Notes under the pieces: model-generated
What the model saw: only the letters and a program-made list of their open reading frames with translations
What the model was told of the DNA's origin: nothing
Databases searched by the model: none
In this document: piece after piece, positions 1 to 42,024 of the stretch
Layout of the letters: every line of letters begins with the position of its first letter
Numbering within the stretch: the stretch's first letter is position 1
Made by a program: the position numbers and the translations under genes
Assembly (NCBI GenBank): GCA_947165825.1
Contig: CAMVBX010000004.1
Location: 1-42,024 of the forward strand
DNA from: an uncultured Clostridia bacterium
GTDB lineage: Bacteria; Bacillota; Clostridia; Oscillospirales; Oscillospiraceae
Length of the DNA: 42,024 bases
Direction: 5' to 3'

Positions 1-1009
1 CCTGCGCCGCCGTACGGGCTGCGGGAGGCGTCTGGGCCTGTGCCGCCGGCAGAATCACGCTTCCCCGGGCAGGAGCTTCCCCTCCGGCGGCGGTATTCGC
101 CGACAATGCCTTCATTCCCTCCCAAAGCTCCGCTGCCGAGCAGCGTTTCTGAGGATCAAAGACGCAGGCCAGCATGACCAGGGCCTTCAGTCTCGGGTCG
201 CCGTTTTTCGGCGGGGGCAATGCCTCGCCCCGCAGCCGCCGGTTCAGCGCCTCGTTTGCCAGTTCCGGCGTCACCACAGCCGGCGGCAGGGGCACGAAGG
301 GCAGCCTTCGCTCATTCAGCAGGTAATAGAGAGTCAGGCCCAGGGAATACACGTCCGCCTTCGATCCGTAAGGCTGTCGGTTGCAGATCTCCGGAGCCAT
401 GAAGGCGCTGATCCCCGTGCTGATCCCCGCCTCTCTCCAGATCCCCTCATACAGCCCGGCAATACCGAAATCGCCGAGCATGTAGCGGCCCTGGGCGTCG
501 GCTAAAATATTCTGGGGCTTGATATCCCGATGCTGCAGCTTCCGGGCATCACAGAACGCCAGCGCGCAGGATATATCCCTTCCCACGCGAAGGACAGTAT
601 CCGAAAGGGCCCCGGCGGGGATCTGATTCATGGCCGTCATCAACGGGGTAAGCAGCGGCATCTTGATCAGCACGTCCCAGCCGATCCCGTCCTGATGCCG
701 ATTATACCGCACCTCGTCGCTGCGAACGATATTCGGATGATCCTTTGCCTCTGTCAGATGCGCGTATTCCTCCACGATTCCCCGGAGATAGTTTTCGTAA
801 CGCCGGGTAAGCGCAGCTCTGTCGTGTCCTTCGCTGAGCAGCTTTTCGATCTCGCTTTCCTTCCGGGGGATCGAAACAAACTTCAGCGCGGCTTTTTCAA
901 TGCCCTGTGTACTGATCTGCTGGATCTCATAGACAGCCCCGTAGTTGCCCTGGCCGATCAGACGGACCGTTTCCCATCCCGGCCATTTGATTCTGCTGTC
1001 TGCTGCCAT
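1..1009 (-). CDS. Eukaryotic-like serine/threonine protein kinase, C-terminal part cut by the window edge
   Basis: Own reverse-strand translation from ATG at 1009: MAADSRIKWPGWETVRLIGQGNYGAVYE...KLQHRDIKPQNILADAQGRYMLGDFGIAG. Gly-rich loop, HRDIKPQN catalytic loop and DFG are present. Open to position 1, so absent from the ORF track. Confidence 0.93.
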   Translation of the reverse strand, partial: MAADSRIKWPGWETVRLIGQGNYGAVYEIQQISTQGIEKAALKFVSIPRKESEIEKLLSEGHDRAALTRRYENYLRGIVEEYAHLTEAKDHPNIVRSDEVRYNRHQDGIGWDVLIKMPLLTPLMTAMNQIPAGALSDTVLRVGRDISCALAFCDARKLQHRDIKPQNILADAQGRYMLGDFGIAGLYEGIWREAGISTGISAFMAPEICNRQPYGSKADVYSLGLTLYYLLNERRLPFVPLPPAVVTPELANEALNRRLRGEALPPPKNGDPRLKALVMLACVFDPQKRCSAAELWEGMKALSANTAAGGEAPARGSVILPAAQAQTPPAARTAAQ

Positions 1010-1215
1010 AGGCTGACCTCTTTTCTCCCATTCTGCTGTTCCCTCAGTATATCTGCAAGATCGGAAAAAGGCAATCCTTTCCCCGGATTTCCACCCCCTG
1101 CAACCCATACTGTCAGTAGGATAATTCTCATCTTATTGGTATTGATCGTCTCTTTTCTTTTCCCCTCCGCCCTGCTACAATAGCCCCATCGACGAATCGG
1201 ATCGGAGGAAATGGT

Positions 1216-2289
1216 ATGGAGCTGCACCTCAGCGAGAACATCCGCGCCTGCCGGAAGGAACGCCGGCTGACCCAGGAGCAGTTGGCGGAGGTCCTGGGGG
1301 TCACGGCGGGAGCCGTGTACAAATGGGAATCCGGCCTGAGCATGCCGGAACTGAACCTGATCGTGGAGATGGCGGATTTTTTCGATATCTCCGTTGACGC
1401 TCTCCTGGGCTACAGGATGAAGGACAACCGTCTCTCCGCCACGGTGGAACGGCTGAACACCTGCTGCCGCAGACTGGATCCGGCAGCCCTGCGGGAAGCG
1501 GAGGCCGCGCTGAAAAAATACCCGCAATCCTTTGAGATCGTTTACGTCTGCGCCGAGGTGTACCTCATCTTCGCCGTGGGTGAGCATGACAAGGTCAAGG
1601 CCCGCAGGGCGCTGGAGCTGCTGGAAAAAAGCCTGCTCCTCCTGCCCCAGAACACCGACCCCTCCTTGGGGGAGCATCTGATTTTCGGAAACATGGCCGA
1701 GGCATACGGCCTGCTGGGGAACTGGGACAAAGGGATCGAGCTGCTGAAGCAGCACAACGTGGGCGGCATCTTCAATGATTCCATCGGGGCGATCCTGAGC
1801 ATCTATCTGGACCGTCCTCAGGAGGCGGAACCCTTTCTTTCCGATGCGCTGCTCAGCAATCTGGCCGCTCTGATGAACACGGTGGGCGGGTACGTCTTCG
1901 TCTTTTCCGCCCGGGGAGACTTTGCCTCCGCCGGGGGGATAGCCCAATGGGGCCTGGATCAGTTTACGGGGCTGAAGAAGCCGGAGGCTCCGGACTTTCT
2001 GGATAAGGCCATGGCTCTGCTTCGGATCCTCCTGGCCCATTCCCTGCTGAACTGCGGCAAGCCGGAAGAAGCCCGCAGGGAGCTGACCGAGGCCGCCGGG
2101 CTCGTCCGGCGGTTTGATGCCGATCCGGATTATGGGATCGGCACCATCCGTTTTGCCGCCGCTCCGGGGGACACAAACCTGCATGACGGGCTGGGCTCCA
2201 CTGCGGCGGAAAGTGCGGAGACCCTGATCCGGCAATTGAAAAACGAGGCGCTTGGCACCCTATGGGAGGAGTGCAAACCGTATGTCTGA
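1216..2289 (+). CDS. XRE-family transcriptional regulator with C-terminal TPR-like region
   Basis: N-terminal HTH (IRACRKERRLTQEQLAEVLGVTAGAVYKWESGLSMPELNLIVEMADFF); helical repeat-like C-terminus. Confidence 0.9.
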   Translation: MELHLSENIRACRKERRLTQEQLAEVLGVTAGAVYKWESGLSMPELNLIVEMADFFDISVDALLGYRMKDNRLSATVERLNTCCRRLDPAALREAEAALKKYPQSFEIVYVCAEVYLIFAVGEHDKVKARRALELLEKSLLLLPQNTDPSLGEHLIFGNMAEAYGLLGNWDKGIELLKQHNVGGIFNDSIGAILSIYLDRPQEAEPFLSDALLSNLAALMNTVGGYVFVFSARGDFASAGGIAQWGLDQFTGLKKPEAPDFLDKAMALLRILLAHSLLNCGKPEEARRELTEAAGLVRRFDADPDYGIGTIRFAAAPGDTNLHDGLGSTAAESAETLIRQLKNEALGTLWEECKPYV

Positions 2290-3586
2290 GAAAACTGCAA
2301 AGAGCGAAAACGTATTCCGCAGCCGGAATTTCCGGCTGGTGTTTCTGGGGGCCCTGGTCTCGGAGCTGGGGGCGCTGCTGTACAGCTTCGCCGTGAGCTT
2401 TTACATCCTGGAGATCACGGGGAACAACGCCTTCCTGCAGGGGTTGTATCTCGCCCTGTGCGGCGGGGTCTGTCTGGTGCTCACCCCTCTGGGCGGCGTG
2501 CTGGGGGACCGGTGGAACAAGGCGAGGATCATGTTTGTCTGCGACTATCTGAAGGGCGGGGTCATCCTCCTGGCCACGGGGTGCATGGTCTTGCTTCCCG
2601 CTCCGGAGATCCAGATCGTCATTCTCTTCATCACGGGGATGCTGGGGAGCGCGATCAGCGGCATCTTCTCCCCCGCCTCCGCCGCCCTGCTTCCCCATAT
2701 CGTGGAGGAGGACCGGCTCCAGCAGGCCAATTCCTATTTCACCATGAAGAGCTCTCTCCAGGGAATCCTGGGCATCGTGCTGGCCGGCATCCTCTACGCG
2801 GCGGTATCCATTTACGTCCTCTTTGCCCTGGTGGGGGCGTGCTATGTTCTCTCCGGCGTATCGGAAATGTTCATCCGCTATGAACACACGGTCCCGGAGG
2901 AACGGCTCAGCCTCCGGCTGGTTCTGGGGGACATGGGGGCAGGGTTCCGGTATCTCCGCACCCAGAAGGCTATCATGGCGCTGCTGATCGCCATTCTGTT
3001 CATCAACTTCTTCATTGAACCGATTTCCGGGAACTTTCTCCCTTACTTCGTGAAAACGGATATTGCCGGAACACCGGACTATCTGTTCTCCCGGCTGCTG
3101 ACGCCGGAGCTCTGGTCCTCTGTATTCAGCGTCCTGATGGGCTTCAGCACCCTGGCGGGGGCGATCGCGCTCAGCGCCAGGCCCCAGGCGGAGAAATGCG
3201 GACGGAAGACGGCTCTGCTGCTCTGCGCCATGGCGGCGACCATCGTCGGCCTTACCCTGGGCTATTGGCTGCTGGTGGATCGGGGCGTTTCCCTGAACGG
3301 CTTCCTGCTCCTGTTCTGCGCGGGCTGTCTCCTCACCGGTTTTCTGGTCACCAGCATCAATATCCCCATCAGCACCACGCTCATGCGGGTGGTGGACCGG
3401 GATAAGCTGAGCAAGGTCACCAGCATCGTCAGCGTTCTCTCCCAGGGGCTCACCCCCATCGCCTCCGTGCTGGCCGGTATCGTCCTCCAGTGCTGGGGCA
3501 GCTCCCTCCTGCTGCTCATCTGCGCCATGGGCTTCACCGCTGCGGCTCTGTTCCTGCTCTTTAACCGCAGCGCCAAAGAGATTTGA
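2282..3586 (+). CDS. MFS transporter (macrolide-efflux-like)
   Basis: About 12 hydrophobic segments, MFS-type GGVLGDRWNKARIM motif; ATG overlaps the stop of the upstream regulator (ATGTCTGA). Confidence 0.88.
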   Translation: MSEKTAKSENVFRSRNFRLVFLGALVSELGALLYSFAVSFYILEITGNNAFLQGLYLALCGGVCLVLTPLGGVLGDRWNKARIMFVCDYLKGGVILLATGCMVLLPAPEIQIVILFITGMLGSAISGIFSPASAALLPHIVEEDRLQQANSYFTMKSSLQGILGIVLAGILYAAVSIYVLFALVGACYVLSGVSEMFIRYEHTVPEERLSLRLVLGDMGAGFRYLRTQKAIMALLIAILFINFFIEPISGNFLPYFVKTDIAGTPDYLFSRLLTPELWSSVFSVLMGFSTLAGAIALSARPQAEKCGRKTALLLCAMAATIVGLTLGYWLLVDRGVSLNGFLLLFCAGCLLTGFLVTSINIPISTTLMRVVDRDKLSKVTSIVSVLSQGLTPIASVLAGIVLQCWGSSLLLLICAMGFTAAALFLLFNRSAKEI

Positions 3587-3730
3587 ATCCCAGCCGCTTT
3601 CTGTCTGCGGACGCCCCGCCCGCATCGGGATCGTTATCCGATCCGGTATGCCTGGGCCGGTGCTTGGGAACATCGTTGACGGAAACCAATAAAAACTGAC
3701 GGCAGCCCGACGCCGAATAGGGAGGATCAC

Positions 3731-4576
3731 ATGAGAAATGCACTTCAATGCAACGGGGAATTGGTAACCGTAAACGGACACAGAATCCACGTATACCGAG
3801 ACGGCAGCAAAGACGCTCCCGCGATCCTGCTGATGTCAGGCCATTGCACAGTATCGCCGACGTACGATTTCAAGGTACTTTATGAAAAACTGCTGCCGGA
3901 TTTCCGGATCATCGTCGTGGAAAAATTCGGTTACGGTTATTCCGATATCTGCCGATCCCCCTGCGATATCGATACGCTTGTTTCCATACAGAGACAGGCA
4001 TTGTCCGCTCTTGGAGAAACCGGGCCGTATATCCTGGCGCCGCATTCCATGTCCGGACTGGAAGCGATCAGATGGAAACAATTGTTTCCCGACGAGGTCT
4101 CTGCGATCATCGGGATCGACATGGCAACCCCGCTGTCCTTCAGCTGCTGGACAGAAAAACAGGTCAAAAAAACCGTACGGCTGATGAGGATCTTAAGGGG
4201 TCTCGGGCTTGCAAGTATTCTGTCTTCCGTAAGTACGCTTTCTTTGACGGAAGAAGAGATCAAGCAGCACAAGCGGCTCAAAAGAAGAAACGCCTTCAAT
4301 CCATGCTGCATCCGGGAAGCGCAGGAGGTTCTGCACAATGCGAGGACAGTCGGCAGCGCCGGAGGCATTGCATGCCCAACGCTGTTGTTTTCATCCAACG
4401 GCGAAGGTCAGGAGAAGGATTGGCTCGAATACCAGAAACGGTTTGCTTCCTGTATGGGGGCAAAGCTTGTGTTTTATGACTGCGGTCATTATATTCATCA
4501 TTTCAAAAGCCATGAAATGTCCAAAGAAATCACCCTTTTCCTCAGGGAACGGAATGGCGGTTTGACGAAGGAATGA
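3731..4576 (+). CDS. Alpha/beta hydrolase
   Basis: Oxyanion-region and nucleophile elbow-like APHSMSGLEA, terminal GHYIHH histidine region. Confidence 0.85.
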   Translation: MRNALQCNGELVTVNGHRIHVYRDGSKDAPAILLMSGHCTVSPTYDFKVLYEKLLPDFRIIVVEKFGYGYSDICRSPCDIDTLVSIQRQALSALGETGPYILAPHSMSGLEAIRWKQLFPDEVSAIIGIDMATPLSFSCWTEKQVKKTVRLMRILRGLGLASILSSVSTLSLTEEEIKQHKRLKRRNAFNPCCIREAQEVLHNARTVGSAGGIACPTLLFSSNGEGQEKDWLEYQKRFASCMGAKLVFYDCGHYIHHFKSHEMSKEITLFLRERNGGLTKE

Positions 4577-4614
4577 GGAAAGGGAAAAGCAGGAAGAAAA
4601 ACGGAGGAGAAACG

Positions 4615-4929
4615 ATGGATAAGCGGGAACAGATCCGGCGGATCGAAGAGATGGAGAAGAGGCTCAACGCCTCCCTGTCTGCGGTCCATGCCCTGGACCG
4701 GGCCCTGGAGGAATACCAGGCCGCCCTGGAGGATATGCAGATCCTGGCGGATTATCTCTCCAGCCCGGATTGGCGGACAGACTTCGAAGCGGACGAGGCA
4801 GGTCTGCTCCCACCGGATCTCCGGCGGGGCGTACTTTCCGAGGACGGCATCCCGCATTTGCTGGATGAGAATGACGAGGTTCGAAGCTTGCTCCGGGAGC
4901 TGGCGGGCGAACCCCGGCCTCCGCTCTGA
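4615..4929 (+). CDS. DUF4298-like small protein
   Basis: MDKREQIRRIEEMEKRLNASLSAVHALDRALEEYQAALEDMQILADYLSSPDWRTDFEADEAGLLPPDLRRGVLSEDGI; RBS ggaggag upstream of ATG 4615. Confidence 0.8.
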   Translation: MDKREQIRRIEEMEKRLNASLSAVHALDRALEEYQAALEDMQILADYLSSPDWRTDFEADEAGLLPPDLRRGVLSEDGIPHLLDENDEVRSLLRELAGEPRPPL

Positions 4930-5106
4930 TCCTTCCCATTCTATCCGCCGCTCCGGAAGCAAGGTCGTTTGTTTGGATGTCCGGATGCCGTCAAAGAGGG
5001 CGGAACGGTCCGGTCGGGGAAATCCGCACGGATGAGCCATTTCCGTCGTTGCCGGGCCGTCTGCGCTTCCCTGCGGGGAAAAGTCCGATTGTTTCAGCGG
5101 CAGGTC

Positions 5107-5135
5107 TTGTGTCCCTTCCCCAGAACTGGTATAAT
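5107..5135 (+). promoter_or_regulatory. Sigma-A-type promoter of the LURP-one-related gene
   Basis: TTGTGT-N17-TATAAT. Confidence 0.6.
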
Positions 5136-5166
5136 CGGAATACCAAATCAAAAGGAGCGGGGCAGA

Positions 5167-5772
5167 ATGGGCGTATTTTCCAAGTATCACCGGTACCGGG
5201 AAGCGGGAGAGCAGGCCAACATCAACAACGTGGAGCGTTTCGGAGAGCCCAGCCGTTCCCTCTTTACCTCCGCGAAGGTCTTCACGCTGCACCACAAAAT
5301 CGAGATTACGGATGACCGGGATCAGATCGTGTATCAGTCCGCCTCGAAGTTTTTCTCCCTGCGGGACAAGACGGATATCACGGATGCTTCCGGAAACCAG
5401 GTGGCCCATATCGAGCGGAAAATCTTCACCATCCATCAGCGGCACTTCGTCACTATGGCAGACGGACTGCAGTTCGAGCTTTCCAACGAGCTCCTGCATC
5501 TGATCAAGGATGTGACCAACATCGTCGGATTGGGCTGGCAGCTGCAGGGCAATATCATCGGACTGAATTTTGAGCTGTATGACCGGGACGGGAGCATCAT
5601 CGCGGTGATCGGTCAGAAGATGCTCTCCCTCCACGACAAATACTGCGTGGATATTTACCAGCCGGAGCATGAAGCCGTTGTGGTAGCGATTCTCGTTGCC
5701 CTCCAGCACATGATCCGGGACCGGGAAAGCGCTTCCGCCGCGTCCTCGTCCTCTTCCTCCTCAGGGAACTGA
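5167..5772 (+). CDS. LURP-one-related family protein (YxjI-like)
   Basis: Repeated short beta-type segments (IEITDDRDQIVYQSASKFFSLRDKTDITDASGNQVAHIERK...); internal start after RBS aaaggagcgggg. Confidence 0.75.
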   Translation: MGVFSKYHRYREAGEQANINNVERFGEPSRSLFTSAKVFTLHHKIEITDDRDQIVYQSASKFFSLRDKTDITDASGNQVAHIERKIFTIHQRHFVTMADGLQFELSNELLHLIKDVTNIVGLGWQLQGNIIGLNFELYDRDGSIIAVIGQKMLSLHDKYCVDIYQPEHEAVVVAILVALQHMIRDRESASAASSSSSSSGN

Positions 5773-5870
5773 GGAATCCTTAACCGCAGACAGCCCCCCG
5801 ACCCTTGGCTTAACAGTGATAAGGAACTAATCAAACTCACCGTCAGCTGACAGATTCGGGCATATAACGA

Positions 5871-5912
5871 AGAAAAGCCGTTGCTTTCCAAATGGAGAGC
5901 AACGACTTTTCG
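5871..5912. repeat. Left copy of a 42-nt direct repeat forming a hairpin
   Basis: AGAAAAGCCGTTGCTTTCCAAATGGAGAGCAACGACTTTTCG, identical to 6085-6126; arms AAAAGCCGTTGCTTTCC / GGAGAGCAACGACTTTT around AAAT. Confidence 0.95.
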
Positions 5913-6084
5913 CAGACTGTAGACAAACCCGAAAATGGAACGAAAACGGGAAGGAAGATAGCGCGAAAGAAACCCAGGAGGGGTGTCTTTCGCGTTCAAT
6001 CAGAAGTTTTTCGAACAATTTCTACCGTATTTCCTGTTCGAAAAACTTGCTTCAGCGGGGCGACAAGACTTTGTCGACACGCTG
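5913..6084 (+). mobile_element. MITE-like non-coding element copy 1 (E1), 172 bp
   Basis: Ends CAGACTGTAGACAAA (5913-5927) and TTTGTCGACACGCTG (6070-6084) are 12/15 inverted repeats, exactly bounded by the 42-nt direct repeats; interior hairpins 5962-5994 (9-bp arms) and 6004-6048 (14-bp perfect arms). Confidence 0.7.
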
Positions 6085-6126
6085 AGAAAAGCCGTTGCTT
6101 TCCAAATGGAGAGCAACGACTTTTCG
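6085..6126. repeat. Right copy of the 42-nt hairpin direct repeat
   Basis: Identical to 5871-5912. Confidence 0.95.
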
Positions 6127-6210
6127 TTTTTCACCCTGCATATAGGCGGACCATTTGAAGAGTGATATTATTGTATTTTTGAATTCTCTGCAAACAATCT
6201 CTTGGGCTTA

Positions 6211-6239
6211 TTGATAATCACTCCGGGATCATGTATAAT
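6211..6239 (+). promoter_or_regulatory. Sigma-A-type promoter upstream of the sigma-factor operon
   Basis: TTGATA-N17-TATAAT in an AT-rich intergenic region. Confidence 0.7.
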
Positions 6240-6347
6240 TACATAATTTAGTTTGTAAGAGTATACGTATCGCGTGATGGACACAAAACTGTTTTTGAGA
6301 GATGACCCCTGCACGGGATTCGTCGATGCCAGAAGGAGGAACCGGTC

Positions 6348-6893
6348 ATGACCGACGACGAACTGTATCGCACCTACCTGTCGGGTGACCGGACGGCGGG
6401 AGACATGCTGATGCTGCGCTATGCCGATGCGCTTACGGCATATCTGGCCGGCTTTCTTTCCAGCCCTGAGGAAGCAGAGGATCTGATGCTCGACTGCTTT
6501 TCGGTGATTCTTGTGGACAAGCCGCGCATCCGGGAGGGACATTTCCGTGCCTATCTGTTCCGGGTAGCGCGAAACAAGGCGAACCGCTTTTGGAGACGGC
6601 GGCTGAACAGACAGGAGTTCAGCCTGACTGAGGAGCTGCCCTCCCAGGAGGCGTCTCCGGAGGATGTGATCTGGACCGGAGAACGCAATGCCATCCTGCG
6701 GCGGTGTCTGAACCGCATCGCGCCCCAGTACCGGGAGGCGCTCTGGCTGTTTTACGATATGGAACTCAGCTATGCCCAGGCGGCGGAAGTGCTTGGCTGC
6801 GGGACCAAGAAGATCGAGGACCTGCTGAAAAACGGGAAGAAACGTCTCAAGCAGGAGCTGGAAAAGGAGGGACTGACCCATGCGGACATCTGA
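6348..6893 (+). CDS. RNA polymerase sigma factor, sigma-70/ECF-like
   Basis: Region 2-like (AEDLMLDCFSVILVDKPRIREGHFRAYLFRVARNKANRFWRRR) and region 4-like (YREALWLFYDMELSYAQAAEVLGCGTKKIEDLLKNGKKRLK). Confidence 0.88.
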   Translation: MTDDELYRTYLSGDRTAGDMLMLRYADALTAYLAGFLSSPEEAEDLMLDCFSVILVDKPRIREGHFRAYLFRVARNKANRFWRRRLNRQEFSLTEELPSQEASPEDVIWTGERNAILRRCLNRIAPQYREALWLFYDMELSYAQAAEVLGCGTKKIEDLLKNGKKRLKQELEKEGLTHADI

Positions 6894-7209
6894 ACAGCGC
6901 GTGGACGAGCTGCATCGCCGGATGACGCTGCGCCGCAAATCCAGGGTTCGACGGAACCGGCTGATCGGCACCTCGGCGGTCGCCGTCTTTCTTGCGGCAG
7001 CCCTGCTCTTTGCCGCCGACGTCTCCCGGAGCGAGGTGCAATTCCAGGGACCGAATTCAAGCATTGCCGCAGCCAGCATTTTTGCCGAACACGAGGCGAT
7101 CGGCTTTGTGCTGGTGGCGCTGGTGGCTTTCTGTCTGGGCGTGCTGGCGACGGTGCTCTGCCATCGGCTGAAGGCCGGGCAGACCGACGAGGAACCGAAG
7201 GATGATTGA
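6880..7209 (+). CDS. Small 2-TM membrane protein, candidate anti-sigma or signalling partner
   Basis: 14-nt overlap with the sigma gene; basic N-terminal segment and two hydrophobic helices. Confidence 0.75.
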   Translation: MRTSEQRVDELHRRMTLRRKSRVRRNRLIGTSAVAVFLAAALLFAADVSRSEVQFQGPNSSIAAASIFAEHEAIGFVLVALVAFCLGVLATVLCHRLKAGQTDEEPKDD

Positions 7210-7864
7210 CAGCATAGACAACTCTCTGCAGATCGCCGTCCTGCTGATCTGTGTGTTCACTGCAATCTATCGAGCGTTCCGGAAGGACGGCAGGGTCTGG
7301 ACGCTGCTGGCTCTTTTCAGCGGCAGTTGGGTATTGGGAGATCTGTACTGGCTATTCTGTCTGGTCTTTTTTGATACGACGCCGCAGCTTTCCGTGGTGT
7401 GCAACCTGAGCTGGTACGCCTGCTACATCTTCCTGTATATGCTGCTCCGCCAGGTCGCACCGCCGGAGACTTCAAGAGAACGGCGGTTTCTGCCATGGCT
7501 GGGCTTTGTGTTTTCCCTGGCGATGGCGGTCTTCTACTATTCCTTTTATCTCGACTGGACCGTCAAGCTGGGCGAGCAGTATCTGATGTGGGGCAAAGCC
7601 CTGGACAATCTGATCTACGGGGTGTTGATGGGTCTTCTCCTGTTCTCGGCAATCCGGAGATTGATGGACAGGCGGATCTATCCGGCCCAACGCTCGCTCT
7701 GCATCGTCGTTCTGGTCTTCTGTCTGCTGGAATACGGACTTTGGACCGTCTCCTGCTTCTGGTGGGGGGATACGCTGGCCAACCCCTATTATTGGTTCGA
7801 TTTCCTGCTGACGGTCGACTTTCTTCTCTTCCTGCCGGCAGTGAAAAAGGCGGTGGCGGAATGA
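7202..7864 (+). CDS. Polytopic membrane protein of unknown function
   Basis: About 6-7 hydrophobic helices; 8-nt overlap with the upstream gene. Confidence 0.8.
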   Translation: MIDSIDNSLQIAVLLICVFTAIYRAFRKDGRVWTLLALFSGSWVLGDLYWLFCLVFFDTTPQLSVVCNLSWYACYIFLYMLLRQVAPPETSRERRFLPWLGFVFSLAMAVFYYSFYLDWTVKLGEQYLMWGKALDNLIYGVLMGLLLFSAIRRLMDRRIYPAQRSLCIVVLVFCLLEYGLWTVSCFWWGDTLANPYYWFDFLLTVDFLLFLPAVKKAVAE

Positions 7865-8490
7865 ACTATATCGAAAACACCTATATCTGCCTGGCCGCGC
7901 CGCTGCTGCTGGCCATTCTTTGCCTGCGGGCGGACGCGCGCAGATCCCTTTCCTTTGTGCTTGCGGGCATGACCGCCTGCCTGCTTTCCGCCTATGTCAG
8001 CGCCTTTATCGCGGACACGAGCGGCACCGACCTGACCAGCGCCTCCTATGAGATCGCCCCGGTGGTGGAGGAAATCATGAAATCCCTGCCGGTGCTGTTC
8101 TATCTGCTGGTGTTTGAGCCGAAGAAGAGGAACGCCATCAGCGGCACGCTGATGACGGCGGTGGGGTTTGCCACCTTTGAAAACATCTGCTTTCTCACTT
8201 CCTTCGGCACGTCCGACCTCCTGCGGCTGCTGATCCGCGGCTTCGGCACCGGAGCAATGCATGTGGTGTGCGGCATGGTGGTGGCGATCGGTCTCTTCTT
8301 TCTCTGGGATCAGGTGTGGCTGCAGGCGGTGGGCGGCTTTGCGCTTCTCTGCGTCGTGATCACTTTCCACGCGATCTTCAACATCTTTGTGGGCCAGACC
8401 GGCGTCGTCTTCTGGATCGGCAGTGTGATCCCCCTGACGATAATGTTCCTCTACCATGCCTTCTTCCGCAGAATGATCCGCTTTGACTGA
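7861..8490 (+). CDS. PrsW-like intramembrane metalloprotease
   Basis: Motifs EIAPVVEEIMK, GFATFENICF, GAMHVVCGMVVA, FHAIFNIF in a polytopic protein; ATGA overlap with the upstream stop. The track start at 7399 is an upstream in-frame extension. Confidence 0.82.
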   Translation: MNYIENTYICLAAPLLLAILCLRADARRSLSFVLAGMTACLLSAYVSAFIADTSGTDLTSASYEIAPVVEEIMKSLPVLFYLLVFEPKKRNAISGTLMTAVGFATFENICFLTSFGTSDLLRLLIRGFGTGAMHVVCGMVVAIGLFFLWDQVWLQAVGGFALLCVVITFHAIFNIFVGQTGVVFWIGSVIPLTIMFLYHAFFRRMIRFD

Positions 8491-8513
8491 CTCTCCCCTG
8501 CCCCGCGCTATCC

Positions 8514-8536
8514 AAACGCCCCCTTGCGGGGCGTTT
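8514..8536. repeat. Left hairpin repeat flanking E2
   Basis: AAACGCCCCCTTGCGGGGCGTTT; differs from 8759-8782 by one missing G. Confidence 0.9.
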
Positions 8537-8758
8537 GAGTGTGTCGACAAAGTCGACACGCTTCGACCGGGACCCACTTCGTTGGGCTCCCGGTCGATTT
8601 GGTTTGCACTACGCTCCCCGCACTCGCTGCGCTCGCACAGTACGCTCCGTGAGCGGTATTTTGGCCCAGAAATGAATTCCGGGCCAAAATGGATCTTGAC
8701 TCTATTCGCGCCTACGGGCGCGAACTCTGCGAGGCTTTGGTACTTTGTCTACAGTCTG
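8537..8758 (-). mobile_element. MITE-like non-coding element copy 2 (E2), 222 bp, inverted relative to E1
   Basis: Ends GAGTGTGTCGACAAA (8537-8551) and TTTGTCTACAGTCTG (8744-8758, exact reverse complement of E1's left end); bounded exactly by hairpin repeats; interior hairpins ~8564-8596 and 8658-8690. Confidence 0.7.
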
Positions 8759-8786
8759 AAACGCCCCCTTGCGGGGGCGTTTTTTG
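8759..8786 (+). terminator. Rho-independent terminator (right hairpin repeat of E2)
   Basis: AAACGCCCCCTTGCGGGGGCGTTTTTTG. Confidence 0.8.
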
Positions 8787-8878
8787 CGTCTGAAAATTTC
8801 AAAACAGGGTTCGGGTTTTTTCCCGTTTTTGGACACTGATAGGATGAGCGCAATTTTTGGAGGGAGGAGTGTCCATTG

Positions 8879-9280
8879 ATGACGGATGCCGAGAGAGTCC
8901 AAGCCCTGTATGAGCGGGTCAAACGCTTGCAGCGGAAACGGGAACGGCGAAAAACGGCTTCTCTGAGCGTCGCCTGTACTGGCACGGGCCTGTGCCTGAT
9001 GCTGATGATCTTCGGCGGAGGCGGAGCGCACCGGGGCGGCACAGCCGGTCTCTTCACCGGAGCGACCATACTGTTTGAGGGTGCCGGAGTGTATGTGCTG
9101 GTGGCACTGCTGGCGTTTATGGCAGGTGTCGTGATCACGCTTCTCTGCCTCCGCAGGCAAAGACATCAACCGCGACCCCCAGGGGATCCCCAAATCCGGC
9201 CAAAGGACAGATCTCAGGATCAGTCAAAAGGCAGGTCACAGAATCACCACCAGGAAGAAGATACGGAGGAAAGACAATGA
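8879..9280 (+). CDS. Small 2-TM membrane protein, paralogous to 6880..7209
   Basis: RVQALYERVKRLQRKRERR and LVALLAFMAGVVITLLC align with RVDELHRRMTLRRKSRVRR and LVALVAFCLGVLATVLC of the earlier protein; RBS ggagggaggag. Confidence 0.75.
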   Translation: MTDAERVQALYERVKRLQRKRERRKTASLSVACTGTGLCLMLMIFGGGGAHRGGTAGLFTGATILFEGAGVYVLVALLAFMAGVVITLLCLRRQRHQPRPPGDPQIRPKDRSQDQSKGRSQNHHQEEDTEERQ

Positions 9281-12200
9281 GAACCAAGCGCATCTTATCT
9301 GTTTTGCTGGCGGCGTGCCTCCTGTTCGGGTTGATCCCGGCGGCGGCAATGCCTGTCCGGGCCGCAAACGCCGACCCGGTCTACAACCGCGCCGCCACGC
9401 CGGAGTACATCATCTTCAATGCGAAAAGCGGCGACAGCGAGGACTACTTCAAAAGCGTGATGAAGGATTCCAAGTTTAACGCCGTGGCCGACGGCAAGTT
9501 CGTCCTTTACAACAGCGACACCAAGCTGAAGTATGACACCAAGGTCAGCCAGATCGGCCTGAGCGAATATGTCTGGGACGACTTCCGCTTTTCGAACCTG
9601 GCCAATCTCAGCGACATGTGCGATGAGCTGGAGGTTGGACTGGCCGTCACGCTGACCACCAACCCCCATAAGCACACCTATGACCTGCTCTACACCGCCA
9701 ATATCCTCAGCTATATGGACGTGGTGCTCAGCAAGAATGTCATGGACATAGGCGACGGCATCTACAAGGCCAACGGCTACTCCAAGTCCATGACCACGCT
9801 GCGCCGGGGCAACGCCACCTTCCGGGACATCCCCGCGGCCGTCTACGCCACGTCGGAACAGAACGGCGCCCCCCTGGTGCTGAACTTCTGGAACTATGAG
9901 AAAACCTACGACGGCGGCACCCGGACCTGCAAGTGCGGCGGTTCCGCCAAGGATACCGTCGTCAGCTTCTACGACGGCACCGCGCCGGAGCTCGTTTCGA
10001 TGGACCTCTCGGCCATACGCGGCGGCGTGGCCATCCCGTATTGCTGGGACTTCGGCAAGGGCGACATCATCAACATCGAGCTCACGTTCTCGGAGCCCCT
10101 CCGCTTCGCCGACGACAAGGCAGCCGGCAAGGGCGACGTGTGTGTCGGCCTGATGGTGAGCGGCCACACCGACCAGATCCCCGCCTATCTGACCAGCCTG
10201 GACGGCAACAAGCTCACCTTCCAGTGCGAGGCGCCCAGCGTGATCCCGACGGGCGAGACCGGCGTCTGGTCGGTCACCGGCGTGGATCTGACCGGCTCAC
10301 AGACCGGCGGAAAGGGCCTGATGAGCAAAAAGACCATGGACACCGGCATTCCTCTCACCTATATCTACGGCAACAACAAGACCTATACGGCCACCAAGCC
10401 CAACAGTGCCTCCAGCGCGGTGGGCTACACCGAGGCTACCAGCTATGTCACCGATATGGCCGGCAACAGCCTGATTGCCAGATATCTGAACAACTACATC
10501 ATCATCGAGGACAACATCATCCCCAGGAGCTTCTACATCGACATCCAGGATCCCTATGTGGCCCGGGCCGACATCATCCCGAGCGAGAGCTACAACGCCG
10601 ACGTCAAGCAGCTGCTCGGAAAAACCGGGATGACGCCGAACACCGCCAACTATGAGGACGCAAGCGACCGTTACCTGGGCGTGGGCGACAGCTTCAAGGT
10701 GAAGCTGTACATGAACGAGCTTTTGTACTGCAGCACCTGGCCGACCATCAAGCTGAACATCACCTACGACGGCAACCCGAACTGGAAGGTCGAGCTGAAT
10801 TCTTTAAGAAGCTACACCGCCAGCGCCACCGATGTGAGCGCCGACTGTGGCCTGGGCATCTCCAAGGGACAGGTCACCGTGTTCGAGACCGGCTACTTCG
10901 TCATCACTGACGACATGCAGGTGGATCCCGCCAGCGAGGACGGAGTCGTCGTGATCGAATCGATCAACTTTGGAAACGGGGTGACGGACTACGCGGACAA
11001 CCCGGCCCAGAACGTCACCTCCCAGCTGGACATCGCCCAGGATTTCCTCCTGGATACCGACCTGCCGTCGGTGTCGCTGGATCCCGCTGTCCAGATCGGC
11101 GGCGTCAACAATAGCTTCTACTTGCCCTTCACGACGACGGACAGCGGGTCCGGCGTACTCCGGCTGCCCGGCAAGCTGAAGCTGCAGGACCCGAGCGGGT
11201 CCACGCTCCCGTTCCAGTACGCCCTCACCGACTCCCCGAACACCCCCTCCGCCTGGAGCAGCGGAACCATGGGCAGCTACATCGAATTTAGCCAGACCAC
11301 GACCAAGCAGTACCTGCACTTCAAGCCGGTGAGCGGGGCGGCCTACAACGCTGCGCTGGTCTTCAATCTGATGGACTATGCGGGCAACGTGGGCGACGGC
11401 AGTCCGCAGTATATCACCGGCGCCGCCTTGGACAGCCTCCCGCCCACTGTCAAGGCGACGGGCAGCAGCAGGGGCTATGACAACATCACCAGTGTGGGTA
11501 CCCTTTCGGTGGACATCGACGTGCAGGACGTCAGCGACGTCAGCAAGGTGGAGTACACCTGGCAGGTCTACACCGTCGACCGGGACGCCGTGGAACTTCT
11601 GCTCGACAGCAGCTGGACCGCCTCCGTCAAGGAGAACGACGCATGGATCGCCGAAGCCGCAGTGCCTGGAGGCACCCTGTTCCAGAAGAACCTCTGGGTG
11701 CGGGCTACCGACGCCTTCGACTACACCAGCCTCACAAACCTGGGCGAGTTCAGCTACGACCTGGCGAGTGACGTGAAATTCGAGCTGGAATACTCCACCG
11801 ACATCCAGACAAAAGCCAGCCTGAAGTTTACAGAGTATGATTCTGAAACCGGTTTGCTGGTCATAGACGTCATGCGCGACAACAGCGATGTGCACATGAT
11901 CCTCTTGGTTTCCGATGAAATCTTAGAGAGAAAAGACATTTTTCAAAATCTCTTCGATCAAACTTTTGTTTTCAGTCAGGCAGAAATCAACAATGATAAC
12001 GGAGTGCGTTATACTGAGAAACAAGGTTGGTACTACAAACCGTTTGAGGACTACACCGGCAACCTGTATGTGACCGTCTACTCCGGAAATGAAAACGCAA
12101 TAGAGTGCGATGACTGGTATTACGTCGGTGAAGAAGGAAATAAAACTGCGTACAGAGACATCACGATCAACAACACCGCCTCGGTGCAGCGCTTCACCCT

Positions 12201-15200
12201 GCGGCAGGCCGCGCTCAGCGCTACCGCTTACGACGTGTTCAGCGGCGACGTTAAGACTCTGTTCACCCCCGCCAGCAGCGCGGACGATGACAAACTCACC
12301 GGCGTAGTCACGGTCGTGCCCTGGACTGTGGATTCCGAGGAGCGTTACTCCACCACCCTGGCGGGCGTACAGGTCAAGTTCAACCTGGGCGGCGACAAGA
12401 ACGGCTGGGATTACGAGGATATCGACTGGCAGAACTCCTTCCTTGACCTGTACAAGGGAGGCTATAGCTCACCCACAGAAAACGAGGCAGAGCGCGAGAA
12501 GCTGCTCGACGGGACGTTCCGGCTCTGCGCCATCGGCAGCGGGCCGGTCCAGACGATCACCCTGCCGGATTCCGACCTCTATGACGATTTCCTCTACGGC
12601 GACATCTACCTGATCCTGGCAAGGCACAGTGCGCCGGACGCGCCCTATTTCATCCGGTTAAGAACGTCAGAAGATCTCATAATCAACCTCGACGACACTG
12701 AGCCCGGCGTCCTTGAGCTGCAGCACCTGGGTCGGCAATACTCGCCGGATGAGTACATGTACATCGAGAAATATTACCGTGACCTTTCCTTCGATCCGAG
12801 CACCACGATCTATATCCCGGCGGACAGGACGCCGGTGGTGCTTTCGGTGGAGGCGATGAAGGAATCCTGGGATGAAGACACCGGCGAAAGGATCCTGGAA
12901 CCCCACGATCTGTATAATGTTAGTAACGGCGCAGGCTACCGGGGCGCCATGGACATCGTCGCCTGGAACGCGGCCGACCCGGACACGAAGATCAGCCTGG
13001 ACCTCGCCTGGCTGATGTATAAGAACGATAACCTCGAAGGCGAAAACGAGGAGTTCCTCATCTCGCTGAAAGAGGTGCGGGACGGCGACTACAACCCGTT
13101 CGCTTACGGGAGAGTCTGGCTGAATGATACCAGCAAGCGGCTGCTGCGCTTCGGCCCGGAGACCGACGCGTCGGCGGGCGTCATCGGCGTGACGCCGGAC
13201 AGGGACAACATTGTCGCCCTGCAGATCGTCTACGCCAACGGGCGGACCTCCGGCATCACCTATCTCACTATCCACCCGGTGACGATGAAGGCGGAGGGCA
13301 CGGTGTCCGTCGAGACGAAGGACGGCCTCCAGCTCAGCCCCGGCAGCATCGCCACCGTCGGCCCGGACGAGGCGACCGTCGTCTTCACCCCTTCGGCCGA
13401 CACCAACACCCTGGGTCTGGACTTCACCCTCACGGCGATCGATCCGAATACGAATCAATTCACTTGGAGAGATCCGATCCCGATGGTCGCCCGAAGCGAC
13501 GGCAGCTACGCCGCCCAGATCCCGAATGCGGATTTCTGGCACTATTTTAAGGATAAGGAGGAGACTAACAACAGCATATACCCCGGCGTCATTCTTCCGG
13601 TTGGATACGGCAATTATACCTCCGGATACGAATACCGTGAAGATGGGCCCCTCTGCTTCTTCACGGTCTACGCCACGGACCAGTATGAGAATAAAGTCGT
13701 GATGGGTACTGCGGACTGGGGCGTCATCCCGGACGCCACGCCTCCGATATTCGTGGACGATCATTTTAATGAAATGGGAGAGATCGAGGACCATGGAGAC
13801 GGCACCTATACCGCCAGCTTCCGAATCATCGACGACAGCCTCTTCTCCCGGGATGCGGAAACGGGAACCTTCCTGTCCCGCCCGATGGAGCTGGAGTTCT
13901 TCTATGGGACGAAGTATGCCGAGGCCGCGGGAAAGCCTGCGGGCAGACTGACCTTCGCCGGCGTGGAAGACGGCTTCGAATGGACGGCAAGCGAGGGGAA
14001 CAACCTGGGCATCTACCGGGTCACGGCGGAGCGGACCTACTTTGTTGCTGCGGAGCTGGAGGGCGGAGTCGTATTAGGTTATCCCGTTCTGGAAGTCACC
14101 GCTGAGGGCGTGATCAGCCCCGAGATCACGGCCGCCACCGATATGACCCTGTTCCTCCGGGGCACCGACGCCCACGGCAACACCAACGTCTGGAATATGC
14201 CCGACCCGGACGATGTATTCTATCAAGAGGCCCTGGATCCCGGCGGCTATTGGCGCCTGGACAATCCCGGCTTCGTAACCGCATGGGACGTCACCGGCAA
14301 CACGCCGGAGGCCGTAAGCTGGCAGTACGTGCCAACCGGCGCGGGCGACGACATGGGCCTGGAGATCACCTTCAACGTGCCGGTGCTGCCCGAGGCGAGC
14401 TGGATCGATCCCGATCCCGGTGCTCAAGGATTCAGCTGCGTGTGGCAGGACGCCTTCCCCATCTGGAAGGACGGGGAGTGGACGATCAGCTTCTATGACG
14501 CTTACGGCAATCTCTATAACCAGACCCTGACGCTGGACGACGTTATCGGCGACTACGGCATCGACCTGAGCTTCTCCACGCTGGACTATGTGGCGGCGGA
14601 GACCGGCGTTGTGATCACGGCGGCGGAGGACGGCGAGGGCGAGACGGTCACCGGCAGCACCACCGCCACGGCGAACGGCGTCTACACCGTGGAGCGCACC
14701 GCGGGCGGCAAGACGGACGTCCTGACCATCCATCTGACGAACATCGTCTCCGGCGGCCCGGAGACCAGAGTGTTCTTCTACCTGGAGGAGTTCGGCGAGA
14801 TGTACGAGGCTGGCGCTGAAGATCAGTTCCAGGGCACGACCTACGGCCCGGTGGTAGTCTCTTACTCCACCGACCGGGAGACCAGCCCTGTGGGCGAGAA
14901 CACGATGACCTTCAGGAGCGGGGAAAACGACGAATTTATCTTCCAGTATTACGACATCCCCACCGACTTCACCTATACGATCAGCGGCAAGCTCTACGAA
15001 GACTACGGCATTACCCTGGGCGCGCCGCCGGAGCCCATTCCGGATGAGGAGGCCCCGCTCATCGACCTGGTGACCCTCTGGAAGCAGCGGGGCGGCGGCT
15101 TTGAGCAGACCAACGCCTTCCCCGGCAGCGCGGAGGAAACGGACATCAGGAGCGCCATCGAGGAATCCGGCCTGGCCCAGAGCTTCGACTTTGTGGTGAA

Positions 15201-17148
15201 GGCCAGCGACTACTCCCCGTGGAAGGTGCTGGTGATGGCGGCTCCGCCTTCCGGCAGCATCAGCTATGACACGCCCAGCGACGTGATCGACGGCGTATCG
15301 GTGCAGGGCAACAACGTGCTTGTGGACAAGAACGTGGCAGCCGACTTCTACATCGTCGCGGTGGACCACGCGACTGCGGATAAGGCAGCACCGGCCAGTG
15401 CGGACAACTACAGCTGGATCAGGATCCCCTACGGCAGCTATCACTTTGACACCACGCCGCCCGTGATCGAGTATGTCACGATCTCGGAAAGCATGTATTC
15501 CAAGGTGGTCTATCTCCGGGCGACCGACCTGGACGACGACGGCAATGAAACCGCCGGCACGGTCCTCAGCGGCGCGGGCGTCGTGGAGGAGACGGTGACC
15601 ATCGACGGAGTGGTCTACACCCACAAGCTGATCTTCAAGGATAACGACACTGTGACAGTGGTCACCGCCACCGACGGGGCTGGCAACAGCACCGCAGAGA
15701 ACATCCAGGTGAGCGGCATCGACGTGACGGCGCCCACGCTGTATGTCACCTGGTCCCCCTGCTTCTCGAACACGGCCGGCGACGATCTGGATCCGAGCAA
15801 TCCTCCGATGGGCCCGGTGAATGTGAACGTGGTGGCCCATATCGCCAGCGACAAACCGATCTACAGCGTCACCGCCAATGACGGTGAAGAGCTGATCTTC
15901 AATGAGGATCACATCGCCGAGACCGCGTGGGGCGCAGTGGAATACAACGCCGAGCGGATCACGGTGCGCTTCACGACGAAGGAGACGGCGGGCGTCACGC
16001 TGACCGTCACCGCGCCGAACGGAAAGTCCACCGACCAGACGGTCCTGCTTGGGGCAGGCGTGATCGACAAGGACGCCCCAGTGGTCATCGAGACGGTCGA
16101 GCCGGTCATGCGCGCAGGCTTCACGGTGCCCTATGCGGAAACGCACACCCTGGGCTTCGATGAGAACGTGTTCTGCATGAACAGCGGCACGGTGGGCGTG
16201 CTTTACAACTTCAACGATCCCTTCACGGTGACGCTGACAGACAACAACGAAGCGTCCTTCCGCTTCGTGGACAAGGCGGGCAACGTCACAGTCTACACGG
16301 TCGTGCCCAAAAACGTGATCGACAACACGAGGCCGGTGGTCTCGTCGGAGGTTGCGGATGACGCCAACGCCACAAACGGCGCGGTCGCGGTGACGGTGAT
16401 CGCGGACGAATGGTGCACGTTGACCGCCAAGGACCGCAATGTGTCCTGCGGCGCAATGACTGAGAGCACCGATGAAAACGGCGACATCGTCTGGATCGGA
16501 ACGGTCAGCGTCTCCCAGAACGGCACCTTCCGGGTGACTGCGGCAGACGCTGCGGGCAACACGGCCGACACGACGTTCACCGTCAACAACATCGACAAGG
16601 TGTTGCCCAACCTGAGCTTCACCAAATCCATCGTATCGGTGCGCCAGGACAGCGCGGAATCCGCACTGACGGCGCTGCTGGACGCGGGCGTCACGGCCTG
16701 GGACAATGTGGAGATCGCGGAGGGCACCCTCAGCTACGACACAAGTGAGGTGGATCTCACCCTGTCCGGCGTCTACCCGGTGACCTACACCGTGGAGGAC
16801 ATCGTGGGCAACGTGGGTCAGGCGATCCGCTATGTGAAGGTCGTCGACAAGTATCAGCTGGTCATCGCGATCGACGGCGAGCTGACTGAGCCGGACGGCG
16901 TCATCAACGTTGACATCGGGACCCACACGCTGGAGGTCAGCGGACTGCGGCAGGAGAACGAGCCCTACACGCTGAAGCTGATCGAGGGCATGTGGTCCGG
17001 AGGTCAGATGAAGCGGGTCACCGAAGAGATGAGCATCCCGGTGGACTCGGACGGCAAATTCACCCTCACTTCCTACAACGCATATACCCTGTACATCGTG
17101 ACTCAGTCGCGGCAGACCTATCGGACGCTGCTCATCGTGGACAAATAA
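9277..17148 (+). CDS. Giant (2623 aa) secreted Ig-like repeat protein
   Basis: Signal peptide MRTKRILSVLLAACLLFGLIPAAAMPVRA; C-terminal array of beta domains joined by D-x-x-x-P linkers (DTTPPVIEYV, DVTAPTLYV, DKDAPVVIETV, DNTRPVVSSEV, DKVLPNLSF); ATGA overlap with 8879..9280; no SLH or LPXTG anchor seen. Confidence 0.88.
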   Translation: MRTKRILSVLLAACLLFGLIPAAAMPVRAANADPVYNRAATPEYIIFNAKSGDSEDYFKSVMKDSKFNAVADGKFVLYNSDTKLKYDTKVSQIGLSEYVWDDFRFSNLANLSDMCDELEVGLAVTLTTNPHKHTYDLLYTANILSYMDVVLSKNVMDIGDGIYKANGYSKSMTTLRRGNATFRDIPAAVYATSEQNGAPLVLNFWNYEKTYDGGTRTCKCGGSAKDTVVSFYDGTAPELVSMDLSAIRGGVAIPYCWDFGKGDIINIELTFSEPLRFADDKAAGKGDVCVGLMVSGHTDQIPAYLTSLDGNKLTFQCEAPSVIPTGETGVWSVTGVDLTGSQTGGKGLMSKKTMDTGIPLTYIYGNNKTYTATKPNSASSAVGYTEATSYVTDMAGNSLIARYLNNYIIIEDNIIPRSFYIDIQDPYVARADIIPSESYNADVKQLLGKTGMTPNTANYEDASDRYLGVGDSFKVKLYMNELLYCSTWPTIKLNITYDGNPNWKVELNSLRSYTASATDVSADCGLGISKGQVTVFETGYFVITDDMQVDPASEDGVVVIESINFGNGVTDYADNPAQNVTSQLDIAQDFLLDTDLPSVSLDPAVQIGGVNNSFYLPFTTTDSGSGVLRLPGKLKLQDPSGSTLPFQYALTDSPNTPSAWSSGTMGSYIEFSQTTTKQYLHFKPVSGAAYNAALVFNLMDYAGNVGDGSPQYITGAALDSLPPTVKATGSSRGYDNITSVGTLSVDIDVQDVSDVSKVEYTWQVYTVDRDAVELLLDSSWTASVKENDAWIAEAAVPGGTLFQKNLWVRATDAFDYTSLTNLGEFSYDLASDVKFELEYSTDIQTKASLKFTEYDSETGLLVIDVMRDNSDVHMILLVSDEILERKDIFQNLFDQTFVFSQAEINNDNGVRYTEKQGWYYKPFEDYTGNLYVTVYSGNENAIECDDWYYVGEEGNKTAYRDITINNTASVQRFTLRQAALSATAYDVFSGDVKTLFTPASSADDDKLTGVVTVVPWTVDSEERYSTTLAGVQVKFNLGGDKNGWDYEDIDWQNSFLDLYKGGYSSPTENEAEREKLLDGTFRLCAIGSGPVQTITLPDSDLYDDFLYGDIYLILARHSAPDAPYFIRLRTSEDLIINLDDTEPGVLELQHLGRQYSPDEYMYIEKYYRDLSFDPSTTIYIPADRTPVVLSVEAMKESWDEDTGERILEPHDLYNVSNGAGYRGAMDIVAWNAADPDTKISLDLAWLMYKNDNLEGENEEFLISLKEVRDGDYNPFAYGRVWLNDTSKRLLRFGPETDASAGVIGVTPDRDNIVALQIVYANGRTSGITYLTIHPVTMKAEGTVSVETKDGLQLSPGSIATVGPDEATVVFTPSADTNTLGLDFTLTAIDPNTNQFTWRDPIPMVARSDGSYAAQIPNADFWHYFKDKEETNNSIYPGVILPVGYGNYTSGYEYREDGPLCFFTVYATDQYENKVVMGTADWGVIPDATPPIFVDDHFNEMGEIEDHGDGTYTASFRIIDDSLFSRDAETGTFLSRPMELEFFYGTKYAEAAGKPAGRLTFAGVEDGFEWTASEGNNLGIYRVTAERTYFVAAELEGGVVLGYPVLEVTAEGVISPEITAATDMTLFLRGTDAHGNTNVWNMPDPDDVFYQEALDPGGYWRLDNPGFVTAWDVTGNTPEAVSWQYVPTGAGDDMGLEITFNVPVLPEASWIDPDPGAQGFSCVWQDAFPIWKDGEWTISFYDAYGNLYNQTLTLDDVIGDYGIDLSFSTLDYVAAETGVVITAAEDGEGETVTGSTTATANGVYTVERTAGGKTDVLTIHLTNIVSGGPETRVFFYLEEFGEMYEAGAEDQFQGTTYGPVVVSYSTDRETSPVGENTMTFRSGENDEFIFQYYDIPTDFTYTISGKLYEDYGITLGAPPEPIPDEEAPLIDLVTLWKQRGGGFEQTNAFPGSAEETDIRSAIEESGLAQSFDFVVKASDYSPWKVLVMAAPPSGSISYDTPSDVIDGVSVQGNNVLVDKNVAADFYIVAVDHATADKAAPASADNYSWIRIPYGSYHFDTTPPVIEYVTISESMYSKVVYLRATDLDDDGNETAGTVLSGAGVVEETVTIDGVVYTHKLIFKDNDTVTVVTATDGAGNSTAENIQVSGIDVTAPTLYVTWSPCFSNTAGDDLDPSNPPMGPVNVNVVAHIASDKPIYSVTANDGEELIFNEDHIAETAWGAVEYNAERITVRFTTKETAGVTLTVTAPNGKSTDQTVLLGAGVIDKDAPVVIETVEPVMRAGFTVPYAETHTLGFDENVFCMNSGTVGVLYNFNDPFTVTLTDNNEASFRFVDKAGNVTVYTVVPKNVIDNTRPVVSSEVADDANATNGAVAVTVIADEWCTLTAKDRNVSCGAMTESTDENGDIVWIGTVSVSQNGTFRVTAADAAGNTADTTFTVNNIDKVLPNLSFTKSIVSVRQDSAESALTALLDAGVTAWDNVEIAEGTLSYDTSEVDLTLSGVYPVTYTVEDIVGNVGQAIRYVKVVDKYQLVIAIDGELTEPDGVINVDIGTHTLEVSGLRQENEPYTLKLIEGMWSGGQMKRVTEEMSIPVDSDGKFTLTSYNAYTLYIVTQSRQTYRTLLIVDK

Positions 17149-17155
17149 GGAGGGG

Positions 17156-20100
17156 ATGAACGTGACACATTGCAAACGTTTTTTGGCAGTTCTGCTATTC
17201 TTCGCCCTGCTCCTGCCCATGCTGCCTATCTCGGCGCTTGCCGCGAATGAGGATGTGGTGCAGATCGACAACGGATACATCGAGGTCAGCGTTTCCACGA
17301 AAAACGGCGGATTCCACGTGAACACCGTGGAGGGCAACCTGCTGAGAAAATCCGACAACAACAAGAACCTGCTCTACCACAGCGGAAGGTATGACACCTC
17401 CTTTGTCTCCTTCCGCGTGGGAAGCGGCGCGAACGCCAAGGACTATCTGTTCGGCGGACAATATCCCGGCTCCAGCGAGATCGTGGTCACAAAGATGGCG
17501 AGCGGCGAGCTCGTCGCGGCCTGGGCGGTGGACGGCATTACCTTCACCCAGACCATCTCTCTGGCGGCGGAAAACTCCAGCGAGCACGGCATGGTTTCCA
17601 TCAACCTCTCGGCGATGAACACCAGCGGCGCGGCGGTCCCGATCCAGGCGCGTATCCTTCTGGATACGTGTCTGGGGGATCAGGACTATGCCCACTACCA
17701 GATCAACGGCGGCGCGGTGACCCACACCCTGGACACCGAGCAGATCATCACCGACGAGGCCGCTCTCCGGAGCTTCTATGCGCTGGACGATCTGGCCAAT
17801 CCGGGGGTCACGGCCTACGTGGTGTCCAATCCCGCGAAAGTGGCCATCGCCCACTGGAACAATCTGGCGGCGAGCCTGTTCGACTTCGCGCCGGATACCT
17901 CGATGAACTTTACCAACCCCATCAACGTCTACCTGACGGCGGACAGCGCCTGCGCGCTGTACTATGATCTGGGCACTGTGGCGAACGGTGCGGCCAAGTC
18001 GGCAGTCGGGTACTACGGCGTTTACTCCAACCACACGGTCAAGCTGCAGAACAGCGTGGCTATCAACGCGGTGGCGCCGATGCGTCTGACGCTGAACGAC
18101 AGCAAGACGGCCTATGTGCGCGAGAGCGCCGTGGGCAGTGCGGACTTCGCCGTGACAGTCAGCGCAGAAAACTTCAAGAGCGGCACTTCCCGGGAACTGA
18201 GCAACGTGATCTTGGCGGTGCACAGCTCCTCGGGCCTCCGTTCGCTCAGCGACAGCGGCGCGGAGCTCGGCATCGACTACGAATCCACTGATCCGCTGAT
18301 GATCCCCTATGACAGGATCGCAGAGGGGGAGACTATCACCAAGACCCTGTACTTCCAGGCAAAGAAGGGGGACAGCACCAGCTATGAGCGCATCACCATC
18401 GGGATGTACCAGGGCGAGGTGACTAGCGAGAACCTGCTGGGCGAACGGTATGTCTATCTGCTGCTGCCCGGCGGCGACGGGAGCATTCCGAAGGTCTGCT
18501 TCAATTCCATGACGCCTGAGATCATCTACAACACCGGAACCCGTCACCTGTATGTGGCGGTGACCAACGCGCTGCTGCTGAGCGACGCGCTGGATGCCGG
18601 CCACTGCGTGTTCATGGCGTACAGCACCGACGGCAAGAAGGCGTGGGAAATCCCCTCGGACAACATCACCGTCGACGTCAGCGCGGGCGTTGCGGATGTG
18701 GCGCTGACCGACGAACTCAAGCTGGCGGTGGGAAGCTGGAAGCTGCAGCTGGAGTGGACCGACGAAGCGGTGTCCCAGGAGATCGTTGCGTCGACCTACC
18801 AGAAGCAGACTGCCGATAAGCTGAAGTTCCAGATTTCGGACAACCCGAAATATAAGAATGACACCTACGGCGTTTTGGCGGCAGTCAAATACGGCAAGGG
18901 AACGACGCAGTACCCCTACTACTATCGTCTGCAGAGCTTTGCGGACGAGTCGAGCTATAAGCAATTTGCCGAGGCAAAGGAACACGAATGGGTGGAGATC
19001 CCGCTGGTCCTCCGCGGCGCGTTCACTGCGGATCAGCGCTATGGGGAGAAGGGCGAGAACGGCAAGCTTCTCAGCAGCTACTATTACAGCGCTGTCAGCA
19101 AAAAGTCCGTGGACCCCAAAACCAGGGAGACCAACGTCGATAACCCCATTACCATCAACAACTGTCTGGACTTTGAGGGCGGCAGCATCGCCATTTACTA
19201 CGAGAACTACGAGAGCAAGGATGCTGTGAGCTCGGCGATCTGCGTGGAGTTTGACGGCGACCTCTACACCAGCGACGCCCGCACCTCGGTCTGGACCGGC
19301 AAGGCGGCGCTGACCAAACTGGAGCAGGGCGGAGACTTTGCGCTGATCCACTACGACGCCAACGGCAACCGGAAGCAGAGCGATGCTACCCCCATCACCC
19401 TGATCTGGCCGAACGTTTTTGGCATGGCGCAGACGCTGGCCGGCATGGCCTTTAAGCTCGCCTACGGACAGTTCGGCGTGATGGAGAAGGACGGCAAAGA
19501 GATCGGCCGTGTGATTTCCTTTGCGGCAAGTCTCAGCCTGAGCTTCCTGAGATCTCCGGAGGGCGATAAAACCGACTACGGCACGGCAAGCTACTTTGGC
19601 CGGATGCAGGAGCTGTGGAAGGACTGGCGGGGCGCCAGCATCTATCAGTATGCCTACCACGGCGGCCGGTACGAAAAGCTCGTTGACATCGGCATGAACG
19701 ACAGGAACAAAAGCGAAGAGACTCAGCAAGGAGTTCAGACGTCGGTCATGGTGCCGGATATCCTCTTCGGCTGCGGCGAAGGCCTTGTGGGCCTGAACTT
19801 CACCGTGGACGTCACCGTCCGGAACATGGTGGAGTCTCTGGCGAAGATCGAGGCAGCGCTGTCCATCAACACCATCAACAACTGGTCCTTCGGCATGGAG
19901 GGCAAGTGCGAGTTGATCGACGACATCAAGATGGAGGCGAAGCTCAAATTCAAGAGCTACAACAACATTCCCGTCCCGGATGAACTGTACTTCTATGTGG
20001 GCGGGTTCAAGCCCGGCCTCTGCATCGATCCCTGCGGCGTGGTCTGGATCACCGGCGCGGGCGGCGGTTTCTCCGGCCTCTACGACACGATCTTCTACAC

Positions 20101-23100
20101 CGGAGGGATCCCGCCGCTGAAGCTGATCATGACCATGAGCTTTGCTGCCCTGCAGATTCTGGAGGGGACGGCAAAGATGGAGGTGTCGGGCTCCGGCGTC
20201 AACATCACTGCCAGCAACCTGAAGATCCAGGACACGATCGAGGTCGTCAAGAAGATCTCCGTGGGGCTGCAGTGGTATCCCGATCTGAAGCTCACCGGCG
20301 CGGTCTACGTCAGCATGTTTGAACGGACGATCGAAGGCCAGGGTTACATGATCATTCTGGGGAAGAACTACACCGACTGGTTCTTCGAGATGTTCGTGCG
20401 TGCGGCACTGCAGATCCCGGATTCGATCCCCGTGGTCGGCGGCATGGTGATCGCCGCGGTGGATCTGGGCGTCAGCACCGAGAAGATCTGGGGCGCGCTG
20501 GAAGCGCTGAAGATCGTGGTGGGCGTTACCTACTACTGGGGTGAGGATTCCGTCGACTTCGGGTCCGGCAGCAAGGCCCACCCCACCTATCCCAACCTGC
20601 TGCTGAACGGCTATGACGGCGAGTGCGAGGACTTCCCGATCGCCTATGACGAAGAAAACGGCCGCACGCTCTATGCCCACTTCGGAACCAACTTTGAATC
20701 GCCCCGGGGCGCACAGATCCTGTCTGACGGCGATCTGATCCTGATGGGTACGGAGGGTGTGTTCTCCAACGGCAGCAAGACCAGCCACAGATTCAACCTG
20801 GGCGCCTACAATGGAGTGAACAACGCCTCCACGGTGGTGCAGATCAGCTATCATGCGGAGAGCCCGGAGGAGGCGGAGAGCCTGGCCCGGAGCTTCACCG
20901 TGATCGATGAGAATCAGACCGCCTTCCCGCTGACCTTCTACGACGGCACCAATCTGGACAGCGCCAACGCCAATGTCAGCTGGGATGCGGACACGACTGC
21001 GGAAAAGAACGCGACCTTTGCATTTACAGTGACGGACGCAAACCAGTTCGGCAAGGACTGGAACCTCTCCACCGGTCAGACCAAGGCGGATGTGGTGCTT
21101 TACAACGTGCTTCCTGTGCCGGAGGTCACTGAAGTCTCCACATCCGGTCCGCTTGCCGCGGGCAGCAGCACGACGATCCGTTGGGCAGGCACCGGGCTGG
21201 AGGAGCTGGACAGCATCAGTTTCTTCCTGGTGACGAGCGAAGACCCCACTGAGGACGCGGGATATCCGGTGGGGAGCGCTGTCACCGAGGGGATCGGGGC
21301 CGGCAGTGTCACCCTGACCGTACCCGGCGATGTGCCTGCGGGCGAATACTATCTGCGGGCAGTGTACAGCAAAGACGATCAGCTCAACGGCATTGTCCAC
21401 AGCAACGGCAAGATCACGGTGACCAATCCCAACACTCCCGCAGACGCGGGCGCGATCCTTGTCACTCCGGCAGGGGACCTGCGATATAACGTCACCATCC
21501 CGGAGACGGACGATCCCAATACCACAGGTTACGCTGTCACGGTTTACAACGCCGACGGCAGCGCCACCGACATCACAGGCATGACCTTTGACAAGGCCGA
21601 AAGCGGCGACACGATCCTGACGGTGGGCGGCAGCTATACCGCGCCGGTCCGTTCCAGCGCCGATGATCCGGATTCCGCGGTCAACGGCACGGAGACCGTG
21701 GGACTGGAGGCCGGCAGGAACTACCGCATCGGCGTTACGCCGTATCAGACGCTGGATACCGATTGGGACGGAGAACCGGATACGATCGTCTACGGCGAGG
21801 AGACTGTGGTTTCCGCCGGGACGCTGCCCCAGGCGGTGACTCCCACCGCCGTGCTGACGGCGGAAGGCCAGACCATGACGGCCCTGGCGGATATGGCGGA
21901 GGGCGACCCGATCCCGGTGTTCACCTCCGGCGATCTGGAGATCGCAGCCGCCTTCTCCGAGACGGTCAACGGCAGCTGGACGCTGGACAACGGCGAGGTG
22001 TGGAGCGCTGAGGAAGGCTCTGACACGGATCTTGTCTCCGGCAGCTTTGCCGACGCAGCGGAGACCGCCATCTCGCTCAGAGGCCTGAGCGACGGCAGTC
22101 ATATCCTGCGCGTCTCCGGTCAGGCGGCCGACGACGGCGATCGCTTTGTCTACGAATACCACTTCACCGTGGATACCACCGCCCCGCGCCTGCTGCTCAG
22201 TGCTCCGCTGAACGGCAGCGTGTTCGGCAAGAACGGCGCGCTGGAGATCGCCGGCGTGACCGATACTGACGCCCTGCTGACGGTCACCATCGACGGCCGG
22301 ACGGTCATTGACAGCCAGACAGTCGAGCAGGCGAGCGGAACCCTCGACACAGACGGCGTCTTCTCAATCAACACCACGATCCCGGATCCCAACAGCGCAG
22401 CGACCCACACGGTGGTGATCTCCGCCGCCGATGAAAACGGCAACTGCACCGAGGAACAGGTCATTACGGTGGCCCATCCCGGCCTGGGCGACCTGGTCGA
22501 TCTGGTGCTGATGGCCGACGGGTCCATCCCGGCGGACGGCAACATTGCCACCGCTGCGGCCGGAACCGCGCAGCTCACCCTGTTGGGCGTCACCTCGGAC
22601 GGCACACGGTTCGTCCTGGATTCGGACGTCGTCTACTGGAATTGCATCGCGGCGGAAGGCGCTGCGTCGGTTGACGCCGACGGCATGCTGACCTATGACG
22701 CCTATACCAAGGGCTATGTGGAAGCCATGGTGGAGGTCACTGCCGGCGCTTATCGGAGCGCGGCATTGACCCTCGGCTCCGAACCGCAGAACGGATATGT
22801 GGCGGTGTCGAGCACCGTGGGCGGCACGGCTGAAGGCGGCGGATATTATGCCGTCGGCGAGACCGTGACCCTGACCGCCATACCGGATGAGGGGTATGTC
22901 TTTGACTGCTGGGAGATCACCGGCGTGACGGCAAACGACCTGACCTCTGAGACGGTCACCTTCACGATGCCGTCCGGCAGCGTGGAGGCCAAGGCAAACT
23001 TCAAGGCAGAGGGCGCCCCGGAGGAGCCCGAGTACACCGTGAGCTTTGACACGGACGGCGGCAGCACGGTTGCTCCGCAGACGGTGAAGAACGGCAAGAC

Positions 23101-24004
23101 GGCAGCTAAGCCCGCGGACCCGACCAAGGAAGGCTATACCTTCGGCGGTTGGTACCTGGGCGAGACGGCGTACGATTTCAGCACGCCCGTCACGAAAAAC
23201 ATCACGCTGAAGGCGAAGTGGACCGAGAAATTCAATCCCGCACCCGGCCCGAATGTTCCGTATCTGCCAGACGAAAGCAGAATCGGATACGCGGACGTTC
23301 CGGAGGACGTTGACCCGAACCGTTACGTTCCTTATACCATCGACGCAGACGGGAACAAGACGATCATACCCATCTCCTCGGTGATGGAGGACGGCAGACT
23401 GGCGTATCTGAAGCCGGTCGGCGGGCAGGTGTTCTTCTTGGAGAATCCGGTGACCTTCAGCGACATTGACGGCCACTGGGCAAAAGACAACATCATCTGG
23501 ACGGCGGCGCACGGACTGTTTAACGGCATCGGCGGCGGCCGCTTCAATCCTCAGGGCACGATGACGCGGGCGATGTTCGTGACGGTGCTCTATCGGATGG
23601 CCGGATCGCCGAAGGTGACGGGCACCAGCAAGTTCGCTGATGTGCCGGCGGACACTTGGTATACCGACGCGGTGACCTGGGCTTCGGCCAACGGGATCGT
23701 CAACGGCGTCAGCGACACGGAGTTCGCTCCGAACAGAGATGTGAACCGGGAGCAGATGTGCGCCATGGTGGCTCGCTTCCTGCGCACCTTCAGTTATGCC
23801 CTGAAGCTGGGCGAGAAGGTCGAATTCAAGGACGCCGGCCTGATCTCGTCCTGGGCGGCGGTTGATGTGGAGTACTGCCAGCGGGCAGGAATCATCAACG
23901 GCAAGCCCGGCGGCGTGTTCGATCCGAAGGCCAACGCCACCCGTGCGGAGAATGCCACGGTGATGAAGCGCATGGTCGAAGCGATCATTACGAGCTTGAA
24001 ATAA
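17156..24004 (+). CDS. Giant (2282 aa) S-layer-homology (SLH) anchored surface protein
   Basis: Signal peptide; InlB/Flg_new-type repeat YTVSFDTDGGSTVAPQTVKNGKTAAKPADPTKEGYTFGGWYLGETAYDFSTPVTKNITLKAKW; three C-terminal SLH modules (VTFSDIDGHWAKDNIIWTAAHGLFNGIGGGRFNPQGTMTRAMFVTVLYRMAG...). Confidence 0.92.
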   Translation: MNVTHCKRFLAVLLFFALLLPMLPISALAANEDVVQIDNGYIEVSVSTKNGGFHVNTVEGNLLRKSDNNKNLLYHSGRYDTSFVSFRVGSGANAKDYLFGGQYPGSSEIVVTKMASGELVAAWAVDGITFTQTISLAAENSSEHGMVSINLSAMNTSGAAVPIQARILLDTCLGDQDYAHYQINGGAVTHTLDTEQIITDEAALRSFYALDDLANPGVTAYVVSNPAKVAIAHWNNLAASLFDFAPDTSMNFTNPINVYLTADSACALYYDLGTVANGAAKSAVGYYGVYSNHTVKLQNSVAINAVAPMRLTLNDSKTAYVRESAVGSADFAVTVSAENFKSGTSRELSNVILAVHSSSGLRSLSDSGAELGIDYESTDPLMIPYDRIAEGETITKTLYFQAKKGDSTSYERITIGMYQGEVTSENLLGERYVYLLLPGGDGSIPKVCFNSMTPEIIYNTGTRHLYVAVTNALLLSDALDAGHCVFMAYSTDGKKAWEIPSDNITVDVSAGVADVALTDELKLAVGSWKLQLEWTDEAVSQEIVASTYQKQTADKLKFQISDNPKYKNDTYGVLAAVKYGKGTTQYPYYYRLQSFADESSYKQFAEAKEHEWVEIPLVLRGAFTADQRYGEKGENGKLLSSYYYSAVSKKSVDPKTRETNVDNPITINNCLDFEGGSIAIYYENYESKDAVSSAICVEFDGDLYTSDARTSVWTGKAALTKLEQGGDFALIHYDANGNRKQSDATPITLIWPNVFGMAQTLAGMAFKLAYGQFGVMEKDGKEIGRVISFAASLSLSFLRSPEGDKTDYGTASYFGRMQELWKDWRGASIYQYAYHGGRYEKLVDIGMNDRNKSEETQQGVQTSVMVPDILFGCGEGLVGLNFTVDVTVRNMVESLAKIEAALSINTINNWSFGMEGKCELIDDIKMEAKLKFKSYNNIPVPDELYFYVGGFKPGLCIDPCGVVWITGAGGGFSGLYDTIFYTGGIPPLKLIMTMSFAALQILEGTAKMEVSGSGVNITASNLKIQDTIEVVKKISVGLQWYPDLKLTGAVYVSMFERTIEGQGYMIILGKNYTDWFFEMFVRAALQIPDSIPVVGGMVIAAVDLGVSTEKIWGALEALKIVVGVTYYWGEDSVDFGSGSKAHPTYPNLLLNGYDGECEDFPIAYDEENGRTLYAHFGTNFESPRGAQILSDGDLILMGTEGVFSNGSKTSHRFNLGAYNGVNNASTVVQISYHAESPEEAESLARSFTVIDENQTAFPLTFYDGTNLDSANANVSWDADTTAEKNATFAFTVTDANQFGKDWNLSTGQTKADVVLYNVLPVPEVTEVSTSGPLAAGSSTTIRWAGTGLEELDSISFFLVTSEDPTEDAGYPVGSAVTEGIGAGSVTLTVPGDVPAGEYYLRAVYSKDDQLNGIVHSNGKITVTNPNTPADAGAILVTPAGDLRYNVTIPETDDPNTTGYAVTVYNADGSATDITGMTFDKAESGDTILTVGGSYTAPVRSSADDPDSAVNGTETVGLEAGRNYRIGVTPYQTLDTDWDGEPDTIVYGEETVVSAGTLPQAVTPTAVLTAEGQTMTALADMAEGDPIPVFTSGDLEIAAAFSETVNGSWTLDNGEVWSAEEGSDTDLVSGSFADAAETAISLRGLSDGSHILRVSGQAADDGDRFVYEYHFTVDTTAPRLLLSAPLNGSVFGKNGALEIAGVTDTDALLTVTIDGRTVIDSQTVEQASGTLDTDGVFSINTTIPDPNSAATHTVVISAADENGNCTEEQVITVAHPGLGDLVDLVLMADGSIPADGNIATAAAGTAQLTLLGVTSDGTRFVLDSDVVYWNCIAAEGAASVDADGMLTYDAYTKGYVEAMVEVTAGAYRSAALTLGSEPQNGYVAVSSTVGGTAEGGGYYAVGETVTLTAIPDEGYVFDCWEITGVTANDLTSETVTFTMPSGSVEAKANFKAEGAPEEPEYTVSFDTDGGSTVAPQTVKNGKTAAKPADPTKEGYTFGGWYLGETAYDFSTPVTKNITLKAKWTEKFNPAPGPNVPYLPDESRIGYADVPEDVDPNRYVPYTIDADGNKTIIPISSVMEDGRLAYLKPVGGQVFFLENPVTFSDIDGHWAKDNIIWTAAHGLFNGIGGGRFNPQGTMTRAMFVTVLYRMAGSPKVTGTSKFADVPADTWYTDAVTWASANGIVNGVSDTEFAPNRDVNREQMCAMVARFLRTFSYALKLGEKVEFKDAGLISSWAAVDVEYCQRAGIINGKPGGVFDPKANATRAENATVMKRMVEAIITSLK

Positions 24005-24015
24005 CCTGGGACAGA

Positions 24016-24049
24016 GGACAGGGCGCCTGATGCTTCAGGCTCCCTGTCC
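24016..24049 (+). other. Strong intergenic hairpin between the SLH giant and subtilase genes
   Basis: GGACAGGG(C)GCCTGA-TGCT-TCAGGC(T)CCCTGTCC; no following U-tract on the + strand. Confidence 0.7.
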
Positions 24050-24058
24050 TGCAAAAAG

Positions 24059-25474
24059 ATGATGAAACAGAGAACAGCGATTCTATTGGTATTTTGTCTC
24101 CTGTTCACGCTGGTCTGTCCGGTCGGGGCGGCGGAGGAACCCATCCGCATCGGGTTCATCGACAGCGGGATCTCCGTCAAGCATATCGATCCCGGTCATG
24201 TAGCCGAGGGGAGAAATTATGTGTTTCCGGAAGCGGACACCCAGGACCGGATCGGCCACGGAACCGCCACGGCAGGCATGGTGTTGGGCGCGGAAGACCA
24301 GGGTGTGGCCGGAGTGTTTCCCGAGGCGGTTGCCGTCCCGCTGGTGGTGGTGGACGCCTATCCCTCCGGCGCGATCGAAAACGGCGGGCCCGCGGCGCTC
24401 TGTGCGGCGCTCCGCGACGCGGTAGATGAGTTCGGCTGCAGGATCATCAACATCAGCCTCTCCACTCCGGAGGACTCAGAGGAGCTGCGGGATGCCGTCG
24501 CCTATGCGGAGAGCCGGGGCGTCTTGATCGTCACCTGTACGGGCAACGACGGCGAAGACGGAACTGTTTACTATCCCGCCGCCTATCCCACGACGGTTTC
24601 GGTGGGGTCGGCGGAGGGGGATCATCCCGCCTCCTTCTCCCAAACGGGTGCGGACCTGTTGACCGACGGCGTGGGTCTGACCGCGGCGACGAACAAGAAC
24701 AGCATCGCTTCCACTGTCGTCAGCGGGACGTCCTACTCCTGTGCGATCGTCTCCGGTCTCTGCGCGAGGCTGCTGACGCGCTACCCGGGCCTGACTCCGG
24801 CAGAGGTGCGGCAGACGCTCTATGCACTGGCGGCGGACCTGTTGGAGCCGGGCTATGATGCCCGCAGCGGATGGGGATATCTTCCGCCGGACGTCACGAT
24901 CCCGTACCCCTATCTGGATGTAGCGGCAGATGCCTGGAGTTATCCCGCGATCTGCTATGTCACAGAGACAGGCGCGATGAACGGCGTGGGGAACGGGACC
25001 TTCCGGCCGAACGGAACGATGACTCGGGCCATGTTCGCTGCGGTGCTTTACCGCATGGCGGGAGAGCCGGAGGCAGCAGACGAGAATCCGTTTTTCGATG
25101 TGGAGAACGGGGCCTGGTACGCCGGCGCCATATGCTGGGCCGCCGGGGAGGGGATCATCACAGGGTATCATGACGGAAGTTTCGGTCCGGAGGACCCGGT
25201 GACCCGGGAACAGCTGGTGACGATCCTCTGGCGTTTCTGCGGCAAGCCAGAGGGGCTGAGCGACCTGTCCGGTTTCACCGACGCGGGCAGCGTCAGCAGC
25301 TGGGCGGAGGAGGCCTTCCGCTGGGCTGCTGGTGCAGGTATCATCGGCGGAAGACCGGGCGGCATCCTCGACCCGAACGCCGCTGTAAGCCGAGCCGAGG
25401 CCGCGCAGATCCTGATGAGGTATCTGGGGCAGCCTGATGAGCATTTGTCAATTCTGGAGGCCGTTGCAAATTGA
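24059..25474 (+). CDS. S8 (subtilisin-like) serine peptidase with C-terminal SLH domains
   Basis: IGFIDSGI (Asp), GHGTATAGMV (His), CTGNDGEDG (oxyanion Asn), GTSYSCAIVSG (Ser); SLH modules from ~24907. Confidence 0.92.
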   Translation: MMKQRTAILLVFCLLFTLVCPVGAAEEPIRIGFIDSGISVKHIDPGHVAEGRNYVFPEADTQDRIGHGTATAGMVLGAEDQGVAGVFPEAVAVPLVVVDAYPSGAIENGGPAALCAALRDAVDEFGCRIINISLSTPEDSEELRDAVAYAESRGVLIVTCTGNDGEDGTVYYPAAYPTTVSVGSAEGDHPASFSQTGADLLTDGVGLTAATNKNSIASTVVSGTSYSCAIVSGLCARLLTRYPGLTPAEVRQTLYALAADLLEPGYDARSGWGYLPPDVTIPYPYLDVAADAWSYPAICYVTETGAMNGVGNGTFRPNGTMTRAMFAAVLYRMAGEPEAADENPFFDVENGAWYAGAICWAAGEGIITGYHDGSFGPEDPVTREQLVTILWRFCGKPEGLSDLSGFTDAGSVSSWAEEAFRWAAGAGIIGGRPGGILDPNAAVSRAEAAQILMRYLGQPDEHLSILEAVAN

Positions 25475-25705
25475 AAGTTTGCATCGGTCTCCGTCTATGT
25501 CAAAGAGTGAACAGAAAAACCGGGAGAGTGTGGAAAATGCCGCAAGGGATAATGTTAGAGTTTGTATGGTCGTGTATGGCTTTTGCAGCGCGTGCTCCCG
25601 GACTCAAAATAACTCAACAATTTACTTGCACGCCTTTCGAAATGAGCTAACATGATCTCATACGAACCGAAACCGTCAGCTGACCAGCCTGTAAAGGAGG
25701 ACAGT

Positions 25706-26207
25706 ATGCTGGATCAGCAAAAAACCACGATTCTGTACTGCCGCCTCAGCAATGAGGATCAGATAGATGGGGAGAGCAACTCCATCCAGAATCAACGCGA
25801 TGTTTTAACCCGATATGCTGATCTCCCGCTGCTACGAGGATACGGTACTCGGACATCTCAGCCGTGAGCGTTACGAAAAAATGACGCAGGGATACGAAGA
25901 GGAACAGGAGCGCCTGAAAGCAGAGGTAGAGACGCTGGAAGAATGGGTGGTGAACGAGGAAGAAATGGACGGCAACATGGACAGCTTCCTCGATGTGGTT
26001 CAGCGGTACGTGGACGTGCCGGAACTGACGCCCACGATCGTAAACGAGTATATCAAGAAAATCATCGTTTACGCGCCGGACAAATCCAGCGTTCATCGGC
26101 AGCAGAAGGTGAAAATCTTCTGGAACTTCCTTGACGAAACCGCCATCCCCGATATTGAGGGAACTGTTGTATATAAAAGACCCCTGAAAACGCAGAAAAC
26201 GGCGTGA
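25706..26207 (+). pseudogene. Decayed large serine recombinase (TnpX/TndX-like): N-terminus joined out of frame to C-terminus
   Basis: N-terminal MLDQQKTTILYCRLSNEDQIDGESNSIQNQRDVLTRYA in one frame; C-terminal YEDTVLGHLSRERYEKMTQGYEEEQERLKAEVETLEEW...YIKKIIVYAPDKSSVHRQQKVKIFWNFL in another; central region missing. Confidence 0.82.
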
Positions 26208-26298
26208 CCTTTCGGTCACACCGTTTCCTGCGGGGTACATAGGGAAAAAGTTCCTTACCACTATGAACCCTTGGGTCGAGGGGCTGTTTTCTGTCCGA

Positions 26299-28596
26299 TC
26301 ACGCGCTCAGAGCTTCCCGGGGAAGGACGCCGGTTTCCGTCAGAAGATCCGTCACCGTACTCACCGGGATGATCTCCAGCTTTTCCTTCACCTCCGGCGC
26401 CACGTCCTTCAGGTCGAAGAGATTGGCCTTGGGGATATACACCCGGGTCACCCCCGCCCGCTGGGCCGCCATGAGCTTTTCCGGCAGACCGCCGATGGGG
26501 CATACCGCTCCCCGCAGGGAGACTTCCCCGGTCATGGCGATATGGGGATCCACCACCCGGCCCGTCACCAGGGAGGCCAGAGCCGTGGTCAGGGTCACCC
26601 CCGCGCTGGGGCCGTCCTTGGGCACGGAACCCGCGGGCACGTGGATATGCAGATCGTTTTCCCGGAAGAGCTCCGCCTTCTCCGGGAAGGCCGCCTTCAC
26701 CAGGCTCAGAGCGATGCGGGCGGATTCCTTCATCACGTCCCCCAGTTGGCCGGTGAGGATGACCTCTCCCCGTCCCGGGGTGAAGAGAGTCTCGATATAG
26801 AGGATCTCGCCCCCCGCCTGGGTCCAGGCCAGGCCCGTCACCACTCCGGCCCGGGGCTCCGGCAGCACCTCATTATGCTGGATGGGCCGCTCCTCCAGGG
26901 TCTCCCGCAGGAGCTCCGGCGTGACGTTGAAGCTCTCTTCCGGCTGTTCTGCCACCTTCACCGCCAGGCTGCGGCAGAGGGTATCGATATGCTTCCGCAG
27001 TCCCCGGACACCCGCCTCCATGGTATACTCCGAGATCAGCAGCTCCAGGGTCTCCTCCGGCACAGTGAGCTTCCCCTCCGGGATTCCCATGGTCTCCATG
27101 GACCGGGGCAGGAGATGACGCCGGGCGATCTGCAGCTTTTCCAGAGGACTGTAGCCCGTGAACTGGATCACCTCCATCCGGTTCAGGAGGGGCTCCGGGA
27201 TCCCGTCGGTGGAGTTGGCCGTGCAGATAAACAGCACGTCGGACAGGTCATAGGGCACGTTCATGTAGTGGTCGGTGAAGGTGTTGTTCTGCTCCGGATC
27301 CAGCACCTCCAGCAGGGCGGAGGCAGGACTGCCGTTGTAGGAAGCGGAGAGCTTATCCACCTCGTCCAGCACCATCACGGGATTGGATACCCCGCTTTTC
27401 TGGATGCCGTCCATGATCCGGCCCGGCATGGCGCCGATATAGGTTCGCCTATGGCCCCGGATATCCGATTCATCGTGCACGCCCCCCAGGCTCACCCGGC
27501 TGTAAGCCCGGCCCAGCGCCCGGGCGATGCTCTTGCCGATGCTGGTCTTGCCCGTGCCAGGAGCGCCGACGAACAGGAGGATGGAGCCGGACTGCTGCCG
27601 CTTCAGATTCATCACGGCGATCTGCTGGATGATCCGCTCCTTCACCTTTTTCAGGCCGTAATGGTCCTCGTCCAGGATCCGCCTGGCGGCGGCCAGGTCG
27701 ATGTTCCGGGCCTCCTCCTTCTTCCAGGAAAGACCGGTCATGAAATCCAGCCAATCGTAGAGCATGCCGGATTCCACGCTCTCCCGCCCCTCCTGCTTTA
27801 GCCGGTTCAGCACCTTTTCCGCCTCCCGGCGGGCGGTCTCGTTCATGCCGGATTCCGCGATCTTCCGTTCGAACTTCTGGACGTCGGTGATATTCTCCGG
27901 ATGCATCTCATCCAGCTCCCGCTGCAGATGCTCCATCTGCCGCTTGATGGCGGCCTCCTTGATCCGCTGCTGGTTCTCCTTCTGCTGGGAGCTCACCGCC
28001 TCATTGGTGATGCGCCCCACCTCCAGGAAAGCGTACAGGGCCTTCTCCACCAGCTCTGCCCGTCTGGCCTTGCTGTCCTCCGCCAGGATGGCGTAGCGCT
28101 CCTCATTGGAGAGGTTCAGCCAGGGGGACATGACGCAGGCGGCCATGCCCACGCTGCGGATACTCTCCAGGAAGCCCTCCGCCGCCGGGGCCCAGTCAAA
28201 GCCCTTGGCAAACTGCCGCATCTCCTGGAGCAGGCTCCGGAGCTTCTCCGCCTCCACCGACGGATCCAGGTCCTCCGTATCGTTCCTGCGGGCAATGGAA
28301 AGCTGCACCGTATGATCCGGGTCGATGTACACGCTCTGCAGATCCACCCGATACTGGGTATCCACCACCGCGAAGCCGTTGTGGTTCAGCTCCCGCACGG
28401 TGCCGGAAACGCCGATGGGATAAAAGCTGTCCTCCTGCAGTTCTGTCAGGGCTGCGTTTTCCTTCGCCACGATCAGGATCACCTTTTCTCCCGGGGTGAC
28501 CCCCCGCTGCCCGGCGCTGCGGCGGAGCATATCCAGGGGCAGATACAGGGAAGCATCCGGGCTGAGGATCATGTTGTAGGTCGGTACGACGATCAT
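26299..28596 (-). CDS. lon: ATP-dependent Lon protease (LonA type)
   Basis: Walker A GAPGTGKTS, GGVHDESDIRGHRRTYIGAMPGRI, catalytic KDGPSAGVTLTTALASLV; start at MIVVPTYN after RBS aaggaggg. Confidence 0.95.
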   Translation of the reverse strand: MIVVPTYNMILSPDASLYLPLDMLRRSAGQRGVTPGEKVILIVAKENAALTELQEDSFYPIGVSGTVRELNHNGFAVVDTQYRVDLQSVYIDPDHTVQLSIARRNDTEDLDPSVEAEKLRSLLQEMRQFAKGFDWAPAAEGFLESIRSVGMAACVMSPWLNLSNEERYAILAEDSKARRAELVEKALYAFLEVGRITNEAVSSQQKENQQRIKEAAIKRQMEHLQRELDEMHPENITDVQKFERKIAESGMNETARREAEKVLNRLKQEGRESVESGMLYDWLDFMTGLSWKKEEARNIDLAAARRILDEDHYGLKKVKERIIQQIAVMNLKRQQSGSILLFVGAPGTGKTSIGKSIARALGRAYSRVSLGGVHDESDIRGHRRTYIGAMPGRIMDGIQKSGVSNPVMVLDEVDKLSASYNGSPASALLEVLDPEQNNTFTDHYMNVPYDLSDVLFICTANSTDGIPEPLLNRMEVIQFTGYSPLEKLQIARRHLLPRSMETMGIPEGKLTVPEETLELLISEYTMEAGVRGLRKHIDTLCRSLAVKVAEQPEESFNVTPELLRETLEERPIQHNEVLPEPRAGVVTGLAWTQAGGEILYIETLFTPGRGEVILTGQLGDVMKESARIALSLVKAAFPEKAELFRENDLHIHVPAGSVPKDGPSAGVTLTTALASLVTGRVVDPHIAMTGEVSLRGAVCPIGGLPEKLMAAQRAGVTRVYIPKANLFDLKDVAPEVKEKLEIIPVSTVTDLLTETGVLPREALSA

Positions 28597-28617
28597 GCTG
28601 ATCCCTCCTTTGGGATA

Positions 28618-28639
28618 AATAAATGAGTGTTCGTTCATC
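28618..28639. promoter_or_regulatory. Candidate TetR operator upstream of lon
   Basis: AATAAATGA-GTGT-TCGTTCATC, similar in sequence and spacing to 29260-29281. Confidence 0.5.
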
Positions 28640-28652
28640 AAACTTCGGGAAA

Positions 28653-28676
28653 AAACCCCGCTCGGGGCGGGGACTG
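28653..28676 (-). terminator. Candidate terminator after the TetR gene
   Basis: Minus strand: CCCCGCCCCGAGCGGGG followed by TTTTTT. Confidence 0.5.
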
Positions 28677-28681
28677 GGGAT

Positions 28682-29239
28682 TCAGGGAATGAGCAGCCGC
28701 TGGATCATGCTCACCAACTCCCGGAGCTGAGGCTCCGGCGAACCGCCGGCGTGGTTCATCGCCAAGAAGCGCACCGGGGCAATGAGCACCGCCGCCAGAT
28801 TCAGGTCGCTGCACCGGCGGATGAGCCCCCTGGCCTGATACCGGTGGAGGAGCTCGAATATGCCGCCGCAGTATTCCTGCTGAGAGACGTAGTCCGCCAG
28901 CGTGGGACAATGGGCGCACTGCTCCACAAAGCTGAAGATCTCCTCATGCTCTGTGGAATAGGCATAGTATCCCCGCACGATGGCCTCAATCAGCTCTGCG
29001 GGCCCCATCTCCGGACGCAGTCTCCGGTTCAGATACGCATAGGACTGGTGGGAATACTCCCGGAAGGCCGCGGAGAGCAGATCTTCCTTGCTGGCATAGT
29101 AGATATAGATGGTGGCCGGGGAAACCCCCGCCTCCCGGGCGATCTTGGAAACGGAAGCGCCGTTGATGCCCTCCCGCAGGATCAGGCGCATCATGGCTTC
29201 CTTGATCCGCTGCTGTTTGTCATAGTCTCTGGTTCTCAT
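28682..29239 (-). CDS. TetR/AcrR-family transcriptional regulator
   Basis: RIKEAMMRLILREGINGASVSKIAREAGVSPATIYIYYASKEDLLSAAFREY. Confidence 0.92.
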   Translation of the reverse strand: MRTRDYDKQQRIKEAMMRLILREGINGASVSKIAREAGVSPATIYIYYASKEDLLSAAFREYSHQSYAYLNRRLRPEMGPAELIEAIVRGYYAYSTEHEEIFSFVEQCAHCPTLADYVSQQEYCGGIFELLHRYQARGLIRRCSDLNLAAVLIAPVRFLAMNHAGGSPEPQLRELVSMIQRLLIP

Positions 29240-29259
29240 ATACCGTCACCTGCGCTTAT

Positions 29260-29281
29260 AATAAACGATCATTCATTTATT
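29260..29281. promoter_or_regulatory. Candidate TetR operator upstream of tetR
   Basis: AATAAACGA-TCAT-TCATTTATT inverted repeat. Confidence 0.6.
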
Positions 29282-29393
29282 GTCAAGGGCATATTTTGCC
29301 TCCCCCTACGGATGGATGCAGCAGCCGGACACCTCCGCAGAACTTTTTTCCAGAAATTGCGTCTTTATGGATGAGGAACCGGGAGAATCCTGT

Positions 29394-29421
29394 TTGAGAG
29401 CGAAAAAACATATGGTATAGT
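29394..29421 (+). promoter_or_regulatory. Candidate sigma-A promoter
   Basis: TTGAGA-N16-TATAGT upstream of 29470. Confidence 0.5.
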
Positions 29422-29469
29422 GATGGAGAGAGCCTATGCCGTGGAGCGTTTGTCGAAGGAGGTTATCGT

Positions 29470-29889
29470 ATGGCAATGCCGGGTCCTGATCCGAATTTCA
29501 TTAAGGAACAACAGCAGGTCATGAGGATGATCGGGTTAAAGCGGGCAAAGAAGGTCAAAACGACCTCTACGAAAAAGCTGCTGCTCATCGTCATCCCGGT
29601 TCTTCTGTTGGCGTTGGTTTTTCTGCTCTATATGGCCGGGGTATTTGAAGAAGGGCGTACCTTCAGCTGGAACGGTGCAATCTACCGCCTGCCCAATGAG
29701 ATCAGCTCGGTGCGGCAGGACAGCAAACCGGAGGGCTTCAAATTCGCCGGATATCTTGATCCCGAAGGGGAAAATGATTCCGCCAACTGGCACCCGAGCG
29801 GCGAGATATATGTCAAAGAGGGCAGCGATCGGGTGGTTTATCTCTATCTGAATACCCCAAAGGGGTATTATAAGGCCAAGAAAAAATAA
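29470..29889 (+). CDS. Hypothetical single-TM protein
   Basis: ORF with upstream promoter and RBS (gaaggagg); one TM helix (LLLIVIPVLLLALVFLLYMAGVF). Confidence 0.7.
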   Translation: MAMPGPDPNFIKEQQQVMRMIGLKRAKKVKTTSTKKLLLIVIPVLLLALVFLLYMAGVFEEGRTFSWNGAIYRLPNEISSVRQDSKPEGFKFAGYLDPEGENDSANWHPSGEIYVKEGSDRVVYLYLNTPKGYYKAKKK

Positions 29890-29961
29890 CCAGACGGCAC
29901 AGGCCATTCAGGAAAAACAGCCTTTCTGTCCTTACGGGCAGGAAATTCGGAAAACTCCTAT

Positions 29962-29989
29962 TTGAAAAGGCCGTCAAGTATGATATAAT
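29962..29989 (+). promoter_or_regulatory. Sigma-A promoter of the nuoEF-like operon
   Basis: TTGAAA-N16-TATAAT. Confidence 0.7.
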
Positions 29990-30034
29990 ACAATTTGCGC
30001 GAGCCAAAATAAACGATTCTTTAAGGAGACGCTA

Positions 30035-30538
30035 ATGTGCGGATGTAAAGAAAAGAAAAGCGATCTGTCCCTGATTTCGGACATTCTGGACGAATACGCC
30101 AAGGTGCCCGGAAGCCTGATCACCATCCTGCAGAAAGCACAGGAAGTCTATGGCTATCTGCCCGTGGACGTGATTTACCACATCGCGGAAGCTACAGGGA
30201 ACTCCCCCGCCAAGGTTCTGGGTGTCGCGACGTTCTATACCCAGTTCAGACTGCAGCCCGTGGGCAAATACCTGATCATGCTCTGCCAGGGCACTGCATG
30301 CCACGTAAACGGTTCCGAGCGCATTCTGGCTGCGATCTCAGAGAATCTCGGGATCAAGAACGGAGAGACCACCGAAGACGGGATGTTCACCCTGTCCAGC
30401 GTTGCATGCCTGGGATGCTGCTCACTCTCCCCCGTCATGATGATCAACGGCGAGACTTACGGCACGCTCACCCCTGACAAAGCGCTTACCATCCTCAAGG
30501 AGCTCCGCGAAAAGGCGGAAAAGGAGGCACAGGCATGA
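30035..30538 (+). CDS. NuoE-like [2Fe-2S] thioredoxin-like subunit (StnC/HydC type)
   Basis: VATFYTQFRLQPVGKYLIMLCQGTACHVNGSERI...SVACLGCCSLSPVMMING. Confidence 0.9.
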   Translation: MCGCKEKKSDLSLISDILDEYAKVPGSLITILQKAQEVYGYLPVDVIYHIAEATGNSPAKVLGVATFYTQFRLQPVGKYLIMLCQGTACHVNGSERILAAISENLGIKNGETTEDGMFTLSSVACLGCCSLSPVMMINGETYGTLTPDKALTILKELREKAEKEAQA

Positions 30539-32295
30539 AGAGAATAGTTGTCGGAGAGGGCAGCTGCGGAATCGCAGCCGGAGCCGCAAAGGTTTTTTCC
30601 GCCCTGGAGCCTCTCGTATCGGGAGATCAGAACATACGTCTCAGCATTACGGGCTGCATCGGCATGTGCTATCTGGAGCCCATAGTCGATCTTTACGAAG
30701 ACGACACCCTAGTCCAGAGGCTCGTGCTCGTCGGCGAGAACGATGCCCCGGCCATCGCCCAGGCTGTAAAATCCGGAGATTTTTCCGGCGTTGAGCACCT
30801 GTTCATCAAAGAGGAAGACAAGGAATTCCTCAGCAAGCAGACGCGCATCGCGCTGCGCAACTGCGGCATCGTGGATCCGACGGATATTCATGATTACGAA
30901 AGGCGCGGCGGCTACGAGGGTCTCAAAAAGGTCCTCACCTCCATGACGCCGGAAGAGGTCATTGAAGTCATCAAGACCTCCGGCCTTGCGGGGCGCGGCG
31001 GCGCAGGCTTCCCCACCTGGTTCAAATGGAACGCGGCCAGAAGCGCCCAGAGCAAGAGCGGTTCCAAGTACCTCATCTGCAACGCGGACGAAGGTGATCC
31101 CGGCGCATTCATGGACCGTGCGGTCATCGAGAGCGATCCGCACAACCTCATCGAAGGCATGATGATCGGCGCCTACGCCATCGGCGCGACGGAAGCCGTC
31201 GTATACGTGCGTGCGGAGTACCCCCTGGCCATCAAGCGGTTGGAGAGCGCCATACAGGAAGCCCGCGCAAACGGCATGCTCGGCAAAAACATCTGCGGAT
31301 CCGATTTCTCCTGCGACATGCGCATCAAGGCCGGCGCCGGCGCCTTCGTCTGCGGCGAGGAGACCGCCCTCATCGCGTCTCTTGAAGGCGAGCGCGGAAT
31401 GCCCAGGCTCAAGCCGCCCTTCCCCGCCCAGGCCGGCTACAATTCCGAGCCCTCCAACATCAACAACGTCGAAACCTTTGCGAACGTGCCCTGGATCCTG
31501 GCAAACGGCGGCGAGAAGTTCGCAGCCATGGGCACCGAGAACAGCAAGGGAACCAAGGTGTTCGCCGTTACCGGTAAGGTAAGAAAAGGCGGCCTGGTGG
31601 AAGTCCCCATGGGCGTGACCTTAAGGGACGTCATCTTCGGCATTGCCGGGGGTATCCGGGACGGCAAACAGTGCAAGGCTGTCCAGCTGGGCGGACCGTC
31701 CGGCGGATGCATCCCCTATGAGCTTTTCGATACCATCATCGATTATAAAGCGCTCACCGCCACCGGCGCCATCATGGGTTCCGGCGGACTGGTCGTCATG
31801 GACGAAAGCACCTGCATGGTGGGCATCGCCAAGTTCTTCCTGGATTTCACGACCAAAGAGTCCTGTGGGAAGTGCGTACCCTGCCGCATCGGCACCAAGA
31901 GGCTGTACGAGATCCTCACCCGAATCGTCGAAGGCAACGGGAAAGAAGGCGACGTGGAGCTTCTCGAAGAGCTCTGCAAAGCCGTTAAGGACAGCTCGCT
32001 GTGCGGACTCGGCCAGACCGCTCCGAACCCCATCCTTACGACCATCCGCTACTTCAGAAACGAGTATGACGCCCACATCCGGGAGAAGAAGTGCCCGGCT
32101 CACGAGTGCGCCGCCCTTCTCCATTACCATATCGACGAAGAAAAGTGCAAGGGCTGCACGCTCTGCGCCCGGAAGTGCCCGGCCAAGGCCATCGACGGCA
32201 TCGCGAAGAAGCCGCACGTCATACGCCAGGATTCCTGCATAAAGTGCGGACAGTGCTACGCGGCATGCCGCTTCGGCGCGGTTACGGTAGAATAA
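30535..32295 (+). CDS. NuoF-like NADH-binding FMN/Fe-S subunit with C-terminal 2x[4Fe-4S] ferredoxin domain
   Basis: GLAGRGGAGFPTWFKW, CNADEGDPGAFMDR, ESCGKCVPCRIGTKR, CKGCTLCARKCPAKAI; ATGA overlap with the NuoE-like gene. Confidence 0.93.
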   Translation: MKRIVVGEGSCGIAAGAAKVFSALEPLVSGDQNIRLSITGCIGMCYLEPIVDLYEDDTLVQRLVLVGENDAPAIAQAVKSGDFSGVEHLFIKEEDKEFLSKQTRIALRNCGIVDPTDIHDYERRGGYEGLKKVLTSMTPEEVIEVIKTSGLAGRGGAGFPTWFKWNAARSAQSKSGSKYLICNADEGDPGAFMDRAVIESDPHNLIEGMMIGAYAIGATEAVVYVRAEYPLAIKRLESAIQEARANGMLGKNICGSDFSCDMRIKAGAGAFVCGEETALIASLEGERGMPRLKPPFPAQAGYNSEPSNINNVETFANVPWILANGGEKFAAMGTENSKGTKVFAVTGKVRKGGLVEVPMGVTLRDVIFGIAGGIRDGKQCKAVQLGGPSGGCIPYELFDTIIDYKALTATGAIMGSGGLVVMDESTCMVGIAKFFLDFTTKESCGKCVPCRIGTKRLYEILTRIVEGNGKEGDVELLEELCKAVKDSSLCGLGQTAPNPILTTIRYFRNEYDAHIREKKCPAHECAALLHYHIDEEKCKGCTLCARKCPAKAIDGIAKKPHVIRQDSCIKCGQCYAACRFGAVTVE

Positions 32296-32308
32296 GGGGG
32301 GCGATGTC

Positions 32309-34348
32309 ATGAATCAGATTACCATTACAATCGACGGGAAAAAGTGCACCGGCCCCGCAGGGGCTACCATACTCAATATCGCCAAGCTCAACGGCATCGA
32401 GATCCCTTCTCTGTGCGCCAACGGGCTGGTAAAGAATTACGGAGCCTGCGGAGTATGCGTGGTGGAGTCCGAGAGTTCCCCCAAGCTGCTGCGCTCCTGC
32501 TCCACGGAAGCTGCGGACGGCACCGTTTATCACACCGACACGGAGCGCGTGAAGAAGGCCAGACGGGTAGCCTTCGAGCTGATCATGTCCGACCACGAAG
32601 GCGACTGCCTGCCGCCCTGCATGCTCAAGTGCCCGGCGAACAGCAACTGCCAGGCCTATATCAAGCAGATCGCTCTGGGCAACAATAAGGAAGCCACCAA
32701 GATCATCAAAGAGACCAACCCCCTGCCCGCAAGCATCGGACGCGTCTGCCCGCACCCCTGCGAAAAGGACTGCCGCAGACAGCATGTGGACGAGTCTCTT
32801 TCCATCGCCTTCCTCAAGTACTTCGCCGCGGATAAGGACCTCTTCTCCGAAGATCGGTACAAGCCCGAAGCGGCGAGCGATACCGGAAAGCGCATCGGCA
32901 TCATCGGCGGCGGCCCCGCCGGCCTTACCGCGGCGTACTTCCTGCGTCTTCAGGGCCACGAAGTCACCATCTTCGACATGATGCCCCACATGGGCGGTAT
33001 GCTTCGCTACGGCATCCCCGAGTACCGCCTGCCCAAGGAAGGCATCCTCCAGAAGGAGATCGACACCATCGAAGAGCTCGGCGTCAAGATGGTCAACAAC
33101 TACAAGATCGGCCGGGATATCAGCTTCGACGACTTCCGCAAGAAGTTCGACGCCGTTGTCATTGCCATCGGTGCCTGGACCTCCAGCAGCATCGGCTGCA
33201 AGGGCGAAGATCTGCCCGGCGTGTACGGGGGCATCGATTTCCTGCGCCGCGTGATCGAAGGCAGCGCACCGGCCATCGGAAAGAACGTCGCCATCGTCGG
33301 CGGCGGCAACACCGCTATGGACGCCTGCAGGACCGCAGTCCGGCTCGGCGCAGAAAACGTCTACGTCATCTACCGCCGCACCGAGGCGGAAATGCCCGCG
33401 GAAAAGGTAGAGATCGAAGAAGCCCGCGAGGAAGGCGTACAGTTCAAGTTCCTCACCAATCCCGCGGAGATCATCGCAGGCGCAGACGGAAAGGTCAAGC
33501 AGATGAAGCTCCAGGTCATGGAGCTGGGCGAGCCCGACGAGAGCGGCAGAAGAAAGCCCGTTCCGGTGGAAGGCAAGTTTGAGATCCTGGAGCTGGATTC
33601 CGTCATTTCCGCTATCGGCCAGCACGTTGACCCAGCCGGCATGAACGGCGTTGAGCTCAACAAGCGCGGCATCATCGCGGCGGATGAAGCCAGCTTCCGC
33701 ACCAACCTGGAAAACGTATTTGCGGTAGGCGACGCCACCAACCGCGGCGCAAGCATCGCCGTCGAAGCCATCGGCGAAGGCCAGAAGGCAGCAAAGGTCA
33801 TCGATTCCTTCCTGCGCGGCAAGGAAGTGCCTTACAGAATGCCTTTCGTCTCCAAGCGCGACCCGAAGGACATTGATTTCTCCCAATGGGAGTCCTACCC
33901 CCGCGCCAAGATGCCGACAAGGGCCGCTGCCGTCCGCAAGGGAGACTTCCTCGAGGTCAACAAGGGCTTCGATCCGGACGATGCCGTGAAGGAAGCCTTC
34001 CGGTGCCTGGAATGCGGCTGCCACGATTACAAGAATTGCGAACTCATCCGCTTCGCTCAGCAGGAGCCGGTCCTCCAGCCCGAGCGCTTCGCCGGAGAAA
34101 AGCACCCGTACTTCACGGAGCAGAAGCTGGTCTGCATCGAGCGGAACCAGGGCAAGTGCATCAGCTGCAACCTGTGCGTACGCATCTGCGATGAAGACGT
34201 CGGAAAGGGCGTCCTCGGTCTTGTGGGCCGCGGCTTTACCACCGTCATCAAGCCGGAGTTCAACAACAAGAAAGTTCTGGAGTTCTGCAAGAGCTGCAAG
34301 AAGTGCGCCGAGAACTGCCCGACAGGCGCGCTGAAGGTTTTAGACTAA
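32309..34348 (+). CDS. GltD/NfnB-type FAD/NAD(P)H oxidoreductase with N-terminal [2Fe-2S] and C-terminal [4Fe-4S] domains (StnA-like)
   Basis: N-terminal 2Fe-2S (CANGLVKNYGACGVCVVE), two Rossmann motifs (IGIIGGGPAGLTAAYFL, VAIVGGGNTAMDACRTA), C-terminal CISCNLCVRICDEDVG and CKSCKKCAENCPTGAL. Confidence 0.9.
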   Translation: MNQITITIDGKKCTGPAGATILNIAKLNGIEIPSLCANGLVKNYGACGVCVVESESSPKLLRSCSTEAADGTVYHTDTERVKKARRVAFELIMSDHEGDCLPPCMLKCPANSNCQAYIKQIALGNNKEATKIIKETNPLPASIGRVCPHPCEKDCRRQHVDESLSIAFLKYFAADKDLFSEDRYKPEAASDTGKRIGIIGGGPAGLTAAYFLRLQGHEVTIFDMMPHMGGMLRYGIPEYRLPKEGILQKEIDTIEELGVKMVNNYKIGRDISFDDFRKKFDAVVIAIGAWTSSSIGCKGEDLPGVYGGIDFLRRVIEGSAPAIGKNVAIVGGGNTAMDACRTAVRLGAENVYVIYRRTEAEMPAEKVEIEEAREEGVQFKFLTNPAEIIAGADGKVKQMKLQVMELGEPDESGRRKPVPVEGKFEILELDSVISAIGQHVDPAGMNGVELNKRGIIAADEASFRTNLENVFAVGDATNRGASIAVEAIGEGQKAAKVIDSFLRGKEVPYRMPFVSKRDPKDIDFSQWESYPRAKMPTRAAAVRKGDFLEVNKGFDPDDAVKEAFRCLECGCHDYKNCELIRFAQQEPVLQPERFAGEKHPYFTEQKLVCIERNQGKCISCNLCVRICDEDVGKGVLGLVGRGFTTVIKPEFNNKKVLEFCKSCKKCAENCPTGALKVLD

Positions 34349-34406
34349 AGCTCCCCGGAGCTTATCGGCACACCCAAATGCGCCGCCGAAGCAGGCGGTG
34401 AGACAA

Positions 34407-34444
34407 AATACCCATAGAGAGCGCGAGCGCTTCCTATGGGTATT
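34407..34444 (+). terminator. Terminator-like hairpin after the oxidoreductase operon
   Basis: AATACCCATAG / CTATGGGTATT, 11-bp perfect stem. Confidence 0.65.
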
Positions 34445-34576
34445 GTATTATAGTCAGAAAAAGGAGATGGGCCGGTGTGCGCGCTTCGGCAGCGGAACGT
34501 TCCTTCTCGCCTTTCGCCGCTTCCGGTCTGACTCTGCTGCGTTGAAAGGATCGATCAGTTTCCCGGGAATACACAC

Positions 34577-34604
34577 CGCCCTCTGCCGTGTCCGGCAGAG
34601 GGCG
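34577..34604. terminator. Hairpin between convergent genes
   Basis: CGCCCTCTGCCG-TGTC-CGGCAGAGGGCG, 12-bp perfect stem. Confidence 0.6.
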
Positions 34605-34619
34605 ATGGATCATTTCGGG

Positions 34620-35132
34620 TCATTCCTTTGGCAGATCGATCCCGTCTACGATGGTATACCCATCCTCCTCCACCCGGGAGAATTCGATCCGCTCCACGCG
34701 GGCGGTGAAGGGAACGAACGCCTCCTCCAGGGCAGCGGCGATGACCTGCAGATCCCCGCAGGGGTTGTGAATCAGGGTGGTATGGGGCTTCCAGTCCGCG
34801 TCGCCGGTCCACCGGTCCAGGCTCCCGCGCCATGCCGCCGCAATCTCTTCATGGAGGGCCAGGAGCACACCGTTCTTCTCCGGCGAGGCAACCAGGATAC
34901 CGGTGGCTGGCAGCGGCTCGATCCGTGCATAGCGGACGGCAAAAGCACGGCGGCCGGAAATCAGTCCCCGGCAGGAGGCAATGAACCGTTCCTCCTCATC
35001 CCCCACATAGGTGGCCAGAGTGATATGACCGTACAGCTCTCCCGTCCGTTCAGTCCGGGCTTCGGCCTTCCGCCGCAGGGCAGCCAGCCGCTCCCTTGCT
35101 CCCGGATCGATCATGGCGATGACGCATAGCAT
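34620..35132 (-). CDS. 2'-5' RNA ligase / 2H phosphoesterase family protein
   Basis: Two HxT-type motifs: YGHITLATY and KPHTTLIHN. Confidence 0.8.
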   Translation of the reverse strand: MLCVIAMIDPGARERLAALRRKAEARTERTGELYGHITLATYVGDEEERFIASCRGLISGRRAFAVRYARIEPLPATGILVASPEKNGVLLALHEEIAAAWRGSLDRWTGDADWKPHTTLIHNPCGDLQVIAAALEEAFVPFTARVERIEFSRVEEDGYTIVDGIDLPKE

Positions 35133-35169
35133 GGTGATTCCTCCCGGCAGACGCGGGACCGCGCCCGGA

Positions 35170-35664
35170 TCAGCCGTTCTCGATCTCTTCGATCAGTGCC
35201 TGATAGACGATATGCAGATTCTCATTCTCCCGGCGCAGATCCCGGACCAAAGTCACGGAGATGGACATCAGCAGCTCCAGCCCGATATGGGGATGCTCCC
35301 GGCAGAAGCGTTGAAAGGCTCCGTAGTCCAGACACAGGGTCCGGCAGTCCGTCTTGGCCCGGATGGTGGCGCTGCGGGTCCCCTTGTCGATAAGCGCCAT
35401 CTCCCCGAAGGAGCAATGATAGCTGTCCAGCAGAGAGGCGGTAACGTACGGTTCCCCGAAGGGAGTGGTCTTCAGCACGTCCACGCTGCCCTCCAGCAGC
35501 AGATACATCTCATCCCCTGTCTCCCCCTCCCGCAGGATCTCCGCGCCGGCGGAAAAGTTCTGCTCCCGCATGACCTCCGCCAGAAGGGTCAGATCCTCAT
35601 CGGAAAGCCTGCTCAGCAGGGGAAAGGTCTTCAGACCCCGGATCATATCCTCATGAGACTGCAT
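35170..35664 (-). CDS. Cyclic-nucleotide-binding domain protein without DNA-binding domain
   Basis: ILREGETGDEMYLLLEGSVDVLK...SFGEMALIDKGTRSATIRAKTDCRTLCLD; ends shortly after the cNMP-binding fold. Confidence 0.88.
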   Translation of the reverse strand: MQSHEDMIRGLKTFPLLSRLSDEDLTLLAEVMREQNFSAGAEILREGETGDEMYLLLEGSVDVLKTTPFGEPYVTASLLDSYHCSFGEMALIDKGTRSATIRAKTDCRTLCLDYGAFQRFCREHPHIGLELLMSISVTLVRDLRRENENLHIVYQALIEEIENG

Positions 35665-35665
35665 G

Positions 35666-36823
35666 TCAAATCTCCTCCGCCAGTACGATCACGCCCATAT
35701 TCCGGCCCAGGACATAGTCGTCCGGTGGGTTGAGCAGCGGATGGTTCAGCTCCGCATCCTTGACCGTTTTCAGTTTCTGGATGACCTCGCCATAGTTGCT
35801 GGATTTCATGGCGTCGGAAAGGATGGAGTGTTTGATGGTCTTCTCCGCCCCCATATTCTCCAGCACCCCCAGGGTCTGGATCCCCTTCTCCTTCTTGCAG
35901 TAGGCCGCCAGCTCCGCATAAGTCCGATTCCGCCATTCCTGCTCCACGGGAAGGATCTGGATGCTGATGCCGTTTCCGTTGTCAAACAGGGCCCGCAGCA
36001 CATTGGCCATACCCGTATAGCTGGTGGCGGTGGAGAGGATATATCGGCTGTATTCCTCGGTGTAAATGACCTCGTCGCAGTTCTGGGCCTCCAGATAGTT
36101 CCGGTATCGCTCCGTCTGCACCAGAGCGCACACATGGCACCGGGGATTCAGCGTCTTGATCATCAGGGTGCAGACAAAGATGCGGGAGTCCACCAGCTCC
36201 GCATCCAGACTTTCATGAGCCTCTCCCAAAACCAGGGCGGTGGAGGCTTTTTTTATGTTGGCATTCGCCAAGGTCTGCTCCTCGGTAAAGTCTCCCCGGA
36301 TGTATTTGATTCCCTTCAGATCCTTATCCATGAGCAGGGTCTGGATTTTCAGTTCGTTTACATTGTTCACGATCACGATATCCTCTGCGGTAAGCCCGGG
36401 GGACTTCCGGAGGATATCCCCGATCAGCGCCCGGATATCGTTCTTCCAGCCAAAGATGATGACGTGATTGGACAACTGCTGCACTTTTTTGATCCTCCTT
36501 GCGGGACTGTTGACATTGGCGTTGATCCTTGAGGAAACGAAGCCGACGATGGTGGACAGAAACAGCATGCTGAAGAAGATGAAGATCATCAGCAGCGCCC
36601 GTCCCTTCCAGGTCTTGGGGACCAGGTCTGTGAATCCTCTGCCCAGAACGATATTGACGTTATTCCACAGAAGAATATCCAGGTAGGTTTTGGATCCGCC
36701 CGGTCCGATCTCCACATACCAGTAGAGGTAGCACAGCGCCGCATACAGCACGATAAAAATCAGGAACGTGCGCAGGGTCGAGCCTTTGGCCCATTTTCGC
36801 AGTTTGGAGAATACTCTCTTCAT
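35666..36823 (-). CDS. Ion-channel-like protein with RCK/NAD-binding domain (CASTOR/POLLUX-like)
   Basis: Two TM helices with a pore-like segment (WNNVNIVLGRGFTDLVPKTWKGRALLMIFIFFSML), then HVIIFGWKNDIRALIGDIL Rossmann region; start at MKRVFSKL. Confidence 0.8.
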   Translation of the reverse strand: MKRVFSKLRKWAKGSTLRTFLIFIVLYAALCYLYWYVEIGPGGSKTYLDILLWNNVNIVLGRGFTDLVPKTWKGRALLMIFIFFSMLFLSTIVGFVSSRINANVNSPARRIKKVQQLSNHVIIFGWKNDIRALIGDILRKSPGLTAEDIVIVNNVNELKIQTLLMDKDLKGIKYIRGDFTEEQTLANANIKKASTALVLGEAHESLDAELVDSRIFVCTLMIKTLNPRCHVCALVQTERYRNYLEAQNCDEVIYTEEYSRYILSTATSYTGMANVLRALFDNGNGISIQILPVEQEWRNRTYAELAAYCKKEKGIQTLGVLENMGAEKTIKHSILSDAMKSSNYGEVIQKLKTVKDAELNHPLLNPPDDYVLGRNMGVIVLAEEI

Positions 36824-36963
36824 GATCGTTTTCCACCGTTGTTTCCATGTTCCGAAGGAACAAGTCTTTGAAGATTTGCGCTTCCATTGTACTTTGCCCC
36901 TGTCCAAATGTCCATGTTTTTTTGAAAGCGATGCACGGCGGCGGTTTTGTCCTTTTCTTTCGC

Positions 36964-36992
36964 TTGCGTTTCCTTGAGAACTGTTGTATAAT
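36964..36992 (+). promoter_or_regulatory. Sigma-A-type promoter of the lipoprotein gene
   Basis: TTGCGT-N17-TATAAT. Confidence 0.55.
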
Positions 36993-37071
36993 GGCTTTGT
37001 ATATTATGCTTTTCGGGAGGATGAACGCCTGCAGCGAATCCCGCCCGACAACGGGAAAGGAAGAAAAGAAC

Positions 37072-37446
37072 ATGAAAAAGGCGATCGCAATCGTTCTGCT
37101 GGCCGTGATGATCCTGGGCCTTCTGGCAGCCTGCGGCGGCGGGAACAGCGGAGACAAGAAGCTCCTTGGCACCTACAAGCTCTACATGCTCGCGGACATG
37201 ACCATTTAGGAGTATGCGGATCTGTTTGAGGTGAGTGTGGAGGAAGCCGAGAAAACCATGACTCTTGAGCTGAAGTCCGGCGGCAAAGCAGTTTTCACCT
37301 CTGACGGCGAGGGCGAAACCGTTGACTGGAAGGTGGAAGGCGAAAAGCTCGTCCTCAGCGCCGAGGGAGAGACCCTGGAAGGCACCATCAAGGACGGGAT
37401 CATCACCCTGGACTTTGACGGCGAGAGCATCCAGCTGAAGAAGTAA
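37072..37446 (+). pseudogene. Lipoprotein gene interrupted by a single in-frame TAG at 37207-37209
   Basis: MKKAIAIVLLAVMILGLLAACGGG lipobox; same frame continues past TAG as EYADLFEVSVEEAEKTMTLELKSGGKAVFTSDGEGETVDWKVEGEKLVLSAEGETLEGTIKDGIITLDFDGESIQLKK. Confidence 0.8.
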
Positions 37447-37463
37447 TCACGGGAACCGCTTAT

Positions 37464-37498
37464 CGGATCCGCAGGCCTGCGTCTGCGGATCCGTTTTT
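37464..37498 (+). terminator. Rho-independent terminator
   Basis: CGGATCCGCAG-GCCTGCGT-CTGCGGATCCG-TTTTT. Confidence 0.9.
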
Positions 37499-37555
37499 CT
37501 GATCGGTTGGATCCGGGAAGCGGAGAAACATGGACGCCGGAAAGGGGATGATCGG

Positions 37556-37999
37556 ATGATCCGAAAAGCGCAGGCAGGGGATCTGGACTCCATCGTTGCG
37601 CTGGCCGCGCTCCTGTGGCCGGAGACCGACGCGGCGGAGCTGCGGCAGGAGTTTCGCGCGCACACAGCCGACGGAGAATGCGCGGTATTCCTGGCTTCGG
37701 AGGCTGGGCGGGATATCGGCTTCGCCCAGTGCCAGCTGCGGCATGACTACGTGGAGGGCACAGACAGCAGTCCAGTGGGCTACCTGGAGGGGATCTTCGT
37801 CCGGGAAGGGTACCGGCTCCGGGGCACGGCGGCGGATCTGCTGCGCTGCTGCGAGGAATGGGCGGCCGGGCAGGGCTGCCGGGAATTTGCCAGCGACTGT
37901 GAGCTCAGCAATGCGGACAGTCTGGCCTTCCATCTGAAGGCCGGCTTCACGGAGGCGAACCGGATCATCTGCTTCACCAAGCGGCTGGATAAGGAATAA
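37556..37999 (+). CDS. GNAT acetyltransferase, aminoglycoside 6'-N-acetyltransferase-like
   Basis: LRHDYVEGTDSSPVGYLEGIFVREGYRLRGTAADLLRCCEEWAAGQGCREFASDCELSNADSLAFHLKAGFTEANRIICF resembles AAC(6')-I motif order. Confidence 0.78.
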   Translation: MIRKAQAGDLDSIVALAALLWPETDAAELRQEFRAHTADGECAVFLASEAGRDIGFAQCQLRHDYVEGTDSSPVGYLEGIFVREGYRLRGTAADLLRCCEEWAAGQGCREFASDCELSNADSLAFHLKAGFTEANRIICFTKRLDKE

Positions 38000-38003
38000 C
38001 GCT

Positions 38004-38031
38004 TCAGGGGACCGCGGATGCGGTCCCCTGA
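38004..38031. terminator. Terminator-like hairpin adjacent to element E3
   Basis: TCAGGGGACCGC-GGAT-GCGGTCCCCTGA, 12-bp perfect stem. Confidence 0.7.
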
Positions 38032-38033
38032 CT

Positions 38034-38130
38034 CAAACTGCAGACAAAGCGGATCAAGCCGCGCAGAGTTCGCGCCCTCAGGCCCGAAATATCGGGAATC
38101 GTTTCCGGGCGGAATTCCTTACCGGCCGGA
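38034..38130 (+). repeat. Degenerate copy (E3) of the E1/E2 element family
   Basis: CAAACTGCAGACAAA end (13/15 to CAGACTGTAGACAAA); 16-nt CGCAGAGTTCGCGCCC shared with the minus strand of E2 at 8716-8731; GAATTC-containing hairpin at a collinear offset (78 vs 79 nt). Confidence 0.6.
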
Positions 38131-38192
38131 AACGCTGCTGTCTCCGCAAGTGTCGAAGCATACGGCCCGGCGCAGCGGAGCCGATTCGAAAA

Positions 38193-39062
38193 CTATTTCA
38201 TCCATTCCCGCACCCGGGCGATCTCCGCCCGGTAGCCCTCGTCCTCGTTGGGCGTCTCCAAAATGAAGGGCAGGCCCTGGAGGAGGGGATGGCGAACCAC
38301 AGCCCGGAGGGCTTCCGGGCCGATTTGCCCCAGCCCCAGCTTCTCATGCCGGTCCTTTCGGGAGGAACAGGGGTTCCTGCTGTCGTTCAAGTGCACCGCC
38401 CGAAGGTTTTTCAGGCCGATCACCCGGTCAAACTCCCGGAGTACCCCGTCCAGGTCCTCCCGGATATCGTAGCCGCCGTCCCAGACATGGCAGGTATCCA
38501 GGCAGACCCCCAGCTGAGCCCTGCGCTGCGGCCCGCCAATCTCAGCGGCCAGATCCAGGATCTCCCGGAGGTCCTCAAAGCTCCCGCCGATCTCGCTGCC
38601 CTTTCCGGCCATGGTCTCCAGCAGGATCCGGTTTTCCAGCGGCTTGCCGGAAATCTGCTCCGCCGACCGGATCGCCGCGTCCAGAGCCTCCGCAATCAGC
38701 CGGATCCCCGTCTCCCTGCCCTGGCCCACATGGCTGCCGGGATGGAAGTTATACAGGTTTCCCGGCAGAGCCTGGAGGCGGACCAGATCATCCCGGAGCA
38801 TCTCCAGGGAGTTGGCTCGCACCTCCTCCCTGGCGGCGCAGACGTTCATGGTATACGCCCCGTGCACCACAAGGGGGCCGAAGGCATTCGCCTTCAAAAA
38901 CTCCGCCAGGGCCTGTACGTCCTCCGGCGGCACGGTCCGGGACTTCCCTCCCCTGGGGTTCCGGGGGAAGAAAGCAAAGGTATCGCCTCCCAGGGCGGAG
39001 GCATGTCTGCCCATCTCCAGATATCCGTCCGATACGGATACATGATTGCCGATATGGATCAA
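38193..39062 (-). CDS. nfo: Deoxyribonuclease IV (endonuclease IV, AP endonuclease)
   Basis: GNHVSVSDGYLEM, NFHPGSHVGQG, ILLETMAGKGSEIG, LGVCLDTCHVWDGGYDI, HLNDSRNPCSSRKDRHEKLGLGQIG. Confidence 0.95.
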   Translation of the reverse strand: MIHIGNHVSVSDGYLEMGRHASALGGDTFAFFPRNPRGGKSRTVPPEDVQALAEFLKANAFGPLVVHGAYTMNVCAAREEVRANSLEMLRDDLVRLQALPGNLYNFHPGSHVGQGRETGIRLIAEALDAAIRSAEQISGKPLENRILLETMAGKGSEIGGSFEDLREILDLAAEIGGPQRRAQLGVCLDTCHVWDGGYDIREDLDGVLREFDRVIGLKNLRAVHLNDSRNPCSSRKDRHEKLGLGQIGPEALRAVVRHPLLQGLPFILETPNEDEGYRAEIARVREWMK

Positions 39063-39220
39063 TCCGGGTCACTCCCCTTCTCTTTCTTCCGTCTATCTTA
39101 TCAGCCGAAAGCAAAAGACGCAACGGCTCCGCGTTGACCCGGATGCCGGAGACGGATATAATGGAGCAAACGGCGCCTTTCCGCGCCGGTATCGGGATCA
39201 GAGATTCAGGAGGGATCGGA

Positions 39221-39649
39221 ATGCTGTATACGGAGATGACGAAGAAAGCCCTGAAGCTCTGCTTCGAAGCCCACAAGGACCAGCAGGATAAATCCGGCAT
39301 GCCTTACGTTTTCCATCCCTTCCATCTGGCGGAGCAGATGCCGGACGAGGCGACAACGGTGACCGCTCTCCTCCACGACGTAATGGAGGATACCCCCTGC
39401 ACCCCGGCGGGCCTGCGGGAAATGGGCTTCAGCGAAGAGGTCATTCGGGCTCTCCTGCTCATGACCCATGACAAGGCGGTGCCCTATCTGGACTACGTGG
39501 CGAAGCTGAAGGAAAACCCCATCGCCCGGACCGTCAAGCTGGCGGATCTGCGGCATAACAGCGATCTGACCCGCCTGGACCGGGTGGACGAAAAGGCCCT
39601 GGCTCGGGTGGAGAAATACCGGAAGGCGATCGCGCTCCTGTCGGAATGA
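39221..39649 (+). CDS. HD-domain protein (SpoT/RelA HD-like)
   Basis: HKDQQDKSGMPYVFHPFHLAE, ALLHDVMEDT, VKLADLRHNSD. Confidence 0.88.
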   Translation: MLYTEMTKKALKLCFEAHKDQQDKSGMPYVFHPFHLAEQMPDEATTVTALLHDVMEDTPCTPAGLREMGFSEEVIRALLLMTHDKAVPYLDYVAKLKENPIARTVKLADLRHNSDLTRLDRVDEKALARVEKYRKAIALLSE

Positions 39650-39662
39650 GGAGGATAAACCC

Positions 39663-40565
39663 ATGTACGAGCTGATCCAGGCCACGGAGAACGCGTATTA
39701 TCTCGACTGTCCGGCAAAGATCGGATTGGTGAAGACCGGGGCAGGCCGGGTCTGCCTCATCGACAGCGGCAGCGACAAGGACGCGGGGAAAAAGGTGAAG
39801 CGGATCCTGGAGGCCAACGGCTGGACCCTGGAGGCCATATACAACACCCATTCCCACGCGGACCACATCGGCGGGAACCAGTATCTGCAGAAGCAGACCG
39901 GCTGCCGGATATACGCTCCGGGGATCGAGCGGGGTTTCACCGAGCATCCGCTGCTGGAGCCCGCCTTTCTGTATGGCGGGAACCCGCCCGGAGAGCTGCG
40001 GCATAAGTTCCTCATGGCCCAGAGCTGCGAAGCCCTGCCCCTCACGCCGGAGATCCTGCCCGAAGGCTGGGAGATAATTCCCCTGCCGGGCCACACCTGG
40101 GATATGGTGGGCTTCCGCACCCCGGAGGGGGCGGTATATCTGGCGGACTGCGTCTCCAGCCCGGAGACCCTGGAGAAATACCGGGTGAGCTTCCTGGTGG
40201 ATCCGGCGGCGTATCTCGCCACCCTGGAGGCGGTGGAGAAGCTGGAGGGAAAGATCTTCATTCCCGCCCACGCGGCGCCGGCGGAGGATATCGCTCCCCT
40301 GGCCCGCCTGAACGCCGAAACGGTGCGGGAGATCGGGGATCGGATCCTTTCCCTCTGCCGGGAACCCCTGACCTTTGAGGGGATCCTCCGGGGCCTGTTC
40401 ATCGGATACGCTCTGAACATGACCTTTGAGCAGTATGCGCTGGTGGGCAGCACGGTGCGTTCCTACCTCACCTGGCTGAAGGAGTCCGGACGGCTGGTCG
40501 CCCGGTTCCGGGATAACCTGCTTCTTTGGCAGGCGGCGGAGGAAGGGAGCGGCGAGGATGGATAA
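39663..40565 (+). CDS. MBL-fold metallo-hydrolase
   Basis: NTHSHADHIGGN, LPGHTWDMVG, FIPAHAAP. Confidence 0.92.
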   Translation: MYELIQATENAYYLDCPAKIGLVKTGAGRVCLIDSGSDKDAGKKVKRILEANGWTLEAIYNTHSHADHIGGNQYLQKQTGCRIYAPGIERGFTEHPLLEPAFLYGGNPPGELRHKFLMAQSCEALPLTPEILPEGWEIIPLPGHTWDMVGFRTPEGAVYLADCVSSPETLEKYRVSFLVDPAAYLATLEAVEKLEGKIFIPAHAAPAEDIAPLARLNAETVREIGDRILSLCREPLTFEGILRGLFIGYALNMTFEQYALVGSTVRSYLTWLKESGRLVARFRDNLLLWQAAEEGSGEDG

Positions 40566-40833
40566 GGCCAGAAGTCTGCAGAGGAAGGGCGGCCTGCTCG
40601 CCCGCTTCCGGCAGAAAAAGCGGATGGGGAACGAGCTTGCGGAGAAGATCCCCTTCGACCCGGAAAAGCAGATCCCCGTTCTTCGCAGCTCCATCTGCAC
40701 CGGGGAAAAGGTGGCAGGGTTCAAGGATCTGGAGGGCGGGCATTTCACCGAGGTCATGCTCATCCGCAGTCCGAAGGACGAGCAGGCGTTCCGGGAGATC
40801 TACGGTCTGGAAAGCGTGAAGAAGGAATATTGA
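40558..40833 (+). CDS. Conserved small hypothetical protein
   Basis: FDPEKQIPVLRSSICTGEKVAGFKDLEGGHFTEVMLIRSPKDEQAFREIYGL; overlaps the MBL gene end by 8 nt. Confidence 0.65.
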   Translation: MDKARSLQRKGGLLARFRQKKRMGNELAEKIPFDPEKQIPVLRSSICTGEKVAGFKDLEGGHFTEVMLIRSPKDEQAFREIYGLESVKKEY

Positions 40834-41000
40834 GCGGAAAGCCGCCCACTTAGGGTGCCAATCCGGCATCCAGAATCGAGTGAAAAAGAGCCACACTGAA
40901 GAGCATCCAGATTCCTTCAATGTGGCTTTGTATTCTTGATGTTTCAGAAAAATGCCTCTGAACCGACATCGGCTCAGAGGCGTAATCTCGTCTGGGTTAT

Positions 41001-41546
41001 TTAAATGCGTTCTGCAAGAGCCGCTGCCCGAGCGCATCCATCCGTTTTTTCGATGGTTCCGACCTCAAGCACTCCGGGCACGAGAACCTCTCCAACCATG
41101 TTCCACTTGATCAGGGCAGCTGTGCGCTCTACCGGAATGCGAACGCCATCCATAACGCTCATGTCCTCTTCTTCGCAGCAGGTGATGAGAGCGCATTCCT
41201 TTCCGGCTATTTCCTTTCCGCCTATGACAAGAGAGAACATTTTATCGATGACGCCCTTAAGCTGAGCGGGAATGGAATACCAATACACCGGAGCGGAGAA
41301 CACAACCGCATCCGCTTCCAGTATCGCGGGAGCGATGGTGTTGAAATCGTCATCAAAGGAACAGGCCTTTCCGGTTTTATAACAGGTCTCACAGGCGTGA
41401 CAAAAACCGATATTCATAAACGACGTGTCAAATCTGACCACGCTGTGTCCCTTTGCCTCAGCTGCCTTGATGAAAGCATCTGTCATGGCAAAGCTGTTCC
41501 CGTTTTTCCGGGGACTTCCTGTGATTACCACAATTTTCTTACCCAT
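41001..41546 (-). CDS. Flavodoxin-family NAD(P)H-dependent oxidoreductase / FMN reductase
   Basis: VVITGSPRKNGNSFAMTDAFI, CHACETCYKTGKACSFDDDF, FSAPVYWYSIPAQLKGVIDK. Confidence 0.9.
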   Translation of the reverse strand: MGKKIVVITGSPRKNGNSFAMTDAFIKAAEAKGHSVVRFDTSFMNIGFCHACETCYKTGKACSFDDDFNTIAPAILEADAVVFSAPVYWYSIPAQLKGVIDKMFSLVIGGKEIAGKECALITCCEEEDMSVMDGVRIPVERTAALIKWNMVGEVLVPGVLEVGTIEKTDGCARAAALAERI

Positions 41547-41560
41547 AGTGATTCTCCTTT

Positions 41561-42009
41561 TTATTCTATTGCCTGTCCAAGGTCATATGCCTGCTTTAAT
41601 TCCGGTTTACCCTCCGCATCACCGGGCTGTGTCACATAGCTACAGAGGACCTTACCAAGACTCTTCCATCCGATGTGTTTTTCCAGACGGTCATACCAGT
41701 GTTCGCTTTCCTCAAAACCCGCCCCCTCTGCCGCCATGATCAGAACACTTTGTTTCTTCGGATTGCGATAGTTCGGATCACATTCCGCAATGGCAAACAA
41801 CCGGTCCAAAGCGTTTTTCAAAAAGCCGGAGATGAACCAGTAGTACAGCGGCGAAGCAAGCACGACCACATCTGCCTCTTTATACGCAGGATAAATCTTT
41901 TCCATATCGTCCCGCTGCGAGCAGGGATGATCCGGATCTTTACCTCCGCTCCAGCATCCGAGGCAGCCGTTGATCTTCATTTTGGACAGAAAGAACTCCT
42001 GCACTTCAT
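41561..42009 (-). CDS. Flavodoxin-family protein, N-terminus truncated by the contig end
   Basis: INGCLGCWSGGKDPDHPCSQRDDMEKIYPAYKEADVVVLASPLYYWFISGFLKNALDR; nucleotide-binding N-terminus missing. Confidence 0.85.
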
Positions 42010-42024
42010 AGATCGGAAGAGCGT
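42010..42024. other. Illumina TruSeq adapter remnant (non-genomic)
   Basis: Terminal 15 nt AGATCGGAAGAGCGT match the start of the standard Illumina adapter. Confidence 0.95.

Follow-up and report, generated by a model that had tools for sequence, protein, structure and literature searches.

A MITE with IS1182-type ends inserted between duplicated terminator-like hairpins in an uncultured Clostridia bacterium

Analysis of a 42,024-nucleotide stretch of DNA from an uncultured gut bacterium of the class Clostridia (here termed the window) revealed a 172-bp element, E1, that is very probably a MITE mobilised in trans by an IS1182-family DDE transposase, which would act on mostly terminator-like palindromes and duplicate the whole hairpin. 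By sequence comparison, E1 occupies positions 5913–6084 (forward strand) between two identical 42-bp hairpins, the left (5871–5912; palindrome score 13) and right (6085–6126, then TTTTT) copies of the duplicated target, neither of which is assigned a strand. The left terminal inverted repeat, CAGACTGTAGACAAA (5913–5927, forward strand), exactly matches the termini of IS1182-family elements, while the right one, CAGCGTGTCGACAAA (6070–6084, reverse strand), reads TTTGTCGACACGCTG on the given strand; the two agree at 12 of 15 positions. RNA folding of positions 5860–6140 recovered both flanking hairpins and the interior ones (z = −8.7; 0 of 200 shuffles as good), of which the first (GCGCGAAAGAAACCC..GGGGTGTCTTTCGCGT; 5960–5996, forward strand) is conserved across genera and the second (AAGTTTTTCGAACA..TGTTCGAAAAACTT; 6004–6051, forward strand) displays compensatory changes between genomes, the boundaries of both being approximate. 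The sole open reading frame of at least 80 amino acids located mainly over E1, an 88-residue frame at 5892–6158, also spans the flanking hairpins and is a chance frame, and there is no credible gene in E1. The original prediction, made from the sequence alone, had described the imperfect terminal repeats, the adjoining 42-nt hairpins, the interior hairpins and the lack of a credible interior frame, and all four were borne out. Being short, devoid of a transposase gene and bounded by terminal inverted repeats, E1 has the anatomy of a MITE.

A BLAST search of the host genome (G000; a 2.2-Mb assembly of 198 contigs, 72.6% complete) identified 38 copies of E1 at 97–100% identity, two at 84–88% and some fragments. 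Exact matches to the end motif numbered 112, versus 1 for the reversed control, and the E1 pattern is therefore not due to chance. Many of these matches lie near contig ends, as expected since short-read assembly breaks in repeats. Copies were also present in two genomes of the same genus (G003 and G005, 82–92% identity) and in one of the same family (G011, mostly 70–74%), with weaker matches in G010, G027 and G036. A single distant relative was found in a plasmid collection, in Vescimonas fastidiosa, and a search of that record for an exact end-motif match found none. The many near-identical copies at unrelated sites, the target duplications and the empty sites described below further identify E1 as a MITE, and bacterial MITEs in general are, like E1, short and non-coding, with inverted ends and many copies.

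The flanking hairpins differ in sequence from copy to copy in all copies inspected. Of the host-genome copies, 37 have both ends, and in 28 of these a duplicated palindrome sits exactly at the element ends (21–42 bp, median 28; threshold score for a duplicated flank, 12), while none of 1,332 mispaired left–right flanks passed this threshold, the best scoring 6. The proposal that the whole palindrome is the target duplication of E1, and the expectation that each copy has its own duplicated hairpin, are supported by this comparison. The nine copies without a clear matching duplication comprise tandem neighbours, copies with two different hairpins, a diverged pair and a one-sided hairpin; in the relatives, 11 of 12 copies passed the threshold with their own duplicated hairpin. 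When the own-genome and relatives' sites were combined, the duplication and palindrome ends lay within 2 nt of each other at 33/37 and 31/37 sites, the two centres were at most 1.5 nt apart in 35/37, and duplication length tracked palindrome span (rho 0.70; 0.76 for IS copies). The best palindrome scored 8 or more in 51 of the 53 MITE and IS targets versus 12 of 1,060 shuffles. The stem sequences are entirely different between sites, and at 29 of 39 sites the stem is followed, on one strand, by a run rich in T, as in intrinsic terminators.

The joined flanks of five insertions were further searched against the same-genus genomes for orthologous empty sites. Two such sites (those of L030 and L005) are empty in G003, where the alignment runs unbroken across the junction and includes one hairpin; empty sites already carrying two hairpins, which would have spoken against the original prediction, did not occur. 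G003 is occupied at the L028 site as well, but the hairpin duplicated there is another one, suggesting that the same terminator was hit independently in the two genomes. No empty site strictly orthologous to that of E1 itself emerged from the same-genus search; the upstream gene is followed by another terminator in both G003 and G005. The E1 hairpin and about 66 bp upstream of it (window positions about 5805–5912) form a dispersed sequence, present twice in G001 and once in G004 with a single hairpin and without E1; it may be a terminal part of a different mobile element. Since the duplicated hairpins are private to each copy and the empty sites contain a single one, the hairpin is the target of insertion and not a part of the element.

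The two hairpins of E1 itself, identical and abutting its ends, could delimit a longer repeat of about 256 bp to which they belong, but every copy has another hairpin rather than a common one, and the BLAST matches of other copies stop at, or a few bases within, the 172-bp element, so that the probability of this reading is negligible. A non-mobile role, in which the host would retain the repeat for its function as a regulatory RNA or terminator cassette, is also highly improbable. The interior hairpins are indeed conserved across genera, and comparison across genomes revealed two-sided pair-keeping changes in 8 of the 36 predicted pairs. However, the 38 copies at 97–100% identity, the exact inverted ends, the target duplications and the empty sites show recent transposition, and an Rfam search with E1 returned no match up to E = 1. 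The covariation itself may reflect either function or template switching within palindromes, the latter being suggested by loop flips at the target hairpins. In these cases, the two hairpin copies differ in the orientation of the loop: once one copy is flipped, L013, L037, L042 and L059 show no mismatches and L060 loses most of its own; an inverted loop was also seen by inspection in an IS copy (L091). The L042 insertion is common to G005 (L043), and since the loops of L043 are not flipped, the L042 flip probably postdates the insertion. These flips may have arisen by template switching within palindromes.

As to the enzyme, the original prediction had suggested a non-autonomous element moved by an IS30-type transposase such as that of IS1630, for which inverted repeats are reported both as target and as duplicated sequence. 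The behaviour ascribed there to IS1630 (IS30 type, Mycoplasma fermentans) was correct, as judged by the title cited in PMC3317919. The non-autonomous nature and the palindrome-duplicating mode were upheld, but the IS30-type enzyme was not: the four main carriers (G000, G003, G005 and G011) gave no match to an IS30 transposase (NF033563). IS1630 itself has an IS30-type transposase and 27-bp heterogeneous ends. Two matches to the NF033563 profile are present in G036. As the E1 ends match those of IS1182-family elements base for base and the four main carriers gave no IS30 hit, an IS30-type mover is very unlikely.

IS1182-family transposases (NF033551) are present in 157 of 401 genomes of the host's bacterial family, and several of the Oscillospiraceae elements display CAGNCTGTCGANAAA or closely similar ends and palindromic duplications of 24–36 bp. 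One of them, L077 in G251, has the ends CAGACTGTCGACAAA and CAGACCGTAGACAAA and a perfect 24-bp palindromic duplication. Scanning GTDB genomes with the L077 transposase identified 77 loci, in which most complete loci have CAGACTGTAGACAAA as their end, exactly the left end of the MITE; an end of 15–18 bp is common to the MITE and many IS1182-family loci in Oscillospiraceae and Lachnospiraceae. The proteins with CAGACTGTAGACAAA ends either pass the NF033551 profile or carry DDE_Tnp_1_6 together with DUF772, and DDE_Tnp_1 was also found. Both flanks were available for 35 IS copies, of which 20 show palindromic duplications, 11 lie between two different hairpins (L081, L084, L112, L120, L125, L128, L130, L132, L140, L143 and L150), possibly due to recombination between copies, and four show other arrangements. 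In G424 (GAM79, a complete genome) and G425 (Anaerostipes sp. 992a), 16 of the 20 fetched spans bounded by terminal inverted repeats, one of which measures 10.4 kb, displayed palindromic duplications of 20–35 bp with at most one mismatch, which makes an assembly artefact unlikely. The G424 genome also contains two micro-elements of 50–58 bp, L234 and L236 (121291–121340 and 226874–226931), that consist of little beyond two facing ends, and the left hairpin of L234 matches the right hairpin of L235.

These IS1182-family elements from Lachnospiraceae and Oscillospiraceae share with E1 the 15–16-bp CAGACTGTAGACAAA end and the palindromic duplication (20–35 bp, e.g. in GAM79 and Anaerostipes sp. 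992a), but they measure about 1.5–1.8 kb and include a transposase gene, whereas E1 measures 172 bp and lacks one, with only the ends in common. The derivation of the MITE by internal deletion of a known IS was considered and rejected, because its interior shows no similarity beyond the 15–18 bp to any IS found. Neither profile nor protein searches found an IS1182 transposase in G000 (72.6% complete), G003 or G011, nor, by the same searches, an autonomous copy in the 198-contig G000 assembly; G005 holds partial IS1182 copies with slightly different ends (CAGACTGTCAAAGAA). E1 has ends identical to those of its presumed partner and the same palindrome-duplicating behaviour, and on these two grounds the enzyme in the host cell is most likely of the IS1182 family.

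We propose that a DDE transposase of this family would act on palindromes, mostly hairpins resembling intrinsic terminators, and attach both 3′ ends of E1 to the hairpin, one at the 5′ foot of each strand, so that the stagger would equal the palindrome length. Gap repair would then copy the whole hairpin onto both sides, producing the 21–42-bp target duplication and leaving a terminator-like hairpin on each side of the insert. The transposase may recognise the extruded cruciform and not the symmetric sequence, and insertion would presumably be harmless to the host. Taken together, such structure-guided transposition, in which the extruded hairpin is read, its two 5′ feet are cut, the stagger is set by the fold of the target, and a terminator on each side allows a high copy number at little cost, is in our estimation an evenly balanced proposition. 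The same MITE and enzyme could also operate through a transposase dimer that reads sequence symmetry or terminator composition, with no cruciform and no part for the fold. This version is a serious possibility, if somewhat short of an even one, and as an alternative to one step of the proposed mechanism it does not exclude the best explanation. Some sequence preference is indicated by the A that begins the right flank in 33 of 37 sites and the T that ends the left flank in 31 of 37, and extrusion is not evidenced by these data; yet the stems are wholly different between sites and the duplication length follows that of the palindrome, which speaks against this version.

Most DDE transposases cut with a fixed stagger. 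The observation that the duplicated length follows the target palindrome provides strong evidence from nature that the IS1182 family has a mode in which hairpins are duplicated; its member IS1272, for which a hairpin target is well described, instead deletes the hairpin. In staphylococci, TnSha1/IS1272 inserts at terminator hairpins and shows no specificity for a primary sequence (PMC4923244, PMC5678879), and its insertions delete part or all of the terminator hairpin and generate no target duplication (PMC4923244). In the published IS1272 model, pathway b would duplicate the stem-loop, although IS1272 itself replaces the stem-loop (PMC5678879). E1 differs in that the whole hairpin is doubled, and replacement of the IS1272 type was rejected for E1, given that most copies have a hairpin on both sides. 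A review of prokaryotic MITEs names neither IS1182 nor IS30, and duplication of a whole hairpin is absent from what it says on insertion sites (PMC10969869); similarly, the passages of PMC3281130 that match both IS1182 and MITE describe no such element. A highly amplified IS1182-type MITE that duplicates whole hairpins was not found in the open-licence literature searched, which is weak evidence of novelty. The parts are known, and the combination, a recently active IS1182-type MITE family that duplicates terminator-like hairpins, is apparently new. With more than 50 mapped insertions with clean ends, the question of structure recognition becomes directly testable. The hairpin-duplicating mode is also a possible explanation for the amplification of elements in gut Clostridia without gene damage, and a short repeat flanked by doubled terminators can indicate an insertion site.

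The window contains further sequences of this type. A second element of 222 bp with the same type of ends is located at 8537–8758 (reverse strand) between duplicated AAACGCCCCCTTGCGGGG(G)CGTTT hairpins (AAACGCCCCC). Two more copies of 222 bp (L221 and L222) are present in the host genome, each flanked by a hairpin only on its left. A degraded end (CAAACTGCAGACAAA; 38034–38048, forward strand), a weak match with two mismatches, may belong to a third element and lies beside the hairpin TCAGGGGACCGCGGATGCGGTCCCCTGA (window positions 38006–38048). Elsewhere in the host genome, L004, near an end of contig C173, includes GTGACTGGAGTTCAGACGTGTGCTCTTCCGATCT, which resembles an Illumina adapter. At the end of contig C23 (L020), a different end, GGGCGCGTTGCAAAATAGC, abuts a MITE copy and resembles sequence that adjoins a partial IS1182 transposase, L072, in G005.

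Follow-up and report, generated by a model that had tools for sequence, protein, structure and literature searches.

Organization of the locus

The window analyzed here, a 42,024-nucleotide stretch of DNA from an uncultured Clostridia bacterium, carries at positions 6348–25474 a sigma factor and a PrsW-type protease next to two giant exported proteins and an SLH-subtilase. This arrangement raises the question of whether the regulatory and surface genes form one module and, if so, how the sigma factor is held, released and directed to its targets. All eight ORFs are present and are co-directional on the forward strand. An earlier note on this DNA had described them as eight linked genes with overlaps of 4–14 nt; the genes and overlaps are present, but they are split by 388 nt into two transcription units rather than one. 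Unit 1 consists of an ECF sigma factor, a 2-TM protein (tmA), a 7-TM protein and PrsW, with overlaps of 14 nt (sigma/tmA), 8 nt (tmA/7-TM) and 4 nt (7-TM/PrsW). The 388-nt gap contains a terminator-like hairpin and a promoter-like motif. Unit 2, which lies downstream of the terminator and starts from the ECF-type promoter motif, consists of tmB, giant1, giant2 and the SLH-subtilase; tmB and giant1 overlap by 4 nt, and gaps of 7 and 54 nt follow giant1 and giant2, respectively. The features are as follows.

6211–6239, forward strand: housekeeping (sigma-70 type) promoter of the sigma operon, TTGATA-17-TATAAT, with 11/12 consensus matches
6348–6893, forward strand: ECF sigma factor (Pfam regions 2 and 4; orthologue alignment; recognition-helix residues 157, 158 and 161, linked to the −35 element by covariation)
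6880–7209, forward strand: tmA, 2-TM protein, candidate anti-sigma (14-nt overlap with sigma; conserved N-terminus TSEER[IV]xxLHxR; paralogue of tmB)
7202–7864, forward strand: 7-TM membrane protein, candidate sensor or scaffold (seven helices in the AlphaFold model)
7861–8490, forward strand: PrsW-family intramembrane metalloprotease (PF13367, 2.5e-13; invariant catalytic residues)
8765–8777, forward strand: terminator-like hairpin between the units
8813–8848, forward strand: ECF-type promoter motif, −35 core GGGTT at 8813–8817 and −10 core GACACT at 8832–8837 (motif discovery, scan and held-out test)
8879–9280, forward strand: tmB, paralogue of tmA and first gene of unit 2 (profile comparison, 99.8%)
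9277–17148, forward strand: giant1, exported protein of 2623 aa (weak C-terminal Ig-like match)
17156–24004, forward strand: giant2, exported protein of 2282 aa (three C-terminal SLH repeats, 2.5e-34)
24059–25474, forward strand: exported subtilase with three SLH repeats (Peptidase_S8, 3.3e-34; SLH, 4.2e-38)

The Pfam matches bear out the earlier identification of the sigma factor, PrsW and the SLH-subtilase. Two gene starts were corrected, to 7861 for PrsW and 8879 for tmB, and the paralogy of tmA and tmB had gone unnoticed. The sigma factor (181 aa) matches Sigma70_r2 (PF04542, residues 22–85, 2.1e-9) and Sigma70_r4_2 (PF08281, residues 116–167, 3.5e-10); it contains regions 2 and 4 and nothing else, which places it among the ECF sigma factors, and its profile matches the structures of SigH, SigW and SigE.

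Recurrence of the gene order

Nearly all of 80 related loci, which come from several Firmicutes families, share the order sigma-tmA-7TM-PrsW-tmB-cargo, and many of the carriers are gut bacteria, mostly from ruminants. Sufficient upstream sequence was available for 72 related PrsW genes; directly 5′ of these lie the 7-TM gene in 71 cases, the sigma gene in 68 and tmA in 61, tmA being undetected in the other 11. Downstream of PrsW, tmB is present in 66 of the 72 loci with enough sequence on that side. Consistent co-occurrence in relatives, on which the earlier note had staked its proposal, thus holds across families.

An ECF-type promoter motif upstream of tmB and the cargo genes

Motif discovery gave log-likelihoods of 499 and 525, compared with about 107 and 114 in shuffled sequence, and held-out sites were recovered at 85%, compared with 0.14% of shuffles. 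When 3.17 Mb were scanned on both strands, 70 strong matches were obtained, of which 65 precede tmB and the remaining five precede other giant exported ORFs, the genes behind the matches in related loci being judged by ORF length and position. There were no strong matches elsewhere, and never one in front of a sigma gene. The genome of the window has a single real motif site, the one at 8813–8848, and Butyrivibrio INlla21 likewise has one; genome G829 has two additional sites, both of which are also located 5′ of exported proteins. In a distant subtype (loci L049, L051 and L057), the promoter was read by eye as GGGTGAG..GCGACTAA.

Upstream of 77 sigma genes, no ECF-type motif scored above the shuffled range. 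Autoregulation of the sigma factor was considered and rejected because this motif is absent 5′ of the sigma gene, where the sigma-70 type promoter at 6211–6239 is found instead. As the first of five proposed steps, which is supported by sequence, the sigma operon would be made from a housekeeping-type promoter without autoregulation.

Covariation between the sigma factor and the −35 element

Across 58 loci, E157, D158 and K161 are the top three of 175 sigma columns that covary with the −35 element. With permutation within clades, the z values are 10.5 for D158, 7.8 for E157 and 6.1 for K161, compared with a maximum of 5.4 for the PrsW control, in a test that is stratified by two clades and falls short of a full phylogenetic model. 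Unstratified permutations gave the same top three columns. In the alignment with B. subtilis SigW, D158, E157 and K161 correspond to T171, K170 and H174, respectively, which contact the −35 DNA in the SigW-DNA crystal (PMC6713349). The pairs at residues 157/158 are matched with −35 sequences: ED occurs with GGGTT, DN with AGGAGT or AGGAAT, EN mostly with AGTGAT or AGTGGT, and DH or DK with GGGGA. Covariation with the −10 element was also considered; its variants mostly track the two clades, and no contact region stands out.

That the cassette's own sigma factor would read the promoter at 8813–8848 is strongly supported. In the corresponding step of the model (step 4), which has equally strong support, the free sigma factor would recognize a GGG-N15-GACACT-type promoter, and tmB and the giant surface genes would be transcribed. 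The earlier note had made sigma dependence of the giant genes a point on which its proposal could fail, and the dedicated promoter 5′ of tmB and the giants argues against such a failure. Its wider claim, a self-contained module whose sigma factor drives surface genes, is supported by the co-occurrence, the dedicated motif and the sigma/−35 covariation.

The twin 2-TM proteins

tmA and tmB are paralogues with a common N-terminal motif at the predicted cytoplasmic end. In tmA (109 aa), the two TM segments are connected by a loop of about 25 residues. tmA has no Pfam anti-sigma match, and its N-terminus fits no known anti-sigma family; the RsiW-type class I domain with an HxxxCxxC zinc motif is absent, as the N-terminus before TM1 is short and contains no CxxC. 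From its position and conserved motif, tmA is likely an anti-sigma, and its short cytoplasmic N-terminus likely keeps the sigma factor at the membrane (step 2). We infer that tmB is a feedback copy: bearing the N-terminal motif of tmA, it would recapture the sigma factor (step 5) and would thereby limit the output.

Alternatively, both proteins could be membrane assembly or export helpers for the giants, in which case control of the sigma factor would run through the 7-TM protein and PrsW in some other way, or simply through its level. tmB is often coupled to the start of the cargo gene (an overlap of exactly 4 nt in 14 of 61 loci, and a spacing between −20 and +60 nt in 48 of 61), and the second TM segment is conserved at least as well as the N-terminus in the tmA/tmB comparison, both of which would suit helpers. 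However, tmA resides within the sigma operon and overlaps the sigma gene in the window, the motif common to tmA and tmB sits at the predicted cytoplasmic end, and behind the more distant sigma genes of this group lie genes for one-TM proteins that have, as judged by eye, a comparably short and basic N-terminus. We therefore regard a helper role as unlikely, though it is the strongest competitor of the anti-sigma assignment.

The 7-TM protein, PrsW and proposed release of the sigma factor

The AlphaFold model of the 7-TM protein shows seven helices with a pLDDT of 94.6. No Pfam or PDB sequence match was found. Assignment as a 7-TM receptor or rhodopsin was considered; the best Foldseek matches had E values of 0.037 and worse, which are not significant, and therefore no class is claimed.

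PrsW proteases cleave anti-sigma factors, such as RsiW of B. subtilis and RsiT of C. difficile. The PrsW of the window is a stand-alone protein of 209 aa, and its residues E70, E71, E107, H134 and H170 are invariant in 14 sequences. A site-2 protease (Peptidase_M50, 1.5e-56) is encoded in the window's genome at G000:C42:2142-3155; such a protease is also present in all 14 control genomes, and its presence is therefore weak evidence. It is plausible that PrsW cuts an anti-sigma, for which tmA is the candidate. In step 3, a signal, probably via the 7-TM protein, would cause PrsW to cut tmA, and the site-2 protease would complete the release.

PrsW might instead act on the giants or tmB during export, its position in the sigma operon only ensuring co-production. 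In polymorphic toxin systems, processing of exported proteins has been proposed as a role of PrsW domains (PMC3482391), which lends this reading some precedent. Here, however, PrsW would be produced together with the sigma factor and tmA from the housekeeping-type promoter and not with the cargo. Moreover, the cargo is unrelated between loci, and therefore the only common substrates left are tmA and tmB. Action of PrsW on the giants or tmB during export, rather than on an anti-sigma, is improbable.

Giant cargo and the SLH-subtilase

The 80 related loci usually have a giant exported protein as their cargo, drawn from about 30 unrelated groups, and some loci carry non-giant cargo. In the cargo scanned, toxin domains were not detected. 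In L081 and L125, the cassette is likewise followed by full-length relatives of giant1 (43% identity), and relatives of giant2 (54–68% identity) are found in L081/L167 and L125/L168. Giant1 was rejected as a general partner of the cassette, as its close relatives occur in few genomes only and the cargo is variable.

The complete eight-gene order including the subtilase was found in one further species (L081, genome G825). A second species (L125, genome G826) has the same order, there divided between two contigs, one of which carries the subtilase and most of giant2. Subtilase genes lie behind the giants only in this giant1/giant2 sub-lineage, where the SLH-subtilase may process giant1 and giant2. 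The earlier note had allowed for feedback by the subtilase, which is not a general feature of the cassette. It is very improbable that the subtilase acts within the switch by cutting the anti-sigma or feeding back on it. Its relatives are kept beside giant2 in G825 and G826, but the G826 ORF, at 367 aa, lacks the SLH part, and the 80 cassette loci, as far as their sequence extends, yielded no relative of the catalytic domain, many of these loci ending inside or soon after the giant gene. In addition, a second subtilase of the window's genome (L059) adjoins SLH giants, and the sequence examined around them contains no cassette. A mere chance neighborhood of generic ECF sigma, PrsW and surface genes without a functional link has a negligible probability, because the synteny counts reject chance adjacency, and the promoter motif and sigma/−35 covariation also oppose it, common as ECF sigma factors, PrsW and SLH proteins each are in these genomes.

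Comparison with known systems and implications

Taken from sequence comparisons, the five-step model, in which a conserved cassette of sigma, tmA, 7-TM protein and PrsW would be dedicated to one promoter driving tmB and large exported cargo, is probably correct. More tentatively, with the odds slightly against the proposal in its entirety, the locus could represent an undescribed, widespread cassette of rumen and gut Firmicutes in which control of a one-promoter ECF sigma factor passes from the 7-TM protein and PrsW through twin 2-TM anti-sigmas. One of these would set the threshold, and the other, induced and translated together with the giant cargo, would provide feedback; the cargo would be freely exchanged, and sigma and promoter would co-evolve, with a −35 code separating paralogous cassettes.

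We consider the locus a new variant of ECF sigma/regulated-proteolysis signaling. No description of this gene set was found in the open-access literature searched. The SigW/RsiW/PrsW/RasP system of B. subtilis is similar in having an ECF sigma factor with regions 2 and 4 only, intact PrsW catalytic residues, a site-2 protease in the genome and a membrane protein gene directly after the sigma gene. Unlike that system, the cassette encodes PrsW within the sigma operon, and its candidate anti-sigma is a 2-TM protein whose N-terminus is short and lacks a zinc motif. It regularly includes a 7-TM protein and has a further copy of the candidate anti-sigma (tmB) downstream of the target promoter. Its sigma factor is not autoregulated and has one promoter per genome rather than a broad regulon. 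In the CsfT/RsiT system of C. difficile, a clostridial ECF sigma factor is controlled through PrsW. The likeness to our locus lies in these two components; a cassette that has a 7-TM protein and twin 2-TM proteins was not found described in the open-access literature searched. SigI/RsgI of cellulosomal clostridia are alike in that dedicated alternative sigma factors control surface-displayed proteins; here, however, the sigma factor matches ECF models and tmA has no extracellular sensor domain, and the locus is not assigned to that class. The PrsW-dependent polymorphic toxin systems (PMC3482391) also associate PrsW with variable exported proteins, but in those systems the toxin carries a fused PrsW and a sigma factor goes unmentioned, whereas here PrsW is a separate protein.

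For many of the very large unannotated surface proteins in rumen and gut Firmicutes, the cassette would supply both a shared explanation and a promoter signature that can be searched for. It also presents a testable signaling layout, in which the sigma operon contains PrsW and a 7-TM protein and a further anti-sigma-like copy follows the target promoter. The match between sigma and promoter can be read directly from the sequences, and the natural series of matched sigma/−35 pairs would make ECF promoter recognition directly testable.

Gene organization of the locus

The eight co-directional genes that the earlier note had placed at 6348-25474 were borne out when the ORFs of the window were re-examined. 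They encode, in order, an ECF sigma factor, the two-TM protein tmA, a 7-TM protein, PrsW (refined start, 7861), tmB (refined start, 8879), two giant exported proteins (giant1 and giant2) and a subtilase, with SLH repeats in the last two, giant2 and the subtilase. These genes are organized as two units, the first ending with PrsW and the second opening with tmB; the 3' end of tmB runs 4 nt into the start of giant1. The following elements delimit the first unit.

6211-6239, housekeeping-type promoter of the first unit (TTGATA-17-TATAAT, near-perfect)
8765-8777, terminator-like hairpin in the gap 3' of PrsW

MITE-like repeat elements flank the sigma operon on both sides (8528-8767 and about 5912-6084), each set within a duplicated terminator hairpin; the 26-nt inverted ends are located at 8528/8742. 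The element end sequence, TTTGTCTACAGTCTGA, has 84 matches with up to two mismatches in the same genome (GCA_947165825.1) versus one in the reversed control. Because many of these matches lie within 60 nt of contig ends, the element probably helps to break this assembly. Immediately 3' of the subtilase lies what remains of the C-terminal region of a serine recombinase (25815-26207; DUF4368, 4.7e-21), which may reflect past mobility.

Distribution of the cassette

When 150 genomes from the family of the window were searched with the sigma factor, a block of close relatives emerged, whose neighborhoods share the order sigma, tmA, 7-TM, PrsW, tmB and giant. The PrsW alignment alone, searched against one genome per species (84,980 species), gave 367 relatives, the best 80 of which were examined. 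The record titles of these 80 loci include Lachnospiraceae, Oscillospiraceae, Erysipelotrichaceae, Mogibacterium and Butyrivibrio, and at least 59 of them, judged by title and counted without a baseline, originate from ruminant-gut catalogues. Upstream of PrsW, the 7-TM, sigma and tmA genes were found in 71, 68 and 61, respectively, of the 72 genes with enough upstream sequence, and tmB followed in 66 of the 72 with enough downstream sequence. Among sampled genomes, the 7-TM gene was found in 6 of 295 from the order and 4 of 398 from the phylum (a weak match in one of these four), and thus the cassette is widespread but sporadic.

In the genome of the window there is a second cassette (sigma, tmA, 7-TM and PrsW; locus L058) that belongs to a more distantly related subtype; it lies on contig C5, in the stretch from 36.2 kb onward, and is truncated where the contig stops, before any tmB or cargo is seen. 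Tandem or near-adjacent cassettes, some of which share one cargo gene, were observed in L094, L095, L089 and L168 (11019-11553); in L168, a sigma of the second subtype lies 4 kb 3' of the subtilase.

An ECF-type promoter motif before tmB

Motif discovery in the PrsW-tmB gap yielded two versions of one element, mostly positioned 25-60 nt before tmB: GGatTTTTcC..tTTT.gGACACTtA in clade I, to which the window belongs, and, in clade II, GGGAatTTtcg..TTTtatGTATCTATA. Their log-likelihoods were 499 and 525 versus about 107 and 114 in shuffled sequence, and in a held-out test on half of the loci, 85% of the unseen sites reached at least 12 bits versus 0.14% of shuffles. Scanning 3.17 Mb on both strands gave 70 matches of at least 20 bits. 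Sixty-five precede tmB, and the other five are directly before other giant exported ORFs (L074, L118, L121, L128 and L131); no match precedes a sigma gene.

The window site (score 36) is the sole real match in its genome, where one further match has three mismatches and the reversed control yields an equal number. Butyrivibrio INlla21 has one site. In a set of eight additional genomes, a single site was present in five, no site in two and three sites in one; each of the two extra sites in this last genome precedes a further exported protein, one of about 1230 aa and the other cut by a contig end.

Covariation between the sigma factor and the promoter

Covariation of sigma residues with the -35 element was evaluated over 175 sigma columns in 58 loci, using label permutations stratified by the two clades. 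D158 (z of 10.5), E157 (7.8) and K161 (6.1) ranked highest; PrsW columns, used as the shared-ancestry control, reached a maximum of 5.4. No covariation with sigma residues was seen for the spacer bases of the same loci. In a gapless alignment, D158, E157 and K161 correspond to T171, K170 and H174 of SigW, which its crystal structure (PMC6713349) shows in contact with -35 DNA. Among the residue 157/158 pairs, ED occurs with GGGTT, DN with AGGAGT or AGGAAT, EN mostly with AGTGAT or AGTGGT, and DH/DK with GGGGA. The -35 elements of the clade II DN loci (L111 and L115) are of the same type as those of the clade I DN loci, which argues against mere common descent. On these sequence grounds, it appears close to settled that the cassette sigma reads the tmB promoter motif.

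Cargo genes

The ORF behind tmB, examined in 64 cases, usually encodes a very long exported protein. The median length of the 41 complete ORFs is 1282 aa and the maximum 3054, those running off the available sequence reach 3178 aa, and a simple hydrophobicity scan found a signal-peptide-like start in 59 of the 64. They form about 30 groups without detectable mutual similarity, and the domains among those scanned include Ig-like, InlB-type, LRR, FctA, collagen, choline-binding, dockerin and fn3.

In L081 and L125, the cassette is again followed by giant1 and giant2 together; genome G022 has a more distantly related pair, with no cassette in the neighborhood examined there. The subtilase follows giant2 in the L081 genome; in the L125 genome, it lies behind a giant2 relative, on a contig other than that of the cassette. 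Therefore, the eight-gene unit of the earlier note is real, but its subtilase is part of the giant1/giant2 cargo type and not of the cassette in general. The genome of the window has another subtilase (L059, contig C1), and immediately behind it come a 3077-aa SLH giant and two further SLH proteins, with no sigma cassette within the neighborhood examined.

Cargo without a giant protein also occurs. L088 has a radical SAM/SPASM gene and then an ORF resembling a C39-type peptide exporter, and L097 has AMP-binding-like and carrier-like genes with small peptides that are Nif11-like by eye, with no Pfam match; in both, peptide-type biosynthetic genes stand in place of the giants. In L103 of Butyrivibrio sp. 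INlla21, tmB is followed by a gene (11084-11539) for a 151-aa VapA-like protein (PF05526, 2e-29), a family unexpected in such a setting.

Relation to known systems and a model of control

The closest system is SigW/RsiW/PrsW/RasP, which has an ECF sigma and PrsW in common with the cassette, whereas its zinc-type anti-sigma and autoregulation were absent from the cassette when tested. The cassette is not a member of this system but may work like it in outline. PrsW-fused polymorphic toxins (PMC3482391) have an unlike architecture. No description of the gene set was found in the open-access literature, and the cassette sigma may already have been assigned a published ECF group number.

A profile comparison identifies tmA and tmB as paralogues (probability, 99.8%), and both carry MRTSEER[IV]xxLHxR at the predicted cytoplasmic end. 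The tmA gene overlaps sigma, the usual place of anti-sigma genes, and the gene that follows more distant sigmas of the group encodes a one-TM protein whose N-terminus, as judged by eye, is similarly short and basic. The tmA structure was modeled, with modest confidence, as one long helix through TM1 and a second TM helix. The catalytic residues of PrsW are intact, and a site-2 protease is present in the genome of the window. The 7-TM model (pLDDT of 94.6) had no significant match in a structure search. In the simplest model, tmA would hold the sigma factor until a signal, perhaps received via the 7-TM protein, causes PrsW to remove tmA; we infer this removal, as well as what the 7-TM protein does and that tmB feeds back. 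The freed sigma would then direct the production of tmB and the cargo, and tmB, bearing the N-terminal motif of tmA, would close the loop.

Follow-up and report, generated by a model that had tools for sequence, protein, structure and literature searches.

The window, i.e., the whole stretch of 42,024 nucleotides that was analysed, holds two short elements, E2 and E1, with a degraded relic of a third one resembling E2 (Table 1). E2 and the pair of terminator-like hairpins between which it sits are directly 3′ of a prsW-like gene (stop at 8490). E2 is without coding capacity, the sole long plus strand open reading frame across it (8483-8839) being a mechanical one that crosses both hairpins. 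Beyond, at 9277-17148 and 3′ of a small membrane-protein open reading frame, is a 2623-aa open reading frame with a signal-peptide-like start, which resembles a large surface protein.

Table 1. Positions of E2, E1 and associated features in the window
Feature	Position	Strand	Remarks
E2, 222-bp non-autonomous IS1182-type element (MITE)	8537..8758	+	oriented B end to A end
E2 left (B) terminus	8537..8562	+	15-nt inverted repeat GAGTGTGTCGACAAA and following bases fold into a terminal hairpin
E2 right (A) terminal inverted repeat TTTGTCTACAGTCTG	8744..8758	+	same sequence as the right end of a transposase-bearing IS1182 element (G199)
E2 captured interior, structured intergenic repeat	8570..8739	+	also present, free of element ends, in the own genome and its relatives
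E2 left target hairpin copy AAACGCCCCCTTGCGGGGCGTTT	8514..8536		one G shorter than right copy
E2 right target hairpin copy AAACGCCCCCTTGCGGGGGCGTTT	8759..8782		direct repeat of 8514-8536; T tract at end
E1, 172-bp element, same family as E2	5913..6084	-	equals the family consensus
E1 duplicated 42-nt hairpin, first copy	5871..5912		
E1 duplicated 42-nt hairpin, second copy	6085..6126		42/42 identical to first
Degraded third E2-like relic	38034..38088, perhaps further	-	right end TTTGTCTGCAGTTTG still adjoins a terminator-like hairpin

The first-pass annotation had the right end of E2 as the exact reverse complement of the left end of E1, and both 15-mers were located and are exact, with TTTGTCTACAGTCTG at 8744-8758 on the plus strand and at 5913-5927 on the minus strand. 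The other end of E2, GAGTGTGTCGACAAA at 8537-8551, is, as had also been said, two bases off its E1 counterpart CAGCGTGTCGACAAA. The TTTGTCTACAGTCTG 15-mer has six matches at ≤3 mismatches against 0.6 expected. That the interiors differ is equally borne out, since alignment of E1 and E2 from both ends gives 13/15 and 15/15 and then drops to 22/40 and 21/40, and past the terminal 15-20 nt there is no clear resemblance. The claimed bounding of E2, to the base, by hairpin copies is right too, the right copy being a perfect 10-bp stem and the left copy the same without one G; the folding z-scores of these flanking hairpins are -3.9 and -4.5. The hairpin adjoining the relic is AGTCAGGGGACCGCATCCGCGGTCCCCTGA (minus strand).

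A high-copy family and its footprint

The genome in question (G000) is a MAG of 2.2 Mb, in 198 contigs and 73% complete. Genome-wide at ≤1 mismatch the A end has 79 matches and the B end 77, reversed controls giving 0, so that there are about 80 element ends, and 39 copies have flanks that made them measurable. The commonest copy length is the 172 bp of the E1 type, and the 35 copies of that length have a median pairwise identity of 0.99, which agrees with the proposal that the termini are conserved across a family. Fewer copies are of the E2 type, at 219-222 bp (C4, C34, C40, C45, C54), and full-length matches to E2 itself have 98-99% identity at G000:C45 and C40, and 87-88% at C34 and C54. 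At least 25 contigs start within ~160 nt of an element end, and the element itself is probably what breaks the assembly. One E2-type variant (L008/L111; G000:C131:4381-4729) is 350 bp long, has an additional internal segment and is flanked by a 27-nt hairpin duplication.

In 30 of the 39 copies a direct repeat of 21-42 nt adjoins both ends, the same locus-specific hairpin being present on each side, and an equal direct-repeat score was reached at 9 of 3940 random positions. Comparison of flanks across the copies in the genome also upheld the claim that the hairpins are specific to their loci and not common to unrelated copies. The length of the repeat follows that of the right-flank hairpin, measured independently, with r = 0.98; a hairpin is present in the left flank of 95% of copies and in the right flank of 79%, the figure for random positions being 2.8%. 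Chance as the origin of this arrangement is ruled out by shuffles, reversed-pattern controls and the 3940 random positions. The duplication is perfect in 12 of the 30, and E2's own is one base off; the full-length E2 copies at C34 and C54 have both the common ends and the hairpin duplications. A T-rich stretch follows in 19/30. As the first and last base of the duplication pair in only 23/30 copies, the cut does not always coincide with the end of the stem.

The nine copies in which a matching direct repeat is absent comprise nested ones (L012, L052), ones whose two hairpins differ or have diverged (L023, L063, L068) and ones with no right hairpin (L002, L003, L017, L040). At L052 (G000:C16:14517-14712) the order is E1-type copy, solo E2-type left-end hairpin, second copy of the target hairpin, i.e., a nested or tandem insertion, and the two different hairpins that flank the element at L023 and L068 perhaps reflect recombination between copies.

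Which came first, the element or the hairpin? The flanks of all own-genome copies were used as queries against about 1.45 Mb of sequence from a related species (G003). Both flanks match adjacently and co-linearly for 21 elements, and in all 16 of the junctions that were read the element is absent and one terminator-like hairpin lies between the flanks. At three of them (L027, L036, L102) G003's one hairpin aligns to both G000 copies, which makes the left and right flank alignments overlap by 27-31 nt; at the others the hairpin sequence has diverged. The insertions at two of these 16 junctions (L002, L005) are of the E2 type. Junctions of this type argue that the hairpin was there first and that insertion doubled it. 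The empty site of E2 itself was not found, the neighbourhood after the prsW-like gene not being conserved in the relatives compared, where a 37%-identical homologue in G002 was all that turned up. Nor was that of E1, for which the preceding gene is conserved in relatives and the neighbourhood beyond it is not.

Transposase relatives and the E2 interior

The ends lead to transposases. In G199 an IS1182-family transposase tail is followed by TTTGTCTACAGTCTG, 15/15 with the right end of E2, and then by a terminator hairpin (L249), and another such tail in the same genome (L275) likewise ends in exact TTTGTCTACAGTCTG at a hairpin, the contigs concerned being C49 and C39; in G255 a related transposase tail ends in TTTGTCGACAGGCTG against a hairpin. 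A genome of the same genus encodes a 471-aa IS1182-family transposase (NF033551, 389 bits; PF13751, PF05598), the left hairpin being missing at that copy. The footprint recurs at MITEs of G199 and of same-genus G002 whose A end is the same. As for how widely TTTGTCTACAGTCTG occurs, at ≤1 mismatch it is multi-copy, with 6 to 54 matches, in other genera of the family (G199, G208, G110, G095, G127, G196), and in G199 the elements with this end measure about 160 bp and have another interior.

A wider search of Clostridia yielded 80 IS1182 loci, 61 of them with both flanks; two G005 matches to NF033551 (L141, L145), which did not display the end type in question, were left out. A direct repeat with a score of at least 18, of 19-64 nt and comprising the whole hairpin, accompanies 40 of these 61 elements, and its length correlates with hairpin length at r = 0.96. 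In the complete genome of Chakrabartyella piscis all eight copies fetched have a whole-hairpin duplication (L229-L234, L236, L237). The end consensus of the IS1182 elements of Clostridia is CAGnnTGTC(A/G)AAAAA, and L224 has a right end that differs from that of E2 by one base.

An IS1182 transposase was not found in the own genome with the PF13751 and NF033551 profiles, and inspection of unpaired ends inside its contigs for a longer, transposase-bearing element revealed none; as completeness is 73% and the MAG assembly breaks at repeats, many of its 198 contigs ending in the element, this is a weak counter-argument. E2 has IS1182-type inverted repeats, shares target and duplication with autonomous relatives, is short, lacks a transposase gene and has dispersed near-identical copies. 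Its ends and footprint make it an IS1182-type MITE with the whole hairpin as target duplication, an identity for what the first-pass annotation had left unnamed. To the fuller reading, in which E2 would be a non-autonomous high-copy MITE mobilised in trans by a DDE transposase of the IS1182 family that duplicates the whole target hairpin, we assign from the sequence comparisons a probability of roughly 0.9.

What lies between the ends has a separate history. Each of six same-genus genomes has 14-25 matches to positions ~34-203 of E2, and the G003 sequence has eight near-full copies of this interior, most without element ends and often directly past a stop codon. One of these (L345) is at the same gene junction as an own-genome copy, L115, so that copy was inherited by descent. 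Compared with shuffles E2 folds with z -6.0, and its composition, IS1182-type ends around an older intergenic repeat, accounts for such strong folding. No Rfam family matched above gathering score in the window. The interior repeat (window 8570-8739; L072, L073, L090, L345 and others) is also matched in part in another family, by G030 over E2 positions 150-205. The earlier preference for hairpin-targeted insertion over a composite repeat has gained from the element-free orthologous sites, with their one uninterrupted hairpin, but in part needs refinement: with a captured repeat as its interior, E2 is composite in another sense.

Rival readings and a possible mechanism

Might the hairpins instead belong to the element, as the terminator ends of a longer repeat unit, and simply have been moved along? 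Most copies do have a hairpin on each side. However, each locus has a hairpin of its own sequence whereas the element hardly varies between copies, and the element-free orthologous sites already hold one hairpin, which leaves this reading hardly credible. Random transposition followed by selection retaining only insertions at terminators, the long duplication being due to an ordinary staggered cut, has the attraction that terminators would be safe intergenic places of the sort that selection would favour. Most transposases generate target duplications of fixed length, and a stagger fixed for each transposase does not sit with lengths from 19 to 64 nt that follow the hairpin (r = 0.96-0.98). 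Such tracking rules out a fixed stagger, and the combination of chance and selection is accordingly very improbable. The direct repeats of 0-60 bp given for IS1182 in ISfinder would fit duplications of the whole hairpin.

Stem-loop replacement like that of IS1272, in which the element ends up where the removed target hairpin had been, shares with the present case its transposase family and its choice of transcription terminators as targets (PMC4923244, PMC5678879), and the few copies missing one hairpin could be such events, or later deletions. Yet here the hairpin is both kept and duplicated, perfectly so in the 12 of 30 copies already mentioned, and the 40 IS1182 relatives duplicate theirs as well; as the general explanation replacement is therefore very unlikely. 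More can be said for E2 being mainly a structured RNA or regulatory element with transposon ends that are incidental, given its folding z of -6.0 and the occurrence of its interior repeat without ends, often directly past stop codons, but this too is unlikely: Rfam provided no match in the window, full-length copies at C34 and C54 keep ends and hairpin duplications, and the fold belongs to the captured repeat.

Returning to an IS1182-type MITE that duplicates its target hairpin, the ~80 related ends, mostly with the same hairpin footprint, suggest that it is probably the shape of the target, rather than its sequence, that the transposase recognises. Attack would be at the two symmetric 5′ feet of an extruded hairpin. 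These feet would be close together at the junction and one hairpin length apart in the sequence, so that gap repair would copy the whole hairpin. The substrate could be a double-stranded cruciform or a single-stranded hairpin, the data being compatible with both. E2 itself probably originated through the enclosure of a resident intergenic repeat by IS1182-type ends. With a terminator left on each side of the insertion, there would be little harm to either neighbouring gene. The broader proposal, for which we judge the odds to be even, is that an extruded cruciform sets the duplication length via its 5′ feet, and that each copy would then be a record of a DNA hairpin formed in vivo; in this IS1182 clade, duplication of the whole hairpin would be normal and deletion of the IS1272 type exceptional, the whole amounting to a harmless-insertion strategy in which both genes keep a terminator.

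Relation to known systems

IS1272/TnSha1, an IS1182-family element of Staphylococcus, targets terminator hairpins with partial deletion and no target duplication (PMC4923244). In the portions of the two accounts drawn on here, the likeness to E2 extends to an IS1182-family transposase and a hairpin target, often a terminator, with no sequence consensus (PMC4923244, PMC5678879). However, IS1272 deletes or replaces the hairpin without duplication and carries its own transposase, whereas the E2 family duplicates the whole hairpin and E2 is without a transposase. For the ISCbo5 and ISBma2-like IS1182 elements of Clostridium, the relevant part of the report has all sites but one as gene-end hairpins, probable terminators, and speaks of a ‘surrounding hairpin’ (PMC3098183). 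Those elements are autonomous, in contrast to the MITEs of the E2 family, and that part of the report contains no analysis of duplication length or empty sites for ISCbo5 (PMC3098183). The IS1182 elements of Oscillospiraceae and other Clostridia (e.g., L177, L189, L229-L234, L236, L237) are like E2 in their CAGnnTGTC inverted repeats and whole-hairpin duplications, but are ~1.5 kb with a transposase gene whereas E2 is 222 bp and non-coding.

In the sections used of Wan et al. 2017, the 5′-foot geometry is pathway b of a model for structure-dependent transposition, drawn as a possibility only, and 3′-foot attack with hairpin loss is what was argued for IS1272 (PMC5678879). Pathway b was just sketched there; the natural insertions described here fit it (PMC5678879). 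Palindromic targets for some IS1182 members are attributed to Siguier et al. 2015 in passages of papers citing that work (PMC4923244, PMC5678879). Among bacterial MITEs and small repeats, RUP, BOX and QMITE are, like E2, short, high-copy and non-coding with inverted-repeat ends, going by the part of a MITE review consulted (PMC10969869), and in that same part no mention was found of IS1182, hairpin targets or whole-hairpin duplication (PMC10969869). No paper measuring whole-hairpin duplication by IS1182 elements was found in the literature covered, which was a part of it, and priority is left unclaimed. Hairpin targeting by the IS1182 family, as with IS1272 and ISCbo5, is already published; added here are the MITEs, a length law over ~70 insertions, element-free sites and a captured interior.

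Some 70 natural insertions with one end type, and with duplications of 19 to 64 nt that follow the hairpin, are strong natural evidence for structure-read targeting and the 5′-foot pathway. Near-identical copies break assemblies, which helps explain the fragmentation of MAGs such as this one, and terminators on both sides would explain how the family reached ~80 copies without much harm.
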